DNA from: Solwaraspora sp. WMMD792
GTDB lineage: Bacteria; Actinomycetota; Actinomycetes; Mycobacteriales; Micromonosporaceae
Direction of reading: 5' to 3'
DNA length: 64,000 bases
Assembly: GCF_029626105.1 (NCBI RefSeq)
Contig: NZ_JARUBH010000009.1
Span: 2,666,001-2,730,000 of the forward strand
Numbering within the stretch: position 1 is the stretch's first letter; the number at the start of each line of letters is the position of its first letter. The notes beneath the pieces are model-generated. The model did not search any database. It saw nothing but the letters and a program-made list of their open reading frames with translations, and had not been told where the DNA came from. Below are positions 1-64,000 of the stretch, piece by piece. A program made the position numbers and the translations under genes.

Positions 1-3000
1 TTGCGGCTGCCCGGCGCGGACACCCCGCAGGCGTACTGGCGCAACATCCGCGACGGCGTGACCAGCGTACGCAGGTTCAGCCCCACCGAGTTGGCCAACG
101 CCGGGGTGCCGGCGGAGCTGCGCGAGTCACCCGATTTCGTCGCCGTCAGCGGCGTGCTCGACGACATCGACTCGTTCGACAACGAGTTCTTCGGGATGAG
201 CGTGCAGGAGGCGCGCACCGTCGACCCGCAGCACCGGCTGTTCCTGCAGACCACCTACCACGCGCTGGAGAACGGCGGGTACGCGGGAGCACGACCCGAC
301 ACCAGGGTGGGCATCTTCGCCGGTGTCGGATACCACCTGTATCCCCTCAACACCTACCTGCGCAACAACCTGGCCGACGCCCGCTGGGACGGTGACTTCG
401 GCCCGGCCTTCCAGGTGGCCCTGGGCAACTTCAACGACTTCGTCGCGACCAGGGTCGCGTACCGGCTCGGCCTGACCGGTCCGGCGGTCACCGTGCAGAG
501 CGGCTGCTCGACGGCCCTGGTGGCGGTGCACCTGGCTGGCCAGGCGTTGCTCGCCGGCGACGCCGACCTGGCCCTGGCCGGCGCGTCGGCGGTGCACATC
601 CCGCAGATCCTGGGTTACCGCCACGTCAAGGGCACCATCCTGTCCCGATCCGGCCGGTGCCGCGCGTTCGACGCGTCGTCCGACGGTACCGTCGGCGGCA
701 ACGGGGTCGCGGCGGTGCTGCTCAAGCGGTACGACCGCGCGGTCGCCGACGGGGACACCATCCACGCGGTGATCCTGGGCAGCGGAGTCAACAACGACGG
801 CGCGACGAAGACCAGCTACGCCGCGCCCAGCGCCGCCGGGCAGCGCGACGCCATCCTGCGCGCGCTCGACGTCGCCGGGGTCTCCCCCGAGACGATCGGC
901 TACCTGGAGACCCACGGCACCGGCACCTACAAGGGCGACCCGATCGAGTTCGACGCGATGACCTCGGCCTATCGCCGGCACACCGACCGGACCGGCTACT
1001 GCGCGATCGGCTCGGCCAAACCGGCCATCGGGCACCTGGACGCCTGCGCCGGCCTGGCCAGCCTGATCAAGACGGTGCTGGTGCTGCGGCACGCGACGAT
1101 CCCGCCGTTGGTCGGGTTCGAGCGACCCAACCCGGCGTTGGACCTGGCGGCCAGCCCGTTCGTCATCCCCGCCGAGGCGCGCGCCTGGCCCGATCTGCCC
1201 GGGCCGCGCCGGGCGGGGGTGACCGCACTCGCGGTCGGTGGCACCAACGTCCACCTGATCCTGGAGGCACCGCCGGCAACACGACCGGGGCTGCCGGCGA
1301 CGACGAATCCCACTAGCCCGGTGCCGGCGGTGCCGACGGAACCGGTGCCGGTGCCGGTGCCGCTCTCGGCGTACCACCCGGAGAGTCTGCGTACGCTCGC
1401 CCGCCGGATGCGCGACCACCTGCGGGCCGACCCCGGGCTCGACCCGGCCGACCTGGCCACCACCGCCGCGCTCGGCCGGCCGCACCTGCCGTACCGACTC
1501 GTCGTGACCGGCGCGACGACGACAACGATCGCGGATGCCCTGGACGACTACCTCGCCGCGCCGGGGCGGCAACGCCCGGCGCGGGTGGCGACCGGATCGG
1601 CCCTGGGCGCCGGCGTCGCCTCCGGCGGGCTCGGCGCGGTGGCACCGGTGGTGCTGTACGGCGGGCAGGGCGCCTCGTACCCAGGGATGGCCGGAGCGCT
1701 CTACCGGCGGTACCCGCAGGTGCGGGCGGTGCTCGACGCCTGCGAGGCGTACCAGCGCCGCGCCGGCGGGCCCTCGGTGCTGACCCCGCTGCTCACCACC
1801 GACGCTGGTGCCGACCGGACCTGGCCGGCCGATGTGGCGCAGCCGGCGCTGTTCGCGTTCCAGGCCGCGCTGACCCGGCTGTGGCGCTCGCTCGGGGTGG
1901 CGCCACGACTCGTCGCCGGACACAGCATCGGCGAGTACGCTGCCCTGGCCGCAGCCGGCGCGCTGTCGATCGAGGACGGTCTGCGGCTCACCGGGATACG
2001 TGGGCGGCTGATGCGGGAGCACACCGCGCCCGGCGGGATGGTCGCGGTGTTCGCCGCCCGGGCCGCGGTCGACGAGTTACTCGCCACCGACGGGCGGCTC
2101 GACCTCGCCGCGGTCAACGCGGCCGAGCAGCATGTCGTCGCCGGGCCGGTCGAGGCACTCGACGCCGCCTGCGGTGTGCTGGACCGTCTCGGGTTGCGCT
2201 GGCACCGGCTCACCGTTGACCGCGCCTTCCACTCGGCGCTGCTCGACCCGATCCTCCCTCGGCTGGGCGAGGCATTCGAGGCGGTCGGCTGGGTGCCGTT
2301 GGACACGCCGCTGGTCAGCAGCGTGGACGGCACCGTGCTGCCGGTGGGTCACCGCCCCGACCCGGCGTACCTGGTGCGGCAGACCCGGATGCCGGTCCGG
2401 TTCGACCTGGTCACGGCCGCGATCGCCGCCGAGACAGCCAAGACGTCGGCCGCCGCGGAGTCGGCCGGCGTGCCGGTGCTGGAGCTCGGACCGCAACCGA
2501 GCCTGGCTGGGTTGCTGCGCTCGGCGCTGCCCGGATGGCCGGTGCTCGCCGCACAGCGCCGGGGCACGGAACTCAATCAGCTCATCGACAGCTTCGCCCA
2601 GCTGCACGTACACGGGGTCGACCTGGACTGGGCCGCCCTGCTCGGCCCTGGCCACGCACGCCGGGTCCCGCTGCCCGCATATCCGTTCCAGCGCCGAGTC
2701 CACTGGACCGGACCGCCGCTGGCACGAACCGAACCTGGAGGGTCGATGGCCGACGTTGACACTGTCCGCGAGGCTGGCTCCGCGGTCGCCGCCGGATCAG
2801 CCGCGCCGGACCTCGCGCCGGTGGTCGAGCGGGTACGCGAGATCAGCGCCCGGCACCTCGGCTGCGACCCGGACGACATCGCCGTCGACCGCCCGTTCGT
2901 CGAGATGGGTGCCGACTCGCTCGCCATGATCAACGCGCTGCGGGAGTTCGAAGGCGAGTTCGGTGTCCGACTCGCCATGCGCGAACTGTTCGAGGAGGCG

Positions 3001-6000
3001 GACACCCCGAGCAAACTGTCCCAGCTGATCCTGTCCCGTCGGACCCCGGCACCGCCAGCGCCGCCGGCACCAGCCACACCGGCACCGGCCGAACCGCCGG
3101 CGCCGACTGCGGCACCGGCAGCACCGGGCGTTGACGCGCACGGACCCAGGGTGGTCGTGGCACCCGACAGCGGTCAGGCCGGCGCGGTCGCTACCGATCG
3201 CGGCCGAGCCCACCTGGACGACCTGCGGCGACGGTTCGTGGCGAAGACTCGGCGGTCGAAGGAAATCACCCAGCGCCACCGTGGCGTGCTGGCCGACAGC
3301 CGGGCGGTCGTCGGCTTCCGTAGTGCCACGAAGGAGATGCTGTACCCGATCGCCGGCCAGCGCGCCAAGGGCGCATGGCTGGAGGATGTCGACGGCAACC
3401 GGTACGTCGACATCACCATGGGCTTCGGGGTGCTGCTGTTCGGCCACGAGCCGGACTTCGTCGCCGACGCGGTCCGGGAGCATCTGTCCCGAGGCGTTCA
3501 ACTCGGACCGCGCAGCGTCGACACGGGCGCGGCCGCCGTGCTGTTGAGCGAGCTGACCGGGATGCCCCGGGTGGCGTTCGCCAACTCGGGCACCGAGGCG
3601 AACTCGGCGGCGATCCGACTAGCCCGCGCCGCCACCGGACGCGACAAGATCGTCATGTTCCACGGGTCCTACCACGGACATGCCGACAACGTGCTCGGCC
3701 GCTCGGTCGGGACCGGAGCGGACCGGACCACCGTCCCGGTCAGCACCGGCATCCCGGCCAGCGCCGTCGCGGACCTGGTCGTGCTCGACTACGGCGTACC
3801 GGAAAGCCTGCAGGTGATCGAAGCGCTCGGCGAACGGTTGGCCGCCGTCGTGGTCGAGCCGGTGCAGAGCCGCCACCCGGCGCTGCAACCGGCGGAGTTC
3901 CTGCGCCGGCTCCGCGACATCACCCGGCGGTACGGCATCGTGCTGATGTTCGACGAGATGCTCACCGGGTTCCGGCCCCATCCGCGCGGCGCCCAGGGCC
4001 TGTTCAACGTGACCCCGGACCTCGCCACGTACGGCAAGCTGCTCGGCGGTGGCTTCCCGATCGGGGCGATCGCCGGACGCGCCGACATCATGGACGGCGT
4101 CGACGGCGGTTTCTGGCGCTACGGCGACGACAGCCGCCCGCAGCGGGAGACGACCTTCTTCGGCGGCACCTACATCCAGCATCCGGTGTCCATGGCCGCC
4201 GCGCGCGCAGTGTTGACCCGGCTGACCGAGCACAGCCCACGGCTGCAGCAGGAGCTCAACGCTCGGACCGACCGGCTCGTCGGCACACTGAACGACTTCT
4301 TCACCGAGGAGGAGTACCCGCTGCGGCTGAATCACGTCGGCTCGCAGTTCCGCTTCGAGCACCGCGCCGACCTCGAGCTTCTCTACCACCACCTGCTACT
4401 CAAGGGGGTGTACGTCTGGGAGTGGCGCAACTTCTTCCTCTCCACCGCGCACACCGATGACGACGTCGACCTGGTGATCGACGCGGTGCGCGCCTCGCTA
4501 CGCGAGATGCGCGGCGGCGGGCTGCTCCCCCGTCCGGCCGGTACCGCCGTGCCCACGGCGAAACCGAACGGCACCGCCCGGGTCGAACCGACGGTACGGA
4601 CCGGACCGACGATGAGTGTCGCCGCAGCGGGCGGCCCCACACCGGCAGACGCACCGGCGGGCGCACCGGTGCGCCCGGCACCGGACTTCAGCGTGTACTT
4701 CTTCGGCGACTATCCGGCCGGCTCGGGGGCTGGCGACCCGTACGAGCTGATCGTCGACACGGCCCGCTTCGCCGACCGGCACGGATTCCACGCGCTGTGG
4801 ATCCCGGAGCGCCACTTTCACTCCTTCGGCGGGGTGTTCCCCAACCCGGTGGTGCTGGCCGCCGCGCTGGCCCGCGAGACGAGCCGGATCCGGTTGCACG
4901 CCGGATCGGTGGTCCTGCCGCTGCACGACCCGATCCGGGTCGCCGAGGACTGGTCCATGGTCGACCGGCTGTCCGGCGGCCGGGTCGGCATCGGCTGCGC
5001 ACCCGGATGGCACGCGGGCGACTTCGTCCTCGCCCCGGAGCACTTCGGCACCCACCGCGACGTGATGTACCGCCACCTCGACCAGGTACGCCGGCTGTGG
5101 CGTGGCGAGGCCGTCGAACGGCGCAGCGGCACCGGCGAACCGGTCGAGATCCGCACCCTGCCCCGCCCGGTGCAGGCGATGCCGCCGATGTTCGTCGCCG
5201 TGGTGGGCAATCCGGAGTCGTACCAGCGCGCCGCCGAGCACGACCTCGGCATCGTCACCAACCTGATGAGCCAGTCGGTGGAGCAGTTGGCCGACAACAT
5301 CCGGCGCTACCGTAAGACCCGCGCCGAGCACGGGCTCGACCCGCACGGCGGACGGGTGGTCGTGCTCGTGCACACCTACCTCGGTGCGGACTCGGCCCGG
5401 GCGCGGGCCGAGGCGTTCGCGCCGCTGAAGGCGTACCTGCACTCCTCGCTGTCGCTGTTCGGACAAATGACCAACAGTCTCGGATTCCAGGTGGACCTCG
5501 ACACCGCCGACGCCGACGACCTGGACTACGTGTTCCAGCGCGCCTACGACCGGTACTGCGAGGCACGGGCGCTGATCGGGTCGCCGGACGACGGCGCCCG
5601 GCTGATCGACGCGCTCACCGCCGCCGGCGTCGACGAGGTGGCCGCGCTGGTCGACTTCGGCGCATCCCCCGACCAGGTGCGGGCCGGTTTGCCGCAGCTG
5701 GACCGGCTACGGGCCAGCTACCAGGCGCCGGCCGACACGCCACCGATCGACACGTCGGCGGGCAGGCAGGCGGCGACCGGTCACCCGGAGGCCGCCCGCG
5801 ACGTGGGCCCGGACCGGTCCGGACCGACGTCGCGCGGGCAGGCGCGGATGTGGTTCCTCGAACGGCTGCATCCGGGCCAGGGCACCTACAACGAGGCGGT
5901 CACCGTACGGCTCGACGGTCCGCTGGACGTGCCGGCGCTGCGGGCCGCGCTGCACCAGCTGGTGGCCCGGCATGCTGCGCTGCGGACCGTGTTCCGGGAA

Positions 6001-9000
6001 CGCGACGGCGAACCGGTCCAGGTCATCCTCGGTGATGGCGCAGTGGACCTCACCGTCGAGGAGCACGCCGGGCGTGACGAGGACGACACCGTACGGCGGA
6101 TGCTGGCCGAGGAGAGCCGGCGCGTGTTCGACCTCGCGCAGGGTCCGCTGCTGGTGACCCGGCTGCTGCGCTGGTCGGCCGAGCGGCATGTGCTGATGTT
6201 GTCCCTGCACCACATCGTGGTCGACGCCGCGTCGGTGCGGGTGCTGGCCGACGATCTCTCCGCGTTGTACCGGGCCGCACTCGACGGCCGGCCCGCCGAC
6301 CTGCCGGAGCTGTCGGTGGACTGCCTCGACCTGGCCCGGCGGGAGGCGGACGCCGCCAGCGGTTCGCCCGGCGAGCCGGCCGGTCTGGCCTACTGGCGGC
6401 AGCGACTGGCCGGTGAGCTGCCGGTGCTGGACCTGCCGACCGACCGACCACGCCCGACGGTCCGCAGTGGCACCGGCGCGTCGGTCCGGTACCGGCTCGA
6501 CCCGGAGCTGTCCGGGCTGCTGAGCCGGCTCAGTAGCGCGCACCGGGCCACGCTGTTCATGACGGTGCTCGCCGGGTATGCGGCCACGCTGCGCCGGTTC
6601 ACCCGCAGCGACCAACTGGTCGTCGGCACACCAGTGTCGGTCCGGCCCACCGGTGCCGAGGCAGTGGTGGGGTTCTTCCTCAACACGGTCGCCCTGCGGC
6701 TGGACCTGTCCGGCGACCCGACCTTCGCCAACCTCCTCAAGCAGGTCCGCGACACCGCCCTGGACGCGTACGACCATGCCGACGTGCCGTTCGACGCCGT
6801 CGTCGGCGCGGTGAGCCCGGACCGGGACACCAGTCGGACCCCGGTCTTCCAGACCATCGTGGAGTTCGACAACGGCGGCGACCCGCTCCCGCTCGACCTG
6901 CCCCGGGTGACCGCCCGCGCGCTGGCACACCGGGCCGAACGGGCGGTGACCGACCTGGTCCTGTACGTGACCAACCACGCCGATGGAATCGACTGCCGGT
7001 TGGAGTACGGCACTGACCTGTTCGTGGCGGACAGCGCCGAGCGGCTGCTGTCGTATCTCGTCGCGACCCTCGCCGCCGCCGTCAACCAGCCCGATACGCC
7101 GATCTCGAAGCTGGTCGGCGTCCTCGACACCGACCGGGACGCGCTGGCCCGTTGGGGCGTGGGACGGCAGCGCGAGCTGCCGCCCGGTCGCGTGCCCGAC
7201 GCGGTGCGGCAGTGGGCGCAACGCACGCCGCAGGCGGTCGCGGTGATCGGTGGCGGCACGGTGCTGACCTACCGGCAACTCGACGAGCGGGCCACCGCTC
7301 TGGCGCAGCGGCTGGCCCGGCAAGGGATCGCCGCAGGCGACATCGTGGCGCTGTGGCTGCCCCGGTCACCGGAGTTCGTCGTCGCCGCCCTGGCGGTGCT
7401 ACGCGCCGGAGCCGCGTACCTGCCGTTGGATCCGTCCCTCGGCGGCCGGCAGGTGCGTTTCATGGTCTCGGACAGCGCGGCCCGGGTGGTGCTGGCCACC
7501 GGGGGTGACACCGCGCTGGACCTGCCCGACGGGGTCCGCCTGCTGTACGTCGACGAATCCGGCGACGCCGATCCCGTCGGCGGGTCCGGCGACCCCGGCC
7601 GTACGCCCATCAGGGACAGCGACCCCGGCCGCGCGGCGAACGATCCGGATACGGCGTGCTACGTCATGTACACCTCCGGTTCCACCGGCCGGCCGAAGGG
7701 TGTGACCATCACCCACCGCAGCGTGCTGAACCTGTGCCAGTGGTACCGCGACGAGCTGGAGCTGACCGCCGACGACCGGGGTGCCGTGGTGTGTGGGCAG
7801 AGCTTCGACGCCTCGGTGCTGGAGATCTGGCCGCCGCTGCAGGTCGGTGCGAGCCTGACGATCGCCGACGATGCCGTACGGCTGGACTCGATGGCGCTGG
7901 CGCGGTGGATGCGTACCGCCGGGGTGAGCGTCGCGATGCTGCCCACGCCGATCGGGGAAGGGTTGCTCTCGCTGCCTGTCTCGGCCCAGCCCCGACTGCG
8001 CCACCTCACCGTCGGCGGCCAACAGCTGCGGGTACGCCCACAGCCCGGGGTGCCGTACGTGGTGCGCAACGTGTACGGGCCGACCGAGACGACGGTCATC
8101 GCCACGTCCGAGGTGGTGACACCGGCGTCGGCCGGGTCCGACGGTCCGATTCCGATCGGCCGACCGCTGGACAACGTCCGCGTCGAGATCCGCGACGAGT
8201 GGGGCAACCTGGCTCCGGTCGGCGCCGTCGGGGAACTGTTCATCGGCGGTGCCGGAGTGGGTCGTGGCTACCTGAACCGGCCCGAGCTGACCGCGCAACG
8301 GTTCGTCGACGACCCGGCCGGCGGTGCCGGTTCCCGCCGCTACCGCACCGGCGACCTGGCGCGGTGGACCGCCGACGGGGTGCTGGTGTTCCTCGGCCGT
8401 ACCGACGACCAGGTCAAGATCCGGGGAAACCGGGTCGAGCCAGGCGAGGCGTCCGCGGTGCTGCGCGGGCTGGATCTGGTCGCCGACGGCATCGTGGTGG
8501 CCCGCCGGGACCGGCGCGACGAGGCGTACCTCGCCGGGTACGCGGTACCCGCGCCGGGCGTGGCACCCGACGGACTGGCCGACCGGGTCGTCGCCGCGAT
8601 GGCCCGCGAGCTACCCGATGTGCTGATCCCCCGGGTGTGGGCGGTGCTGCCGGCGCTGCCGCAGACCGGCAACAACAAGGTCGACCGGGCCGGGCTGCCG
8701 GAGCCGACCATCCGTACCGGTGAGCCCACGCCGCCGCTGGCCCGACCGGTCCCCCGGCCACCGGTCGAGCCGCCGACGCCACAACCGGTGGCCCGGAACG
8801 ACGACCCGACCGGTGACGCGCTGACCGGGACGGTGCGGGCGCTGTGGGCCGCCGAACTCGATCTGGATCCGGAGCGCATCGACCACGGCGCGTCCTTCTT
8901 CGCCCTCGGCGGCCATTCGATCAACGCGATGCGCCTGCTGAACCGGGTACGCGAGGCCACCGGAGCGGACTATCCGGCGTTGGAGTTCTTCCGCGCCCCG

Positions 9001-9087
9001 ACCATCGCGGCGATGGTCGGCCGGCTGCGCGGACCCGCCACGTCCGCCGATGACGGGTCCACCCGCCGGGTGCGGGGCACGCTGTGA
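1..9087 (+). CDS. Hybrid PKS-NRPS: KS-AT-ACP-AMT-LLM-C-A-PCP (5' truncated)
   Basis: The 3028 visible codons make one module set of an assembly line. The N-terminal strand of the KS fold is missing, so the true start lies upstream and the TTG at base 1 is not a start. Domains by residue: KS 1-425 (Cys169, His305, His345); AT about 550-870 (GHS, Ser642; RAFH at 742, which suggests malonyl-CoA); ACP (Ser973); PLP aminotransferase about 1080-1510 (Asp1318, Lys1346); luciferase-like monooxygenase 1561-1915; condensation about 1940-2380 (HHIVVD, 2070-2075); adenylation about 2410-2900; PCP (Ser2973). There is no thioesterase. Known family logic: the AMT turns a beta-keto thioester into a beta-amine, and this type of monooxygenase is thought to hydroxylate the alpha carbon. 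A hand-read A-domain code, DALMTGVVIK, resembles a known tyrosine code. The stop overlaps the next gene by 4 bp. Confidence 0.93.
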   Translation: MRLPGADTPQAYWRNIRDGVTSVRRFSPTELANAGVPAELRESPDFVAVSGVLDDIDSFDNEFFGMSVQEARTVDPQHRLFLQTTYHALENGGYAGARPDTRVGIFAGVGYHLYPLNTYLRNNLADARWDGDFGPAFQVALGNFNDFVATRVAYRLGLTGPAVTVQSGCSTALVAVHLAGQALLAGDADLALAGASAVHIPQILGYRHVKGTILSRSGRCRAFDASSDGTVGGNGVAAVLLKRYDRAVADGDTIHAVILGSGVNNDGATKTSYAAPSAAGQRDAILRALDVAGVSPETIGYLETHGTGTYKGDPIEFDAMTSAYRRHTDRTGYCAIGSAKPAIGHLDACAGLASLIKTVLVLRHATIPPLVGFERPNPALDLAASPFVIPAEARAWPDLPGPRRAGVTALAVGGTNVHLILEAPPATRPGLPATTNPTSPVPAVPTEPVPVPVPLSAYHPESLRTLARRMRDHLRADPGLDPADLATTAALGRPHLPYRLVVTGATTTTIADALDDYLAAPGRQRPARVATGSALGAGVASGGLGAVAPVVLYGGQGASYPGMAGALYRRYPQVRAVLDACEAYQRRAGGPSVLTPLLTTDAGADRTWPADVAQPALFAFQAALTRLWRSLGVAPRLVAGHSIGEYAALAAAGALSIEDGLRLTGIRGRLMREHTAPGGMVAVFAARAAVDELLATDGRLDLAAVNAAEQHVVAGPVEALDAACGVLDRLGLRWHRLTVDRAFHSALLDPILPRLGEAFEAVGWVPLDTPLVSSVDGTVLPVGHRPDPAYLVRQTRMPVRFDLVTAAIAAETAKTSAAAESAGVPVLELGPQPSLAGLLRSALPGWPVLAAQRRGTELNQLIDSFAQLHVHGVDLDWAALLGPGHARRVPLPAYPFQRRVHWTGPPLARTEPGGSMADVDTVREAGSAVAAGSAAPDLAPVVERVREISARHLGCDPDDIAVDRPFVEMGADSLAMINALREFEGEFGVRLAMRELFEEADTPSKLSQLILSRRTPAPPAPPAPATPAPAEPPAPTAAPAAPGVDAHGPRVVVAPDSGQAGAVATDRGRAHLDDLRRRFVAKTRRSKEITQRHRGVLADSRAVVGFRSATKEMLYPIAGQRAKGAWLEDVDGNRYVDITMGFGVLLFGHEPDFVADAVREHLSRGVQLGPRSVDTGAAAVLLSELTGMPRVAFANSGTEANSAAIRLARAATGRDKIVMFHGSYHGHADNVLGRSVGTGADRTTVPVSTGIPASAVADLVVLDYGVPESLQVIEALGERLAAVVVEPVQSRHPALQPAEFLRRLRDITRRYGIVLMFDEMLTGFRPHPRGAQGLFNVTPDLATYGKLLGGGFPIGAIAGRADIMDGVDGGFWRYGDDSRPQRETTFFGGTYIQHPVSMAAARAVLTRLTEHSPRLQQELNARTDRLVGTLNDFFTEEEYPLRLNHVGSQFRFEHRADLELLYHHLLLKGVYVWEWRNFFLSTAHTDDDVDLVIDAVRASLREMRGGGLLPRPAGTAVPTAKPNGTARVEPTVRTGPTMSVAAAGGPTPADAPAGAPVRPAPDFSVYFFGDYPAGSGAGDPYELIVDTARFADRHGFHALWIPERHFHSFGGVFPNPVVLAAALARETSRIRLHAGSVVLPLHDPIRVAEDWSMVDRLSGGRVGIGCAPGWHAGDFVLAPEHFGTHRDVMYRHLDQVRRLWRGEAVERRSGTGEPVEIRTLPRPVQAMPPMFVAVVGNPESYQRAAEHDLGIVTNLMSQSVEQLADNIRRYRKTRAEHGLDPHGGRVVVLVHTYLGADSARARAEAFAPLKAYLHSSLSLFGQMTNSLGFQVDLDTADADDLDYVFQRAYDRYCEARALIGSPDDGARLIDALTAAGVDEVAALVDFGASPDQVRAGLPQLDRLRASYQAPADTPPIDTSAGRQAATGHPEAARDVGPDRSGPTSRGQARMWFLERLHPGQGTYNEAVTVRLDGPLDVPALRAALHQLVARHAALRTVFRERDGEPVQVILGDGAVDLTVEEHAGRDEDDTVRRMLAEESRRVFDLAQGPLLVTRLLRWSAERHVLMLSLHHIVVDAASVRVLADDLSALYRAALDGRPADLPELSVDCLDLARREADAASGSPGEPAGLAYWRQRLAGELPVLDLPTDRPRPTVRSGTGASVRYRLDPELSGLLSRLSSAHRATLFMTVLAGYAATLRRFTRSDQLVVGTPVSVRPTGAEAVVGFFLNTVALRLDLSGDPTFANLLKQVRDTALDAYDHADVPFDAVVGAVSPDRDTSRTPVFQTIVEFDNGGDPLPLDLPRVTARALAHRAERAVTDLVLYVTNHADGIDCRLEYGTDLFVADSAERLLSYLVATLAAAVNQPDTPISKLVGVLDTDRDALARWGVGRQRELPPGRVPDAVRQWAQRTPQAVAVIGGGTVLTYRQLDERATALAQRLARQGIAAGDIVALWLPRSPEFVVAALAVLRAGAAYLPLDPSLGGRQVRFMVSDSAARVVLATGGDTALDLPDGVRLLYVDESGDADPVGGSGDPGRTPIRDSDPGRAANDPDTACYVMYTSGSTGRPKGVTITHRSVLNLCQWYRDELELTADDRGAVVCGQSFDASVLEIWPPLQVGASLTIADDAVRLDSMALARWMRTAGVSVAMLPTPIGEGLLSLPVSAQPRLRHLTVGGQQLRVRPQPGVPYVVRNVYGPTETTVIATSEVVTPASAGSDGPIPIGRPLDNVRVEIRDEWGNLAPVGAVGELFIGGAGVGRGYLNRPELTAQRFVDDPAGGAGSRRYRTGDLARWTADGVLVFLGRTDDQVKIRGNRVEPGEASAVLRGLDLVADGIVVARRDRRDEAYLAGYAVPAPGVAPDGLADRVVAAMARELPDVLIPRVWAVLPALPQTGNNKVDRAGLPEPTIRTGEPTPPLARPVPRPPVEPPTPQPVARNDDPTGDALTGTVRALWAAELDLDPERIDHGASFFALGGHSINAMRLLNRVREATGADYPALEFFRAPTIAAMVGRLRGPATSADDGSTRRVRGTL

Positions 9088-10571
9088 CCTTCGACGAGCT
9101 GCTGGAGTACATCGCCGGGCACGATGTACGGCTCACCGGCACCGGCGACACCCTGCACTACGACGCCCCGGCCGCCGCGATGGGTCCGCAACTGGTCACC
9201 GCGCTGCGGTCGCACAAGGGTGAACTGATGCGCTGGCTGGCCGCACCGGCGCACGAGCGGGAGGTGACCCGGGCGCCGCTGTCGGCCCAGCAGGAGCGGG
9301 TGGTGGAGGTCGCCGGGAGCAGCACGCACCCGGCCAGCTGGAACGTCGGTCTGCGGCTGGAACTGGTCGGCGACCTCGACGTCGCCGCGCTCGACGCCGC
9401 GCTCGATGGTCTGGTCGCCCGGCACCATGCGCTGCGGGCCCGGCTGATCCGCGACGGTGGCGCCTGGGTCCAGCGGATCCTCGCTCACCGGCCGGTCCCG
9501 CTGCCCGTCGTCGAGCTGGCCGCGCTGCCACCGGAGGCGGCGCGGCGGCGCGCCGAGACCCTCTGCCGGGAGGTGGTGGCACCGGTGTTCGCGCTGGCGG
9601 ACGAGGCACCGGTGCGATACACGCTGATCCGGCTGGCGCCCGACGAGTCCTGGCTGATGCTGGTCTTGCATCACGTCGCCTGCGACGGCCGGGCGGTCAC
9701 CGTACTGCTGCGCGAGCTGGCGGACGGGTACCGCACCGCCCGCGACGCAGGTGCGCCGGACTTCGGCCCACCCGCCGCCCAGTGCACCGACTACGCACGC
9801 TGGCAGCAGGGCCAGTGGGATGAGCCGACCCGCCGCCGGCGGCTGGCCTACTGGGCGGAGCACCTTGGCGACGGGCCGCTGGCGCTGGAGCTGCCATTCG
9901 ACCGCCCCGCACCGCAGCGGCCGAGTGGGCAGGCCGCCACCTGCCGGTTCGAGATTCCCGGACAGGTCCGGCTCGCCGCCGAGGTGCTCGCCCGGGAGCT
10001 GGGTGCCACGGTGACCGCGGTCGCCGCTGCGGCGTTGGCACTGCTGCTCGCCCGGCTCAGCGGACAGCCCGACGTGACCCTGTCGATGCCGTACGCCAAC
10101 CGGTCACCCCGGGCGTACGAGGACACCGTCACCGTGCTGGCGACGGCGTTGCCGGTGCGGATCCGCACCGCCGCCGCCACGACGTTCGCCCACCTGGTCG
10201 GCCAGGCCGCCGACGCCCTGTTCGCCGGCATCGACAATCTGCTGCCCACGGCCTGGATCTACCAGCAGCTACCCACGCCGGACAAGGGCGCAGCGCCGGC
10301 CGGGATGACGGTGAGCTTCGCCTTTCAGAGTACGTTCGACACCCGGATCGAGCTGCCGGCGTTGGCGGTACGGGTGCACGAGGTGCCGACCGGGGTCGGG
10401 CGGGCGGCGCTGCTGATCGTCCTGATGCCCGGCCCGGACGGGATCGACGGCTATCTGGAGTACCCGGTGGACCGGCTCGATGACGACACCGTCCGCCGCT
10501 GGATGACGAGGTACGTCGATCTGCTCGCCTCGGCGTGTGCCGGCCCGAACCGCCTACTTGCCGACCTCTGA
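9084..10571 (+). CDS. Free-standing NRPS condensation protein with N-terminal TubC docking domain
   Basis: A 495-residue protein whose GTG start overlaps the upstream stop (GTGA), so it is probably translationally coupled to the megasynthase. Residues 1-50 read as a TubC-type docking domain, which binds the C-terminal tail of an upstream carrier protein. Residues about 60-490 are a condensation domain with the HHVACDG motif at 196-202. There is no adenylation, carrier or thioesterase domain, and no further biosynthetic gene follows on this side. I infer that it takes the chain from the upstream PCP and joins it to a free amine or alcohol, or to a carrier encoded elsewhere. It may therefore be the release enzyme. 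Confidence 0.88.
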   Translation: MTFDELLEYIAGHDVRLTGTGDTLHYDAPAAAMGPQLVTALRSHKGELMRWLAAPAHEREVTRAPLSAQQERVVEVAGSSTHPASWNVGLRLELVGDLDVAALDAALDGLVARHHALRARLIRDGGAWVQRILAHRPVPLPVVELAALPPEAARRRAETLCREVVAPVFALADEAPVRYTLIRLAPDESWLMLVLHHVACDGRAVTVLLRELADGYRTARDAGAPDFGPPAAQCTDYARWQQGQWDEPTRRRRLAYWAEHLGDGPLALELPFDRPAPQRPSGQAATCRFEIPGQVRLAAEVLARELGATVTAVAAAALALLLARLSGQPDVTLSMPYANRSPRAYEDTVTVLATALPVRIRTAAATTFAHLVGQAADALFAGIDNLLPTAWIYQQLPTPDKGAAPAGMTVSFAFQSTFDTRIELPALAVRVHEVPTGVGRAALLIVLMPGPDGIDGYLEYPVDRLDDDTVRRWMTRYVDLLASACAGPNRLLADL

Positions 10572-10678
10572 CCGCCGGTGTGGTTCACCAAGCCGCCGGT
10601 GCCGTTCACCCAAGCTGCCGGAGTCGTCCGACGAGGGCCGCGCCGACGGGCCCAAGTTGAACGATCGTGTTCGATTCC

Positions 10679-10706
10679 TTGACACTCCAGATGCGCTCGC
10701 TAACAC
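10679..10706 (+). promoter_or_regulatory. Probable sigma-70-type promoter of the GH5 gene
   Basis: TTGACA at 10679-10684, a 16-bp spacer, then TAACAC at 10701-10706. The GAAC-N6-GTTC dyad just upstream could be a regulator site. The transcript would have a leader of about 160 nt. Confidence 0.4.
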
Positions 10707-10820
10707 TTGTCCGAAACACGCACGTAACGTACCGCAAACGCGGCTCCCTGCCGGCCCGACGCGCCTGATCTGCCCCGCGCGGTGTTAACGCGAACATAGT
10801 CAATCCACCGGAGAGACAGC

Positions 10821-10844
10821 GGGCCGGCGGTAGCCGTCCGGCCC
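10821..10844 (+). other. Leader hairpin upstream of the GH5 gene
   Basis: GGGCCGG pairs perfectly with CCGGCCC around a 10-nt loop, 13 nt before the AGGGAGG ribosome binding site. It could stabilise the leader or affect translation. No known riboswitch class was recognised. Confidence 0.35.
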
Positions 10845-10871
10845 GATGTCCGTTCCCAGGGAGGCCAGATC

Positions 10872-12362
10872 TTGTCAGAATCATCGTCCGGAACCCGGTC
10901 GTTGCGTCGATTGTCGATCACCCTGGTGGCCGCGGTGACGGCGATGGTCGGCACCGCAGTCGTCACATCGTCGCCAGCCACCGCCGCCACCAGCCAGTTC
11001 CGCGGCATGAACTGGGCCGTGCTGGGTGACAACTTCAGCACCGGTCCGCTCGTCGTGCACGGACTCAACTCATCCGACAGCAACGCGACGGTGCGGGCGA
11101 AGGCCAACGCCATCTACGACGACATGGCTGCCACCATGGGCGTCAACACCGTCCGGCTGCCGATCAACACCCACACGGTCGGGACGGCCTGGTGGGAGGC
11201 CTACCGAGGGGCCATCGACGCCGCCACCGAACGCGGGTTCAAGGTCATCCTCGCCTACTGGGAGGACGGTGCCGCCTCCGGCGGCCGGATCACGAACCTC
11301 GCCGCGTGGAACGCGATGTGGTCGACGGTCACCAACACCTACGGATCGAACCCCAACGTCTACTTCGAGCCGATGAACGAGCCGCACGGCTACAGCTCGG
11401 CGCAGTGGCGCGACGTCGCGGCCAACTGGCTCAGCTACCACTACTCGGCGGCGCCCGGTCGGGTGCTGATCGGCGGCACCGGCCTCAGCCAGGACCTGCG
11501 GGACGTGTGCAACGACAGCCGCTTCAACTCGACGCTGTTCTCCTTCCACCACTACGCCTTCTTCTACGGTGAGATGTCCTACGACGCCTTCCGCAGCCAC
11601 ATTCAGACCCGCCTCGGCAACTGCGCCTCCCGGGCGGTCGCCACCGAGTTCGGCGCGCCCATGAACGACGGTCGCAACTACGCCAACCCGAACAGCACCG
11701 ACAACTTCGTCCGCCACATCCGCGCCATGGCCCAGGTCATGCGCGACAACCAGATGGGCGGCACCTACTGGCCGGCCCTCGGCGGCAAGACCGGCAACAT
11801 CGGGTACGACTGGTACTCGATGTTCGCACTCAGCGGCAGCGGCACCAGCCTGAACCTGACCGTCCGCAACCCGTCCGGCGCCGACCGGATCCGCTACGGC
11901 TGGGGCGACACCGTCAGCGACGACCCCTCGACGCCGCCGACGGGGACGTTCTACCGGGTCACTGCGCGGCACAGCGGCAAGGCCATGGACGTCCAGCAGC
12001 CGAACACCGACAACGGTGCCCGGGTCGGCCAGTACGCGTACAACGGCAACGCATGGCAGCAGTGGCAGTTCCAGGATGCCGGCAGCGGCTACTGGCGCCT
12101 GATCAGCCGGCACAGCGGAAAGTGCCTCGACGTGGTGAGCGCGTCGACCGCCGACGGGGCCGAGCTCATCCAGTACACCTGCGGCACCGGCGCCAACCAG
12201 CAGTTCCAGATGGTCACCAACGGCAGCTACTTCCAGCTGCGGGCGCGGCACAGCGGAAAATGTGTGGACGTGCCGGCTGCGTCGACCGCAGACGGCGTCG
12301 TCCTCATGCAGTGGTCGTGCCACACCGGCACCAACCAGCAGTGGTCGCGTACGCCCGTCTGA
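10872..12362 (+). CDS. Secreted GH5 glycoside hydrolase with ricin-type (CBM13) lectin domain
   Basis: A 496-residue secreted enzyme. The TTG start is supported by AGGGAGG at 10858-10864, 7 nt upstream. Residues 1-38 form a signal peptide ending in an Ala-rich AxA site. Residues about 40-335 are a GH5 TIM barrel: FEPMNEPHG carries the acid/base Glu170 and TEFGAP the nucleophile Glu259. Residues about 360-496 hold three beta-trefoil repeats, each with an HSGK-x2-DV core. The second and third have the usual cysteine pair and the first lacks it. GH5 covers endoglucanases, mannanases and others, so beta-1,4-glucan hydrolysis is likely but substrate is not settled. The next gene begins 20 bp downstream. 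Confidence 0.88.
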   Translation: MSESSSGTRSLRRLSITLVAAVTAMVGTAVVTSSPATAATSQFRGMNWAVLGDNFSTGPLVVHGLNSSDSNATVRAKANAIYDDMAATMGVNTVRLPINTHTVGTAWWEAYRGAIDAATERGFKVILAYWEDGAASGGRITNLAAWNAMWSTVTNTYGSNPNVYFEPMNEPHGYSSAQWRDVAANWLSYHYSAAPGRVLIGGTGLSQDLRDVCNDSRFNSTLFSFHHYAFFYGEMSYDAFRSHIQTRLGNCASRAVATEFGAPMNDGRNYANPNSTDNFVRHIRAMAQVMRDNQMGGTYWPALGGKTGNIGYDWYSMFALSGSGTSLNLTVRNPSGADRIRYGWGDTVSDDPSTPPTGTFYRVTARHSGKAMDVQQPNTDNGARVGQYAYNGNAWQQWQFQDAGSGYWRLISRHSGKCLDVVSASTADGAELIQYTCGTGANQQFQMVTNGSYFQLRARHSGKCVDVPAASTADGVVLMQWSCHTGTNQQWSRTPV

Positions 12363-12382
12363 GGATCGCTAGTCTGCTGGTC

Positions 12383-13162
12383 ATGCGAACATCCCGCGAC
12401 CGGCTCGACCTGGCCGTCGACCCGGCCAGGTCGACCGGGCGCATGCTGCTCGCCGACGGCGTCGAGCAGTCGTACGTGGATGTCGCCGATCCCGCGTACC
12501 TGCGCTTCGAGTACGTGCGCCGGATGGCCGCCGGGGCCGATCTCGCCGCGCCTGCCGGTGCTCCGCTGGACGTGCTGCACCTCGGCGGCGGTGCGCTGAC
12601 GCTGCCCCGCTACGTCGCCGCCACCCGGCCCGGCTCGGCGCAGACCGTCGTCGAGCGGGATCCCGAAGTGGTCGCGCTGGTGGCGCGGGAGCTGCCGCCC
12701 CGGCCGGCCGGCGTCGAGGTCATGGTCGCCGACGCGCGGGAGGCGGTCACCGCCGCGCCCACCGACGCGTACGATCTGGTGCTCGCCGACATCTACCAGG
12801 CGGCCCGGATGCCGCCGCATGTCGCCACCGTCGGGTTCGCCGCCGAGGTCGCCCGGGTACTGCGACCGGACGGCATCTACCTGGTCAACGTCACCGACCT
12901 GCCACCGCTGGCCGGCACCCGGATGCAGGTGGCCACCCTGCGGGCGGTCTTCGCCGACGTCTGTGCCGTCGCCGACCGACGGATGCTGCGCGGCCGACGG
13001 TACGGCAACGTGGTACTCGCCGCGGCACGGGCGCCGGACCGCCTGCCGGTGGCGCGCCTGGTGGTACGGGCGCTGCGCGACCCGGTACCCGGCGGTGTGC
13101 TGCACGGACCGGCGCTGGACAGGTTCGTCGCCGGAGCCCGGCCCCGCGCCGACACGGCGTAG
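12383..13162 (+). CDS. Spermidine-synthase-like methyltransferase-fold protein
   Basis: A 259-residue protein with a Rossmann methyltransferase fold like the spermidine synthase family. LHLGGGALTLPRY is the nucleotide-binding glycine loop, TVVERDPEV is the acidic end of strand 2, and a YDLVLADIY segment follows. Members of this family fused to or found without polyamine specificity are common in actinomycetes, so the real substrate is unknown. The ATG at 12383 is chosen because the protein fold begins there. The gap to the GH5 gene is only 20 bp, so the two may share a transcript although no functional link is evident. Confidence 0.72.
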   Translation: MRTSRDRLDLAVDPARSTGRMLLADGVEQSYVDVADPAYLRFEYVRRMAAGADLAAPAGAPLDVLHLGGGALTLPRYVAATRPGSAQTVVERDPEVVALVARELPPRPAGVEVMVADAREAVTAAPTDAYDLVLADIYQAARMPPHVATVGFAAEVARVLRPDGIYLVNVTDLPPLAGTRMQVATLRAVFADVCAVADRRMLRGRRYGNVVLAAARAPDRLPVARLVVRALRDPVPGGVLHGPALDRFVAGARPRADTA

Positions 13163-13190
13163 CGGCGGGCACCGGCAGCGACGGGCGTGG

Positions 13191-13426
13191 CTACCAGAAT
13201 GCGGGCCAGTGCTCCGGCCGTCAGGCCGGGGGTGAAGGCCCGCGCTGGCAGGGCCGCCAAGGCAGAAGCAGTACCCTAGGCCGGCCGGTTCTGCTGCTCG
13301 ATGTACTGCTGCACGATGCGCAGTGGCGCGCCGCGGTGAAACGGTAACCCACCGAAACACTGCGCGTGTCACGCGCAGCGTGGCTGGAATCGCCGCCGTT
13401 TAGCCTTAGGGCGGCGAGGATGTCAA
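13191..13426 (+). mobile_element. Internally deleted IS605-type derivative (solo LE/RE, MITE-like)
   Basis: This 236-bp segment is a near copy of the two ends of the intact element at 13715-15487, in opposite orientation. Bases 13191-13262 match the reverse complement of 15417-15487. Bases 13281-13321 match the 3' end of tnpA: the antisense strand still reads VQQYIEQQ followed by a TAG. Bases 13335-13426 match the tnpB 3' end, still ending RSVAGIAAV-stop at 13401-13403, and the right-end hairpin plus TGTCAA. The transposase genes between are gone. Divergence from the intact copy (for example an extra CCTTAG in the right-end loop) shows it is not a fresh duplication. Confidence 0.8.
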
Positions 13427-13441
13427 TGACGTGCCGAGCAC

Positions 13442-13714
13442 CTAGCTCACGACATCGGCGGCGCTGTAGTCATCGCCGGTACCGATCAGTGCCGGCAGGA
13501 ACGCCAGATCCTGCCCGAGAGTGAGTAGCGGGGGTTCGCGGTAGCCGTCGGGTCGTCGCTGTGCCAGGCCCACCGAAGCGACGAGACCGTTGCACAGACA
13601 GCGGCTCCCGACGGTGTCCTGTACGACGCCGCCCTTGCGGAGGTACTCGTCGACCGGTTCAGCGGGACAGCGGAAGCCGACCTTGCCGTCCGGCCGCTGG
13701 TACGGGCTGCGGAG
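13442..13714 (-). pseudogene. C-terminal fragment of a nitronate monooxygenase-like gene
   Basis: The minus strand encodes 90 residues and a TAG stop. It contains GFRCPAEPVDEYLRKGG, GSRCLCNGLVASVGL and LTLGQDLAFLPALIGTG, which I recognise as the C-terminal end of the nitronate monooxygenase (2-nitropropane dioxygenase) family. The FMN-binding N-terminal part is absent. The reading frame is cut exactly where the right end of the intact insertion element begins. I did not find the missing part beyond the other end of that element, so a deletion or rearrangement probably followed insertion. Confidence 0.75.
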
Positions 13715-13850
13715 TTGACATCCTCGCCGCCCTAAACGGCGGCGATTCCAGCCACGCCGCGCGTGACACGCGCGGTGTTCTGGTGGGTTACCGTTTCACC
13801 GCGCGGTGCCGGGACGGGTCCCGGTCCTACCCGCGCTCCACGGTCGTTGA
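13715..13850 (-). ncRNA. Candidate omega RNA (reRNA) at the tnpB 3' end
   Basis: TnpB nucleases use a guide RNA that overlaps the 3' end of tnpB and the element's right end. Here the tnpB C-terminal codons contain a perfect GCGCGTG-T-CACGCGC stem, followed by a GCCGCC/GGCGGC hairpin around the stop codon and then the end at GATGTCAA. The same structures are kept in the deleted copy at 13335-13426. The guide would start in the flanking sequence below 13715, that is, in the nitronate monooxygenase remnant. The 5' limit is a guess. Confidence 0.35.
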
Positions 13851-14970
13851 AGTCCGCCTGCCCGGCGGCCTTGATGTTGATCGCCGCGTTGACGTCCCGA
13901 TCGTGGTGACTGCCACACGGACAGACCCACGACCGCACGTTCAACGCCATCCTGTCGTTGATCCGGCCGCAGTCCGAGCACATCCGGGTGGACGGGAGCC
14001 ACCGGTCCACCCGGGCGAACGTGCGTCCGGACCTCGCCGCCTTGTACTCCAGCATGCCGACGAACGACGACCATCCGGCGTCGTGCACCGACTTCGCCAG
14101 CCGGGTCCGGCCGAGACCGACGACACACAGGTCCTCGACGTACACCGCTTGATTCTCACGGATGATCGCCGTGGACAGCTTGTGCTGCCAGTCCCGCCGG
14201 GTGTCGGCCACCCGGGCGTGCGCCCTGGCGACCTCCACGACAGCCTTCCCACGGCGGCTGCTGCCCCGCTGTTTACGCGACAGGGCCTGCTGCAGCCGCT
14301 TGAGCCTGCGGGCCGCGCGGCGCAGGAACCTGGGCGCGGCCACCTTCGTGCCGTCCGACATGACCGCGAAATGCGTCAGCCCCAGATCGATCCCCACCTC
14401 GGCGTCCACCTCGGGCAGCGGCTCGCCCGTGGCCCGCACGACGAACGAGGCAAAATACCGCCCGGCCGCGTCCCGGATGACCGTCACGGACGACGGGTCC
14501 GACGGCAACATCCGGGACCAACGGACCGTGAGATCGCCGATCCTCGGCAGCCGCAGACGACCGTTGTCCAGCACCGTGAACCGGGAGTTACGGGTGAAAC
14601 GGATGGCCTGCCGGTTGTCCTTACGGGACCGGAACCTCGGCGGGGCCACCATGCGGCCCTTGCGTCTGCCGGTGATCGAGGCGAAGAAGTTGCGGTACGC
14701 GGTGTTCAGGTCCGCGAGGGCCTGCTGCAACACCACCGCCGACACCTCACCCAGCCACGCCCGCTCCGGAGTCGCCTTGGCCCGCGTGATGACCCGCTTC
14801 GACAACTCGGCGTCCGACACGTACGGCAGGCCCTGCTCGTAGGCGGTCTGCCGTGCACGCAGCCCGTCGTTGAACACCACCCGGGCGCATCCGAACGCCC
14901 GGGCCAGCGCGATCTGCTGGCCGGGTGTCGGATAGACCCGGAACTGGTACCGGAGCTGCACGAACCACAC
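13732..14970 (-). CDS. tnpB: TnpB RNA-guided nuclease (IS605 OrfB)
   Basis: A 412-residue TnpB, full length for the family. The N-terminal helix-turn-helix region is residues 1-100. The RuvC-like nuclease has all three acidic residues: Asp195 in VGIDLGLTHF, Glu279 in VYVEDL and Asp359 in HHDRDVNAA. A zinc ribbon (CSDCG ... CPCG) lies between the last two. TnpB proteins cut DNA guided by an RNA from the element's right end and help the transposon persist after excision. It starts 16 bp from the divergent tnpA, so the promoters must overlap in the AT-rich ATATCATATT segment between them. Confidence 0.93.
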   Translation of the reverse strand: MWFVQLRYQFRVYPTPGQQIALARAFGCARVVFNDGLRARQTAYEQGLPYVSDAELSKRVITRAKATPERAWLGEVSAVVLQQALADLNTAYRNFFASITGRRKGRMVAPPRFRSRKDNRQAIRFTRNSRFTVLDNGRLRLPRIGDLTVRWSRMLPSDPSSVTVIRDAAGRYFASFVVRATGEPLPEVDAEVGIDLGLTHFAVMSDGTKVAAPRFLRRAARRLKRLQQALSRKQRGSSRRGKAVVEVARAHARVADTRRDWQHKLSTAIIRENQAVYVEDLCVVGLGRTRLAKSVHDAGWSSFVGMLEYKAARSGRTFARVDRWLPSTRMCSDCGRINDRMALNVRSWVCPCGSHHDRDVNAAINIKAAGQADFNDRGARVGPGPVPAPRGETVTHQNTARVTRGVAGIAAV

Positions 14971-14986
14971 AATATCATATTGGTCT

Positions 14987-15457
14987 ATGGCAGAAGTCGA
15001 AGACGTCCGTACCGGCAGGCACCGTGTCTTCGCGATGCATGTTCACTTGGTTTTCGTGACGAAGTTCCGGCACACGGTGTTCGCCGACCGGCACCTGACC
15101 CGCATGGAACAGATCATGCGGGACGTATGCACGGACTTCGAGGCCGAACTGGTCGAGTTCAACGGCGGCCACAACCATGTCCACCTGCTGGTCGACCACC
15201 CACCCAAAGTCGCCGTGGCCCGCCTGGTCAACTCACTCAAGGGCGTCCCGTCGCGCCGCCCGCGGCAGGAGTTCCCCGACCTCGCACGCCACTACCACCG
15301 GGCCAACAAGCTCTGGTCGGGCTCGTACTTCGCCGGCTCCGTCGGCGGCGCACCACCAAGCATCGTGACGCAGTACATCGAGCAGGAAACCGGCCAGGTT
15401 AGAGCACTGCTCGGACCCTGGCGGCCCTCCCAGCGCGGGCCTTCACCCCCGGCCTGA
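14987..15457 (+). CDS. tnpA: TnpA Y1 HUH transposase (IS200-like)
   Basis: A 156-residue single-strand transposase. The HUH motif is His64-Val-His66 in HNHVHLLV, and the catalytic tyrosine is Tyr130 in QYIEQ. The N-terminal HLVFVTKFRH strand is typical of IS200/IS605 transposases. Family members cut and join single-stranded ends at the subterminal hairpins. Its last codons (RGPSPPA-stop) lie inside the left-end hairpin. Length and motifs suggest a functional enzyme. Confidence 0.92.
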   Translation: MAEVEDVRTGRHRVFAMHVHLVFVTKFRHTVFADRHLTRMEQIMRDVCTDFEAELVEFNGGHNHVHLLVDHPPKVAVARLVNSLKGVPSRRPRQEFPDLARHYHRANKLWSGSYFAGSVGGAPPSIVTQYIEQETGQVRALLGPWRPSQRGPSPPA

Positions 15458-15487
15458 AGGCCGGAGCACTGGCCCGCATTCCGGTAG

Positions 15488-15673
15488 CGGGTCCACCCGA
15501 TGCCTCGGGCGGCGGCACGTCCCACCTCAGCACGGAGCGTGGGCGATGCTCATCGTCCCCCGGCTCGCCGGCGTCCTGGTGACCGGTCTCCGGTGGCCGC
15601 ATCTGCCGCTGCTCGGTGCCTGGTGGCCGACTACCTGTGCTGTTACTACCCCCTGCAGGCCGTCAGTTTCGCA
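15488..15673. other. Non-coding stretch beside the insertion element
   Basis: I see no recognisable coding sequence here on either strand. In particular the minus strand does not continue the nitronate monooxygenase reading frame that is cut at the other end of the element. Confidence 0.4.
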
Positions 15674-15823
15674 TCAGTGGCACTGAGGACGTCGGCATCC
15701 CGCACATCTGTGGCTCCGCTCCGGTGCTGGCGGCCGCCGTGACCGGTCGACGACTTCGCGGGCGACCACCGCGTACATGGCCGCGACCCTACCCGGTTCG
15801 GCTCCCACCTCCTCAGTAGACAT
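15674..15823 (-). CDS. Possible small Cys-rich protein (49 aa)
   Basis: An ATG-started minus-strand frame encodes 49 residues: MSTEEVGAEP at the start, AAMYAVVAREVVDRS in the middle and HRCAGCRRPQCH before the stop. The C-x2-C-x4-C-H ending could bind zinc. No strong ribosome binding site is visible and I do not recognise a family. It may be real, or the remnant of a longer gene. Confidence 0.3.
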   Translation of the reverse strand: MSTEEVGAEPGRVAAMYAVVAREVVDRSRRPPAPERSHRCAGCRRPQCH

Positions 15824-15857
15824 GTCGGCGTGAGACAAGCCAACCGGCGCAGGCTCA

Positions 15858-15887
15858 GGCGGGCCGGCACCTGAGTGCCGGCCCGCC
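15858..15887. terminator. Strong hairpin, probable terminator of the esterase gene
   Basis: A perfect 13-bp GC-rich stem (GGCGGGCCGGCAC pairing with its complement) around a CTGA loop. It lies 29 bp after the stop of the minus-strand esterase gene. There is no U-tract, which is common for actinomycete terminators. Confidence 0.65.
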
Positions 15888-15916
15888 GAGCGGTTGATCC
15901 GTCAATGGTGGTGGAA

Positions 15917-17146
15917 TCAGGTCCCGGCGCAGGTGACGGTGGCGCCGCTGCCGTTTCCGCTGCCCTGGAATCCGAAACTGGTGCTCTGGCCGGCGGCCAG
16001 CCGGCCGTTGTAGCTCTGGTTGGTGACGGTAACGGTGCCGCTGGTGCCACTGGCGACGCCGTTCCACATCGAACTGACCGACGCTCCGCTCGGCAGGTTG
16101 AGGGTGACCCGCCAGCCGGTGAGCGGGGTGCTTGCGGCGGTCACGGTGACGGTCGCGACGAAGCCACTGTTCCACTGGTCCTGCACCGTGTAGGCGGCGG
16201 TGCAGGCGGGGGCGCCGGTGGGCGGCGGGGTGGTCGGCGGCACCGTCGGCGGCGCAGTGGTGGGCGCCACGGTCGGCGGCGGAGTGGTGGGTGGCGGGTC
16301 GCCGTCGAGCGTCAGGTTCTTCTGCTGGACGCTCCACTGGCTGCGGCACAGGCCGCAGTCGGCACCGACGAAGTTGGCGCCGGCGGTGGTGTCGCCCTTG
16401 AGCCGCCACTTGAGGTAGAGCACCGCTACCCGACCGAACTCGCCGCCGTTGGGCTGGTCGTAGGTGCCGCCGTGCCCGACGTTGAGGTTGCCCATGAAGG
16501 CGGGCAACCCGGCCGGCAGCTTGCCCCAGTCGTCGATGGCGTTCGGGTACGCGATGTCGCTGGGCCCGCCGATGAAGTAGGCGATCGGCTTGGTCAGTCT
16601 CCTGAGCTGGTAGTCGTCGGCGTCGTTCAGCAGACCGCTGCTGAAGATGCCGGTGGTGGTGACGCGCGGGTCGTTGGAGACGGCGTAGGCCTCCAATCCG
16701 CCACAGGAGAAGCCCGCCACGGCGACCTTTGTCGTGTCGAGCTTGCCGTAGTACTTGCTGCCCGGCCGGGAGTTCTCCGCGACGGCCCAGTCGATGGACT
16801 GGGTGAGCATCTGGGAGGTGGTGGAGCCGGACCCGTTCGGGGCGCCGTTGGCGATGGCGAGGAAGCCGTGGGAGGCGATCTCGCGGAGGAAGTTGCCCTG
16901 CGAGAGGCCGTTGGCCGAGCAGCCGCCGTTGCCCCAGACGAGGATCGGAAGGCGCTCGGCCGGGAGGTTCTGGGGTCGGAAGATGGTGTGGTTTGCCAGG
17001 CTGGCCGCGGTTTCGTAGTCGGCGGGGTAGGGGCCGGAGCCGCCGACCGCGGCACCGGCCGGTGTCGCGCCGAGCGCGACGGTCACGGCGGCGACCGGGA
17101 CGATGACGGTCGCCAGGACAGCGGCGATCTTCGGTCTACTTCGCAT
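15917..17146 (-). CDS. Secreted alpha/beta-hydrolase (esterase) with C-terminal CBM2
   Basis: A 409-residue secreted protein. ATG 17146 is preferred over an upstream in-frame start because GGAGGGG lies just before it and the signal peptide begins there. Residues 1-33 form the signal peptide. Residues about 40-270 are an alpha/beta hydrolase: GFSCGG has nucleophile Ser147, with Asp197 and His225 (NVGHGG) as likely partners. A Pro/Thr linker spans 283-312. Residues 313-409 are a CBM2-type cellulose-binding module, with flanking Cys315/Cys406 and exposed Trp325, Trp345 and Trp361. It probably removes acyl groups from plant polysaccharide, or cleaves polyesters, while bound to cellulose. Confidence 0.85.
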   Translation of the reverse strand: MRSRPKIAAVLATVIVPVAAVTVALGATPAGAAVGGSGPYPADYETAASLANHTIFRPQNLPAERLPILVWGNGGCSANGLSQGNFLREIASHGFLAIANGAPNGSGSTTSQMLTQSIDWAVAENSRPGSKYYGKLDTTKVAVAGFSCGGLEAYAVSNDPRVTTTGIFSSGLLNDADDYQLRRLTKPIAYFIGGPSDIAYPNAIDDWGKLPAGLPAFMGNLNVGHGGTYDQPNGGEFGRVAVLYLKWRLKGDTTAGANFVGADCGLCRSQWSVQQKNLTLDGDPPPTTPPPTVAPTTAPPTVPPTTPPPTGAPACTAAYTVQDQWNSGFVATVTVTAASTPLTGWRVTLNLPSGASVSSMWNGVASGTSGTVTVTNQSYNGRLAAGQSTSFGFQGSGNGSGATVTCAGT

Positions 17147-17226
17147 TGCCCCTCCTGCGGGTGTCGCGACAGGCGCGTGGACCGCCCGGCCGCGTCCCAC
17201 AGCATTCCGATGCAAGCTGTGCAGTT

Positions 17227-17255
17227 ACTATCACCCTGGCAACGAAATGTGTCAA
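17227..17255 (-). promoter_or_regulatory. Promoter of the esterase gene
   Basis: On the minus strand TTGACA (17250-17255) and GATAGT (17227-17232) are separated by exactly 17 bp, about 80 bp before the esterase start. The -35 box overlaps the stop codon of the upstream PaaX-like gene, so the esterase is transcribed separately from the catabolic operon. Confidence 0.6.
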
Positions 17256-18202
17256 TGGATCGCCCGGTCGGAGTCCCTCGATGCCTGGAAGTGGGTGATC
17301 CACGAGGCGGCATCCGGCCAGTACGGCGTCACCACCTCGACGAGCCGGGCCTGCGCGAGCGAACCGAGCGCCGAGTGGATGTCCAGGAAGATCTCCCTGG
17401 CCTGCTGCCGGGGCCAGGGATCCGGCAGCAGATGCGCGGGCAGATCCGGATCGGTGTCGGGGAACCTCCGCCAGGAGTCCATGGCGGAGGTCCGGGCCAC
17501 CAGGGCACTGACCGCATCCACCTGCCCGTTGCGCACGGCGGTGCGCAGCGGCGCGAACCGCGCGATGAAGCTCGAGTACGCGGCGGCCAGCCCGGCCAGG
17601 TCGTACGCGCCGGCCGGGCCGTGCGGCCCCGCCTCCTCGTCGAACCGGACATGCATGACCGACCACCGGGCACCGGTCACCTGGCGCAGCAGTTCGCTCA
17701 GTGCCCGCTTCACCGGCTCGGCGTCGGATCCCGGCCGGATCCAGACGCTGTCGTACAGGCCCACGAAACGCAGCGCGCTCAACGCCCTGCGTACCGCGTG
17801 CCGCGACGCCTGGCCGGAGCTCGGAATCGAGAAGGACACCATCAGCCACTGGCCGGACCACTGGGGCGGACGGGCGCCGAAGCTCAGGAAGTGCCGCATC
17901 CGCGAACGGTGCCGGGCGATCGCGGCGGGCGTGAGATGGTAGACCGGTGGCCGCCCGGTCCCCCGGGTCGCGATGAGTCCCCGCTTGACCAGCCGGGACA
18001 ACGCCGCACGGGCGCTGGACTCGCTGACCCCGAACTCGGCCAGAATGGCAATGACCGCCGCCGACGGCAGATCGGCGTCCGATGAGTCGAGATACTCACC
18101 GAGCAGGGTCGCCAGCAGATGCTGTGGGCTCGAGCCGGCCTGTGCGCGGGGGATTCGAAGGTCGTCGGCGGGTTCCTCGGCGTTCACCTCACCAGATTGC
18201 AC
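17252..18202 (-). CDS. PaaX family transcriptional regulator
   Basis: A 316-residue protein with the PaaX layout. A winged helix-turn-helix spans about 30-105 (FGVSESSARAALSRLVKRGL), then a central ferredoxin-like domain and a C-terminal PaaX-C domain (about 215-300). PaaX represses phenylacetate degradation by sensing phenylacetyl-CoA, and relatives sense other acyl-CoAs. The GTG start is tentative, since another GTG lies five codons in. It is the last gene of the 25337-17252 operon, 21 bp after the VOC gene, so it could give an acyl-CoA-responsive layer of control beside the TetR regulator. Confidence 0.82.
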   Translation of the reverse strand: MQSGEVNAEEPADDLRIPRAQAGSSPQHLLATLLGEYLDSSDADLPSAAVIAILAEFGVSESSARAALSRLVKRGLIATRGTGRPPVYHLTPAAIARHRSRMRHFLSFGARPPQWSGQWLMVSFSIPSSGQASRHAVRRALSALRFVGLYDSVWIRPGSDAEPVKRALSELLRQVTGARWSVMHVRFDEEAGPHGPAGAYDLAGLAAAYSSFIARFAPLRTAVRNGQVDAVSALVARTSAMDSWRRFPDTDPDLPAHLLPDPWPRQQAREIFLDIHSALGSLAQARLVEVVTPYWPDAASWITHFQASRDSDRAIH

Positions 18203-18223
18203 CCGCCGGCATCGCCTCGCCGG

Positions 18224-18559
18224 TCAGGCCCGTCGTTCGTAGACGACGACCGGGACGCCGCCCGGGTCGACAACCACCGACCGCCGCTCATGCGGGCCCG
18301 GCACGGGATCCCCGACCGACGCGCCGGCCGCAGCCAGCTCGGCGAGGCAGCTGTCCAGGTCGTCGACCTCGACGCTGAGCAGGGTGCGGCCGGCGACGGG
18401 CTGCTGCGATCCGTCGGCCAGGCCGATGGTCACCGTCCCGTCGGTGAGCGCGACGTACCGGTCACCGTCGCGGAACCGCACCGTCAGTCCGAGCCGGGTG
18501 TAGAAGTCGACCTGGGCGGCCAGGTCCCCGGCCGGAACGACAACGTGGCCGATCCTCAT
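18224..18559 (-). CDS. VOC (glyoxalase/dioxygenase-fold) protein, single domain
   Basis: A 111-residue vicinal-oxygen-chelate protein. It begins MRIGHVVVPAGDLAAQVDFY, has the usual middle LLSVEVDDLDSCLAELAAAG and ends with a DPGGVPVVVYE metal-side strand. Its ATG overlaps the stop of the upstream monooxygenase gene (ATGA). One copy of the beta-alpha-beta3 pair means it acts as a dimer. Substrate unknown; epimerase, lyase or binding roles are all possible. Confidence 0.75.
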   Translation of the reverse strand: MRIGHVVVPAGDLAAQVDFYTRLGLTVRFRDGDRYVALTDGTVTIGLADGSQQPVAGRTLLSVEVDDLDSCLAELAAAGASVGDPVPGPHERRSVVVDPGGVPVVVYERRA

Positions 18560-19539
18560 CGCCGGAACCTCGGCATCACCTCGTGGGCGAACCGTTCGAC
18601 AATCTCGACGGACCGCTCGATCGGCAACCCGAGCCACTGGGCACGGAAGACGAAGTGGTTGAAGCCGGCGGCGGCGAAGTCGGAGATCTTCGCGGCGATG
18701 TCGTCGGGAGAGCCGAAGAAGAGCGCCTTCTCCTTGATCGCCTCCCACTGGGACTCGAAGTAGTCCATGCCGTACTGGACGTACTCGCCGTAGGACCGCC
18801 GGACCGCGTCGCCGGCGATCGCGTGCGCGGCGTCGGCGGAGTCCGCGACGCACAGGTCCCGGTGGATCGGAAACACGGCGTCCTCGTCGTCGAACCCAGC
18901 CGCCCGGCGCTGTTCCCGGTACTCGGTCAGGTTTCCGATCGCCCAGTTGCGCCGCACGTTGGACGGGGCGAGCCACGGCAGTCCCTGACGGGCGATCCGG
19001 GCGATGCCGGTCGGGCCGTTGGCACCGACCCAGATCGGCGGGTGCGGCCGTTGCCGCGGTAGTACGCTGCACCGCACCCCGTCGAGGGTGAAGTGCCGCC
19101 CCTCGTGGTGGACGGGCTCACCGGTCCACAACCGCTGCATCACCGCCAGCGCCTCGTTCATCCGCGACACCCGGGTACGCCGGTCGATGCCGAACGAGGC
19201 GAACTCGGCGTCGCGGTAGCCGGAGCCGATGCCCAGGACGAACCGACCACCGGACATCTGGTCGATGGTGGCGATCTCCTCCGCCCAGTGCACCGGATGT
19301 CCGAGGGGCAGGATGAGGATGCCGGTGCCGATCTGCATGCTGCCGGAGTGCTCGACGAGCCGGCTCAGCAGCGGCATCGGCTGGGGTGTGGCAAGCGACG
19401 ACAGGTAGTGGTGGATACCGAACACCGAGTCGTAGCCCAGGTCGCGGATGTGCTGGACGTACTCGACCGTCTCACCGATCCGCCGCTGCAGGTCGTCGCC
19501 GAGGTCGTACTGGTGATCCAGGAGGATGCCGAACTTCAC
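18556..19539 (-). CDS. Luciferase-like (LLM) flavin-dependent monooxygenase 4
   Basis: A 327-residue TIM-barrel flavin oxidoreductase of the bacterial luciferase superfamily. It starts MKFGILLDHQYDLGDDL, has IGTGILILPLGHPVHWAEE and SGGRFVLGIGSGYRDAEFASFG cofactor-loop segments, and IWVGANGPTG. It closely resembles the products at 20535 and, less closely, 23170 in sequence order and in its ending (VMPRFRR), so these are paralogs. GTG start; the gap to the upstream crotonase gene is 8 bp. Whether it uses FMNH2 or F420 cannot be told from motifs alone. The flavin reductase at 44209 favours FMN. Confidence 0.85.
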   Translation of the reverse strand: MKFGILLDHQYDLGDDLQRRIGETVEYVQHIRDLGYDSVFGIHHYLSSLATPQPMPLLSRLVEHSGSMQIGTGILILPLGHPVHWAEEIATIDQMSGGRFVLGIGSGYRDAEFASFGIDRRTRVSRMNEALAVMQRLWTGEPVHHEGRHFTLDGVRCSVLPRQRPHPPIWVGANGPTGIARIARQGLPWLAPSNVRRNWAIGNLTEYREQRRAAGFDDEDAVFPIHRDLCVADSADAAHAIAGDAVRRSYGEYVQYGMDYFESQWEAIKEKALFFGSPDDIAAKISDFAAAGFNHFVFRAQWLGLPIERSVEIVERFAHEVMPRFRR

Positions 19540-19547
19540 GGTTGCGC

Positions 19548-20519
19548 CTACTTCTCACGCGACCGGGTGTCGCTGAGCCGGAAGTACGGTGCGACCAGCC
19601 GGTCCCGGTCGGCCAGCGCCTGGCCGACGCCCTTTTCCCGGCGTTCCTTGAGGAAGTTCCAGTCCCCTTCGTCGAAGCTCACGTTGGTCGCCCAGCCGTG
19701 CCCGACCCAGCCGGTCATCGCACCGAGGCCCTTGCCCCGGGCCTCCATCACCAGTTGCATCATCGACTTGCCCATCATCAGCGAGTCCAGCGGCATGACC
19801 GCGATCGCGTCGGCGTAGTCGTCGACCCACCGCTGCAGTTCGTCACGCTCGACGACCTTGGTGACCAGGCCCTTGCGTTCGCCCTCCTCGGCGCCGATGG
19901 CCCGCATGGTCAGCATGACGTCCTTCATCGTGGTCAGGCCGACCTTTTCGATCCAGTGGTACATGTCCTGTGGGGCGGGACCGAGGTAACGGAACGCCGG
20001 ATGGGTGAACCGGGCGTCAGGGCTGGCGATGACGATGTCGGCCGACAGCGCGATCTGGAAGTGGCCGCCGTAGCAGTACCCCTGCACCTGGCAGATGGTC
20101 GCCTTGAGCGACTCGATGATCGGGCGGGTGAAGCCGGAACTCAGCACGTTTCGGTCGGGCAGGATGCGTTGCCGCTGCGCCGGCCGCCGCCGCGCCGCCT
20201 TGTCGGTGCCGGTCCGGTAGCCGATGTAGTGGCCGAGTTCGGCGGCGTCCGCGCCGGTACCGAAGTGTTCGCCTTCGCCGGTGAAGACAATGACCTTGAC
20301 CCGGTCGTCGGTCTCGGCCTGGCGGACCAGGTCACCGACGCGTTCGAAGGCGGCCACCGGAATGGCGTTGAGCCGCTCGGGACGGTCGAAGGTGATGGTG
20401 GCCACCGACCGCTGCTCGTCGACGTCGTACCGGACGTACTTCGCCAGGACCTCGGGGTCGACCTCCATGTTCTCGACGTCCCACTGGTGTTCCAGAAGTT
20501 CGGCTTCGGTCTTCTTCAC
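19548..20519 (-). CDS. Enoyl-CoA hydratase/isomerase (crotonase) family protein
   Basis: A 323-residue crotonase-fold protein, longer than the usual 260, with about 40 extra N-terminal residues and an extended C-terminus. ATITFDRPERLNAI opens the fold, and the oxyanion-hole segments are GEHFGTGADAAEL and QGYCYGGHFQIALSADI. The active-site region around 175-185 differs from standard enoyl-CoA hydratases, so a hydrolase, isomerase or ring-cleaving activity is also possible. GTG start with AGGAACC upstream. It lies between two paralogous LLM genes in one operon, which suggests it acts on an oxygenated acyl-CoA they make. Confidence 0.8.
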   Translation of the reverse strand: MKKTEAELLEHQWDVENMEVDPEVLAKYVRYDVDEQRSVATITFDRPERLNAIPVAAFERVGDLVRQAETDDRVKVIVFTGEGEHFGTGADAAELGHYIGYRTGTDKAARRRPAQRQRILPDRNVLSSGFTRPIIESLKATICQVQGYCYGGHFQIALSADIVIASPDARFTHPAFRYLGPAPQDMYHWIEKVGLTTMKDVMLTMRAIGAEEGERKGLVTKVVERDELQRWVDDYADAIAVMPLDSLMMGKSMMQLVMEARGKGLGAMTGWVGHGWATNVSFDEGDWNFLKERREKGVGQALADRDRLVAPYFRLSDTRSREK

Positions 20520-20534
20520 GGCGGGTTCCTTAGG

Positions 20535-21527
20535 TCAGCTGGTACGGAAGGCGGGGAACACCTCGGCGGCGAACAGCCGCAGCGAGGCGCGCAGTTTCCC
20601 GGTCGGCATGCCGAGCCACCCGGGGCGGAAGATGACGTGGTCGAACCCCAGCTCCCGCAGCACGGAGATCCGTTCGATGAGCAGTTCCGGCGAGCCCAGC
20701 AGCAGCGTGTTTCGGACCAGTTCGTCGAAGCGGTCCCGCTGCCAGCGCAGCGCCGGGTACTCGGCGTAGGTGGCGTACTCCCGCCGGGCGTGCGGCAGCG
20801 CCTCGGCGACGGCCTGCTCGGTGCTCGGCGCGCAGTACAGCTCGACCCCGACCGGGCGCTGCACCGTCGTCGGGTCCCGGCCGTACTCGGCCAGCGCCTC
20901 CTCGTAGACGGCCCGATGCTCGGGCAGGAACCGCCGGCTCGGTGAGTTGCCCGGCGCGTACCAGGCGTCGCCGAGACGGGCGGCCCGGCGGACCGCCTTC
21001 CGGCCGCCGGCGCCGATCCAGATCGGTGGACCGCCCGGGGTCAGCGGCGCGACGCCGATGGTCGCGGCGGTCTGCGGGTAGAACTCGCCGTCCTGGGTGA
21101 CCGGTCGTCCGGTCCACAGCGCGCGGATCAGCCGGATGCTCTCGTCGAAGCGCCGGAACCGGCTCTGCGGGTCGATCCCGAAGGCGGCGAGCTCATTGTC
21201 CCGGTAGCCGGCACCGACGCCGAGGACCACCCGTCCGCCGGAGAGGTGGTCGAGGGTCGCGAACTCCTCCGCGATGTGTACGGGGTGGAACATCGGCAGC
21301 AGCAGAATGCCGGTGCCCAGCAGCATGTCGCCGGAGCGCGGAATGAGGCTGGCCAGCATGGAGATCGGTTGCGGGGTGGCCAGGTTCGACTGGAAGTGGT
21401 TGATCGTCCAGACCGAGTCGTAGCCCAGTTCAGCGGCGAGTTCGACGGTGCCGAACAGGTCGGCCAGGTGCGCGCCGAGGTCGTCGCCGTGCGGATACTG
21501 GTGCGAGGCCATGATGCCGAACTTCAT
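20535..21527 (-). CDS. Luciferase-like (LLM) flavin-dependent monooxygenase 3
   Basis: A 330-residue LLM protein. ATG 21527 overlaps the ligase stop (ATGA) and gives the standard MKFGIMASHQYPHGDD start, so the longer open frame upstream is ignored. Cofactor-side segments include LGTGILLLPMFHPVHIAEE and SGGRVVLGVGAGYRDNELAAFG. It is the closest relative of the 18556 product. Two near-copies in one operon suggest successive or substrate-divided oxidations. Confidence 0.86.
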   Translation of the reverse strand: MKFGIMASHQYPHGDDLGAHLADLFGTVELAAELGYDSVWTINHFQSNLATPQPISMLASLIPRSGDMLLGTGILLLPMFHPVHIAEEFATLDHLSGGRVVLGVGAGYRDNELAAFGIDPQSRFRRFDESIRLIRALWTGRPVTQDGEFYPQTAATIGVAPLTPGGPPIWIGAGGRKAVRRAARLGDAWYAPGNSPSRRFLPEHRAVYEEALAEYGRDPTTVQRPVGVELYCAPSTEQAVAEALPHARREYATYAEYPALRWQRDRFDELVRNTLLLGSPELLIERISVLRELGFDHVIFRPGWLGMPTGKLRASLRLFAAEVFPAFRTS

Positions 21528-23173
21528 CCGGACGCACCTGCCTGCGTCGCACCTGCCGGCGTCGTGGCCGGCGTGGCTCGGCTGATCTTGCCGGTGGCGC
21601 TGCGTTCCAGCGCGGCGACGAACTCGATCCGTCGGGGCGTCTTGAAGTGGGCGAGCCGGTCCCGGGCGTACGCGACGAGGCGCTGGGAGAGTTCGCCGTC
21701 GGTCACCGCGTCGTCCGGCCTGCGCACCACGAGCGCGACCGGAATCTCGCCGAGCCGGTCGTCCGGCCGCCCGAGCACGCGCACGTCGCTGACCAGCGGA
21801 TGCTTGCGCAGCTCGTCCTCGATCTCCTCGGGCCAGACCTGGAAACCACCGCATTTGATCATGTCCCGTTTCCGGCCGACCAGGAACAGCACCCCGTCGT
21901 CGTCGACGTAGCCGATGTCACCGGTGTGCACCCACCCGTCCCGGACCAGCTCGCGGGAGGCGGCGTCGTCGTCGACGTAGCCCCTGGTCAGCTTGGAGCG
22001 GACCACCACCTCGCCCTGCCGGCCGCCCGGCAGTGCGGCACCGGTCTCGTCCCGGATCTCCAACTCCACCCCCGGGTAGACCCGCCCGGCGGAGCCGGGC
22101 TTCCAGCGGCCGGCCTTCATGTCCCGGCCGGTCCAGCCGGCGATGTGCCCGGCCTCGGTCGATCCGTAGTTGACCAGGATCGGCACCCGGTACCGCTCCT
22201 CGAAGGCGCGGCGCAGCGACCACGAGATGGCCTGGCCGGCCACCAGGACGGACTTGACCCCGTCGAACGGCAGGTCCCGTTCGGCGTGCACGATGTCGTA
22301 GACCATGGTGGGCAGGAAGAAGAAATTGTCGAACCGGAACCGGTCCATCAGGTCGGCGAGCCGGTCGACGCCGAACCTCTCCCAGACCACCGCCGGACGC
22401 CCGACGAAGAACGCGAACAGCAGCGAGTGCTGACCGCCGCTGTGGAACAGCGGCAGGGCGATGAGGTTCGGTTTGGCCGCCGCCGTGGCGGTGCCTTCGG
22501 CGTCGGTGCCGGTGGCGACGCGGGCCAGCCGCATCAGCGAGTCACGGGTCCCGCCGTGGGTGACGCTGACCGCCTTCGGCCGGCCGGTCGTCCCGCCGGT
22601 GAACAGCACGCAGGCCTCGGCCTGCGGGTCGACGTCGACCGCCGGCAGCCGGACCTGCCGACGCCACGGCAGTGGCTCGAGGTCCGGTTCCCCGACGCCG
22701 CTGGGCGCGCAGGACGGCTCCCCGACGCCACCGGGCGCGGCGGGCGGCTGCGCGACGCGGCGGATCGGGACCCCGGTGCCGGTGCTGGCGAGTTCGGCGA
22801 TCACGTCCGGGCTGCGCCCGTCGACGAGCAGCAGCCGGGGGCTGGTCTTGGCCAGCGACTCGGCGAGTTCGGCCGCGTTGTACAGACTGCTGACGGTGAC
22901 CGGGACCGCGCCGATCTTCCAGCAGCCGAAGAGGAAGAAGACGATGTCCGGGCCGTTGGTCAGGTAGCAGGCGACCCGGTCGCCGGCGCCCACGCCTTCG
23001 TCCCGCAGGGCGACTGCCACCCCACCGGCGAGCAGGTCGATTTCGTCGAACGTCCACGACCGGCCGTCCTCGCCGTACAGGCCGACGACATCGCCGCGGT
23101 CGGCGCGGCGGCGTTCCAGCACGCGGGCCAGATTGTCGGCGTCGGACGGCGTGCTCACATGGTCGGTGCTCAT
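21524..23173 (-). CDS. Acyl-CoA ligase (AMP-binding family)
   Basis: A 549-residue ANL-superfamily enzyme. The phosphate loop is LFTGGTTGRPKAVS (about 190-205), the adenine site YGSTEAGH, and the hinge and catalytic region GYVDDDGVLFLVGRKRDMIKCGG. The C-terminal lysine lies in ERSATGKISRA. It activates a carboxylic acid to its CoA thioester via an acyl-adenylate. It overlaps both neighbours by 4 bp (ATGA), which indicates tight translational coupling within the LLM operon. A Gly/Pro-rich insertion around 135-165 (VGEPSCAPSGVGEPD) is unusual. Confidence 0.88.
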   Translation of the reverse strand: MSTDHVSTPSDADNLARVLERRRADRGDVVGLYGEDGRSWTFDEIDLLAGGVAVALRDEGVGAGDRVACYLTNGPDIVFFLFGCWKIGAVPVTVSSLYNAAELAESLAKTSPRLLLVDGRSPDVIAELASTGTGVPIRRVAQPPAAPGGVGEPSCAPSGVGEPDLEPLPWRRQVRLPAVDVDPQAEACVLFTGGTTGRPKAVSVTHGGTRDSLMRLARVATGTDAEGTATAAAKPNLIALPLFHSGGQHSLLFAFFVGRPAVVWERFGVDRLADLMDRFRFDNFFFLPTMVYDIVHAERDLPFDGVKSVLVAGQAISWSLRRAFEERYRVPILVNYGSTEAGHIAGWTGRDMKAGRWKPGSAGRVYPGVELEIRDETGAALPGGRQGEVVVRSKLTRGYVDDDAASRELVRDGWVHTGDIGYVDDDGVLFLVGRKRDMIKCGGFQVWPEEIEDELRKHPLVSDVRVLGRPDDRLGEIPVALVVRRPDDAVTDGELSQRLVAYARDRLAHFKTPRRIEFVAALERSATGKISRATPATTPAGATQAGASG

Positions 23174-24213
23174 CGGGCGGCCTCCGGCACGGATGGCGAC
23201 GCGGGCGGCGACGCGGGCGGCGACGCGGGTCGTGACGCGGCGAGTCGGGGGACGACCTCCGCGCCGAAGCGGGCGAGCTGCTCCATCGCCTCGGCCTGGC
23301 TGGCGCCGACGAACTGGTGCCGCAGCGAGACCTCGGTGATGCCGAGTTCGGTCTCCCAGCGCCGCAGCTTGTCGACGATCTCGTCCGCCGAGCCGACCAG
23401 GCAGTCCTGCGCCAGGTACCGGTCGATGTCCAGGGACTGGGCGTCGTCCCAGGACCGGTAACCGGCGTACTGACGCTGCAGGTGCGGTCGGACGGCCTTG
23501 ACCGCGGCGGGGTAGCTGTCGCCGATGAACGCCTCCCGGCTCATCGGATACTCACGGTCGAGAGAAAAACCGCGGTCAGCGAGTTCGCCCCGGTAGACGC
23601 CGAGCAGTCGGGCGAGCTCCGCGTCAGTGCCCTTGGGGCCGATGAGCCACGGCGCATCCAGTCGAGCGGCGCGGCGGACCGCCGGCTCGGCGAACGCGCC
23701 GATCCACAGCGGAGGACCGCCGGGCTGCACCGGCCGCAGCGCCAGCGACGCGCCGGGGACCTCGCCCCAGCTGCCGGCGATGTCGATCGTCTCGCCGTTC
23801 CACAGCGACCGCAGGATCGGGACGTACTCGCGTAGTCGGCGCAGCCGGTCGGTCCACTCCACGCCGAACGCGGCGGTCTCCCGCTTGCGGTAGCCGGCGC
23901 CGATGCCCACGGTCAACCGTCCCCGGCAGAGCACGTCGAGGGAGGCGAGGTCCTCGGCGAGCGCGACCGGGTTCAGCAGCGGTGCGAGCAGCACCCCGAA
24001 GCCGATGCGTACCTGGGTGGTCGCCCGGGCGAGGTAGCCGGCCAGCGGCACCGGTTGGACGAACGCCGACTTGGCGAGGAAGTGGTGGCCGAGGTAGACG
24101 GCGTGGAAGCCGGCCGCCTCGGCGGCGGCGGCCTGGTCCAGTACCTGGTCGATACCGTCGGAGGCGCTGGTCGACGGATCGAACTGGGCACTGAGGAAAC
24201 AGCTGACCCTCAT
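23170..24213 (-). CDS. Luciferase-like (LLM) flavin-dependent monooxygenase 2
   Basis: A 347-residue LLM protein starting MRVSCFLSAQFDP. It has HHFLAKSAFVQPVPLAGYLA, CRGRLTVGIGAGYRKRETAAFG and LWIGAFAEPAVRRAARL segments. The ATG overlaps the previous stop and the stop overlaps the next start. The C-terminus ends in a low-complexity tail (ASPPASPP) encoded by three copies of a 12-bp unit at 23195-23230, absent from its paralogs. It is a paralog of the 18556 and 20535 products but more distant. Confidence 0.85.
   Translation of the reverse strand: MRVSCFLSAQFDPSTSASDGIDQVLDQAAAAEAAGFHAVYLGHHFLAKSAFVQPVPLAGYLARATTQVRIGFGVLLAPLLNPVALAEDLASLDVLCRGRLTVGIGAGYRKRETAAFGVEWTDRLRRLREYVPILRSLWNGETIDIAGSWGEVPGASLALRPVQPGGPPLWIGAFAEPAVRRAARLDAPWLIGPKGTDAELARLLGVYRGELADRGFSLDREYPMSREAFIGDSYPAAVKAVRPHLQRQYAGYRSWDDAQSLDIDRYLAQDCLVGSADEIVDKLRRWETELGITEVSLRHQFVGASQAEAMEQLARFGAEVVPRLAASRPASPPASPPASPSVPEAAR
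23195..23230. repeat. 12-bp tandem repeat, three copies
   Basis: GGCGACGCGGGC is repeated three times (the last copy has one change) at the C-terminal end of an LLM gene. It encodes an Ala/Ser/Pro tail. Confidence 0.85.
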
Positions 24214-25337
24214 CCGATGACCGCCTGGCTGGCGGAGGTCGTCAAGACGTCATCGGCCCGGTCGTGGCCGTCGGTCCGGCCGCCCGCCTGGTCCGCCGCG
24301 CGGAAGTGCGGGATCACCTTGGTGGCGAACTCCTCCATTGACTTCAGCGCGCTCCGCCGGTCGAGCGACGGGATCCGCAGCCAACCGATGTAGTGGTTGA
24401 TGCCGAGCTGCTCACGCAGCATCTCGATGGTCTCGATGACGCGCTGCGCGGAGCCGAAGTTGCCACCGTGGGTCAGGGTCTGCTCCAGGGTCAGCAGTTC
24501 GATGTTCTTGGCGACCGCCGCGTAGTAGGACCGCTCCTGCTCGATCGCCTCCTCCGAACCCGGGATCACCTTCCCGACGGACTTGTAGTAGTTCATCGCG
24601 GCCCGGGCGGCCTCGCGCAGGCCGTCCTCGCCGTCGCCGCACCACACCTGTTGCATGAAGGGCAGTTCGTAGGCGGCGATGTCGAACCCGTTGGCCTGCA
24701 TGCTCTGCCGGTAGAGGCTGAAGTTCTTCTGCATGATGCCCAACGGCGTGAAGTTCGGTGAGGTGATGATCGGCTCGCCGACCGCGCCGCGCTCCCGGAA
24801 GCTGTCCGGGGAGACCGTGCCCTGCAGGATCGGCGGACCACCGGGGGTGAACGGCCGGGGGTAGGTCGTGACGTCGTCGAAGTGGTAGATCTCGCCGTGG
24901 TAGGAGAACTTTTCCTGGGTCAGCGCCAACCGCAGCACGTCCAGGGTCTCCTGGTAGCGCTGCTTCGACTCGGCCAGAGCGATCCCGAAGCCGGCGAACT
25001 CGGCCGGCTGGTAGCCGCGGCCGACCCCGATGGTCACCCGACCACCGCTGAGCACGTCGAGCGCCGCGATGTCCTCGGCCAGCCGCAGCGGGTGATGCAG
25101 TGGAAGCACCAGCACGGCGGTGCCGATCGTGATCCGCCTGGTCCGCTCGGCGACGGCCATGCCGAAGTTGACCGGGCTGCCGAGGATGCCGTACTTCGAG
25201 AAGTGGTGCTCGGCCAGCCAGATCGAGTCGAAGCCGAGTTCGTCGGCCAGCTGGATCTCGTCGAGAGTCTCTCGTAGCACCTGATGGTCCGATGCCCCGT
25301 CGGCCACCGGGAACAGGTTCATGATTCCGAACTTCAC
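24210..25337 (-). CDS. Luciferase-like (LLM) flavin-dependent monooxygenase 1
   Basis: A 375-residue LLM protein, first gene of its operon. The GTG at 25337 is preferred over one two codons upstream because GAGGAG then has normal spacing and the product starts MKFGIMNLFP like its paralogs. The barrel carries LAEHHFSKYGILGSP and LPLHHPLRLAEDIAALD, the classic luciferase-like arrangement, and it is longer and more alkanal-monooxygenase-like than the other three. The C-terminal 25 residues look disordered. It is under operator (a) at 25354. Confidence 0.87.
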   Translation of the reverse strand: MKFGIMNLFPVADGASDHQVLRETLDEIQLADELGFDSIWLAEHHFSKYGILGSPVNFGMAVAERTRRITIGTAVLVLPLHHPLRLAEDIAALDVLSGGRVTIGVGRGYQPAEFAGFGIALAESKQRYQETLDVLRLALTQEKFSYHGEIYHFDDVTTYPRPFTPGGPPILQGTVSPDSFRERGAVGEPIITSPNFTPLGIMQKNFSLYRQSMQANGFDIAAYELPFMQQVWCGDGEDGLREAARAAMNYYKSVGKVIPGSEEAIEQERSYYAAVAKNIELLTLEQTLTHGGNFGSAQRVIETIEMLREQLGINHYIGWLRIPSLDRRSALKSMEEFATKVIPHFRAADQAGGRTDGHDRADDVLTTSASQAVIG

Positions 25338-25353
25338 GACCACTCCTCGTTTA

Positions 25354-25373
25354 TTCCGACCAGCCGGTATGTT
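25354..25373. promoter_or_regulatory. TetR-type operator (a), LLM operon
   Basis: The site TTCCGACC-AGCC-GGTATGTT is one of six in the window. It overlaps the -10 box of the promoter at 25369-25397 and would block transcription of the 25337-17252 operon when bound. Confidence 0.75.
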
Positions 25374-25397
25374 ACCGCTGCGTTACTGGCACTGCAA
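25369..25397 (-). promoter_or_regulatory. Promoter of the LLM operon
   Basis: On the minus strand TTGCAG (25392-25397), 17-bp spacer, TAACAT (25369-25374). The leader to the GTG at 25337 is about 25 nt and carries GAGGAG. Confidence 0.6.
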
Positions 25398-25417
25398 GGT
25401 CTGCGCAGGTCAGCGCC

Positions 25418-26515
25418 TTAGTCCGTAGGGTGTCCCGGACCTGCCAGGCGCGCCTCGATCCGTAGCGCGCCGGCCCGGTGCCGGTGCCACCGGCCACGGC
25501 CGAGCCGGGCGTCGAGCACCAACGCCCGACGTAGGAACAGATGCGGATCCGCTTCCATGGTGATGCCCATCCCGCCGTGCACCTGGATCCCCCGCTCAGC
25601 GGCGAAGACCGCGGCCTTGCCCGCCGCCGCCTTCGCCGCGTGCACCTGGATCCCGGCGTCCGGGCGGCGGTTGTCGACCGCCCAGGCGGCGTAGAGCGTC
25701 AGGTCCCACGCCGCCTTGCGCGCGGTGGCGGCCTCGGCCAACTGGAACGCGACCCCCTGGAACGACCCGATCACCCTGCCGAACTGCACCCGGGTACGGG
25801 CCTGCTCGGCGGCCAACTCGATCGCGCCCTGCGCGACACCGCACAACTCGGCGGCGACCACCAGCGTCGCCCGCCACAACCCGGTGCCGACCGGGTCGAC
25901 CCGCTGCGGTGTGGACAGCGACACGTCCGACAGCGGCACCGACGGGTCGAACGACCGCCGCTCGGTGACCCCGGCCCGCTCGGTGACCCCGGCCCGCTCG
26001 GTGACCCCGGCCCGCTCGGCGAGTGCGGCAGCGTCGGCGATCCAGACCTCGTCGGGACCGGCGACGACGAACCCGTCCGCCTGAGCGGCGTACGGCACCA
26101 GGGTCCGCACCAGCGGATCCGGCACCGACCGGTCCGGCCAACCGGCCATGGACGGCACGTCGACCGCCGGGGTGAGCACTCGCCGGCCGTCGAGAATCTC
26201 GTCGGGCAGCGGCACCGACCGTCGGTCGTCGCCGCAGAGCAGCTGTACGGCGCCCGCGTGGGCCGCGAACCGAGTCGGGACCAGCTGCTCACCGAGCACC
26301 TCGACGGCGACGAGCAGGTCGATCAGAGCCGACCCGACACCGCCGGCCGACTCCGGCACGCCGAGCAGGCCGAAGTCGCGCAGCAGCGGCCCGTCGGCGG
26401 CGCAGGGCCGCCAACCGGCTGACAGCGCGGCCCGCGCCGCGCCGGCCTGCGCCTTGGCGAGGGCCGCGACGGTCCCGCCGATCTCCTGCTGTTCCTGGGT
26501 GAATGTCGCGTGCAC
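25418..26515 (-). CDS. Acyl-CoA dehydrogenase family protein, probable non-catalytic partner subunit
   Basis: A 365-residue acyl-CoA dehydrogenase-fold protein. The C-terminal FAD-side domain is present (ARTRVQFGRVIGSFQGVAFQLAE; ERGIQVHGGMGITME). The glutamate base normally found in an (I/Y)EGT motif near the C-terminus is not seen, and the middle domain is irregular. In actinobacterial steroid degradation such proteins pair with a catalytic partner as alpha2beta2 enzymes. The gene directly upstream (13 bp away) encodes a full enzyme, so a heteromer is likely. An in-frame 18-bp repeat (25961-26014) encodes ERAGVT three times. Confidence 0.8.
   Translation of the reverse strand: MHATFTQEQQEIGGTVAALAKAQAGAARAALSAGWRPCAADGPLLRDFGLLGVPESAGGVGSALIDLLVAVEVLGEQLVPTRFAAHAGAVQLLCGDDRRSVPLPDEILDGRRVLTPAVDVPSMAGWPDRSVPDPLVRTLVPYAAQADGFVVAGPDEVWIADAAALAERAGVTERAGVTERAGVTERRSFDPSVPLSDVSLSTPQRVDPVGTGLWRATLVVAAELCGVAQGAIELAAEQARTRVQFGRVIGSFQGVAFQLAEAATARKAAWDLTLYAAWAVDNRRPDAGIQVHAAKAAAGKAAVFAAERGIQVHGGMGITMEADPHLFLRRALVLDARLGRGRWHRHRAGALRIEARLAGPGHPTD
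25961..26014. repeat. 18-bp tandem repeat, three copies
   Basis: The unit CTCGGTGACCCCGGCCCG is repeated three times without error inside the acyl-CoA dehydrogenase gene and adds six residues per copy in a surface-type linker. Confidence 0.85.
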
Positions 26516-26528
26516 GCGGCCACTCCGC

Positions 26529-27680
26529 TCAACGTGAACGGGGCAGGTTCAGCACCCGCTCCGCGAGAATCGACTTCTGGACTTCCTCCGTGCCGCCCTC
26601 GATCGTGTGGGCGCGGGCACGCAGGTAGCGGTGCATCCGGGCGGCGGCGCCGGCACCGTCGAGAAGCACTCCGCCGGCGTCGTCGAGCTGCACCGCGAGC
26701 CGGTTCGCGTGCTGCACCACGCCGGCCCACAGACTCTTCAGCGCCGACGTCTCCGGGCCGGGGACGCCACCGGCGCGGCTCTCCGCCAGCATCCGCATCG
26801 ACCCGATCCGGACCGCCTCGGCGTCGCACTGCAACGCACCGATCGTGTCGACGACGGCGCTGTCGTCAGCCAGTCCCCGCGCTATCGCCAGATCGACGAC
26901 CCGGTCCACCGCCTGTCGGGCCCACACCCACAGGTTCAGCGCCATGCTGCCGCGTTCGAAGGCGAGCGTGGTGAGCGCGACCTTCCAGCCGTTGCCGACC
27001 CCGCCGAGCACGTCGGAATCGGGGACGAACACGTCGTCGAGGAACATCTCGTTGAACTCGGTGTCCCCGTTGATCATCACCAGTGGTCGGACGGTGAACC
27101 GGTCCATCGGGGCCAGGAAGTAGGTGATGCCCCGGTGCCGGGGCTCCTCGGGGTCGGTCCGCGCCAGCAGCAGACACCGGGAGGCGTTGTGCGCGTTGGA
27201 GGTCCAGATCTTGGTGCCGTTGATCAGCCAGCCGCCGTCGACCCGGGTCGCGGCGGTACGCAGACTCGCCAGGTCGGAGCCGGAGCCGGGCTCACTGAAG
27301 CCCTGGCACCAGTACTCCTCGCCGCGCAGGATGCCCGGCAGGTACCGGGCCTGCTGCTCGTCGCCGCCGTGCGCGATGATCGTCGGACCGGCCAGCATCA
27401 TGCCGACACCGTTGAGCGGGTACGGCGCGCCCCGGACCGCCGCCTCCTCGTTGAAGATCGCCTGCGCCAACGAGTCCATTCCCCGACCGCCGTGCTCGAC
27501 CGGCCAGGACAACCCGGCCCAGTTGCCGGCGCAGAGTCGCTCCTGCCAGACCCGTGACCAGTGCTCACGCTCGCTCTGGGACAGCTCCTCCTGATCGGGC
27601 ACGTCGCGCAGCGCCTGGTCGAGCCAACTGCCGGCCTCGCGCCGGAACGCGAGGTCGCTGTCGCTGTCATCGAAGTCCAC
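26529..27680 (-). CDS. Acyl-CoA dehydrogenase
   Basis: A 383-residue acyl-CoA dehydrogenase. The GTG at 27680 is chosen because AGGGGAG lies at normal spacing; an in-frame GTG ten codons upstream lacks this. Motifs: YWCQGFSEPGSGSDLASLRT and INGTKIWTSNAHNA in the middle domain, and HTIEGGTEEVQKSI near the C-terminus, where the Glu is the probable catalytic base. It introduces an alpha,beta double bond in an acyl-CoA with FAD. It probably forms a complex with the product of the next gene. Confidence 0.86.
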   Translation of the reverse strand: MDFDDSDSDLAFRREAGSWLDQALRDVPDQEELSQSEREHWSRVWQERLCAGNWAGLSWPVEHGGRGMDSLAQAIFNEEAAVRGAPYPLNGVGMMLAGPTIIAHGGDEQQARYLPGILRGEEYWCQGFSEPGSGSDLASLRTAATRVDGGWLINGTKIWTSNAHNASRCLLLARTDPEEPRHRGITYFLAPMDRFTVRPLVMINGDTEFNEMFLDDVFVPDSDVLGGVGNGWKVALTTLAFERGSMALNLWVWARQAVDRVVDLAIARGLADDSAVVDTIGALQCDAEAVRIGSMRMLAESRAGGVPGPETSALKSLWAGVVQHANRLAVQLDDAGGVLLDGAGAAARMHRYLRARAHTIEGGTEEVQKSILAERVLNLPRSR

Positions 27681-27719
27681 GCCGGGCTCCCCTGTCGTCG
27701 GACACCTCACACGTCGTGG

Positions 27720-29270
27720 TCACGCCGACACCTCCGGGGCACGGGTGAGCCGCGCCTTGTAGAGCTTGCCGTTGGGGTCGCGGGGCAACGCCGCGCGGAC
27801 GACGTACGAATGCGGACGTTTCGGCTTGGCCAGCCGTTCGGCGAGGTAGGTGCGGATCTGCGCGAGCGCCGTCTCGGCGTCGGGCGCGCTCTCGGTCAGC
27901 ACGACGTGGGCCTGCGGCACCTCGCCGAACTCAGGATCGGGTACGCCGACGACCCCGGCGTCGGCGATCCAGTCGTGGCCGAGCAACGCGGCCTCGATCT
28001 CGGCCGGGTAGACGTTGACCCCGCCGACCAGGATCAGTTCGGCCGCCCGGCCGGTGATGTAGAGGAAGCCGTCGGCGTCGACGTGGCCGACGTCCCAGAC
28101 GGTCATCAGCCCGTCGCGGCGGGCGCCGTCGGTCTTGCCGGGGTCGTTGTGGTACTCGACCCGGTCGGAGCCCTGACGCATGTAGACGATGCCGGTCTGC
28201 CCGACCGGCACCTCGTTGCCGAGCTCGTCGAGGATCCGCAGCGTCGAGATGGAGGCCGGACGACCGACCGTGCCCGGGTGGGCGAGCCACTCGTGCGGGC
28301 GGGCGATGGTGGTGCCGACCTCGGTCGAGCCGTAGTACTCGTAGACCACCGGGCCGAACCAGTCGAGGATGCGCTGCTTGACCTCGCGCGGGCACGGCGC
28401 GGCACCGTGCAGGACGTAGCGCAGCGAGGAGATGTCGTAGCTGTCGCGAACGCCCTGGGGCAGTTGCAGCAGCCGGTAGAAGTGGGTCGGCACCATGCTG
28501 GTCCCGGTGACCCGCCGCTCGTGGACCCGACGCAGGAAACCCTCCGGCGTCCAGCCGTCCATCAGCACCATCGTGCCGCCGGCGTGCAGGGCGCCCATCG
28601 CGGGGGTGATGTTCGCCGAGTGGTACAGCGGGGCCGAGACGAGCCAGGACCCGAACGCGGGACGTTCCATCCCGAACTCCTGGAACAACCACCGGTAGGT
28701 CGACGCACCGGTGTCGGCGTCGACTCCGGCCAGGGGCCGTTTCACCCCCTTCGGGCGGCCGGTGGTGCCCGAGGTGTACATCATCAGCGACCCGGCCGGG
28801 GTCTGCTCCGGGCTGACCGTCGACATACCGTCGGTGAGCTGCGACAACGGACGAACGCGATCGGTGGTGGGGACTCCGTCGACGTACATCTGGATCCCGG
28901 GCACGCCGACGGCGGCCGCGGCTGCGACGACCGACTCCACCCGCCCGGAACAGACGACCACCTTGGCGCCGCTGTCGGCGAGGATGTAGGCGATCTCCGG
29001 CTCGGTCAGGTGGTAGTTGAGCGTCACCAGGTAGAGCCCTGACTGCATCGCGGCCAGGTAGAGCGCGACCATGCCGGCACTGTTGGTCATCACCGCCGCG
29101 ACCGTGTCACCGGCACGCAGGCCCGCGCGGGTGCGCAGGCCGTGCGAGATCCGGTTCACCTCGGCGTACAGCTCGCCGTAGGAGATCTGCCGATCGTCGG
29201 CAGTCACGATCGCGCACAGGTCCGGCTCGGCGGCTGCCCAGAGCCGGAAGCCGGTCCGCTCGTCGCTCAT
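27720..29270 (-). CDS. Acyl-CoA ligase (AMP-binding family)
   Basis: A 516-residue ANL ligase and the first gene of a three-gene operon with the two acyl-CoA dehydrogenases. ATG 29270 follows AAGGAGT; the open frame extends further upstream but through non-homologous sequence. The phosphate loop is MMYTSGTTGRPKGVKRP and the adenine site YEYYGSTEVGTT. The C-terminal catalytic lysine is in DPNGKLYKA. It probably activates a fatty, steroid-like or other hydrophobic acid. Its promoter region (29271-29339) is shared with the divergent hydrolase gene and contains operator (b). Confidence 0.87.
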   Translation of the reverse strand: MSDERTGFRLWAAAEPDLCAIVTADDRQISYGELYAEVNRISHGLRTRAGLRAGDTVAAVMTNSAGMVALYLAAMQSGLYLVTLNYHLTEPEIAYILADSGAKVVVCSGRVESVVAAAAAVGVPGIQMYVDGVPTTDRVRPLSQLTDGMSTVSPEQTPAGSLMMYTSGTTGRPKGVKRPLAGVDADTGASTYRWLFQEFGMERPAFGSWLVSAPLYHSANITPAMGALHAGGTMVLMDGWTPEGFLRRVHERRVTGTSMVPTHFYRLLQLPQGVRDSYDISSLRYVLHGAAPCPREVKQRILDWFGPVVYEYYGSTEVGTTIARPHEWLAHPGTVGRPASISTLRILDELGNEVPVGQTGIVYMRQGSDRVEYHNDPGKTDGARRDGLMTVWDVGHVDADGFLYITGRAAELILVGGVNVYPAEIEAALLGHDWIADAGVVGVPDPEFGEVPQAHVVLTESAPDAETALAQIRTYLAERLAKPKRPHSYVVRAALPRDPNGKLYKARLTRAPEVSA

Positions 29271-29278
29271 CGGACTCC

Positions 29279-29308
29279 TTGAGTTAAATTCCGACCATCC
29301 GGTATGTT
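29279..29308 (+). promoter_or_regulatory. Divergent promoter region with TetR-type operator (b)
   Basis: The operator TTCCGACC-ATCC-GGTATGTT occupies 29289-29308. A plus-strand promoter TTGAGT (29279-29284), 18-bp spacer, TATGTT (29303-29308) would be fully covered by it. The minus-strand ligase gene starts at 29270, so one bound repressor could silence both directions. Confidence 0.7.
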
Positions 29309-29339
29309 GTTGTTTCCACAGTAAGGGAGGCGTCTGACG

Positions 29340-30356
29340 ATGTCCAGACCCGTGAACGACACGCATGCCGCCAGCTATCACGCCCGGCAGATACCGGCTC
29401 CGACCGAGGTCACCGACGGCGTCTGGGCGATCCCGATCCCGCTGCGCGGCAGCGCACTGCGCTACGTCACCGTCTTCCTGGTCGACATCGGTGACGGTGC
29501 CGTTCTGATCGACGCCGGCTACGACCACCCGAGCTGCTGGCAGTCGTTCACCGAATCGGTCGCCGCGATCGGCCACCGGATCGAGACGATCTCCACCGTC
29601 CTGCTCACCCACAACCACCCGGACCACATCGGCTTCGCCGCCCGGGTCCGGGCGCTGTCCGGTGCCTCGGTGGTCATGGGGCAGGCCGACGACTTCGCCA
29701 CCATGCACCGGGGCAGGGGCGGCTTCCTCACCCAGCTGCGGACCGCCCTCACCACGACCGGCGCCCCGCCCGACGTCGTCGAGGCGATGTACGCCGACGC
29801 GGTCGCGGTCACCGCGCACCACGAGGACCTGCGGATCGACCTGGCCGTGGCCGACGAGACCGAGTTCCGGTTCGGCGACGTGACCATTCGCGCCGTGCCA
29901 GCCCCGGGGCACACCTACGGGCACACCGTCTACTTCGACACCCGCGGCTCGGTCTTCACCGGCGACACGATGATGCCCGAGGGCCCCACCCAGCTCGCGA
30001 TCGTCAGCCGCGCCGACGACGACCCGGCGGCGGACCTGTTCCGGACGCTGCAGCGCGTCCGCGACCTCGGCGCGACGATCGCCTGCCCGGCCCACCAGTT
30101 CCCGTACCGCGACGTCGCGGCCCGCGCCGACGAGCTGGCTGCCTTCCACCGTGACGAGGTCGCCACCGTCAGCGCACTGGCCGGGACCGACGGGCAAACC
30201 ACCGCCTGGGACGTCGCCCGGCGGATGCGGTGGCGTAAGCCATGGGACGAACTCGGCCGGGGTACCCAACGGTTCTCCCTCGTCCATGCCCAGGCCCTGC
30301 TGCGGCACACGGCGGCGTCCACCGGTAGTCGTCAGTCGCGTCGCGGCCGGTCGTAG
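29340..30356 (+). CDS. Metallo-beta-lactamase-fold hydrolase
   Basis: A 338-residue MBL-fold protein with the zinc motif THNHPDH (His91, His93, Asp95, His96), followed by PGHTYGH and FTGD metal-ligand segments. The ATG has AGGGAGG upstream. In acyl-CoA catabolic loci such enzymes often cleave lactones or CoA thioesters, which would fit here. It is divergent from the ligase operon under operator (b). Its last 25 bp overlap the end of the convergent ligase gene. Confidence 0.83.
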   Translation: MSRPVNDTHAASYHARQIPAPTEVTDGVWAIPIPLRGSALRYVTVFLVDIGDGAVLIDAGYDHPSCWQSFTESVAAIGHRIETISTVLLTHNHPDHIGFAARVRALSGASVVMGQADDFATMHRGRGGFLTQLRTALTTTGAPPDVVEAMYADAVAVTAHHEDLRIDLAVADETEFRFGDVTIRAVPAPGHTYGHTVYFDTRGSVFTGDTMMPEGPTQLAIVSRADDDPAADLFRTLQRVRDLGATIACPAHQFPYRDVAARADELAAFHRDEVATVSALAGTDGQTTAWDVARRMRWRKPWDELGRGTQRFSLVHAQALLRHTAASTGSRQSRRGRS

Positions 30357-31948
30357 GTCCAGTCCGGGCGCGCCGACGACCGCAGCTCCCGCAGGCTCCG
30401 CTTCAGCACCTTGCCGGACGGATTCGTCGGGAACTCGTCCACTACGTAGATTTCCTTCGGCACCTTGAAGCCGCCGAGACGCTGCCGGGCGTGGGCGATC
30501 AGCGACTCGGGTTCCAGGCCGGGTCGGCCGATCACGAACGCCACCGGGACCTCCAGCCACACCGGATGCGGCGCCGCCACCACCGACGCGGCCAGCACCA
30601 GCGGGTGGTCGGCCAGTACGTTCTCGATCTCGGCACTGGACATGTTCTCCCCACCGCTGCGGATCATGTCCTTGAGTCGGTCGCGGATGTACAGGTAGCC
30701 GTCGGCGTCGAAGCGACCGATGTCGCCGGTGTGGAACCAGCCGTCGCGCCAGGCCGCCCGGGTCGCCTGCGGATCGTCGAGGTAGCCGGGGCTCACCTTT
30801 GGGCCCCGCGCGATCACCTCGCCGTCGTCACCGACCAGCACGTCGTTGCCGTCCGCGTCGACGACCCGTACCTGGACCCACGGCACGGGCAGGCCGACCG
30901 ACCCCTGCTTGGACCGCATGTGCGCCTCGTCCAGGTACGTCAGGGCGCTGCACGTCTCGGTGAGACCGTAACCCTCGATCAGCCGGGCGTCCGGAAAGAG
31001 CTCCCGCGCCACGGCGAACAACGCCGACGTGACCTGCGAATAGATGACCCACCGCACCGAGGTCAGATCGGCGACGACGACGTCGGCCGCACGGCGGACC
31101 ATGTCCAGCATCGTCGCCGCCATCACCATGCCGGTGATCCGCTCGGTCTCGATCGCCCGCAGTACCGCCGCCGGCTCGAACCGCCGGTGCAGCACCATCG
31201 TGCCGCCGACATGCCAGATGCCGAAGCCTGGCAGATCGGTGCCGCCGACGTGGTACAGCGGTGCGAAGTTCAGGATCCGGTCGCTCGGCCGCAGCCCGAG
31301 CTCGACGATCTGGGCGTGCATGTTCATGTTCACGTTGCCGTGGGTGAGCAGCACGCCCTTGGGCAGCCCGGTCGTGCCGGAGGTGTAGACGATCCGGTGC
31401 AGGGCCGCCTCGTCGAGATCGACGTCGGCGACTTGGGCACCCCGGTGGCTCCCGATCAGCGCGCGCACGTCGACCCAGCCGTCGTCGTCGATCGGTTCCA
31501 GCGCGAACCGGCGTACGTCGGCCGTCGGGCCGGCGCCGGCCTCGGTCAGCGCGGCGTCGGTCAGCGCGGCGTCGGTCAGCGCGGCGTCGGTCAGCGCGGC
31601 GTCGGTCAGCGCGGCGAACTCCGGGACCGTCGCGACCGCCTGGACCCGCGCGTGCCGCAGCAGCTTGGCCAGTTCGCCGGCGGTGAGCCGGTAGTTCAGT
31701 GGCACGAAGACCGCGCCGAGCTTCGACAACGCCAGCGACAGCAGCAGGAACTCGGGCACGTTGTTGGCGATGATCGCCACCCGGGCGTCGCGGCGGACTC
31801 CCTCGGCGGCCAGACCAGCGGCCAGGGCCTCGACGTCGGCGGCGAGCTGGCGGTGGGTCCACCGCCGGCCCTCGAAGACCAACGCGTCGGCGTCGGCGAA
31901 CCTCCGGGCGTTACCGGCCAGCATCGCGGCGACGTTCGCCGTACTCAT
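30332..31948 (-). CDS. Acyl-CoA ligase (AMP-binding family)
   Basis: A 538-residue ANL ligase, last gene of the long importer/thiolase operon. ATG 31948 overlaps the stop of the preceding ligase gene. The phosphate loop is IVYTSGTTGLPKGVLL, the adenine site EGYGLTETC, and the C-terminal lysine lies in NPSGKVLKRSL. A 15-bp tandem repeat at 31545-31617 gives a run of TDAAL units in a linker. Its closest neighbour in sequence is the adjacent ligase at 31945, so the pair may differ in substrate or act at different degradation steps. Confidence 0.87.
   Translation of the reverse strand: MSTANVAAMLAGNARRFADADALVFEGRRWTHRQLAADVEALAAGLAAEGVRRDARVAIIANNVPEFLLLSLALSKLGAVFVPLNYRLTAGELAKLLRHARVQAVATVPEFAALTDAALTDAALTDAALTDAALTEAGAGPTADVRRFALEPIDDDGWVDVRALIGSHRGAQVADVDLDEAALHRIVYTSGTTGLPKGVLLTHGNVNMNMHAQIVELGLRPSDRILNFAPLYHVGGTDLPGFGIWHVGGTMVLHRRFEPAAVLRAIETERITGMVMAATMLDMVRRAADVVVADLTSVRWVIYSQVTSALFAVARELFPDARLIEGYGLTETCSALTYLDEAHMRSKQGSVGLPVPWVQVRVVDADGNDVLVGDDGEVIARGPKVSPGYLDDPQATRAAWRDGWFHTGDIGRFDADGYLYIRDRLKDMIRSGGENMSSAEIENVLADHPLVLAASVVAAPHPVWLEVPVAFVIGRPGLEPESLIAHARQRLGGFKVPKEIYVVDEFPTNPSGKVLKRSLRELRSSARPDWTYDRPRRD
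31545..31617. repeat. 15-bp tandem repeat, about five copies
   Basis: The unit GTCAGCGCGGCGTCG is repeated four times exactly plus a partial copy, in frame within the ligase gene. There are no spacers, so this is not a CRISPR array. Confidence 0.88.
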
Positions 31949-33468
31949 CCGGCCACCGCCGTCTCGCGCAGCTGCTTCTTGAGCACCTTGCCGGAGTCGT
32001 TGCGCGGCAGCGACGTCACGATCTGCACGTACTTCGGCACCTTGTACCGGGCCAGTTCGGCCCGGCAGTGCTCGCGGATCCCCTCTGCGGTGGCGGTCGC
32101 GCCGGCGCGCAGGATCACGTACGCCTTCGGGACCTCGTCCCAGGTCGGGTCCGGCACCCCGATGACGGCGACCTCGCTGACGTCGGGATGCTTCGCGATG
32201 ACCCGTTCGATCTCGGCGCTGGCGATGTTCTCCCCACCGGACTTGATCAGGTCGGCGCGGCGGTCGACGAACCACAGGTAGCCGTCGGCGTCGATCCGCC
32301 CGACGTCGCCGGTCAGGAACCAACCGTCCCGACGGGTGCGCCGGTTGGCCTCGTCGTCGTTCCAGTAGCCGGGTGAGATCTTCTCGCCCCGGATGATGAT
32401 CTCCCCCGCCACGCCGGGCGGCACCGGCTGGAAGTGTTCGTCGACGATCCGGATGTGCACCCCGGGGAACGGCGCGCCGAGCGCGCCGAGCTTGCTCTGT
32501 TCGTGGGCGGCGTCCAGGTAGCAGACGCCGTTGCACAGCTCGGTCATGCCGAAGGTGTCCACCAGCCGTACGTGCGGCAGCCGGCGTTTCACCTCGCGCC
32601 GCACGCTGGGCGCGACCCCGGCGAAGAGCAGGTAGCGCAGCGACCCGAGGTCCGACTGGTCGTCGCGGTCGAGCAGCCCGAAGAGGATCTGTGCCGCCAG
32701 GACCATGCCGGTGATCCGCTCCCGGGCCACGGTCCGGGCGATGTCCGCGGCCTTGAACGTCGGGGTCAGCACCATCGTCGCGCCCGCCACGAACGTCGCC
32801 AGGCCCGGCGCCTCCAGCCCGCTGACGTGGAACAACGGAGCCGAGACGAGGATCCGGTCGGCTGCGGTGAGCTCCAGTTCGAGCACCTGCGCCAGGTGGT
32901 TGGCGGTGAGGTTGCCGCAGGTGTGGATGACGCCCTTCGGGCGTGCGGTGGTGCCGGAGGTGTAGAGCAGCCGGTGTATGTCGGCCGAGGTCTTCTCCGC
33001 GTCCGGCACCCGCACCCCCGGCGGCTGCGCGGCGAGCAGATCGGCCAGTCGACGGGCGTCGGCGACGACCCGGGTGCCGTTGGCCACCGTGATCCGCAGG
33101 CCGGTCGTGGTCGCCAGGGTGGCGGCGTCCGCAGCGAAGTCGTCGTCGTAGATCAGGGCGGTGACGCCGGCCTGGTCGATGACGTACGCCTGCTCGTTGG
33201 GGTGCAGCCGCCAGTTGAGCGGAACGGAGATGGCACCGAGGCGGCTCAGCGCCAGCAGTTCGATGACGTACGTGGCGGTGTTGCGCCCGAGCACCCCGAC
33301 CAGGTCGCCGACGCCGATGCCGACGGCGCGCAGCGCCGCCGCGTGCCGGTCGACGTCGGCGTCCAGTTCGGCGTAGGTCCAGCGGGACTCTCCGTCGACC
33401 AGCGCCTCCCGGTCGGCGCGGCGCAGCGCCTGCCGGCGCAGCGTTTCGGTGAAGTTGCTGGTCGCCAT
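31945..33468 (-). CDS. Acyl-CoA ligase (AMP-binding family)
   Basis: A 507-residue ANL ligase. It has LLYTSGTTARPKGVIHT as the phosphate loop, VDTFGMTELCNG in the adenine site, GYLWFVDRRADLIKSGGENI at the hinge, and a C-terminal NDSGKVLKKQL lysine. The start codon overlaps the stop of the VOC gene by one base, and its stop overlaps the next ligase start. Two ligases back to back in the same operon suggest either different side-chain intermediates or redundancy. Confidence 0.88.
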   Translation of the reverse strand: MATSNFTETLRRQALRRADREALVDGESRWTYAELDADVDRHAAALRAVGIGVGDLVGVLGRNTATYVIELLALSRLGAISVPLNWRLHPNEQAYVIDQAGVTALIYDDDFAADAATLATTTGLRITVANGTRVVADARRLADLLAAQPPGVRVPDAEKTSADIHRLLYTSGTTARPKGVIHTCGNLTANHLAQVLELELTAADRILVSAPLFHVSGLEAPGLATFVAGATMVLTPTFKAADIARTVARERITGMVLAAQILFGLLDRDDQSDLGSLRYLLFAGVAPSVRREVKRRLPHVRLVDTFGMTELCNGVCYLDAAHEQSKLGALGAPFPGVHIRIVDEHFQPVPPGVAGEIIIRGEKISPGYWNDDEANRRTRRDGWFLTGDVGRIDADGYLWFVDRRADLIKSGGENIASAEIERVIAKHPDVSEVAVIGVPDPTWDEVPKAYVILRAGATATAEGIREHCRAELARYKVPKYVQIVTSLPRNDSGKVLKKQLRETAVAG

Positions 33469-33962
33469 CAGCTGCCGCCTTCCCGCCGCCGGGCCAGGAT
33501 CTCCTCCCGGGACGGCAGCGCCACGAACTCCAGCAGGTTGCCGTCGAGGTCACGGGCCGCGAAAGCGGTGATCGGCCCGTAGTTGTCCAGCAGAACCTGG
33601 TTCGGCGGGCTCAGGCACTGCGCGCCGAGCTCGACCAGCCGGGCGTACAGCTCGTCCATCTCCGCCAGCGGCACCGCGAAGCTGAGCAGGAAGGTACCCA
33701 GTTCCAGATGTCCACCGGTCGCCGTCCGGGTCGCGGTGCCGTTCCACTCGATCAGTTCCAACTGGCCGATCTGGCTCGGTCCCTGCAGGTACTGGACCCG
33801 GCCGGCGGTGCCGGCGGGCAGGCCCAGCGACACCTCGATGCCGGGGCCGGCGACGTCGGCCCGCAGGGTCCGACGGTAGCCCAGCGCCTTCTCGTAGAAG
33901 TCCGCAGCCCGGTCGACGTCGGAGACGGTCACGGCCACATGGTGCACTTCGCTCACCGGCAT
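33468..33962 (-). CDS. VOC-family protein (methylmalonyl-CoA epimerase-like)
   Basis: A 164-residue vicinal-oxygen-chelate protein with VHHVAVTVSDVDRAADFYEKALGY at the start and AARDLDGNLLEFV near the end. This layout and length resemble methylmalonyl-CoA epimerases and related lactoylglutathione lyases. AAGGGAG precedes the ATG. Its place between an SDR and two ligases suggests action on an acyl-CoA intermediate, but the substrate is unknown. Confidence 0.75.
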   Translation of the reverse strand: MPVSEVHHVAVTVSDVDRAADFYEKALGYRRTLRADVAGPGIEVSLGLPAGTAGRVQYLQGPSQIGQLELIEWNGTATRTATGGHLELGTFLLSFAVPLAEMDELYARLVELGAQCLSPPNQVLLDNYGPITAFAARDLDGNLLEFVALPSREEILARRREGGS

Positions 33963-33984
33963 GGTGGCTCCCTTCCTTGACGGC

Positions 33985-34905
33985 TCAGACGGTTGGACCG
34001 ACGGGTCCGGACAGGGCCCGCTGGATCAGCGTGACCTCGTCGGCGCCGCTGTCGGGAACGATGAAGTCGTCGAGCCGGCAGATGTCGTCGATCGACGCGC
34101 TGATGTCGTCGGGCGAGACCGGCTCGGCCCCGCCGTACCAGCCGGGGGTGACGCCGAGGAAGATCCGCCCGACCCGGCCGCCGCCGACGGTGAGGATGTG
34201 CCGGTTGAGCTGGCACTGCCCGGAGGCGAGGTAGGTCGCCACCGCGGCGACGTGCCGGGGATCGAACCGGTCGGTCAGCTCACCGAGCAGGTTCTCGGTC
34301 ATCCGGGTCGCGGCGGTCGGCGCGATCGCGTTCACCAGGATGCCCCGGCGGGCTCCTTCCAGCGCGAGCACGTTCATCAGCCCGATCAGACCGGCCTTGG
34401 CAGCTCCGTAGTTGGCCTGGCCGAAGTTGCCGAACAGCCCGGACGACGAGCTGGTCAGCACGATCCGCCCGTACCCCCGCTCGGCCATCTGCCCCCACGC
34501 GGGCCGCAGCACGTGGAACGCACCGGCGAGATGCACGTCGAGGACCGCGGTGACGTCCTCCTCGTGCATCTTGGCCAGCGTGCCGTCCCGCAGGATGCCG
34601 GCGTTGTGGATCACCGCGTCGATCCGGCCGTACTCCTGCACGGCCCGGGCGACGAGGTCGGCGCCGCCGGCGGCGGTGGCGACCGAGTCGGTCGACGCGA
34701 CCGCGACACCGCCGGCGGCGCGGATCTCGTCGACCACCCGCTGCGCCGCACCGGAGGAACCCGAACCGTCCACCGCCCCGCCGAGGTCGTTGACGACCAC
34801 GCGGGCACCGCGTTCGGCCAGCAGCAGGGCGTGCGCCCGGCCGATCCCGTTGCCGGCGCCGGTGACGATCGCGACCTGCCCGTCGAGGCGCACCTCGGCG
34901 CTCAC
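33985..34905 (-). CDS. Short-chain dehydrogenase (3-hydroxyacyl-CoA dehydrogenase type)
   Basis: A 306-residue SDR. The GTG start overlaps the thiolase stop (GTGA). Residues 8-40 hold the NAD-binding VAIVTGAGNGIGRAHALLLA and VVNDLGG, the latter Asp favouring NAD. The catalytic set is Ser (LTSSSSGLFG), Tyr and Lys (NYGAAKAG). The extra C-terminal 50 residues and VNDLGG segment match the HSD17B4 subfamily, which oxidises 3-hydroxyacyl-CoAs. It directly follows the thiolase, so together they would finish a beta-oxidation round. Confidence 0.87.
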   Translation of the reverse strand: MSAEVRLDGQVAIVTGAGNGIGRAHALLLAERGARVVVNDLGGAVDGSGSSGAAQRVVDEIRAAGGVAVASTDSVATAAGGADLVARAVQEYGRIDAVIHNAGILRDGTLAKMHEEDVTAVLDVHLAGAFHVLRPAWGQMAERGYGRIVLTSSSSGLFGNFGQANYGAAKAGLIGLMNVLALEGARRGILVNAIAPTAATRMTENLLGELTDRFDPRHVAAVATYLASGQCQLNRHILTVGGGRVGRIFLGVTPGWYGGAEPVSPDDISASIDDICRLDDFIVPDSGADEVTLIQRALSGPVGPTV

Positions 34906-36086
34906 CGCTGGCTCCCCAGCACCGCGACGAACGCCACGCAGGAACCCGGCTGCCCGCCGAGATTCTGCGCGAGGGCCAACCGGGCGTCGGGCACCTGGCG
35001 GGCACCGGCCGCACCCCGCAGCTGGGTGAAGCACTCGAACACCATCCGCAGCCCGGTGGCGCCGATCGGGTGGCCGAACGACTTGAGACCGCCGTCGGTG
35101 TTCACCGGCAACGCGCCGCCGAGGTCGTACCGGCCGTCGAGAATGTCCCGCCAGGCCTTGCCCCGCTCGGAGAATCCCAGGTCCTCCATCAGCACCACCT
35201 CCGTCGGAGTGAAACAGTCGTGCACCTCGGCCAGCGAGATCTGCGTCGCCGGGTCGGTGACGCCCGCCTGGTCGTAGGCCTGTCGCGCCGCCTGCACCAC
35301 CTCCGGGAAGGTGGTGAAGTCGTAGCCGTCGGTGGCCAGACCCGCGCCCGACCCCGCGACGAACCCCATCCCCCGCAGGAACACCGGCTTGTCGGTGTAG
35401 CGGTAGGCGTCCTCGGCGCGGACCAGGATGGCCGCGGCGGCGCCGTCGGACACCCCCGAGCAGTCCAGCACGCCGAGCTGCCCGGCGACGCGCGGCGCGT
35501 TCTCGACGGCCTCGGCGGAGACGGCCCTACGGAACTGGGCGCGCTCGTTCAACGCGCCGTTCTCGTGGTTCTTCATCGCGACCCTGGTCAGGGCGCTGCG
35601 CATGTCCCGCGCCGCGACGCCGTACGCCTGCTGGTAGGCGGGGGCGAGCAGGGAGAATCCGGCGGGTGCGGTCCAGTCGACGTCGGTGCCGTCGGCGGGT
35701 GGGTAGACGGCGGCCAGACCGGAGTACGCCGAATCCTTCAGCTTCTCCACCCCGGTCGCCATCACCATGTCGTACGCCCCGGACGCGACCGCGAACGCCG
35801 CGTTGCGCAACGACTCCGAGCCGGTGGCGCAGTAGTTCTCCACCCGGGTGACCGGCTTGCCGACCAGGCGCAGCGGCCGGGCCAGGGTCTGCCCGGACAT
35901 ACCGGAGCCCTGGGTGCCCACCCAGAACGCGTCGACGTCGTCGAGGGTGGCACCGGGCAGCGACCCGACGCACTCGTGCACCGCGTCGACCAGCAGATCG
36001 TCGGCGGAACGGTGCCAGTGGTCACGAAACGGGGTACAGCCCATCGCGACGATCGCGACGTCGTGGGCCATCCGTCTACTGGCCAT
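34902..36086 (-). CDS. SCP-x-type thiolase
   Basis: A 394-residue thiolase of the SCP2/SCP-x branch. The nucleophile is Cys86 in ENYCATGSE, and the other active-site segments are EVHDCFTPTE and GHPIGATG. Such thiolases cut bulky 3-ketoacyl-CoAs, for example steroid side chains. They often need a DUF35 partner, and the gene just upstream encodes a DUF35-containing fusion whose stop overlaps this start by 11 bp. Confidence 0.88.
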   Translation of the reverse strand: MASRRMAHDVAIVAMGCTPFRDHWHRSADDLLVDAVHECVGSLPGATLDDVDAFWVGTQGSGMSGQTLARPLRLVGKPVTRVENYCATGSESLRNAAFAVASGAYDMVMATGVEKLKDSAYSGLAAVYPPADGTDVDWTAPAGFSLLAPAYQQAYGVAARDMRSALTRVAMKNHENGALNERAQFRRAVSAEAVENAPRVAGQLGVLDCSGVSDGAAAAILVRAEDAYRYTDKPVFLRGMGFVAGSGAGLATDGYDFTTFPEVVQAARQAYDQAGVTDPATQISLAEVHDCFTPTEVVLMEDLGFSERGKAWRDILDGRYDLGGALPVNTDGGLKSFGHPIGATGLRMVFECFTQLRGAAGARQVPDARLALAQNLGGQPGSCVAFVAVLGSQR

Positions 36087-37476
36087 CGGTGGCCTCCTTC
36101 CGTGGCCGGAGTTTCCAGAAGTAGTTGTGGATCGAATCGGTGGTCCACAGCCGCCGGAACGTCGGCGTCATCGCCATGCCCACGGCCACGTCGCCCGGCG
36201 CGACGTCGGTCGCGTACATGCTGAGCCGGCCACCGCCGTCGACGTCGGCGACGACGACCGCGACCTCCGGCTCCGGCATGGTGGTCAGATGGTCCGTGGT
36301 CACGGACACCACCCGGGCCGTCTTGTCCCGCAGCGGGACCGTCGCTGGCGGCTGTCCCGTCGCGGCGGTGCCGCAGGAGGCGCAGACCTTGGCCGGCGGC
36401 GTGGTGACCTTCGCGCAGGCGGCGCAGCGGCTGCCCTCCAGCTGGAACTTCCAGCCGGACCGGCGGACCATCGGCGGTGACGCCGGTGCCGGCGATGCCG
36501 GCCGGGCCGGACCCTGTACGTCCAGCAGTCCGCGCCAGCGCAGGTAGCGGCCGTAGCCGACGGGTTGCCGGGCGGCGAGCTGCTGGCGTACGGACGCCCC
36601 ACCACGCGCCGCCCGCACCCCGTCGCCGACCCGCCAGACGAAGGCGTCGGCGCCCTCGGTCGCCGACAGCAACAGGATCGTCCGGCCGGGCTGCGCCTCG
36701 TCGAGCGCGGCGGCGAGCAGCAGCGCGGGGTGGGCGGCACCGGTGAAACCGGTGGCCCGTTCGACCTTCGCGTCGGCCCCCGATCCGCCCAGTGTGCGGC
36801 GCAGCGCCGCGGCGGCACGGGTGTTCGACGACGACACGACGACCTCGTCGACGGCGTCCAGGCCGGCGAGGGCGAACGCGCGGCGGGCCGCGTCGAGGCC
36901 GGCGGTGACGAGGACGTCGGCGGTGAACCGTTCGTCCCAGACGCGGTCGTGCCGTTCCCCGGGCAGCCGCCACCGTTCCAGGATCTCGGTGGTGTGTCCG
37001 GCGCGGGCCAGCAGGGTCGCGGCACGGGTACCGCCGCCGACGAACGCTGCGGCGCCGTCGCCCTGGGCGAGTTCGTCCGGTGCCCCCGGCCGGGTGGTCC
37101 GTAGGTCGGCCAGCATCGCCGCGGCGCCGGAGCCCGCGACGAGGTCGAGGGCGGTCGCGCCGCAGCGGTGTCCGTGCAGATCGACCGCGCTGACGGCCGG
37201 ATCGAGCCCGAGCGCGGCGTGCACGACCCCGGCCGAGGTCTTCGCCTCGTACGGTGCGCTGGTGGTGGCGAGCAGCAGCTGCCGACCGACATGGCCGGTG
37301 GCGGTGAGCTGCCGCATCGCCTCGACGGCCATGGTGACGGTGTCCTCGTCGAAGGCGGCGACGCTGCGTACCGGTCCGCCCGGCCTGGGCGGTCCGGACG
37401 CGTCGAGCCTGTTGTCGTGCAGGGCGTACGCCGGCAGGTGTACCGCGTAGCCGTCGATGCCGGGCTGGTCAGGCAT
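36076..37476 (-). CDS. HMG-CoA synthase-like domain fused to DUF35 zinc-ribbon/OB-fold domain
   Basis: A 466-residue two-part protein. Residues 1-325 have the thiolase/HMG-CoA-synthase-like fold, with Cys105 in LHGHRCGATALD as possible nucleophile. After an Ala/Pro linker, residues 338-460 form a DUF35 unit: a zinc ribbon with Cys351, Cys354, Cys365 and Cys368, followed by an OB fold. DUF35 proteins bind acyl-CoA and act as partners of SCP-x thiolases or as hydratases with MaoC folds. I infer a complex with the thiolase encoded immediately downstream. ATG 37476 has GGAG about 13 nt upstream. Confidence 0.78.
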   Translation of the reverse strand: MPDQPGIDGYAVHLPAYALHDNRLDASGPPRPGGPVRSVAAFDEDTVTMAVEAMRQLTATGHVGRQLLLATTSAPYEAKTSAGVVHAALGLDPAVSAVDLHGHRCGATALDLVAGSGAAAMLADLRTTRPGAPDELAQGDGAAAFVGGGTRAATLLARAGHTTEILERWRLPGERHDRVWDERFTADVLVTAGLDAARRAFALAGLDAVDEVVVSSSNTRAAAALRRTLGGSGADAKVERATGFTGAAHPALLLAAALDEAQPGRTILLLSATEGADAFVWRVGDGVRAARGGASVRQQLAARQPVGYGRYLRWRGLLDVQGPARPASPAPASPPMVRRSGWKFQLEGSRCAACAKVTTPPAKVCASCGTAATGQPPATVPLRDKTARVVSVTTDHLTTMPEPEVAVVVADVDGGGRLSMYATDVAPGDVAVGMAMTPTFRRLWTTDSIHNYFWKLRPRKEATDGQ

Positions 37477-37492
37477 GTGTCGCGGTTCTCCT

Positions 37493-38284
37493 TCAACTCC
37501 ACGAGGGGATGGCGGCGAGCAGTCGCCGGGTGTACTCCTGTTGCGGCTCATCCAGCACCTGCTCGGCCGCACCCTCTTCGACGACCCGGCCGCCGCTCAT
37601 CACCGCGATCCGGTCACAGAGGTCGCTGGCGAGCATCAGGTCGTGGGTGACGAAGAGCAGGCCGATGCCGAGTTCGTCGACCAGGGTGCGGAACAGCCCG
37701 ACGACCTTGGTCTGGGTGGTGACGTCGAGGGCGGTGGTGCACTCGTCGGCGATCACCAGCGCCGGGCGGGTGACGACGGCCAGACCGATGGCGACCCGCT
37801 GGCGCAGCCCGCCGGAGAGCTGGTGCGGGTAGCTGCCCAGCACCCGCGCCGGGTCGGTGATGCGCATCTGCGCCAGGACCTCCACCGAGCGGCGCTCGAC
37901 CTCGGCCCGGGAGATGCCCCGGACGTGGCGGCGCAGCACCTCGGCGAGCTGTGTGCCGACCCTCATCAGCGGGTTCAACGACCGGGAGGCGTCCTGGAAG
38001 ACCATGCCCACGGCGCTGCCCCGGACCCGGTCGGTGCGGTCCACGCCAGGAGCCACCACCTCGTCGCCGGCGAGCGTGACCCGGCCCTGTTCGACATCGA
38101 CGTTGCGTTCGAGCAGCCCGACGACGGTGCGGGCCAGGGTGGTCTTGCCACTGCCGGATTCGCCGACTACGCCGACGATCCGGCCTCGGTCGACGTCGAG
38201 GTCGACGTCGTCGAGCAGCCGCAGGTCGCCGTCGGCGAGTCGGGCGACGACGGACAGGCCGCGAACGCTCAGCAGCGCGGTCAT
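37493..38284 (-). CDS. ABC transporter ATP-binding protein (Opp/Dpp type)
   Basis: A 263-residue ATPase. Walker A is GESGSGKTT, the signature LSGGLRQRVAIG, Walker B LVIADECTTALD (a Cys replaces the usual Pro after Asp-Glu) and the H-loop VTHD. It is one of two nucleotide-binding subunits of the importer. The ATG overlaps the permease stop. The sequence class is that of peptide/nickel importers, which also move other oligomeric or amphipathic solutes. Confidence 0.9.
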   Translation of the reverse strand: MTALLSVRGLSVVARLADGDLRLLDDVDLDVDRGRIVGVVGESGSGKTTLARTVVGLLERNVDVEQGRVTLAGDEVVAPGVDRTDRVRGSAVGMVFQDASRSLNPLMRVGTQLAEVLRRHVRGISRAEVERRSVEVLAQMRITDPARVLGSYPHQLSGGLRQRVAIGLAVVTRPALVIADECTTALDVTTQTKVVGLFRTLVDELGIGLLFVTHDLMLASDLCDRIAVMSGGRVVEEGAAEQVLDEPQQEYTRRLLAAIPSWS

Positions 38285-39168
38285 CGGCGCCTCTTCCGTG
38301 GGTCGTGGTGGGTGAGCAGCGCGTCGCCCAACAGGTTGACCAGCAGCACCAGCAAGGTGATGGCAAGCCCGGGGAAGAGCGCGATCCACCAGGCCTGGCT
38401 CAGCTCGTCCTGGCCGGAGGCGAGCATCGACCCCCAGCTCACACTCGGTGGCGGTACGCCGAGGCCGAGGAAGCTCAACGCGCTCTCGATCAGGATCGCC
38501 GTGCCGATCTGGAGGGTGCCGAGCGCGACGACCGTACCGGCGAGGTTGGGCAGGACGTGCCGGAAGACGATCCGCGCCTCCGACGCGCCGGCCGCCCGTA
38601 GACCGGTGACGAACTGCCGCTCGCGGATCGCCAGGGTCGCCGACCGGGTGACCCGGGCGCAGACCGCCCAACCGGTCAGCGCCAGCACCAGGAACAGCAC
38701 CGGCAGGGAGCTGCCCCGGTTCGAGATGATCGCGAGGGCGACCAGGATGAACGGCAGGGCCAGCTGGGCGTCGATGAGCACCGAGATGACCCGGTCGACC
38801 CAGCTGCGGAAGTAGCCGGCCAGGACGCCGAGCAGGGTGCCGGGACCGATGGCGACCAGGGCGCCGGCGACGCCGATCAGGATGGTCAGCCGGCCGGCGG
38901 AGACGAACTGGGTCAGGACGTCCTGGCCGAGTTTGTCGGTGCCGAGTGGATGCGCCCAGGTTCCGCCGTCGAGGAAGGCGGGCGGTCGCCGGGTCGCGGC
39001 CAGGTCCTGCCCGGGCTCCGGCAGCAGTCCGGTCAGCGGCAGTACCAGCACCAGGCCGGCGACGACCACCAGCGGCAGGGACAGCCAGAACACCGAGGTA
39101 CGGGCCCGCCGTACCGGGCGTCGTGGGGTCTGCGTCGTGGGTGCCGGATGCACATCGGTTCGGCTCAT
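38281..39168 (-). CDS. ABC transporter permease (Opp/Dpp C type)
   Basis: A 295-residue integral membrane protein with an N-terminal segment at about 25-50 and five further helices. The cytoplasmic coupling loop RAAGASEARIVFRHVLPN is the permease EAA-like motif. The start HPLGTDKLGQDVLTQ is typical of DppC/OppC. It pairs with the 39174 product to form the channel. Confidence 0.9.
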   Translation of the reverse strand: MSRTDVHPAPTTQTPRRPVRRARTSVFWLSLPLVVVAGLVLVLPLTGLLPEPGQDLAATRRPPAFLDGGTWAHPLGTDKLGQDVLTQFVSAGRLTILIGVAGALVAIGPGTLLGVLAGYFRSWVDRVISVLIDAQLALPFILVALAIISNRGSSLPVLFLVLALTGWAVCARVTRSATLAIRERQFVTGLRAAGASEARIVFRHVLPNLAGTVVALGTLQIGTAILIESALSFLGLGVPPPSVSWGSMLASGQDELSQAWWIALFPGLAITLLVLLVNLLGDALLTHHDPRKRRR

Positions 39169-39173
39169 GGCCG

Positions 39174-40097
39174 TCACCTCACCCTCGGGTCGACGACCGA
39201 ATGGATCACGTCGACGAGCAGGTTCAGCAGGACGAACGTCAACGCACCGAAGACGACAATCGCCTGGACAAGCGGGAAGTCCCGGAACTGGATGGCCTGC
39301 AGCGCCAGCTGACCGAGGCCGGGCCAGGAGTAGACGTACTCGATCGCGACGGCGCCGGAGAGCAGAATGCCGGTCTGCAGCACGACGATGGTCAGGATCG
39401 GCATCATCGCGTTCTTGAACGCGTGCCGCCACACCACCCGCCGGCCGCGCAGCCCGCGGGCCCGGGCGGAGTCGATGTACGGCTCGGCCAACGTCTCGCT
39501 CATCGACGCCCTGGTGAGCCGGGCGATCTGGGCCATCGGGTACACCGACATGGTGACCGCGGGAAGGACCAGATGCTGCGGGGTGCCGGACTGCCCGGCG
39601 GGCAGCCAGCCGAGGTTCACGGCGAACAGCGCCACCAGCATCATGCCGAACCAGAAGACGGGCACCGACTGGCCGAGCAGTGCGACGGTGGAGGCGGCGC
39701 GGTCCCACCAGGTGCCCTCCCGGGTCGCGGCCAGCACCCCGAGCGGCACCCCGACCAGTACGGCGAGTGCCATGCCGGCGGCGACCAGTTGCAGGGTGAA
39801 CGGCAGCCGGTCGGCGATCAGGGTCGTGTTGGCCTGGTAGAACTGCAGCGACTGGCCAAGGTCACCGGTGAGGATGCCCTTGAGGTAGTCGAGATACTGG
39901 ACGACCAGCGGCAGGTCGAGACCGAGTTCGTGCCGCAGGGCGTCCCGCTGCTCCGGAGTGGCCATCGGTCCGAGGATCGCCACGGTCGGATCGCCGGAGA
40001 GCCGCCCGAGGGCGAACGCCAGGCTCAGCGCGATGAGTAGGGACGCCAGCAGCGACGCCAGGCGGCTGCCGACCCGTCGGACGGTGCTGGCCTTCAT
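39174..40097 (-). CDS. ABC transporter permease (Opp/Dpp B type)
   Basis: A 307-residue DppB/OppB-type permease. It has the N-terminal helix (about 12-30), the typical DPTVAILGP and LDLPLVVQYLDYLKGILTGDLGQS periplasmic segment, and a coupling loop RGLRGRRVVWRHAFKNAMMP. The ATG overlaps the upstream ATPase stop. Confidence 0.91.
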   Translation of the reverse strand: MKASTVRRVGSRLASLLASLLIALSLAFALGRLSGDPTVAILGPMATPEQRDALRHELGLDLPLVVQYLDYLKGILTGDLGQSLQFYQANTTLIADRLPFTLQLVAAGMALAVLVGVPLGVLAATREGTWWDRAASTVALLGQSVPVFWFGMMLVALFAVNLGWLPAGQSGTPQHLVLPAVTMSVYPMAQIARLTRASMSETLAEPYIDSARARGLRGRRVVWRHAFKNAMMPILTIVVLQTGILLSGAVAIEYVYSWPGLGQLALQAIQFRDFPLVQAIVVFGALTFVLLNLLVDVIHSVVDPRVR

Positions 40098-40939
40098 CGG
40101 CGCGACCTCCAGCGGGCACCGGGCATCGCGGCGAGCAGCTCGCGCGTGTAGTCGTTGCGGGGAGTGACGAAGACCGACTCGCACGGACCCGACTCGACGA
40201 CCCGGCCCTGGTACATGACGTACACGGTGTCGCAGACGGAGCGCACGACGGCGAGGTCGTGGCTGATCATCAGCAGGGCCGCGCCGGTGCTCTGCCGGAT
40301 CTGGGCCAGCAGCGCCAGCACGTCGGCCTGCACCGAGACGTCGAGGCCGGAGGTCGGTTCGTCCGCCACGATCAGCCGCGGCCGCATCAGCAGTGCCCGG
40401 GCGATGCAGACCCGCTGGGCCTGGCCGCCGGAGAGCTGGTGCGGGTAGCGGTCGAGGATCTGCGGCGCGAGCCGGACCCGGTCGAGCAGTTCGGTGTCGC
40501 TGATCCAGGAGGTGCGCTCGGGTTGCAGCCGGCGCAGTTCCCGCAGCCCGGAGCGGACCGACTGCCGCGGGTCGAGCGACCCGTGCGGATCCTGGAAGAC
40601 CACCTGCACCTCGGGGCGCAGCCGCCGCAGCCGCGCCCGACTGATCGAGGAGAGCTGGTGCCCGAGCAGCCGGATGGCTCCGTCGCCACGGGTGCCCAGC
40701 CCGGTGGCCGCCATGGCGAGCGTCGTCTTGCCGGATCCGGATTCGCCGACGACGGCGACGCTCTCGCCGGCGCCGATGCGCAGCGACACGTGGTCGACCG
40801 CGCGCAGCACCGTCCCCGTGCTCCGGTCGCGGTGCTCGACGACCAGATCGTCGACCACCAGCACGGCGGTGTCGGTGTCCGGGGTGCGGGGGTGCCGGGC
40901 GGGTTCGCCCGACACCCCCGTCTGCGCTGCTCCGGTCAT
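40094..40939 (-). CDS. ABC transporter ATP-binding protein (Opp/Dpp F type)
   Basis: A 281-residue ATPase with Walker A GESGSGKTT, signature LSGGQAQRVCIARAL, Walker B LIVADEPTSGLD and H-loop ISHD. The FQDPHGSLDPR segment is typical of peptide-importer ATPases. It lies 2 bp after the binding-protein gene and would pair with the 37493 product. Confidence 0.91.
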   Translation of the reverse strand: MTGAAQTGVSGEPARHPRTPDTDTAVLVVDDLVVEHRDRSTGTVLRAVDHVSLRIGAGESVAVVGESGSGKTTLAMAATGLGTRGDGAIRLLGHQLSSISRARLRRLRPEVQVVFQDPHGSLDPRQSVRSGLRELRRLQPERTSWISDTELLDRVRLAPQILDRYPHQLSGGQAQRVCIARALLMRPRLIVADEPTSGLDVSVQADVLALLAQIRQSTGAALLMISHDLAVVRSVCDTVYVMYQGRVVESGPCESVFVTPRNDYTRELLAAMPGARWRSRR

Positions 40940-40941
40940 CG

Positions 40942-42465
40942 TCAGCGGGTCGTCTTCGTGAAGTCCACGGTGTTCAGCGGACCGAAGTCGACGCCGGTGA
41001 CACCGGGGCCGGTCGCGTAGTTGAAGATCTGCCGGTAGAGCGGGACGTAGCAGTGCTTCTCGACCACTCCGATGGTGTTGAGCTGCTCGTAGATCGGGGC
41101 AGCCTGCTCGGCGCTGTCCTGTTCGAGCGCCTGCTGGGCAAGCTGGTCGATCTGCGGGTCGGGGCAGTTGCCGGTCAACGACGCGGTCTTCATGAAGCCG
41201 CTGACGAAGTAGTCCGGCACGGCGACGTTGGGTACTCCGGCGAAGATGGCGACGCCGGGGACCTGGCGGCCGATGATCCGCTGCACCAGGGTGCCGTAGT
41301 CGAGCGGCTCGTAGCTGACCGTGAAGCCGGCCTGTTCGAGGCTGCCGCCCACGGCCTGGGCGACCTCTTCGATGTTGGTGTACTGCGCCGCCGGATAGGT
41401 GATCTGCACGGCCGGGGCCGCGTCACCGACGAGTTGCGCGGCCTTTGCCGGGTCTGCGGTGACGCTGTCCTGCGGTTGCTGGCCGGGCCGGACGTTGAGC
41501 AGTCCGGCGTCGGCGGCGGCCTGGCCGTCGAAGATGCCGCTGACGATCGCGTCCCGGTCGATGGCCAGGGCAGCGGCCTCGCGCAACTGCGGGTCGTCGA
41601 ACGGGGCCTTGGTCGAGTCGAGGAAGGCGATGATCTTGATGGCGGTCTCGGTGCGGACCACGTCGACCCCGGCCGCCTCGGCCGCCTGCGCCTGGGCCGG
41701 CGGTAGGTCGAAGGAGACGTCCACGGTCCCGCTCTGGATCAACGCGAGCCGCTGCGCGGCCTCGTTTGCCCAGGTGAAGGTGACGCCGTCGTTCGTCGGT
41801 TCGTCGCCCCAGTAGTCGGGGTTCTTGGTGACCGAGATGTCGCGGCCGGCGTTGGCGCCGGCCCACACGTACGGGCCGGTGCCGACTGGTGCTGCGGCGA
41901 AGCCTTCGGACCCCTGCTCCTGGTAGTAGGCCGGTGGGACCAGGTAGACCGTGGTGAGCAGGTCGGGAATGTTGTACTGCGGCGTGCCGGTGGTGACCAC
42001 GACGGTGGCGTCGTCGGTTGCCTCGATCGAGGTGACGTTGCTGAAGTAGGACTTCAGCGGTGACCCCTCGGTGTCGCGGGTGAGGGTGATGGTGTTCGCG
42101 ACGGCGGCCGCGTCGGCCGCTTCCCCGTTGCTGAAGGTGATGTCGGGGCGGACGGTGAACGTCCAGGTCGTGGCGTCGGTACGGGTCCAGTTGGTGATCA
42201 GACCGGTGTCGGTGGGCGCGAGGTCTTCGTCGATGTCGATCAGTGGTTCGAGCATTGTCGCCCAGACCACCTGGGCGGAGCGCGCACCGACGATCGGATC
42301 GAGGGTGGCGGGCTGGGCCGCGAGCAGCGCACGGATGATGGTCGGGCCGGACGACCCGGTGTCATCGGGTTCGGTGCCACCGCAGGCGGTCAGGCCGACG
42401 CTGGCGACAGTGATGGCGGCGGCGGCCACGAGGGGCCGCCGGGAACGCAGGATTTTCATGATCAT
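40942..42465 (-). CDS. Substrate-binding lipoprotein of an Opp/Dpp-type importer
   Basis: A 507-residue family-5 solute-binding protein. The N-terminal signal ends in a lipobox VGLTAC, with lipidated Cys28. The mature protein begins the fold at LLAAQPATLDPIVGARSAQV and carries APVGTGPYVW, the usual family signature. It is the first gene of a roughly 12-kb operon (42465 down to 30332) that also encodes the acyl-CoA enzymes, so the importer very likely brings in the substrate of this island. Confidence 0.9.
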   Translation of the reverse strand: MIMKILRSRRPLVAAAAITVASVGLTACGGTEPDDTGSSGPTIIRALLAAQPATLDPIVGARSAQVVWATMLEPLIDIDEDLAPTDTGLITNWTRTDATTWTFTVRPDITFSNGEAADAAAVANTITLTRDTEGSPLKSYFSNVTSIEATDDATVVVTTGTPQYNIPDLLTTVYLVPPAYYQEQGSEGFAAAPVGTGPYVWAGANAGRDISVTKNPDYWGDEPTNDGVTFTWANEAAQRLALIQSGTVDVSFDLPPAQAQAAEAAGVDVVRTETAIKIIAFLDSTKAPFDDPQLREAAALAIDRDAIVSGIFDGQAAADAGLLNVRPGQQPQDSVTADPAKAAQLVGDAAPAVQITYPAAQYTNIEEVAQAVGGSLEQAGFTVSYEPLDYGTLVQRIIGRQVPGVAIFAGVPNVAVPDYFVSGFMKTASLTGNCPDPQIDQLAQQALEQDSAEQAAPIYEQLNTIGVVEKHCYVPLYRQIFNYATGPGVTGVDFGPLNTVDFTKTTR

Positions 42466-42532
42466 CAGGGGTGTCCTTCACAGCGATGGACCCGTTCACG
42501 TCGCCGCGTTGCGCGCCGGTGACGCTCGCCAC

Positions 42533-42561
42533 AAAGTACCGACCAGCCGGTATCAAGTCAA
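42533..42561 (-). promoter_or_regulatory. Promoter of the importer operon with TetR-type operator (c) in the spacer
   Basis: On the minus strand TTGACT (42556-42561), exactly 17 bp, TACTTT (42533-42538). The operator TACCGACC-AGCC-GGTATCAA spans 42537-42556 and fills the spacer, which is ideal for repression. Confidence 0.72.
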
Positions 42562-42622
42562 CGGTTCGCGCAGGTATCTCGACTATGACATTCGCGTGAC
42601 AAAGGCCAGCCAGCCAGCGGCG

Positions 42623-42651
42623 TTGTGAACATACCGACCGGTATGTATGAT
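42623..42651 (+). promoter_or_regulatory. Promoter of the crotonase operon with TetR-type operator (d) in the spacer
   Basis: TTGTGA (42623-42628), 17 bp, TATGAT (42646-42651). The operator CATACC-GACC-GGTATG core (42628-42647) fills the spacer and is the most symmetrical of the six. Transcription should start near 42658, at a GTG codon, suggesting a leaderless mRNA. Confidence 0.7.
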
Positions 42652-42657
42652 GCACCG

Positions 42658-43395
42658 GTGGCCCCTACCCTCACCCCTCGGCACGACGGACGCCTCATCC
42701 GGGTGCGCTACGACAACGCGGCCCGCGGCAACTGCTTCGACGACACCGCGCTGCATGAACTCGTCCACGCGTTGGAGACCGCCGCGGCCGTTGACAGCTG
42801 CGCGGTCGTCGAGCTCGCGATGGCCGGCCGGAACTTCTGCGGTGGCTGGGACACCACGGCGTTCACCGAGCTGGCCGGCAGTTCACCCGAGACGGTGGCG
42901 GACAGCCTGCGCGCCAGCGACGCCGCACTGCGGCGGATCCGGCGACTCCCGGTGCCAGTGGTCGCCGCGGTCCGGGGCCGGGTGATCGGCTTCGGCGCCG
43001 GCCTGCTCGACGCCGTACACCTGCCGATCGCCGCGACCAGCGCCCGCCTGTCGCTACCCGAGGCCCGGTTCGGCTTCGCCCCCGCCGGCGTCGGCTACGC
43101 GATCGCCCGGGCGCTACCCCGGCCACAGGCCTACCACCTGCTGACCGGGGCCACGACCGCGTCCGCCGACCAGATGCTCGCCTGGGGGCTGGTCGCCGAG
43201 GTCGTCGCCGACGACGATCTCGACCGCGCGACCGCGGCTCTGGTCGAGGCGCTGCTCGCCGTACCCGGCCGCACCCTGCGAGCAGTGGTCGAGGTCGTCG
43301 AGTCGAGCCGGGCCACCGGCCGGCCCGATCACGCCTACGACGTCTCGGCGCGCACCATCGTCGCCGGTGTCGCCGCGCGCGGGGCGGACCGATGA
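42658..43395 (+). CDS. Enoyl-CoA hydratase/isomerase family protein
   Basis: A 245-residue crotonase. The fold runs from LIRVRYDNAARGNCFDD through the oxyanion segments MAGRNFCGGWDTT and VRGRVIGFGAGLLDA. Possible starts are GTG 42625, ATG 42643 and GTG 42658. The first two lie in the promoter, so GTG 42658 at the predicted transcription start is preferred. It would hydrate or isomerise an enoyl-CoA. The next gene overlaps its stop (ATGA), forming a three-gene operon with a VOC protein and the flavin reductase. Confidence 0.82.
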   Translation: MAPTLTPRHDGRLIRVRYDNAARGNCFDDTALHELVHALETAAAVDSCAVVELAMAGRNFCGGWDTTAFTELAGSSPETVADSLRASDAALRRIRRLPVPVVAAVRGRVIGFGAGLLDAVHLPIAATSARLSLPEARFGFAPAGVGYAIARALPRPQAYHLLTGATTASADQMLAWGLVAEVVADDDLDRATAALVEALLAVPGRTLRAVVEVVESSRATGRPDHAYDVSARTIVAGVAARGADR

Positions 43396-44201
43396 GCGGT
43401 CGATTCCAGGCTGGCGAGGCCGTCTGGGTGGAGTTGGCCACCCCCGATCCGGACAAGGTCGAACCGTTCTACCGCGCGTTACTCGGCTGGACGGTGCGTG
43501 CCGAACGGCTCGGTGCCACCACCTACCGGATGTGTGGCATCGACGGACGCGACGTGGCCGGCATCTCCGACGCCGCCGCGCTGCACGCCGGCCGGCCAAG
43601 GGGCTGGATCGTCTACTTCGCGGTCGACGACGTCAGTCGGAGCGCCACCCGGGCGGTCCAGCTCGGCGGCGAGCTGGTCACCCCGCCGCGATATCTGCCG
43701 GCCGCCGGCACCGGCGCCGTCGTCATCGACCCGTTCGGCGCCGCGTTCGGCCTCTACCAGGGCGAGTCGCGCACCGGCGTGCAGCTGCTCAACTCGGTCG
43801 GCGCACTGTGCTGGAACGAATTGAACACCGGGGAGCCCGCCGCCTCGGTGAGCTACTACCGGTCCCTGTTCGGCTACGTCACCCGGCGGACGACAGACAC
43901 GCCCACCGCCCGCCCGTACACCCTGCTGATGCTCGGCGACGTCGCGGTCGCCGGCGTGCTGGCACTCGACAACGATTGGCCGAACCTGATCCCGGCGAAG
44001 TGGATCACCTACTTCGCCGTGGATTCCCTGGACGACGCGCTGCGGCGGGTCTGCGCGCTCGGCGGGACGCCGACCGTCGGCCCGGTCCGGAGCCCGTACG
44101 GACGTCTTCACCTGGTGAAGGATCCCGGCGGCCATTCACTTTGCCTCATCCAGCTCGACGGCGGCCTGCGCCCCGGGCACGACTCCTCCCCCAGGCGGTG
44201 A
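43392..44201 (+). CDS. Two-domain VOC-family protein
   Basis: A 269-residue protein with two vicinal-oxygen-chelate repeats (about 8-125 and 135-260). Each has an FY-x-ALLGW or YYRSLFGY segment and a DPFG or DPGG strand near its end. The first repeat resembles the actinomycete 27-kDa antigen CFP30B type. Substrate unknown. It overlaps the crotonase gene and is followed by the flavin reductase 7 bp later. Confidence 0.78.
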   Translation: MSGRFQAGEAVWVELATPDPDKVEPFYRALLGWTVRAERLGATTYRMCGIDGRDVAGISDAAALHAGRPRGWIVYFAVDDVSRSATRAVQLGGELVTPPRYLPAAGTGAVVIDPFGAAFGLYQGESRTGVQLLNSVGALCWNELNTGEPAASVSYYRSLFGYVTRRTTDTPTARPYTLLMLGDVAVAGVLALDNDWPNLIPAKWITYFAVDSLDDALRRVCALGGTPTVGPVRSPYGRLHLVKDPGGHSLCLIQLDGGLRPGHDSSPRR

Positions 44202-44208
44202 CCTCCCG

Positions 44209-44724
44209 ATGACGGCCGAGCCACTGTTCGACTCGACGGAGTTCCGTCAGGTGTGTGGTCACTTCCCCACCGGCGTCACCGCGGTCACCGCGATCACCGC
44301 CCAGGGCGGCGTCGCCGCGCTGACCGTGAACTCGTTCACCTCGGTCTCGCTGCAGCCGGCGAAGGTGCTGTTCTGTGTGACCAGCTCCTCGTCCAGCTTC
44401 CCGACCCTGGTCGGATCCGAACGGATCGCCATCCACATCCTCAGCCGGGACCAGGAGGACGTGGCGCGCCGGTTCGCCACGTCCGGTCTGACCGGCGCGG
44501 AGAAACTCGCCGGGGTGTCCTGGCTGCCCGGTCCGGACGGGGTTCCGCTGCTGCCCGGCACACCGGCGGTGCTCGCCGGACGACGCGACGAGGTGATCAC
44601 CAGCGGTGACCATGTCATCTTCCTGCTCGACATCGACCACGTGCATCTGAAGCCGACGAGCGTGCCGGCGTTGTCGTTCTACCGGGGACGGTTCGTCAGT
44701 CCGTCGGCCACCGCGACCGAGTGA
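44209..44724 (+). CDS. Flavin reductase (FMN-binding, HpaC-like)
   Basis: A 171-residue flavin reductase-domain protein: FRQVCGHFPTGVTAVTA at the start, ALTVNSFTSVSLQPAKVLFC at the flavin site, and DHVIFLLDIDHV near the end. Family members reduce FMN or FAD with NAD(P)H and pass it to a monooxygenase. It is the only such gene in the island, so it is the natural partner of the four LLM monooxygenases. This argues that at least some use FMNH2 and not F420. Confidence 0.85.
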   Translation: MTAEPLFDSTEFRQVCGHFPTGVTAVTAITAQGGVAALTVNSFTSVSLQPAKVLFCVTSSSSSFPTLVGSERIAIHILSRDQEDVARRFATSGLTGAEKLAGVSWLPGPDGVPLLPGTPAVLAGRRDEVITSGDHVIFLLDIDHVHLKPTSVPALSFYRGRFVSPSATATE

Positions 44725-44766
44725 GCGGGATGGGGACGCCGCGCCGTCGCCAAACGCCGACGCGAC

Positions 44767-45252
44767 TCAGCTGTAGTACCGGAACAGGATCTCGGCCACG
44801 CAGCAGGGAGTCGACTGGTCGGCGAACTCCACTGTCACCGAGGCCTTGGCCTGCACGCCGTCCCCGGTACCGGGGACGGCGGCGATCGGCTGGGCCGACA
44901 CCAGCGTTGCGGTGCCCTGGATCGGCACACCGGGCGGCAACGGCCGGACGAACCGGACCCGGTCCAGCCCGTAGTTGACGCCCATGGCGAAGGTCTGCAC
45001 CTCGAGGATGTCCGCGAGCAGGCGCGGGACGAGCGCCAGGGTCAGGAATCCGTGCACGACGGTGGTGCCGAACGGGCCGGACCGCGCCCGCTCGACGTCG
45101 ACGTGGATCCACTGGTGGTCCCCGGTGACGTCGGCGAACTGGTCGATCTGCCGCTGGGTAACCACCTGCGGCGCACTGGCCCCCAGCTCCGTGCCGACCA
45201 GGTCGAGCAGGTCACCCGGGCTACGCACGATCGTCCGTGATGCGGTTCGCAT
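44767..45252 (-). CDS. MaoC-family (R)-specific enoyl-CoA hydratase
   Basis: A 161-residue hot-dog-fold protein. The hydratase motif is FADVTGDHQWIHVD with the catalytic Asp and His, followed by GPFGTTVVHGFLTLAL. ATG 45252 has GGAG six nt upstream. It hydrates enoyl-CoAs to 3-hydroxyacyl-CoAs. It is divergent from the acyl-CoA dehydrogenase gene at 45346 with operator (e) between them. Confidence 0.87.
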   Translation of the reverse strand: MRTASRTIVRSPGDLLDLVGTELGASAPQVVTQRQIDQFADVTGDHQWIHVDVERARSGPFGTTVVHGFLTLALVPRLLADILEVQTFAMGVNYGLDRVRFVRPLPPGVPIQGTATLVSAQPIAAVPGTGDGVQAKASVTVEFADQSTPCCVAEILFRYYS

Positions 45253-45294
45253 GGTCACTCCAGTTGGCGAACGGGCCATCGGCGGCCCTCTTCA

Positions 45295-45314
45295 TTCCGA
45301 CCGGATGGTATCAT
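45295..45314. promoter_or_regulatory. TetR-type operator (e), divergent region
   Basis: TTCCGACC-GGAT-GGTATCAT lies between the MaoC gene and the acyl-CoA dehydrogenase gene. A TATCAT at 45309-45314 could be the plus-strand -10 box. Confidence 0.7.
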
Positions 45315-45345
45315 CAGATTCCGGATCGCTGAGCAGGGAGGTTCC

Positions 45346-46497
45346 GTGGTGTTCGAGGCGTACCAGCTGCCGGATGAGCACGCCGCCGTACGGGAGGCCG
45401 TACGACAGGTGTGCGACGACAAGGTCGCACCGCACGCGGCGGCCGCCGACGAGAACGCCGAGTTCCCGCAGGCCTCCTACGACGCGCTGCGCGCCGCCGA
45501 CTTCCACGCCCCGCACATCCCCGTCGAGTACGGCGGCGCCGGTGCGGACGCCCTCGCCACCGCGATCGTCATCGAGGAAGTGGCGCGGGCGTGTGCCACC
45601 TCGTCACTGATCCCGGCCGGCAACAAGCTCGGGACCATGCCGCTGCTGCTCGCCGCCGGCGAGCACCTCAAGCAGCGGTATCTTCCACCGGTCGCCCGGG
45701 GCGAGGCGATGTTCTCGTACTGCCTGTCCGAACCCGACGCCGGCAGCGACGCGGCCGGCATGCGGACCCGCGCCGAACGCGACGGCGACTCCTGGGTGCT
45801 CAACGGGGTCAAGCGCTGGATCACCAACGCCGGACTGAGCGAGTACTACACGGTCTTCGCCGTCACCGACCCGGCGGCACGCTCGCGCGGCATCTCCGCC
45901 TTCGTGGTGGAGAGGTCCGATCCCGGGGTCAGCTTCGGCGCGCCGGAGCGCAAGCTCGGCATCAAGGGATCCCCGACCCGCGAGGTGTACCTCGACAACG
46001 TCCGCGTCCCGGCGGACCGGGTCATCGGTGCGCCGGGAACCGGCTTCGCGACGGCGATGCGGACGCTGGACCACACCCGGGTCACCATCGCCGCTCAGGC
46101 CCTGGGCATCGCCCAGGGCGCGCTGGACTACGCCCTGGGTTACGTACGGCAACGACAGCAGTTCGGCCGGGCCATCGCCGATTTCCAGGGGGTCCAGTTT
46201 CTCCTCTCGGACATGGGCATGACCCTGGAGGCGGCACGGCAGCTCACCTACGCGGCCGCCGGCAGGTCCGAGCGGGGCGAGCCGGACCTGACCTACTTCG
46301 GCGCGGCAGCCAAGTGCTTCGCTTCCGACGCGGCGATGAAGATCACCACCGACGCCGTCCAACTGCTCGGCGGCTACGGGTACACCCGTGACTTCCCGGT
46401 GGAACGGATGATGCGCGACGCCAAGATCACCCAGATCTACGAGGGCACCAACCAGGTGCAACGGGTCGTCATGGCCCGCCAGCTGCTCGCCGGCTGA
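45346..46497 (+). CDS. Acyl-CoA dehydrogenase
   Basis: A 383-residue acyl-CoA dehydrogenase of the short/medium-chain type. Motifs: YCLSEPDAGSDAAGM and WITNAGLSEYY in the middle domain, RQQFGRAIADFQGVQF, and KITQIYEGTNQVQ with the catalytic Glu. GTG start with GGGAGG upstream. It is complete and catalytic, unlike the 25418 product. Its gene ends 15 bp from the convergent tetR stop. Confidence 0.9.
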   Translation: MVFEAYQLPDEHAAVREAVRQVCDDKVAPHAAAADENAEFPQASYDALRAADFHAPHIPVEYGGAGADALATAIVIEEVARACATSSLIPAGNKLGTMPLLLAAGEHLKQRYLPPVARGEAMFSYCLSEPDAGSDAAGMRTRAERDGDSWVLNGVKRWITNAGLSEYYTVFAVTDPAARSRGISAFVVERSDPGVSFGAPERKLGIKGSPTREVYLDNVRVPADRVIGAPGTGFATAMRTLDHTRVTIAAQALGIAQGALDYALGYVRQRQQFGRAIADFQGVQFLLSDMGMTLEAARQLTYAAAGRSERGEPDLTYFGAAAKCFASDAAMKITTDAVQLLGGYGYTRDFPVERMMRDAKITQIYEGTNQVQRVVMARQLLAG

Positions 46498-46512
46498 CCG
46501 GCCCTTCCCGGT

Positions 46513-47148
46513 TCAGCGAAGACCGTCGAGCACCATCGCGCTGAACTGGCGCGCCACCTCGTCGATGCTGAGCGGACCGTCGACGTTGAGCCACTGGTAC
46601 GCCCAGGCGCACATGCCCACCAGCCCGAAGGTGACGATCCGCGGGTCCATGTCCGCGCGGAGGACACCACGGGCGATACCGTCGGAGATCATGCCGGCGA
46701 AGGCCGCCTCCACCGCGTCCCGCTTGCGCGTCACCTCGGCGAACATGTCTCCGGCGAGGTACCGCCGCTCCTGGTAGAAGATCGTCACGTGTGCCCGGTA
46801 CTCGGCCACGCTGGTCAGGCTGAACCGGATCAGCTCCGCCACCCGTACCGCTGGGTCGTCGCTGCCGGCCTCGATCTGCTGGATCGCGGCCAGTTGCGCC
46901 TCCAGGTACTCCTCCTGGATGTGCCGCAGCAGGTCGTCCTTGCTCTCGAAGTGGTGGTAGAAGGCACCCTTGGTCAGCCCGGCCTGGTCGGCGATCTCCT
47001 GTACCGACGTCCGGTCGAAACCCCGACGCCCGAACAGTTCCAGCGCGCTGGCGATCAACGACTTGCGGGTGTTCTCCGGGTCGTAGCCGTCGGCCCAGCG
47101 TTGCCTGCGCCGGGTCGCCGCCGGGCGGTTGGACGTCGCACGAGCCAT
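46513..47148 (-). CDS. TetR-family repressor of the catabolic island
   Basis: A 211-residue TetR protein. The helix-turn-helix is at about 25-70 (LFGRRGFDRTSVQEIADQAGLTKGAFYHHFESKDDLL) and the variable ligand domain follows. ATG 47148 has GGAGG at good spacing. The longer open frame upstream is not homologous. An operator copy (f) lies 39 bp upstream, so it is probably autoregulated. Because all six operators are in this island, this protein is the best candidate to bind them, with an acyl-CoA as the likely inducer. Confidence 0.88.
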   Translation of the reverse strand: MARATSNRPAATRRRQRWADGYDPENTRKSLIASALELFGRRGFDRTSVQEIADQAGLTKGAFYHHFESKDDLLRHIQEEYLEAQLAAIQQIEAGSDDPAVRVAELIRFSLTSVAEYRAHVTIFYQERRYLAGDMFAEVTRKRDAVEAAFAGMISDGIARGVLRADMDPRIVTFGLVGMCAWAYQWLNVDGPLSIDEVARQFSAMVLDGLR

Positions 47149-47186
47149 CGGTGGCCTCCGCTTCCCGCTCCACTCGGAGCCCGACA

Positions 47187-47206
47187 ATCCTACCGCCCGG
47201 TCGGAA
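47187..47206. promoter_or_regulatory. TetR-type operator (f), upstream of tetR
   Basis: Read on the minus strand it is TTCCGACC-GGGC-GGTAGGAT. TAGGAT could be the -10 box of the tetR promoter. Confidence 0.65.
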
Positions 47207-47215
47207 GGTCCGCTG

Positions 47216-52687
<5,472 letters not shown>

Positions 52688-52855
52688 CCGATCGGCCCTC
52701 CGGTACGCCTACGATCCACGCGTCGCTGATGCGACTCCGACAGGATCACCTTTACGCCTGCCGGCCGGAAACACCATAGGGCGTCCGACAAAGTAATGAC
52801 CATGTCACTCAATGCGGTTGCGCCACCGGTGGCGACCGGACGTCTCGCCGGGACC

Positions 52856-53983
52856 TCAGGCCAGCGTGCTCGGCGCGGCGGTAGGTGCCGGCGCGGTGGG
52901 CCCGACCTGGGCGGATGCCGGTGCTGCGGCGACTCCGTCCGGGGTGGCTGCGGCGGCCGGGACGCCGGCGCCGTACGGCGGATGGTGGGGACGGCACGAC
53001 GCGCGGACCACCAGCTCGGTCGGCAGCCGGATGTGGGTGTCCCGCTCGACGCCGGCGATCAGGTCGACGAGCAGACCCAACGCCTCCGCCCCCATCCGCT
53101 GCAAGGGCTGCATGATCGTGGTCAGCGGCGGCTCGACCGACGCCGACTCCGGGATGTTGTCGAACCCGATCACCGACAGGTCGTCGGGCACCGCCAGACC
53201 CATCTCCTGGGCGACGTTCAATGTGGAGATCGCCGACAGGTCGTTGCCCGCGAAGATGGCGCTCGGTCGATCCGGCAGGGCCAGCAGTTCGGCCGCGGCG
53301 CCGGCGGCGCTCTCGATGCGGAACCCACCGACCCGCACCAGGGTCTCGTCCACCGGGACGCCCGCGTCGGCCATCGCCTGCCGGAAGCCCGCTTCGCGCA
53401 GCCGTGCCGACTCCAGGTCGGTCCGGCCGGTGATGTGCCCGATCCGGCGGTGGCCGAGGGAGAGCAGGTAGTTGGTCGCCAGGATGGCGCCGGCGAAGTT
53501 GTCGGAGTCGACGGTCGGTAGACCGGACGGGCCGGTGTGCGGGTCGACCGCCACCACGTGGAAACCCTGCTTGGTCTCCACCACGGTCGGCGTGACGATC
53601 ACGGCACCGTCGATGAGCGTGCCGGAGAGCCGGGCCAGCGACCGGCGTTCCCAGCCGACGGCCGTGCCGGCCCCGTCCCCGCCGGAGTAGGCCAGCAGTT
53701 GGTAGCCAGTGCCGGCGACCTGCTTGGAGGCGCCCTTGAGCAGCTCGGTGGAGAAGGGTTCGAACTCGGCCACCAGGATCCCCAGCACGTTGGTGCGATG
53801 GCTGCGCAGGCTCTGCGCGCCCAGACTCGCCTCGTATCCCAGCTGGTGGATGACCTGCTGCACCCGCTCGACCGTCGCCTGCGCAACGCCGTAACGACCG
53901 TTGACGACCTTCGATACCGTCGCCACGGAGACGCCGGCCGCCCGGGCCACGTCCGACATCTTCACACGCTGCGAGAACTCCAC
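52856..53983 (-). CDS. LacI-family transcriptional regulator
   Basis: A 375-residue LacI/GalR protein. The N-terminal DNA-binding part reads KMSDVARAAGVSVATVSKVVNGRYGV, followed by the hinge and a periplasmic-binding-like sensor (residues about 70-330, with LGHRRIGHITG and VIGFDNIPES). The last 35 residues are a disordered Ala/Pro tail. The GTG at 53983 is tentative, since neither it nor the ATG eight codons in has a good ribosome binding site. It is divergent from the sugar importer operon and probably represses it until a sugar binds. Confidence 0.87.
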   Translation of the reverse strand: MEFSQRVKMSDVARAAGVSVATVSKVVNGRYGVAQATVERVQQVIHQLGYEASLGAQSLRSHRTNVLGILVAEFEPFSTELLKGASKQVAGTGYQLLAYSGGDGAGTAVGWERRSLARLSGTLIDGAVIVTPTVVETKQGFHVVAVDPHTGPSGLPTVDSDNFAGAILATNYLLSLGHRRIGHITGRTDLESARLREAGFRQAMADAGVPVDETLVRVGGFRIESAAGAAAELLALPDRPSAIFAGNDLSAISTLNVAQEMGLAVPDDLSVIGFDNIPESASVEPPLTTIMQPLQRMGAEALGLLVDLIAGVERDTHIRLPTELVVRASCRPHHPPYGAGVPAAAATPDGVAAAPASAQVGPTAPAPTAAPSTLA

Positions 53984-54034
53984 GTCGACGATGATAGGGG
54001 TCCGACGGCGGCGCGTCACCGCCGAGTCGAAAAC

Positions 54035-54076
54035 GTTATCGATACCGATTGACACCGCGTTACGCGGCTGTAAAAC
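54035..54076 (+). promoter_or_regulatory. LacI operator and promoter of the sugar importer operon
   Basis: A palindrome GTTATCGATACC (54035-54046, core TATCGATA) abuts TTGACA (54049-54054). A 16-bp spacer and TAAAAC (54071-54076) complete a promoter. A small inverted repeat, CCGCG-TTA-CGCGG, lies in the spacer. Confidence 0.55.
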
Positions 54077-54118
54077 TCCCCGACAGGCCAAGCACCCGAC
54101 TGACCAGTCGAGGAGATC

Positions 54119-55429
54119 ATGATGGCAATACCGCGCCGCGCAGGCGCCGTCCTAGCGCTCTTTCTGACCAGCTCCCTGCTAGCCGCCGGATGCAGCAACG
54201 GTGACGACAGCACCGAGCCCGCTGGCGAGCTGTACGAGAACCCGGTGACCCTGACCTGGTGGCACAACGCCTCCCAGGACGGGCCCGGCAAGGAGTACTG
54301 GGAGAAGGTCGCCAACGACTTCTCCGCGCTCCACCCGACCGTCACGATCGAGATCGAGGCGATCGAGACCAACCAGCTGCAGCGCACCCGGCTGCCCGCC
54401 GCCCTGCTGAGCAACGACCCGCCGGACATCTTCCAGGCCTGGGGCGGCGGCGAGCTGCGCGAGCAGGCCGAGGCCGACTACCTCAAGGACATCACCGACC
54501 AGGTGCAGGCCGAGGTCGAGAACATCGGCTCCTCGGTGGAGATCTGGCAGGCCGACGGCCGACAGTACGGCCTGCCGTACCGGATGGGCATCGAAGGCAT
54601 CTGGTACAACAAGGACCTGTTCGACCAGGCCGGCATCGACGCTCCCCCGGCCACCTTCGACGAGCTCAACGACGCGGTCACCAAGCTCAAGGCGATCGAC
54701 GTCATCCCGATCGCGCTCGGCGCCGGCGACAAGTGGCCGGCCGCGCACTGGTGGTACAACTTCGCCCTGCGCGCCTGCTCGGTGGAGACCCTCCGGTCGG
54801 CCACGACCGAGCTGAACTTCGACGACCCGTGCTGGGTGAAGGCCGGCGAGGACCTGCAGGCCTTCATCGCCACCGAGCCGTTCCAGGACAACTTCATCGC
54901 CACCCCGGGTCAGAACGACCCGACCAGCGCCAACGGGCTGCTCGCCAACGGACAGGCCGCCATGGAGCTGATGGGCGACTGGAACCGCGGCACGCTGGAC
55001 ACGGTCGCCTCCGACCCGGAGGCGCTCGCCGAGTTCATCGGCTGGTTCCCCGTTCCGGCGATCGCCGGCTCCGCCGGTGACCCGGCCGCGGCCCTCGGTG
55101 GCGGTGACGGCTTCGCCTGCGCCAAGAACGCTCCGGCGGAGTGCGTCGAGTTCCTCAAGTACATCGTCAGCCCCGAGGTGCAGACGGGTTACGCCGAGAC
55201 CGGCACCGGTCTGCCCGTGGCCCCGGAGGCGGCGGCGGCCGTGACCGACCCCGCGCTCCAGTCGATCCTGCAGGCCACGACCGACGCCAGCTACGTCCAG
55301 CTCTGGTTGGACACGGCCTTCGGCAGCACCGTCGGCAGCGCGATGAACGACGCGATCGTCGCGATCTTCGCCGGTAACGGCTCGCCCGAGGACGTCGTCA
55401 CGGCAATGAAGTCGGCCGCAAGCAAGTGA
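54119..55429 (+). CDS. Sugar-binding lipoprotein (family 1 ABC binding protein)
   Basis: A 436-residue extracellular solute-binding protein. The signal ends in lipobox LLAAGC with lipidated Cys25. The mature part starts TLTWWHNASQDGPG, a typical sugar-binding start. AGGAG sits 5 bases before the ATG at 54119; a second ATG follows directly. It is the first gene of the operon with two permeases and a GH3 enzyme, which points to a short beta-linked oligosaccharide such as cellobiose, gentiobiose or xylobiose. No ATPase gene is here; a shared MsiK-type ATPase would be typical in actinomycetes. Confidence 0.9.
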   Translation: MMAIPRRAGAVLALFLTSSLLAAGCSNGDDSTEPAGELYENPVTLTWWHNASQDGPGKEYWEKVANDFSALHPTVTIEIEAIETNQLQRTRLPAALLSNDPPDIFQAWGGGELREQAEADYLKDITDQVQAEVENIGSSVEIWQADGRQYGLPYRMGIEGIWYNKDLFDQAGIDAPPATFDELNDAVTKLKAIDVIPIALGAGDKWPAAHWWYNFALRACSVETLRSATTELNFDDPCWVKAGEDLQAFIATEPFQDNFIATPGQNDPTSANGLLANGQAAMELMGDWNRGTLDTVASDPEALAEFIGWFPVPAIAGSAGDPAAALGGGDGFACAKNAPAECVEFLKYIVSPEVQTGYAETGTGLPVAPEAAAAVTDPALQSILQATTDASYVQLWLDTAFGSTVGSAMNDAIVAIFAGNGSPEDVVTAMKSAASK

Positions 55430-56424
55430 CCACGATCAGCCGAAACCCGAGCCCCGCCGGCGGCGCCACCGCGCCCCCGGCGGGGGTCCGGCGTGCCGGG
55501 CGCCGTTCGTCCCGCGCGGCCGAGACCCGACGCAAGTGGTACGAGATCATCGGACTGACCACCCCGGCGGTGATCGTCTACGTGATTTTCGTGCTGGTCC
55601 CGATGGGCTTCGCGTTCTACTACAGCCTGTTCCGGTGGCGTGGGGTTGGGCCGCCCACCGACTTCGTGGGCCTGAACAACTACGTGCTCGCCTTCCAGGA
55701 CCCGATCTTCCGCGACGCGCTGCGCAACAACGCGTTCATCGTGATCGGATCGCTGGTGGTGCAGGGTCCCATCGCCCTGGGCATCGCGCTGCTGCTGAAC
55801 CGGCCGTTCCGCGGCCGTACGGTGTTCCGCCTGCTGGTCTTCGTGCCCTACGTGCTGGCCGAGGTCACCGCCGGCATCATGTGGAAGCTGCTGCTGACCG
55901 ACGGCGGCACCGCGGACGCGCTGCTGCGATCGGTGGGGCTGGGCGCCCTGGTACGGCCCTGGCTCGCCGACCTCGACCTGGTGATCTGGACCCTGCTGTT
56001 CGTCCTCACCTGGAAGTACGTCGGCTTCGCGATCATCCTGCTGCTCGCCGGTCTGTCCAACGTGCCGACCGAGTTGACGGAGGCGGCCGAGATCGACGGG
56101 GCCGGCTGGTGGCAGATCCAACGCCACATCACCCTGCCGTTGTTGGGGCCCACGATCCGGATCTGGATGTTCCTGTCGATGATCGGCTCGCTGCAGGTCT
56201 TCGACGTGATCTGGGTGACCTCGGTGCCCGCGGTCCGGTCGTTGGGCGCCTCGGCCACGATGGCGACCTACATGGTGGACAATGGCTTCTTCGCCCGGCT
56301 GTGGGGCTACGGCAACGCGATCGCCGTGATCCTGTTCGCGATTTCGTTCGTCGCGGCGCTGTTGTTCCAGCGCTTCCTCCTCCGCCGGGACATCGAGGGC
56401 GCAGTGACCGGAAGGAGGAACTGA
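55426..56424 (+). CDS. Sugar ABC transporter permease (MsmF/MalF type)
   Basis: A 332-residue permease with six predicted helices after a basic N-terminus. The coupling loop is EAAEIDGAGWWQIQRHITLPLL, the classic EAA motif. GTG start overlaps the binding-protein stop (GTGA). Confidence 0.9.
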   Translation: MTTISRNPSPAGGATAPPAGVRRAGRRSSRAAETRRKWYEIIGLTTPAVIVYVIFVLVPMGFAFYYSLFRWRGVGPPTDFVGLNNYVLAFQDPIFRDALRNNAFIVIGSLVVQGPIALGIALLLNRPFRGRTVFRLLVFVPYVLAEVTAGIMWKLLLTDGGTADALLRSVGLGALVRPWLADLDLVIWTLLFVLTWKYVGFAIILLLAGLSNVPTELTEAAEIDGAGWWQIQRHITLPLLGPTIRIWMFLSMIGSLQVFDVIWVTSVPAVRSLGASATMATYMVDNGFFARLWGYGNAIAVILFAISFVAALLFQRFLLRRDIEGAVTGRRN

Positions 56425-56426
56425 CC

Positions 56427-57284
56427 GTGACCGCAGTCGCCGCTCCCCGCGCCAAGCGCCGCCGGGATTCATCGTGGGGCAGTCCGCTCACCTACGCGTT
56501 GGCTCTCGCGGTGGCCGGGGTGTCGATCGTTCCGGTGATCTACGTGATCATCGGTGGCTTCCGTACCACTCCGCAGATCATCGCCGACCCGGCCGCGCTG
56601 CCCGATCCATGGGTGGTCGACAACTACGTCCGGGTGATGACCGAGAGCGACTTCTGGCTGCAGACCGTCAACAGTGCGATCGTCGCCTTCGGCACGACGC
56701 TCGGCGTCGTGACGCTGGGACTCTGCGCCGCGTTCGTGCTGGCGCGGTACACCTTCCGTGGGCGGGAGGTCCTCTACACCTTCTTCACCCTCGGTCTGCT
56801 CTTCCCGGCCGGGGCGGCGATCCTGCCGCTCTACCTGATGCTGCGCGACATGAACCTGATCAACTCGTACTTCGCGGTGATCCTGCCGCAGATCGCCTTC
56901 GCGCTGCCGCTCACGATCGTGATCCTGCGTCCGTTCCTGACCGCCGTACCCCGCGAGTTGGAGGACGCGGCGGCCATCGACGGTACGGGGCGGCTCGGCT
57001 TCCTCTGGCGCATCATGCTGCCGCTGTCGCGTCCCGCGCTGGTCACCGTCGGGATCCTGGCGTTCGTGACGAGCTGGAACGCGTTCCTGCTGCCGCTGCT
57101 CGTCCTCGGTGACGCCGACCAGCACACCCTGCCGCTGGGTGTGCAGAACTTCTCCAGTCAGTACACCTCGGACACCGCCGGGATCCTCGCCTTCACCTCG
57201 ATGGCGATGCTGCCGGCGCTGCTGTTCTTCACGATCGCCGAGAAACAGATCGTCGGGGGTCTGCAGGGTGCCGTCAAGGGCTGA
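56427..57284 (+). CDS. Sugar ABC transporter permease (MsmG/MalG type)
   Basis: A 285-residue permease with the EAA-type loop EDAAAIDGTGRLGFLWRIMLPLS. The GTG at 56427 has GGAGG eight bases upstream. It pairs with the 55426 product. The open frame extends upstream but is not homologous there. Confidence 0.9.
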   Translation: MTAVAAPRAKRRRDSSWGSPLTYALALAVAGVSIVPVIYVIIGGFRTTPQIIADPAALPDPWVVDNYVRVMTESDFWLQTVNSAIVAFGTTLGVVTLGLCAAFVLARYTFRGREVLYTFFTLGLLFPAGAAILPLYLMLRDMNLINSYFAVILPQIAFALPLTIVILRPFLTAVPRELEDAAAIDGTGRLGFLWRIMLPLSRPALVTVGILAFVTSWNAFLLPLLVLGDADQHTLPLGVQNFSSQYTSDTAGILAFTSMAMLPALLFFTIAEKQIVGGLQGAVKG

Positions 57285-57353
57285 CCGGCCCCCGGTACGT
57301 ACACGGCCGTGCCCGCGACGACGTGGCACGCGCACGACAAAGGAAGGCACAGG

Positions 57354-59696
57354 ATGACTGAGGTCCGCGCGACGGTGGACGGGGGCGAGCCGGTGCAGAC
57401 CGGTCCGCACCACGACCGGCCGGAGCGGCCCGACCGGCGGAACGTACCCGACGGCGAGGCCCGCGTCCGGGACCTGCTGGACCGGATGACGGTCCAGGAG
57501 AAGGTCGCGCAGCTGGTCGGTTTCTGGGAGAAGGAGGACGGTGAGTCGGTCGCCCCGATGCAGGGTGAGTTCGGCGCGGCCGCCCGGCTCGAGGACTTCT
57601 CCCGGCACGGGCTCGGCCACGTCACCCGGGCGTACGGCACCCGTCCCGTCGACCCGGCGGCGCGTGCGGCCTGGCTGTGGAAGTTCCAGTCCGAGCTGGT
57701 GACGGGGACCCGGCTCGGCATCCCGGCAATCGTCCACGAGGAGTGCCTGACCGGCCTCTCCGCGTGGCAGGCGGCGACCTTCCCGACACCGCTGGCGTGG
57801 GGAGCCGCCTTCGATCCCGACCTGGTCGCCGAGATGGCGGCGGCGATCGGCTCGTCGATGCGGACCCTCGGCGTGCACCAGGGCCTCGCACCGGTGCTCG
57901 ACGTGATCCGCGACCCCCGTTGGGGCCGGGTCGAGGAGTGCATCGCCGAGGATCCGTACCTGGTCGGCACGATCGGCACCGCGTACATCCGGGGTCTGCA
58001 GTCCCAGGGGGTGCACGCCACCCTGAAGCATTTCGTCGGCTACTCCGCATCGCGGGCCGGGCGCAACTTCGCTCCGGTGCACGCCGGTCCGCGGGAGGTC
58101 GCCGACGTGCTGCTGCCCCCGTTCGAGATGGCGCTGCTCGACGGTGGCGCCCGCTCGGTCATGCACTCGTACGCCGAGATCGACGGGGTGCCGGTCGCCG
58201 CCGACCCGGCCATGCTCACCGGGGTGCTGCGGGACCGGTGGGGGTTCGACGGTGTGGTGGTTGCGGACTACTTCGGGGTGGCGTTCCTCAAGCTGCTGCA
58301 CCACGTCGCGGGTGACCACACCGAGGCGGCGGTCCAGGCGCTGACCGCCGGCGTCGACCTCGAACTGCCGACCGGCGACGCCTATCTGACCCTGCCGGAG
58401 GCGGTCCGCTCCGGCCAGGTCGACGAGGCGCTGCTCGACCGGGCCGTGCTGCGGGTGCTGCGCCAGAAGCAGGAACTGGGGCTGCTCGACGCCACCTTCA
58501 GCGAGGATCCGCCCCGGGAGATCGACCTCGACTCGCCCGAGCACCGGGCGATCGCCAGTCGACTCGCGGAGCGGTCCGTCGTTCTGGTCTCCAACCAGGA
58601 CGTCCTGCCGCTGCCGGCGGGTCGCCGACTGGCGGTGATCGGGCCGAACGCCGACCTGGCCAGTGCCCTGTTCGGGTGCTACTCGTTCGTCAACCACGTA
58701 CTGCCGCAGCATCCTGGCGTGGCGGCCGGGATCGAGGTGCCGACGGTGCTCGACGCGGTACGGGCCGAGTTCGGCGCCGAACTGGTCAGCTGGGCGCACG
58801 GCTGCGACGTCGACGACACCGACCGGTCCGGCTTCGCGCCGGCCGTCGCCGCCGCTACCGCCGCCGACGTCGCCGTACTGGTCGTCGGAGACCGGGCCGG
58901 GCTGTTCGGCCGCGGCACGGTCGGCGAGGGCTGCGACACCGACGACCTGGAACTGCCCGGGGTGCAGCGCGACCTGGTCGAGGCCGTGCTGGCCACCGGG
59001 ACCCCGGTGGTCCTGGTGCTGCTCACCGGGCGGCCGTACGCGATCGGTTGGGCACTGGACCGGTGCGCCGCGGTGGTGCAGGCGTTCTTCCCCGGGGAGG
59101 AGGGCGCGGCGGCGGTCGCCGGGGTGCTCTCCGGGCGGGTCAACCCGTCCGGCCGGCTGCCGGTCAGCCTGCCCCGATCGGCGGGGGCGCAGCCGTACTC
59201 GTACCTGCACCCGGCGCTCGGTGAGGGCAACGAGGTGACCAACCTGTCGGTGACCCCACCGGCGGTGTTCGGCCACGGGCTGTCCTACACCACGTTCGCC
59301 TACTCGGAGCTGACCGTGCCGGCGACGGCGCCCACCGACGGGGCGCTGGTGGTGACGGTACAGGTGACGAACACCGGGGCGGTCGCCGGCGACGAGGTGG
59401 TCCAGCTCTACGGCCACGACGTGGTGGCCTCGGTGACCCGGCCGGTGGCGCAGCTGCTCGGCTACCGCAGGGTCCATCTCGAACCGGGTCGGACGGTCAC
59501 GGTCGAGCTGACCGTGCCCACCGCCAGGCTGGCGTTCGCCGACCGCACCCTGACCCGGGTGGTCGAGCCCGGCGAGGTCGAGATCTGGGTGGGCACCAGC
59601 GCACAGCGGTTGGCGCAGGGACGGATCGACCTGGTCGGGCCGACCGTGCCGGTCACCAACGCGTCGCCCCGGTGGACGGCCTCCGAGGTGCGCTGA
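57354..59696 (+). CDS. GH3 beta-glycosidase
   Basis: A 780-residue GH3 enzyme. The TIM barrel (about 30-370) has the nucleophile Asp305 in VVVADYFGV. The alpha/beta sandwich (about 400-600) and a fibronectin III-like C-terminal domain (about 680-770) follow. GGAAGG precedes the ATG. There is no signal peptide, so it hydrolyses imported oligosaccharides in the cytoplasm. Beta-glucosidase or beta-xylosidase activity is likely. It ends the sugar operon. Confidence 0.9.
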   Translation: MTEVRATVDGGEPVQTGPHHDRPERPDRRNVPDGEARVRDLLDRMTVQEKVAQLVGFWEKEDGESVAPMQGEFGAAARLEDFSRHGLGHVTRAYGTRPVDPAARAAWLWKFQSELVTGTRLGIPAIVHEECLTGLSAWQAATFPTPLAWGAAFDPDLVAEMAAAIGSSMRTLGVHQGLAPVLDVIRDPRWGRVEECIAEDPYLVGTIGTAYIRGLQSQGVHATLKHFVGYSASRAGRNFAPVHAGPREVADVLLPPFEMALLDGGARSVMHSYAEIDGVPVAADPAMLTGVLRDRWGFDGVVVADYFGVAFLKLLHHVAGDHTEAAVQALTAGVDLELPTGDAYLTLPEAVRSGQVDEALLDRAVLRVLRQKQELGLLDATFSEDPPREIDLDSPEHRAIASRLAERSVVLVSNQDVLPLPAGRRLAVIGPNADLASALFGCYSFVNHVLPQHPGVAAGIEVPTVLDAVRAEFGAELVSWAHGCDVDDTDRSGFAPAVAAATAADVAVLVVGDRAGLFGRGTVGEGCDTDDLELPGVQRDLVEAVLATGTPVVLVLLTGRPYAIGWALDRCAAVVQAFFPGEEGAAAVAGVLSGRVNPSGRLPVSLPRSAGAQPYSYLHPALGEGNEVTNLSVTPPAVFGHGLSYTTFAYSELTVPATAPTDGALVVTVQVTNTGAVAGDEVVQLYGHDVVASVTRPVAQLLGYRRVHLEPGRTVTVELTVPTARLAFADRTLTRVVEPGEVEIWVGTSAQRLAQGRIDLVGPTVPVTNASPRWTASEVR

Positions 59697-59741
59697 CCAT
59701 CCATCTGTCGGCGAGCTGAGCTTCCACTGGGTGAAAGCGGG

Positions 59742-59771
59742 GGTCCCGGGTGCGTTGGGCCATCCGGGACC
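59742..59771. other. Inverted repeat between the GH3 and Rieske genes
   Basis: GGTCCCGG (59742-59749) and CCGGGACC (59764-59771) are perfect complements separated by 14 bp. It may terminate the sugar operon or serve as the operator of the Rieske operon. Confidence 0.4.
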
Positions 59772-59812
59772 ATACGACCGTCCGGCCGTCGTGAGCCAGG
59801 GAGGTCAGTCAC

Positions 59813-60853
59813 ATGCCGTTCGCCCGTAATCAGTGGTACGTGGCCGCGTACAGCAACGAGGTCGGACGGGAGCTGCTCGCCCGAACCGTCCTGGGTGAGC
59901 CGTTGGTGCTGTACCGCACCACCGCCGGCACGGCGGTGGCGCTCGCCGACCGGTGTGTGCACCGACGCTTCCCACTCTCGCAGAGCCGCCTCGACGGCGA
60001 CACGATCGTCTGCGGCTACCACGGCTTCACCTACGACGCGACCGGCAGCTGCGTCTTCGTGCCGGGTCAGCAGCGCATCCCACGCACCGCGCGGGTCGCC
60101 GGGTACCCTGTGGTCGAACAGGACACGCTGGTGTGGGTGTGGATCGGCGAGGCCGAACCCGACCCGGGGACGATCCCCCGCGCGCCATGGCTGGACGACC
60201 CCGGATACACGGTGGTGCGCGGCATGGCACCGCTGAACGCACGGTACGGCCTGCTGGTCGACAACCTGATGGACCTGTCCCACGAGACCTACCTGCACGG
60301 CGGCTACATCGGCACACCCGAGGTGGCGAACACGCCGATCACCACGACGGTGGACGAGGAGAAGGGCGTCGTCCACGTCAGTCGGCACATGGACGACGCG
60401 GAGTGCCCGCCCTTCTACGCCCGGTCGACCGGCATCCAGGGCCGGATCACCCGGTGGCAGGACATCGAGTACCACCCGCCGTGTCTCTATCTGCTGCACA
60501 GCCGGATCGCCCCGCAGGGGGTGTACCCACCGGCAGAGGGCCCGGACAGTGCCGCGTTCCACGCCGAGATCGTCTACGCGATCACCCCGTCGACCGAGCA
60601 CACCACCTACGACTTCTGGGCGGTGGCTCGGGACTTCGCCGTCGACGACGAGTCGGTCAGCGAGTACCTCTACCAGAGCAACCACACGGTGGTCATGCAG
60701 GACGTCACCGCGCTGAACACCCTGGAGCAGGTGATCGCCGCCGAACCGGAGCGGTACCAGGAGCTCAGCATCAACATCGACACCGGTGGCCTCGCCGCTC
60801 GACGCCTGATCGAACGGATGATCGGAGCACCGACGGTAGGGGCGTCCCGGTGA
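59813..60853 (+). CDS. Rieske non-heme iron oxygenase (VanA-like aromatic O-demethylase type)
   Basis: A 346-residue oxygenase. The Rieske [2Fe-2S] site is Cys48-x-His50 and Cys67-x2-His70. The mononuclear iron site is in DNLMDLSHETYLH (Asp154, His157, His162). Length and DNLMDLSH are typical of vanillate O-demethylase oxygenases, and related enzymes demethylate or hydroxylate other aromatics. Its stop overlaps the start of the small gene that follows (GTGA). Confidence 0.88.
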   Translation: MPFARNQWYVAAYSNEVGRELLARTVLGEPLVLYRTTAGTAVALADRCVHRRFPLSQSRLDGDTIVCGYHGFTYDATGSCVFVPGQQRIPRTARVAGYPVVEQDTLVWVWIGEAEPDPGTIPRAPWLDDPGYTVVRGMAPLNARYGLLVDNLMDLSHETYLHGGYIGTPEVANTPITTTVDEEKGVVHVSRHMDDAECPPFYARSTGIQGRITRWQDIEYHPPCLYLLHSRIAPQGVYPPAEGPDSAAFHAEIVYAITPSTEHTTYDFWAVARDFAVDDESVSEYLYQSNHTVVMQDVTALNTLEQVIAAEPERYQELSINIDTGGLAARRLIERMIGAPTVGASR

Positions 60854-61086
60854 CCGTCCCCGACGGGCTGCCCACCGGCGACCGGCTGTACCGGATCCAC
60901 TGGTTGCCCGGCACCGACACCCTGCGGGGCACCTGCCACTGCGGCGCCGAACGGACCGCCGACGATCCGGTCGAGTTGTGGCAGTGGCTGCTCGACCACC
61001 CGCGTGACCACCTCGCGCCGCGGGCGGTGCCGGCGGCACGGCGGACCCCGGCGGATGCCGCCCGTCGCACCTCGGTGCCGGCATGA
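60850..61086 (+). CDS. Small protein between Rieske oxygenase and reductase (78 aa)
   Basis: A 78-residue protein with start and stop overlapping both neighbours (GTGA and ATGA), strong evidence that it is translated. It contains TCHCGAERTADDPVELWQWL and DHPRDH, with Cys and His residues that could bind a metal. I do not recognise a family. It may be an accessory or assembly factor for the oxygenase. Confidence 0.7.
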   Translation: MTVPDGLPTGDRLYRIHWLPGTDTLRGTCHCGAERTADDPVELWQWLLDHPRDHLAPRAVPAARRTPADAARRTSVPA

Positions 61087-62117
61087 GCGCTGACGGTCCG
61101 ACCACGATGCAGCTGGTGGTCGCCGGCCGGGAGCAGGTGGCGGCCGGCGTCGTCGTGTTGACCCTGGCCCACCCGACCGGCGGTGAGCTGCCCGGCTGGT
61201 CCCCCGGCGCGCACGTGGACCTGCTGCTGGGCCCGGGTCTGGTCCGCCCGTACTCGCTCTGCGGTGAGCCGGACGACCGCGCCGCGCTGCAGCTCGCGGT
61301 GCAGCTCGAACCCGACGGACGGGGCGGCTCCCGGCACGTCCACGAGGGGCTCCTTCCCGGCACGCAGGTGCTGGTCCGCAGGCCGCGGAACAACTTCCCG
61401 CTGGTCACGGCGGAGCGGTACCTGTTCATCGCCGGCGGCATCGGCATCACCCCGATCCGGCCGATGGTCGCCGCCGCCGACGCCGCCGGAGCCGACTGGC
61501 GACTGGTGTACGGCGGACGCAGCCGCGCCACGATGGCGTTCGCCGACGAGTTACGGCAGCGCTACGGCGACCGGGTACGCCTGTACCCGCAGGACGAGGC
61601 GGGCCTGCTCGACCTGGCCGGACTGCTCGATGCTCCGGGTGACGAGCTGGTCTACTGCTGCGGGCCGGAGGCGCTGATCGCAGCGGTGGGGCAGCGGTGC
61701 CGGGCGTGGCCGGCGGGCAGCCTGCGGGTGGAGCGGTTCACGCCGTCGGGCGGCGGCGGTGTCGACCAGGGTGACGGTGTCGACCAGCGTGACGGCGGCG
61801 ACCAGGGTGACGGCGACCGGGCGGGCGACCGCGACCGGCCGGACACCGACGGCGTGGTCGAGGTGGAGTTGGCGCTGTCCGGCCGGACGGTGTCCGTGCC
61901 GCCCGGGACGTCGATCCTGGCCGCGGTGGAGCAGGCCGGCGTCGCGGTGCTCTCCTCGTGCCGCGAGGGCACCTGCGGCACCTGCGAGGCCACGGTACTG
62001 GCCGGGGTGCCCGAACACCGCGACAGTCTGCTCACCGAGGAGGAACGGGCCGCCGGTGACACGATGCTGATCTGTGTCTCCCGGTCACGTACCCCCCGAC
62101 TCGTACTGGAGCTGTGA
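61083..62117 (+). CDS. Oxygenase reductase with FMN, NAD and [2Fe-2S] domains (VanB-like)
   Basis: A 344-residue class IA reductase. RPYSLC (55-60) binds FMN and GGIGITP (118-124) binds NAD(P). The C-terminal ferredoxin domain has Cys293, Cys298, Cys301 and Cys331. It feeds electrons from NAD(P)H to the Rieske oxygenase. A linker at 225-255 is lengthened by three 18-bp repeats (61759-61812, GVDQGD-type units). Coupled by ATGA to the small gene. Confidence 0.9.
   Translation: MSADGPTTMQLVVAGREQVAAGVVVLTLAHPTGGELPGWSPGAHVDLLLGPGLVRPYSLCGEPDDRAALQLAVQLEPDGRGGSRHVHEGLLPGTQVLVRRPRNNFPLVTAERYLFIAGGIGITPIRPMVAAADAAGADWRLVYGGRSRATMAFADELRQRYGDRVRLYPQDEAGLLDLAGLLDAPGDELVYCCGPEALIAAVGQRCRAWPAGSLRVERFTPSGGGGVDQGDGVDQRDGGDQGDGDRAGDRDRPDTDGVVEVELALSGRTVSVPPGTSILAAVEQAGVAVLSSCREGTCGTCEATVLAGVPEHRDSLLTEEERAAGDTMLICVSRSRTPRLVLEL
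61759..61812. repeat. 18-bp tandem repeat, three copies
   Basis: Three units of GTGTCGACCAGGGTGACG with one or two mismatches, in frame within the domain linker of the reductase gene. Confidence 0.8.
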
Positions 62118-62141
62118 CCGGCCGACGGCGATGATGGCGGG

Positions 62142-62897
62142 ATGGGTACGCAGCCCGGCCGGTCGGTCACCAGCAAGGTGCTGGCGCTGCTCGCCGCGTT
62201 CAGCCCGGCCGACCCGGCGCTGACGCTGAGCGAGCTGGCCAGACGGGCCGGACTGCCGGTACCCACCGCGCACCGGCGGGTCGCGGAGCTGGTCGAGTGG
62301 GGCGCGCTGGAACGCGGCGCGGACGGCCGTTACCGGATCGGGCTGCGGTTGTGGGAGGTGGGCTCGCTGGCACCACGCGGACTGGGCCTGCGGGAGCTCG
62401 CGCTGCCGGTGATGGAGGACCTGTACGAGGTGACCCACGAGAACGTCCAGCTCGCCGTACGGCAGGACCTGGAGCTCGTCTTCGTCGAACGGATCGCCGG
62501 CCGACACGCGGTGCCGGTGCTGACCCGCGTCGGCGGCCGCTTCGCCCTGCACGCCACCGGGGTCGGACTGGTACTCCTCGCGCATGCGCCGGTGCCGGTG
62601 CAGGAGCAGGTGCTCGGTGCTGCGCTGGAGCGGTACACCGAGCGGACCGTCACCGATCCGGCGGCGTTGCGCCGGCAACTCGCCGGGGTGCGGCGGGCCG
62701 GTTACGCGGTGAGCGACCGGCAGGTGACGATGGACGCCCTGTCGGTCGCCGCGCCGATCACCGGGCCGGAGGGGGTGCTGGCGGCGATCTCGCTGGTGGT
62801 GGCCTACGACCGGGCCGACCCGGTGGCACTGGCCCCACTGGTGCAGGCGGCGGGGCGGGCGATCTCCCGGGCGGTCGCCCGGCCCGGGGCCCGGTAG
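62142..62897 (+). CDS. IclR-family transcriptional regulator
   Basis: A 251-residue IclR protein. The winged helix is at 8-70 (TLSELARRAGLPVPTAHRRVAELVEWG) and the effector domain follows, with VFVERIAG and a C-terminal GPEGVLAAISLV. IclR regulators often control aromatic catabolism, so it probably regulates the Rieske operon just upstream (24 bp). Confidence 0.87.
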   Translation: MGTQPGRSVTSKVLALLAAFSPADPALTLSELARRAGLPVPTAHRRVAELVEWGALERGADGRYRIGLRLWEVGSLAPRGLGLRELALPVMEDLYEVTHENVQLAVRQDLELVFVERIAGRHAVPVLTRVGGRFALHATGVGLVLLAHAPVPVQEQVLGAALERYTERTVTDPAALRRQLAGVRRAGYAVSDRQVTMDALSVAAPITGPEGVLAAISLVVAYDRADPVALAPLVQAAGRAISRAVARPGAR

Positions 62898-62918
62898 CCG
62901 CGGCGACCCCGGCCGCGG
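62898..62918. terminator. Bidirectional terminator hairpin
   Basis: CCGCGGC pairs perfectly with GCCGCGG around a 7-nt loop and fills exactly the gap between the convergent iclR and marR genes. Confidence 0.6.
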
Positions 62919-63395
62919 TCAGTCGGGAAACGCCAGCAGCCGCAGGATCCGTGCCAGCCGCTGCCGGTCCTCGGGGGTGACGCCGGCCAGCAGGTCGGCC
63001 TCGGCCGCCCGCGCGGACTCCTGGGCCCGGGCGAAGAGCGCCCGGCCGGCGTCGGTGGCGACCAGGACGTTGGCCCGCCGGTCGGCGGGGTCGGTGCGCC
63101 GCTCGACCAGGTGACGCTTCTCCAGGTCGTCGATGAGGGCTACCACCTGACTCGGGTCGAGGCGGAGGAACTCGGCCAGCTCCCGCTGGGTCGGGCGGGT
63201 GTCGTAGACGGCCAGCGCGAGGACGGAGAAGGAGCGGGCCTTCAGACCGTGTTCGGCGAGGGCCGAGTTCGCCGCCGTCAGGCTGAGGGCGTTGGCTCGG
63301 GCGAGCAGGAAGCTGAGGTCTTCGCCGAGAAGACTGTGCCGTAGGCCGGCGGTTCCCGCCGGCCGGGGCTTCTCGCTCGCGGTCATGGCGGCCAT
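62919..63395 (-). CDS. MarR-family transcriptional regulator
   Basis: A 158-residue MarR protein. The winged helix reads RPTQRELAEFLRLDPSQVVALIDDLEKRHLVERR, and the wing DPADRRANVLVATDAG. The ATG at 63395 is one of two close options; a TTG at 63413 is less likely. It is divergent from an SDR gene and likely controls it. Confidence 0.87.
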   Translation of the reverse strand: MAAMTASEKPRPAGTAGLRHSLLGEDLSFLLARANALSLTAANSALAEHGLKARSFSVLALAVYDTRPTQRELAEFLRLDPSQVVALIDDLEKRHLVERRTDPADRRANVLVATDAGRALFARAQESARAAEADLLAGVTPEDRQRLARILRLLAFPD

Positions 63396-63407
63396 GGTAG
63401 CAAGCTT

Positions 63408-63422
63408 CGACAATAATTGACT
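63408..63422. promoter_or_regulatory. Possible MarR operator
   Basis: The palindrome CAATAATTG (63411-63419) lies in the AT-rich gap between marR and the SDR gene and fits the style of MarR sites. Confidence 0.45.
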
Positions 63423-63470
63423 TCCTCAACGGTTCGTGATTCGATCGGCTGCGACGCGAAGGAGTTCCCG

Positions 63471-64000
63471 ATGTCCCTGGACGGCAAAGTCGCCATCGTC
63501 ACCGGTTCCGGCAAGGGTCTCGGCCTGGCCTACGCCCAGCAGTTGGCCCGACAGGGTGCCGCCGTGGTGGTCAACGACGTCGACGCCGAGGCCGCGGACC
63601 AGGCCGTCTCGGCGATCGAGGCGGCCGGCGGACGCGCCGCCGCGCTGGTCGCACCGGTCGGTCCCACCGAGACCGCCGAGGCCCTCGTCGCCACTGCGGT
63701 CGAGCGCTTCGGTCGACTCGACATCCTGGTCACCAACGCGGGAATCCTACGCGACACGGTGCTGTGGAAGATGAGCGACGAGGACTTCGACACCGTCGTC
63801 AACGTGCACCTGCGGGGCACCTTCACCACCGTCCGGGAGACCGTCCGGCACCTGCGGCAGGCCGGCGAGGGCGGGCGTATCATCTGCATCGGCTCCCCGA
63901 CCGGCCAGCGCGGCAACTTCGGACAGACCAACTACGCCGCCGCCAAGGCCGGCATCGTCGGGATGGTGCGGACCTGGGCGCTGGAGCTCAAGCGGGCCGG
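63471..64000 (+). CDS. Short-chain dehydrogenase (3' truncated by window end)
   Basis: At least 176 residues of an SDR with VAIVTGSGKGLGLAYAQQLA at the cofactor site, VVVNDVDAEA (Asp favouring NAD), a Ser in ICIGSPTGQRG and Tyr-Ala-Ala-Ala-Lys. It resembles 3-oxoacyl-ACP reductases and HSD17B4-like enzymes. GGAG precedes the ATG. The gene continues past base 64000. Confidence 0.88.
   Translation, partial: MSLDGKVAIVTGSGKGLGLAYAQQLARQGAAVVVNDVDAEAADQAVSAIEAAGGRAAALVAPVGPTETAEALVATAVERFGRLDILVTNAGILRDTVLWKMSDEDFDTVVNVHLRGTFTTVRETVRHLRQAGEGGRIICIGSPTGQRGNFGQTNYAAAKAGIVGMVRTWALELKRA

Follow-up and report, generated by a model that had tools for sequence, protein, structure and literature searches.

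We found that six copies of one operator-like 20-mer in a catabolic island of Solwaraspora sp. WMMD792 are very probably the operators of the island's own TetR-family regulator (encoded at 46516-47148), which would repress the island, its own gene included, and would probably be released by a CoA thioester. This reading builds on the sites and their positions, their co-occurrence with the regulator, their conservation, and the family and fold of the protein; from these we infer physical binding, repression rather than activation, the CoA-thioester ligand and the substrate. A previous sequence-only reading had interpreted the six sites as a TetR-operator regulon, an interpretation that our analysis supported. 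All the sites that it listed (25354, 29289, 42537, 42628, 45295 and 47187) were found in the window, namely the whole stretch of 64,000 nucleotides that was analysed. The sites and the gene units beside them are the following.

25354..25373, plus strand: site S1, operator TTCCGACCAGCCGGTATGTT, found by pattern scans of the window and invariant at 20 of 20 positions in 10 family genomes
25397-25392 and 25374-25369, minus strand: promoter of the leftward LLM operon at S1, -35 TTGCAG, 17 bp, -10 TAACAT (by eye)
29289..29308, plus strand: site S2, operator TTCCGACCATCCGGTATGTT, between a divergent CoA-ligase operon (minus) and a metallo-beta-lactamase-fold (MBL) hydrolase gene (plus)
42537..42556, plus strand: site S3, operator TACCGACCAGCCGGTATCAA, at the promoter of the leftward ABC-transporter/CoA operon
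42628..42647, minus strand: site S4, operator TACATACCGGTCGGTATGTT, a nearly perfect palindrome, at the rightward ECH-VOC-flavin reductase operon
45295..45314, plus strand: site S5, operator TTCCGACCGGATGGTATCAT, between divergent genes for a MaoC dehydratase (minus) and an acyl-CoA dehydrogenase (plus)
47187..47206, minus strand: site S6, operator TTCCGACCGGGCGGTAGGAT, upstream of tetR
46516..47148, minus strand: tetR, 211 aa, TetR_N and TetR_C_24 domains (profile search, homology and structure model)
18556..25337, minus strand: S1 unit, four luciferase-like (LLM) oxidoreductases, an enoyl-CoA hydratase-like protein and a CoA ligase
18556-19539, minus strand: LLM gene, treated as the left end of the conserved island
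19548-20519, minus strand: enoyl-CoA hydratase-like marker enzyme of the island, within the S1 unit
25418..29270, minus strand: S2 left unit, a small and a large acyl-CoA dehydrogenase and a CoA ligase
29340..30356, plus strand: S2 right unit, the metallo-beta-lactamase-fold hydrolase
30332..42465, minus strand: S3 unit, enzymes: two CoA ligases, VOC, SDR, thiolase and an HMG-CoA-synthase-like protein
30332..42465, minus strand: S3 unit, a dipeptide/nickel-type ABC importer: two ATPases, two permeases and a solute-binding protein
42658..44724, plus strand: S4 unit, an enoyl-CoA hydratase-like protein, a VOC/glyoxalase-like protein and a flavin reductase
44767..45279, minus strand: S5 left unit, the MaoC-type dehydratase
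45346..46497, plus strand: S5 right unit, the acyl-CoA dehydrogenase

The island thus described contains four CoA ligases. Equivalents of the S1 unit are annotated on a Streptomyces plasmid, whose annotated equivalents also provided the HMG-CoA-synthase label and the second permease of the S3 unit. The sites tie these units and tetR together as had been proposed, but to up to seven enzyme and transport units plus tetR instead of five operons and the regulator, because sites 29289 and 45295 sit between divergent genes. The start formerly given for tetR, 47532, belonged to an over-long ORF and is replaced by the ATG at 47148. The carboxylase, LacI and Rieske genes, described as devoid of the site, indeed had none in our pattern scans of the window. 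The enzyme families and solved relatives gave matches too general to name a substrate. A search of literature titles and abstracts, with subscription journals mostly outside its scope, found no comparable cluster, and no paper in the literature search matched an exact palindrome of 15 bases.

All six sites contain an ACC-N4-GGT core, and five have the left arm CCGACC. Both arms show near-complete dyad symmetry only at 42628 (7 of 8 positions), with 4 to 6 of 8 at the others. Two operators fill 17-bp promoter spacers, as had been claimed. S3 covers the spacer between TTGACT (42561-42556) and TACTTT (42538-42533) on the minus strand (by eye); this -10 is a poor match to the usual hexamer, and both hexamers are invariant in 11 aligned sequences. 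S4 covers the spacer between TTGTGA (42623-42628) and TATGAT (42646-42651) on the plus strand, the only promoter-like site that a promoter scan of 42400-42800 returned. Since the GTG at 42658 is located roughly at the expected transcription start, the S4 transcript is possibly leaderless. S1 overlaps the -10/start region of the leftward LLM operon, and S2 a -10-like TATGTT (29303-29308) with TTGAGT 18 bp upstream (hexamers by eye). Relatives carry a site similar to S5 upstream of their acyl-CoA dehydrogenase gene. S6 ends in a -10-like TAGGAT (by eye), and its position upstream of tetR is best read as autoregulation in this genome.

The consensus 20-mer of the sequence-only reading aligned with the six sites, although it proved slightly too strict (42537 ends in GGTATCAA and 47187 in GGTAGGAT). 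Allowing up to 3 mismatches, it gave 8 matches in the window against 0.97 expected, a number reached by none of 100 shuffles. They corresponded to the six sites, an overlapping second register of the 42628 site (42632) and 27073, which is inside the gene 26529-27710 and devoid of the GGT arm. When ACC-N4-GGT was held constant and up to 4 mismatches were allowed, the scan of the window recovered the six sites and nothing else. In a leave-one-out analysis with weight matrices trained on five sites, ignoring the spacer, each of the six held-out sites outscored every non-site 20-mer on both strands of the 64 kb.

For the whole genome (7,397,507 bases), we used a strict degenerate pattern fitted to the six sites with the 4-bp spacer left free, TWCMKACCNNNNGGTAKSWW. 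It had 6 exact matches, all of them the six sites; these are built into the fitted pattern, so that the scarcity elsewhere is the result. At one mismatch it also matched the 42628 site in two further registers and two places outside the island; written backwards, it had 0. Two candidate extra sites were taken as chance, 6156272, inside a predicted gene, and 6567663, upstream of a dehydratase-like gene (by eye) with the ACC core broken. A looser pattern admitting GGTCNG arms and up to 2 mismatches matched the genome 477 times, and its backwards control 217 times. The expected confinement to the island therefore holds for the strict form only.

The operators are better conserved than their surroundings. 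Of the 11 further family genomes that carry the island, we aligned the promoter regions of 9 with those of the window, omitting G093 and G114, whose TetR is 99 percent identical to that of the window. Invariant operator columns amounted to 20/20 at 25354, 20/20 at 29289 and 36/40 at 42537 and 42628 together, as compared with 14/54, 23/46 and 74/152 of the other columns in the same gaps. When the Streptomyces plasmid was added, these values became 19/20, 16/20 and 32/40 for the operators and 10/54, 14/46 and 46/152 for the other columns. Even the 4-bp spacer is constant in the 12 island genomes, AGCC at 25354 and ATCC at 29289. The association of the sites with the same genes persists in Nocardioides, Conexibacter, a MAG of Acidimicrobiia and the Streptomyces plasmid. 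In Conexibacter, where the TetR is 45 percent identical to that of the window and the island is rearranged, TTCCGACCATTCGGTATGTT, with exact arms, occupies the same gap between the divergent MBL and CoA-ligase genes, and sites with one mismatch (ACT for ACC) occur elsewhere in the island. Across three Nocardioides, Conexibacter, the MAG and the plasmid, 28 of the 33 matches with at most one mismatch fell within the island; the other 5 are close to what chance would give, judging by the backwards control with its total of 8 matches (the MAG accounting for 4). Judged by the strict pattern, confinement to the island also holds for the 11 further genomes of the family sample that carry it, and nearly so beyond the family, in these five genomes and the plasmid. 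Because the same sites occur at the same promoters in related bacteria, the link between the regulator and these genes is very probably real.

The site in front of tetR is not always present. Of the 11 Micromonosporaceae loci (L001-L011), 9 had it, and Conexibacter (L015) had a weak version; it was absent from L004, L011, L012-L014 and L016-L022, which include the three Nocardioides and the MAG. In Nocardioides and on the plasmid, tetR is preceded on its own strand by the MaoC gene, so that it may use another promoter there. Our simple GC3 gene caller put genes on the wrong strand in some relatives, and no conclusion about those relatives relies on it.

Regulator, marker enzyme and sites also occur together. 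In a sample of 200 family genomes, 13 had a TetR ortholog (E up to 1e-60); the marker enzyme (E up to 1e-80) occurred in 12 of the 13 and in none of the other sampled genomes. These same 12 genomes had 4-6 matches of the strict pattern without mismatch, counting a palindromic site on both strands where it matched both, and the 13th had none. Among the 187 genomes without a TetR ortholog, 29 had a strict match, none of them more than 2. In 11 of the 12 island genomes, no strict match was farther than about 28 kb from tetR; in the remaining one (G095) tetR is on another contig. The 13th genome (G075) has kept the TetR ortholog without marker enzyme and without sites; its named record (L011, taken as the same genome because the coordinates match) shows internal deletions in the TetR and no other island gene within 10 kb on each side. 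A phylum-wide sample of 396 genomes had the marker enzyme in 2, that of the window and another of the family, and the island is therefore rare and patchy.

The regulator itself matched the profiles PF00440 (E 3.5e-19) and PF17932 (TetR_C_24, E 2.4e-28), both above the cut-off, and its recognition-helix region reads TKGAFYHHFESK. The structure model is all-helical with TetR folds as best matches; the structural list is headed by AibR with isovaleryl-CoA and by PfmR, and TetRs without CoA ligands match the fold too. Residues 27-210 align with 4W97 and 4W1U, of the KstR2 group (E 4e-22).

Other explanations of the six sites can be weighed against this evidence. They might belong to another regulator, either another TetR or a global acyl-CoA regulator, with the island TetR using an operator that we did not see. 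The operator class is indeed used by other TetR proteins, the genome contains 35 matches to the island TetR (itself included, E up to 0.001), and the looser pattern has many genome matches. However, strict sites occur almost only with the island TetR and the island, one of them lies before the island tetR, none was found within about 1.5 kb of the 11 next-best TetR paralogs in the genome, and the genome with a TetR ortholog but no marker enzyme has no sites, all of which makes this explanation very unlikely. We give still less credence to the repeats being promoter elements of a special sigma factor: although their right arms resemble -10 elements (TATGTT, TATCAT, TAGGAT) and the sites lie within promoters, they differ in orientation and in where they lie relative to the gene (in the spacer, at the -10 or downstream of it), two of them are flanked at their outer edges by conserved -35/-10 elements, the inverted ACC-N4-GGT core is constant, and the class matches published TetR operators.

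A doubtful but less distant alternative accepts the control of the sites by the TetR and differs in the signal, a free substrate or other metabolite, or in having some promoters activated. Free compounds act on other catabolic-cluster TetRs, such as EdcR with estrogens (PMC8700777), and the fold is shared, as seen above, by non-CoA TetRs. Against it, KstR2 answers the CoA thioester HIP-CoA (also PMC8700777), AibR with isovaleryl-CoA and PfmR head the structural list, and the island has its four CoA ligases; for the activation variant, operators placed over -35/-10 spacers favour repression.

Under our preferred reading, repression by the island TetR, a dimer would bind within core promoters to an imperfect palindrome whose two arms, 4 bp apart, mostly read CCGACC and CATACC. 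At 42537 and 42628 it would sit on the -35/-10 spacer, at 25354 on the -10/start region, and at 29289, at 45295 and before tetR on a -10-like hexamer. RNA polymerase would be blocked at up to seven enzyme and transport units and at tetR itself. Once the ABC transporter had brought in the substrate and one of the CoA ligases had activated it, a CoA thioester of the pathway would probably bind the C-terminal domain, the repressor would leave the DNA, and the whole island (18556-47148) would be induced together.

Systems of this kind are well known. As in a local autoregulated catabolic regulon, operators occur here at neighbouring catabolic promoters and at the regulator's own gene, with few elsewhere. 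The sites share the ACC-N4-GGT core and CCGACC arm of the PfmR/PaaR operator class, without its full dyad symmetry. According to PMC2770484, PaaR of Burkholderia cenocepacia is a TetR repressor of phenylacetate catabolism with the operator ACCGACCGGTCGGT between -10 and -35, controlling several operons, with a weaker repeat at its own unit, and pathway-specific in a genome search. The island resembles it in the operator core, in sites between -10 and -35 and in several operons plus an own-gene site; it differs in pathway and phylum and in its unequal arms, PaaR repeats being near-perfect. PfmR (TTHB023) of Thermus thermophilus has the same core, but its sites serve fatty-acid biosynthesis genes in several places of the genome and not one island. 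KstR2, the mycobacterial repressor of late steroid catabolism, is homologous over the whole protein, whereas its operator AnCAAGnnCTTGnT is unlike the sites here, and no KstR2-type CAAGnnCTTG occurs within 30 bases on either side of them. AibR, solved with isovaleryl-CoA and operator DNA, is similar in fold.

The operator sequence is not exclusive to this regulator but a recurrent class of its TetR branch. Among 80 TetR loci collected with six peptide patterns including FYHHFESK, 31 had a well-scoring site within 400 bp upstream of tetR, as compared with 22 of 2563 other stretches. These 31, which include Chloroflexi, Gammaproteobacteria and Bacillota, comprise 27 of L023-L080 and 4 of L001-L022, the latter under a stricter score than the one used to count own-gene sites. 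L023-L080 were discarded as a negative control for the motif because many of these distant TetRs carry the operator class themselves. In three family genomes without this TetR, 3 of the 4 class sites inspected adjoin acyl-CoA dehydrogenase- or SDR-like genes (by eye), and another TetR gene lies within 6 kb in G051 and G069 and not in G188. Given its presence at other TetR loci, the operator seems to be an old property of the TetR branch, and this regulon one local use of it.

The more interesting part is the island, which is patchy and once plasmid-borne. The linear plasmid NZ_CP121683.1 of Streptomyces cathayae carries nearly the same gene set, from an LLM gene to tetR and MaoC, without the acyl-CoA dehydrogenase of the 45295 site. 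Transposases of the IS3 and IS6 families lie nearby, as does an F420 reductase gene (npdG). The plasmid TetR shares only 51 percent identity with that of the window. The LLM gene at 18556 was present in all 8 left-end stretches of relatives; 2 of the 8 also had the next two window genes next to it, and one did not extend far enough to show this. By the same count (2 of 8, one too short to tell), the PaaX-like gene 17252-18202 was rejected as part of the island. The carboxylase (47216-52687) was likewise rejected as a regulon member, having no site and no match in relatives and lying outside the conserved island; a tblastn search (E up to 1e-8) of the 2 to 10 kb on that side of the 22 closest TetR loci detected no carboxylase-like gene. 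With about equal confidence for and against, we propose that the regulon delimits a previously undescribed catabolic module of about 27 genes, with its own repressor and operators, moving horizontally between Actinomycetota classes, and that it encodes a candidate CoA-thioester route with four LLM oxidoreductases, four CoA ligases, an HMG-CoA-synthase-like/thiolase pair and a peptide-type importer. Some of the LLM oxidoreductases are possibly F420-dependent.

For this soil actinobacterium, the regulon marks objectively where a rare catabolic island, with about 27 genes for breakdown and uptake, begins and ends (18556-47148), and the repressor could serve as a biosensor in the search for the inducer. 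More generally, the comparison of sequences suggests that the operator of this TetR branch has been kept over great distances while the regulated genes change.

Almost the entire island is also carried by a linear Streptomyces plasmid (L105, NZ_CP121683.1, 50000-99000), where it is flanked by IS3- and IS6-family transposases and has npdG and an additional phosphotransferase/acyl-CoA dehydrogenase pair on its left side. In one relative (L005), additional genes of SnoaL-like, nitroreductase, zinc dehydrogenase and enoyl-CoA hydratase types lie between the acyl-CoA dehydrogenase and MaoC genes (4932-8986). In and around the Solwaraspora island, we annotated the following features:

13732-15457, IS200/IS605-type pair (TnpB-like protein and Y1 transposase), ~3 kb left of the island
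17252-18202, minus strand, PaaX-like regulator, adjoining the left end of the island
36076-37476, minus strand, divergent HMG-CoA-synthase-like protein
47216-52687, minus strand, single-chain biotin-dependent carboxylase, 1823 aa

A PaaX-like regulator adjoins the island's left end in two of eight relatives, one of the eight stretches being too short for a call. The HMG-CoA-synthase-like protein, labelled after its plasmid homolog, has a cysteine-rich stretch close to its C-terminal part and gave no Pfam match at a cut-off of 1e-5. The carboxylase, which combines biotin carboxylase, biotinyl, ACC_central and carboxyltransferase domains and resembles the eukaryotic multidomain acetyl-CoA carboxylase, adjoins the island and is not one of its members.

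One genome (L011/G075) contains a TetR ortholog with internal deletions (L011, 10001-10606), with no island genes nearby and no operator sites; it looks like a decaying remnant. Four operator-class sites (L135, L136, L137 and L138) also occur in three family genomes devoid of this TetR, the majority of the sites adjoining genes that resemble acyl-CoA dehydrogenase or SDR genes. The same operator sequence may be used there by other local TetRs.
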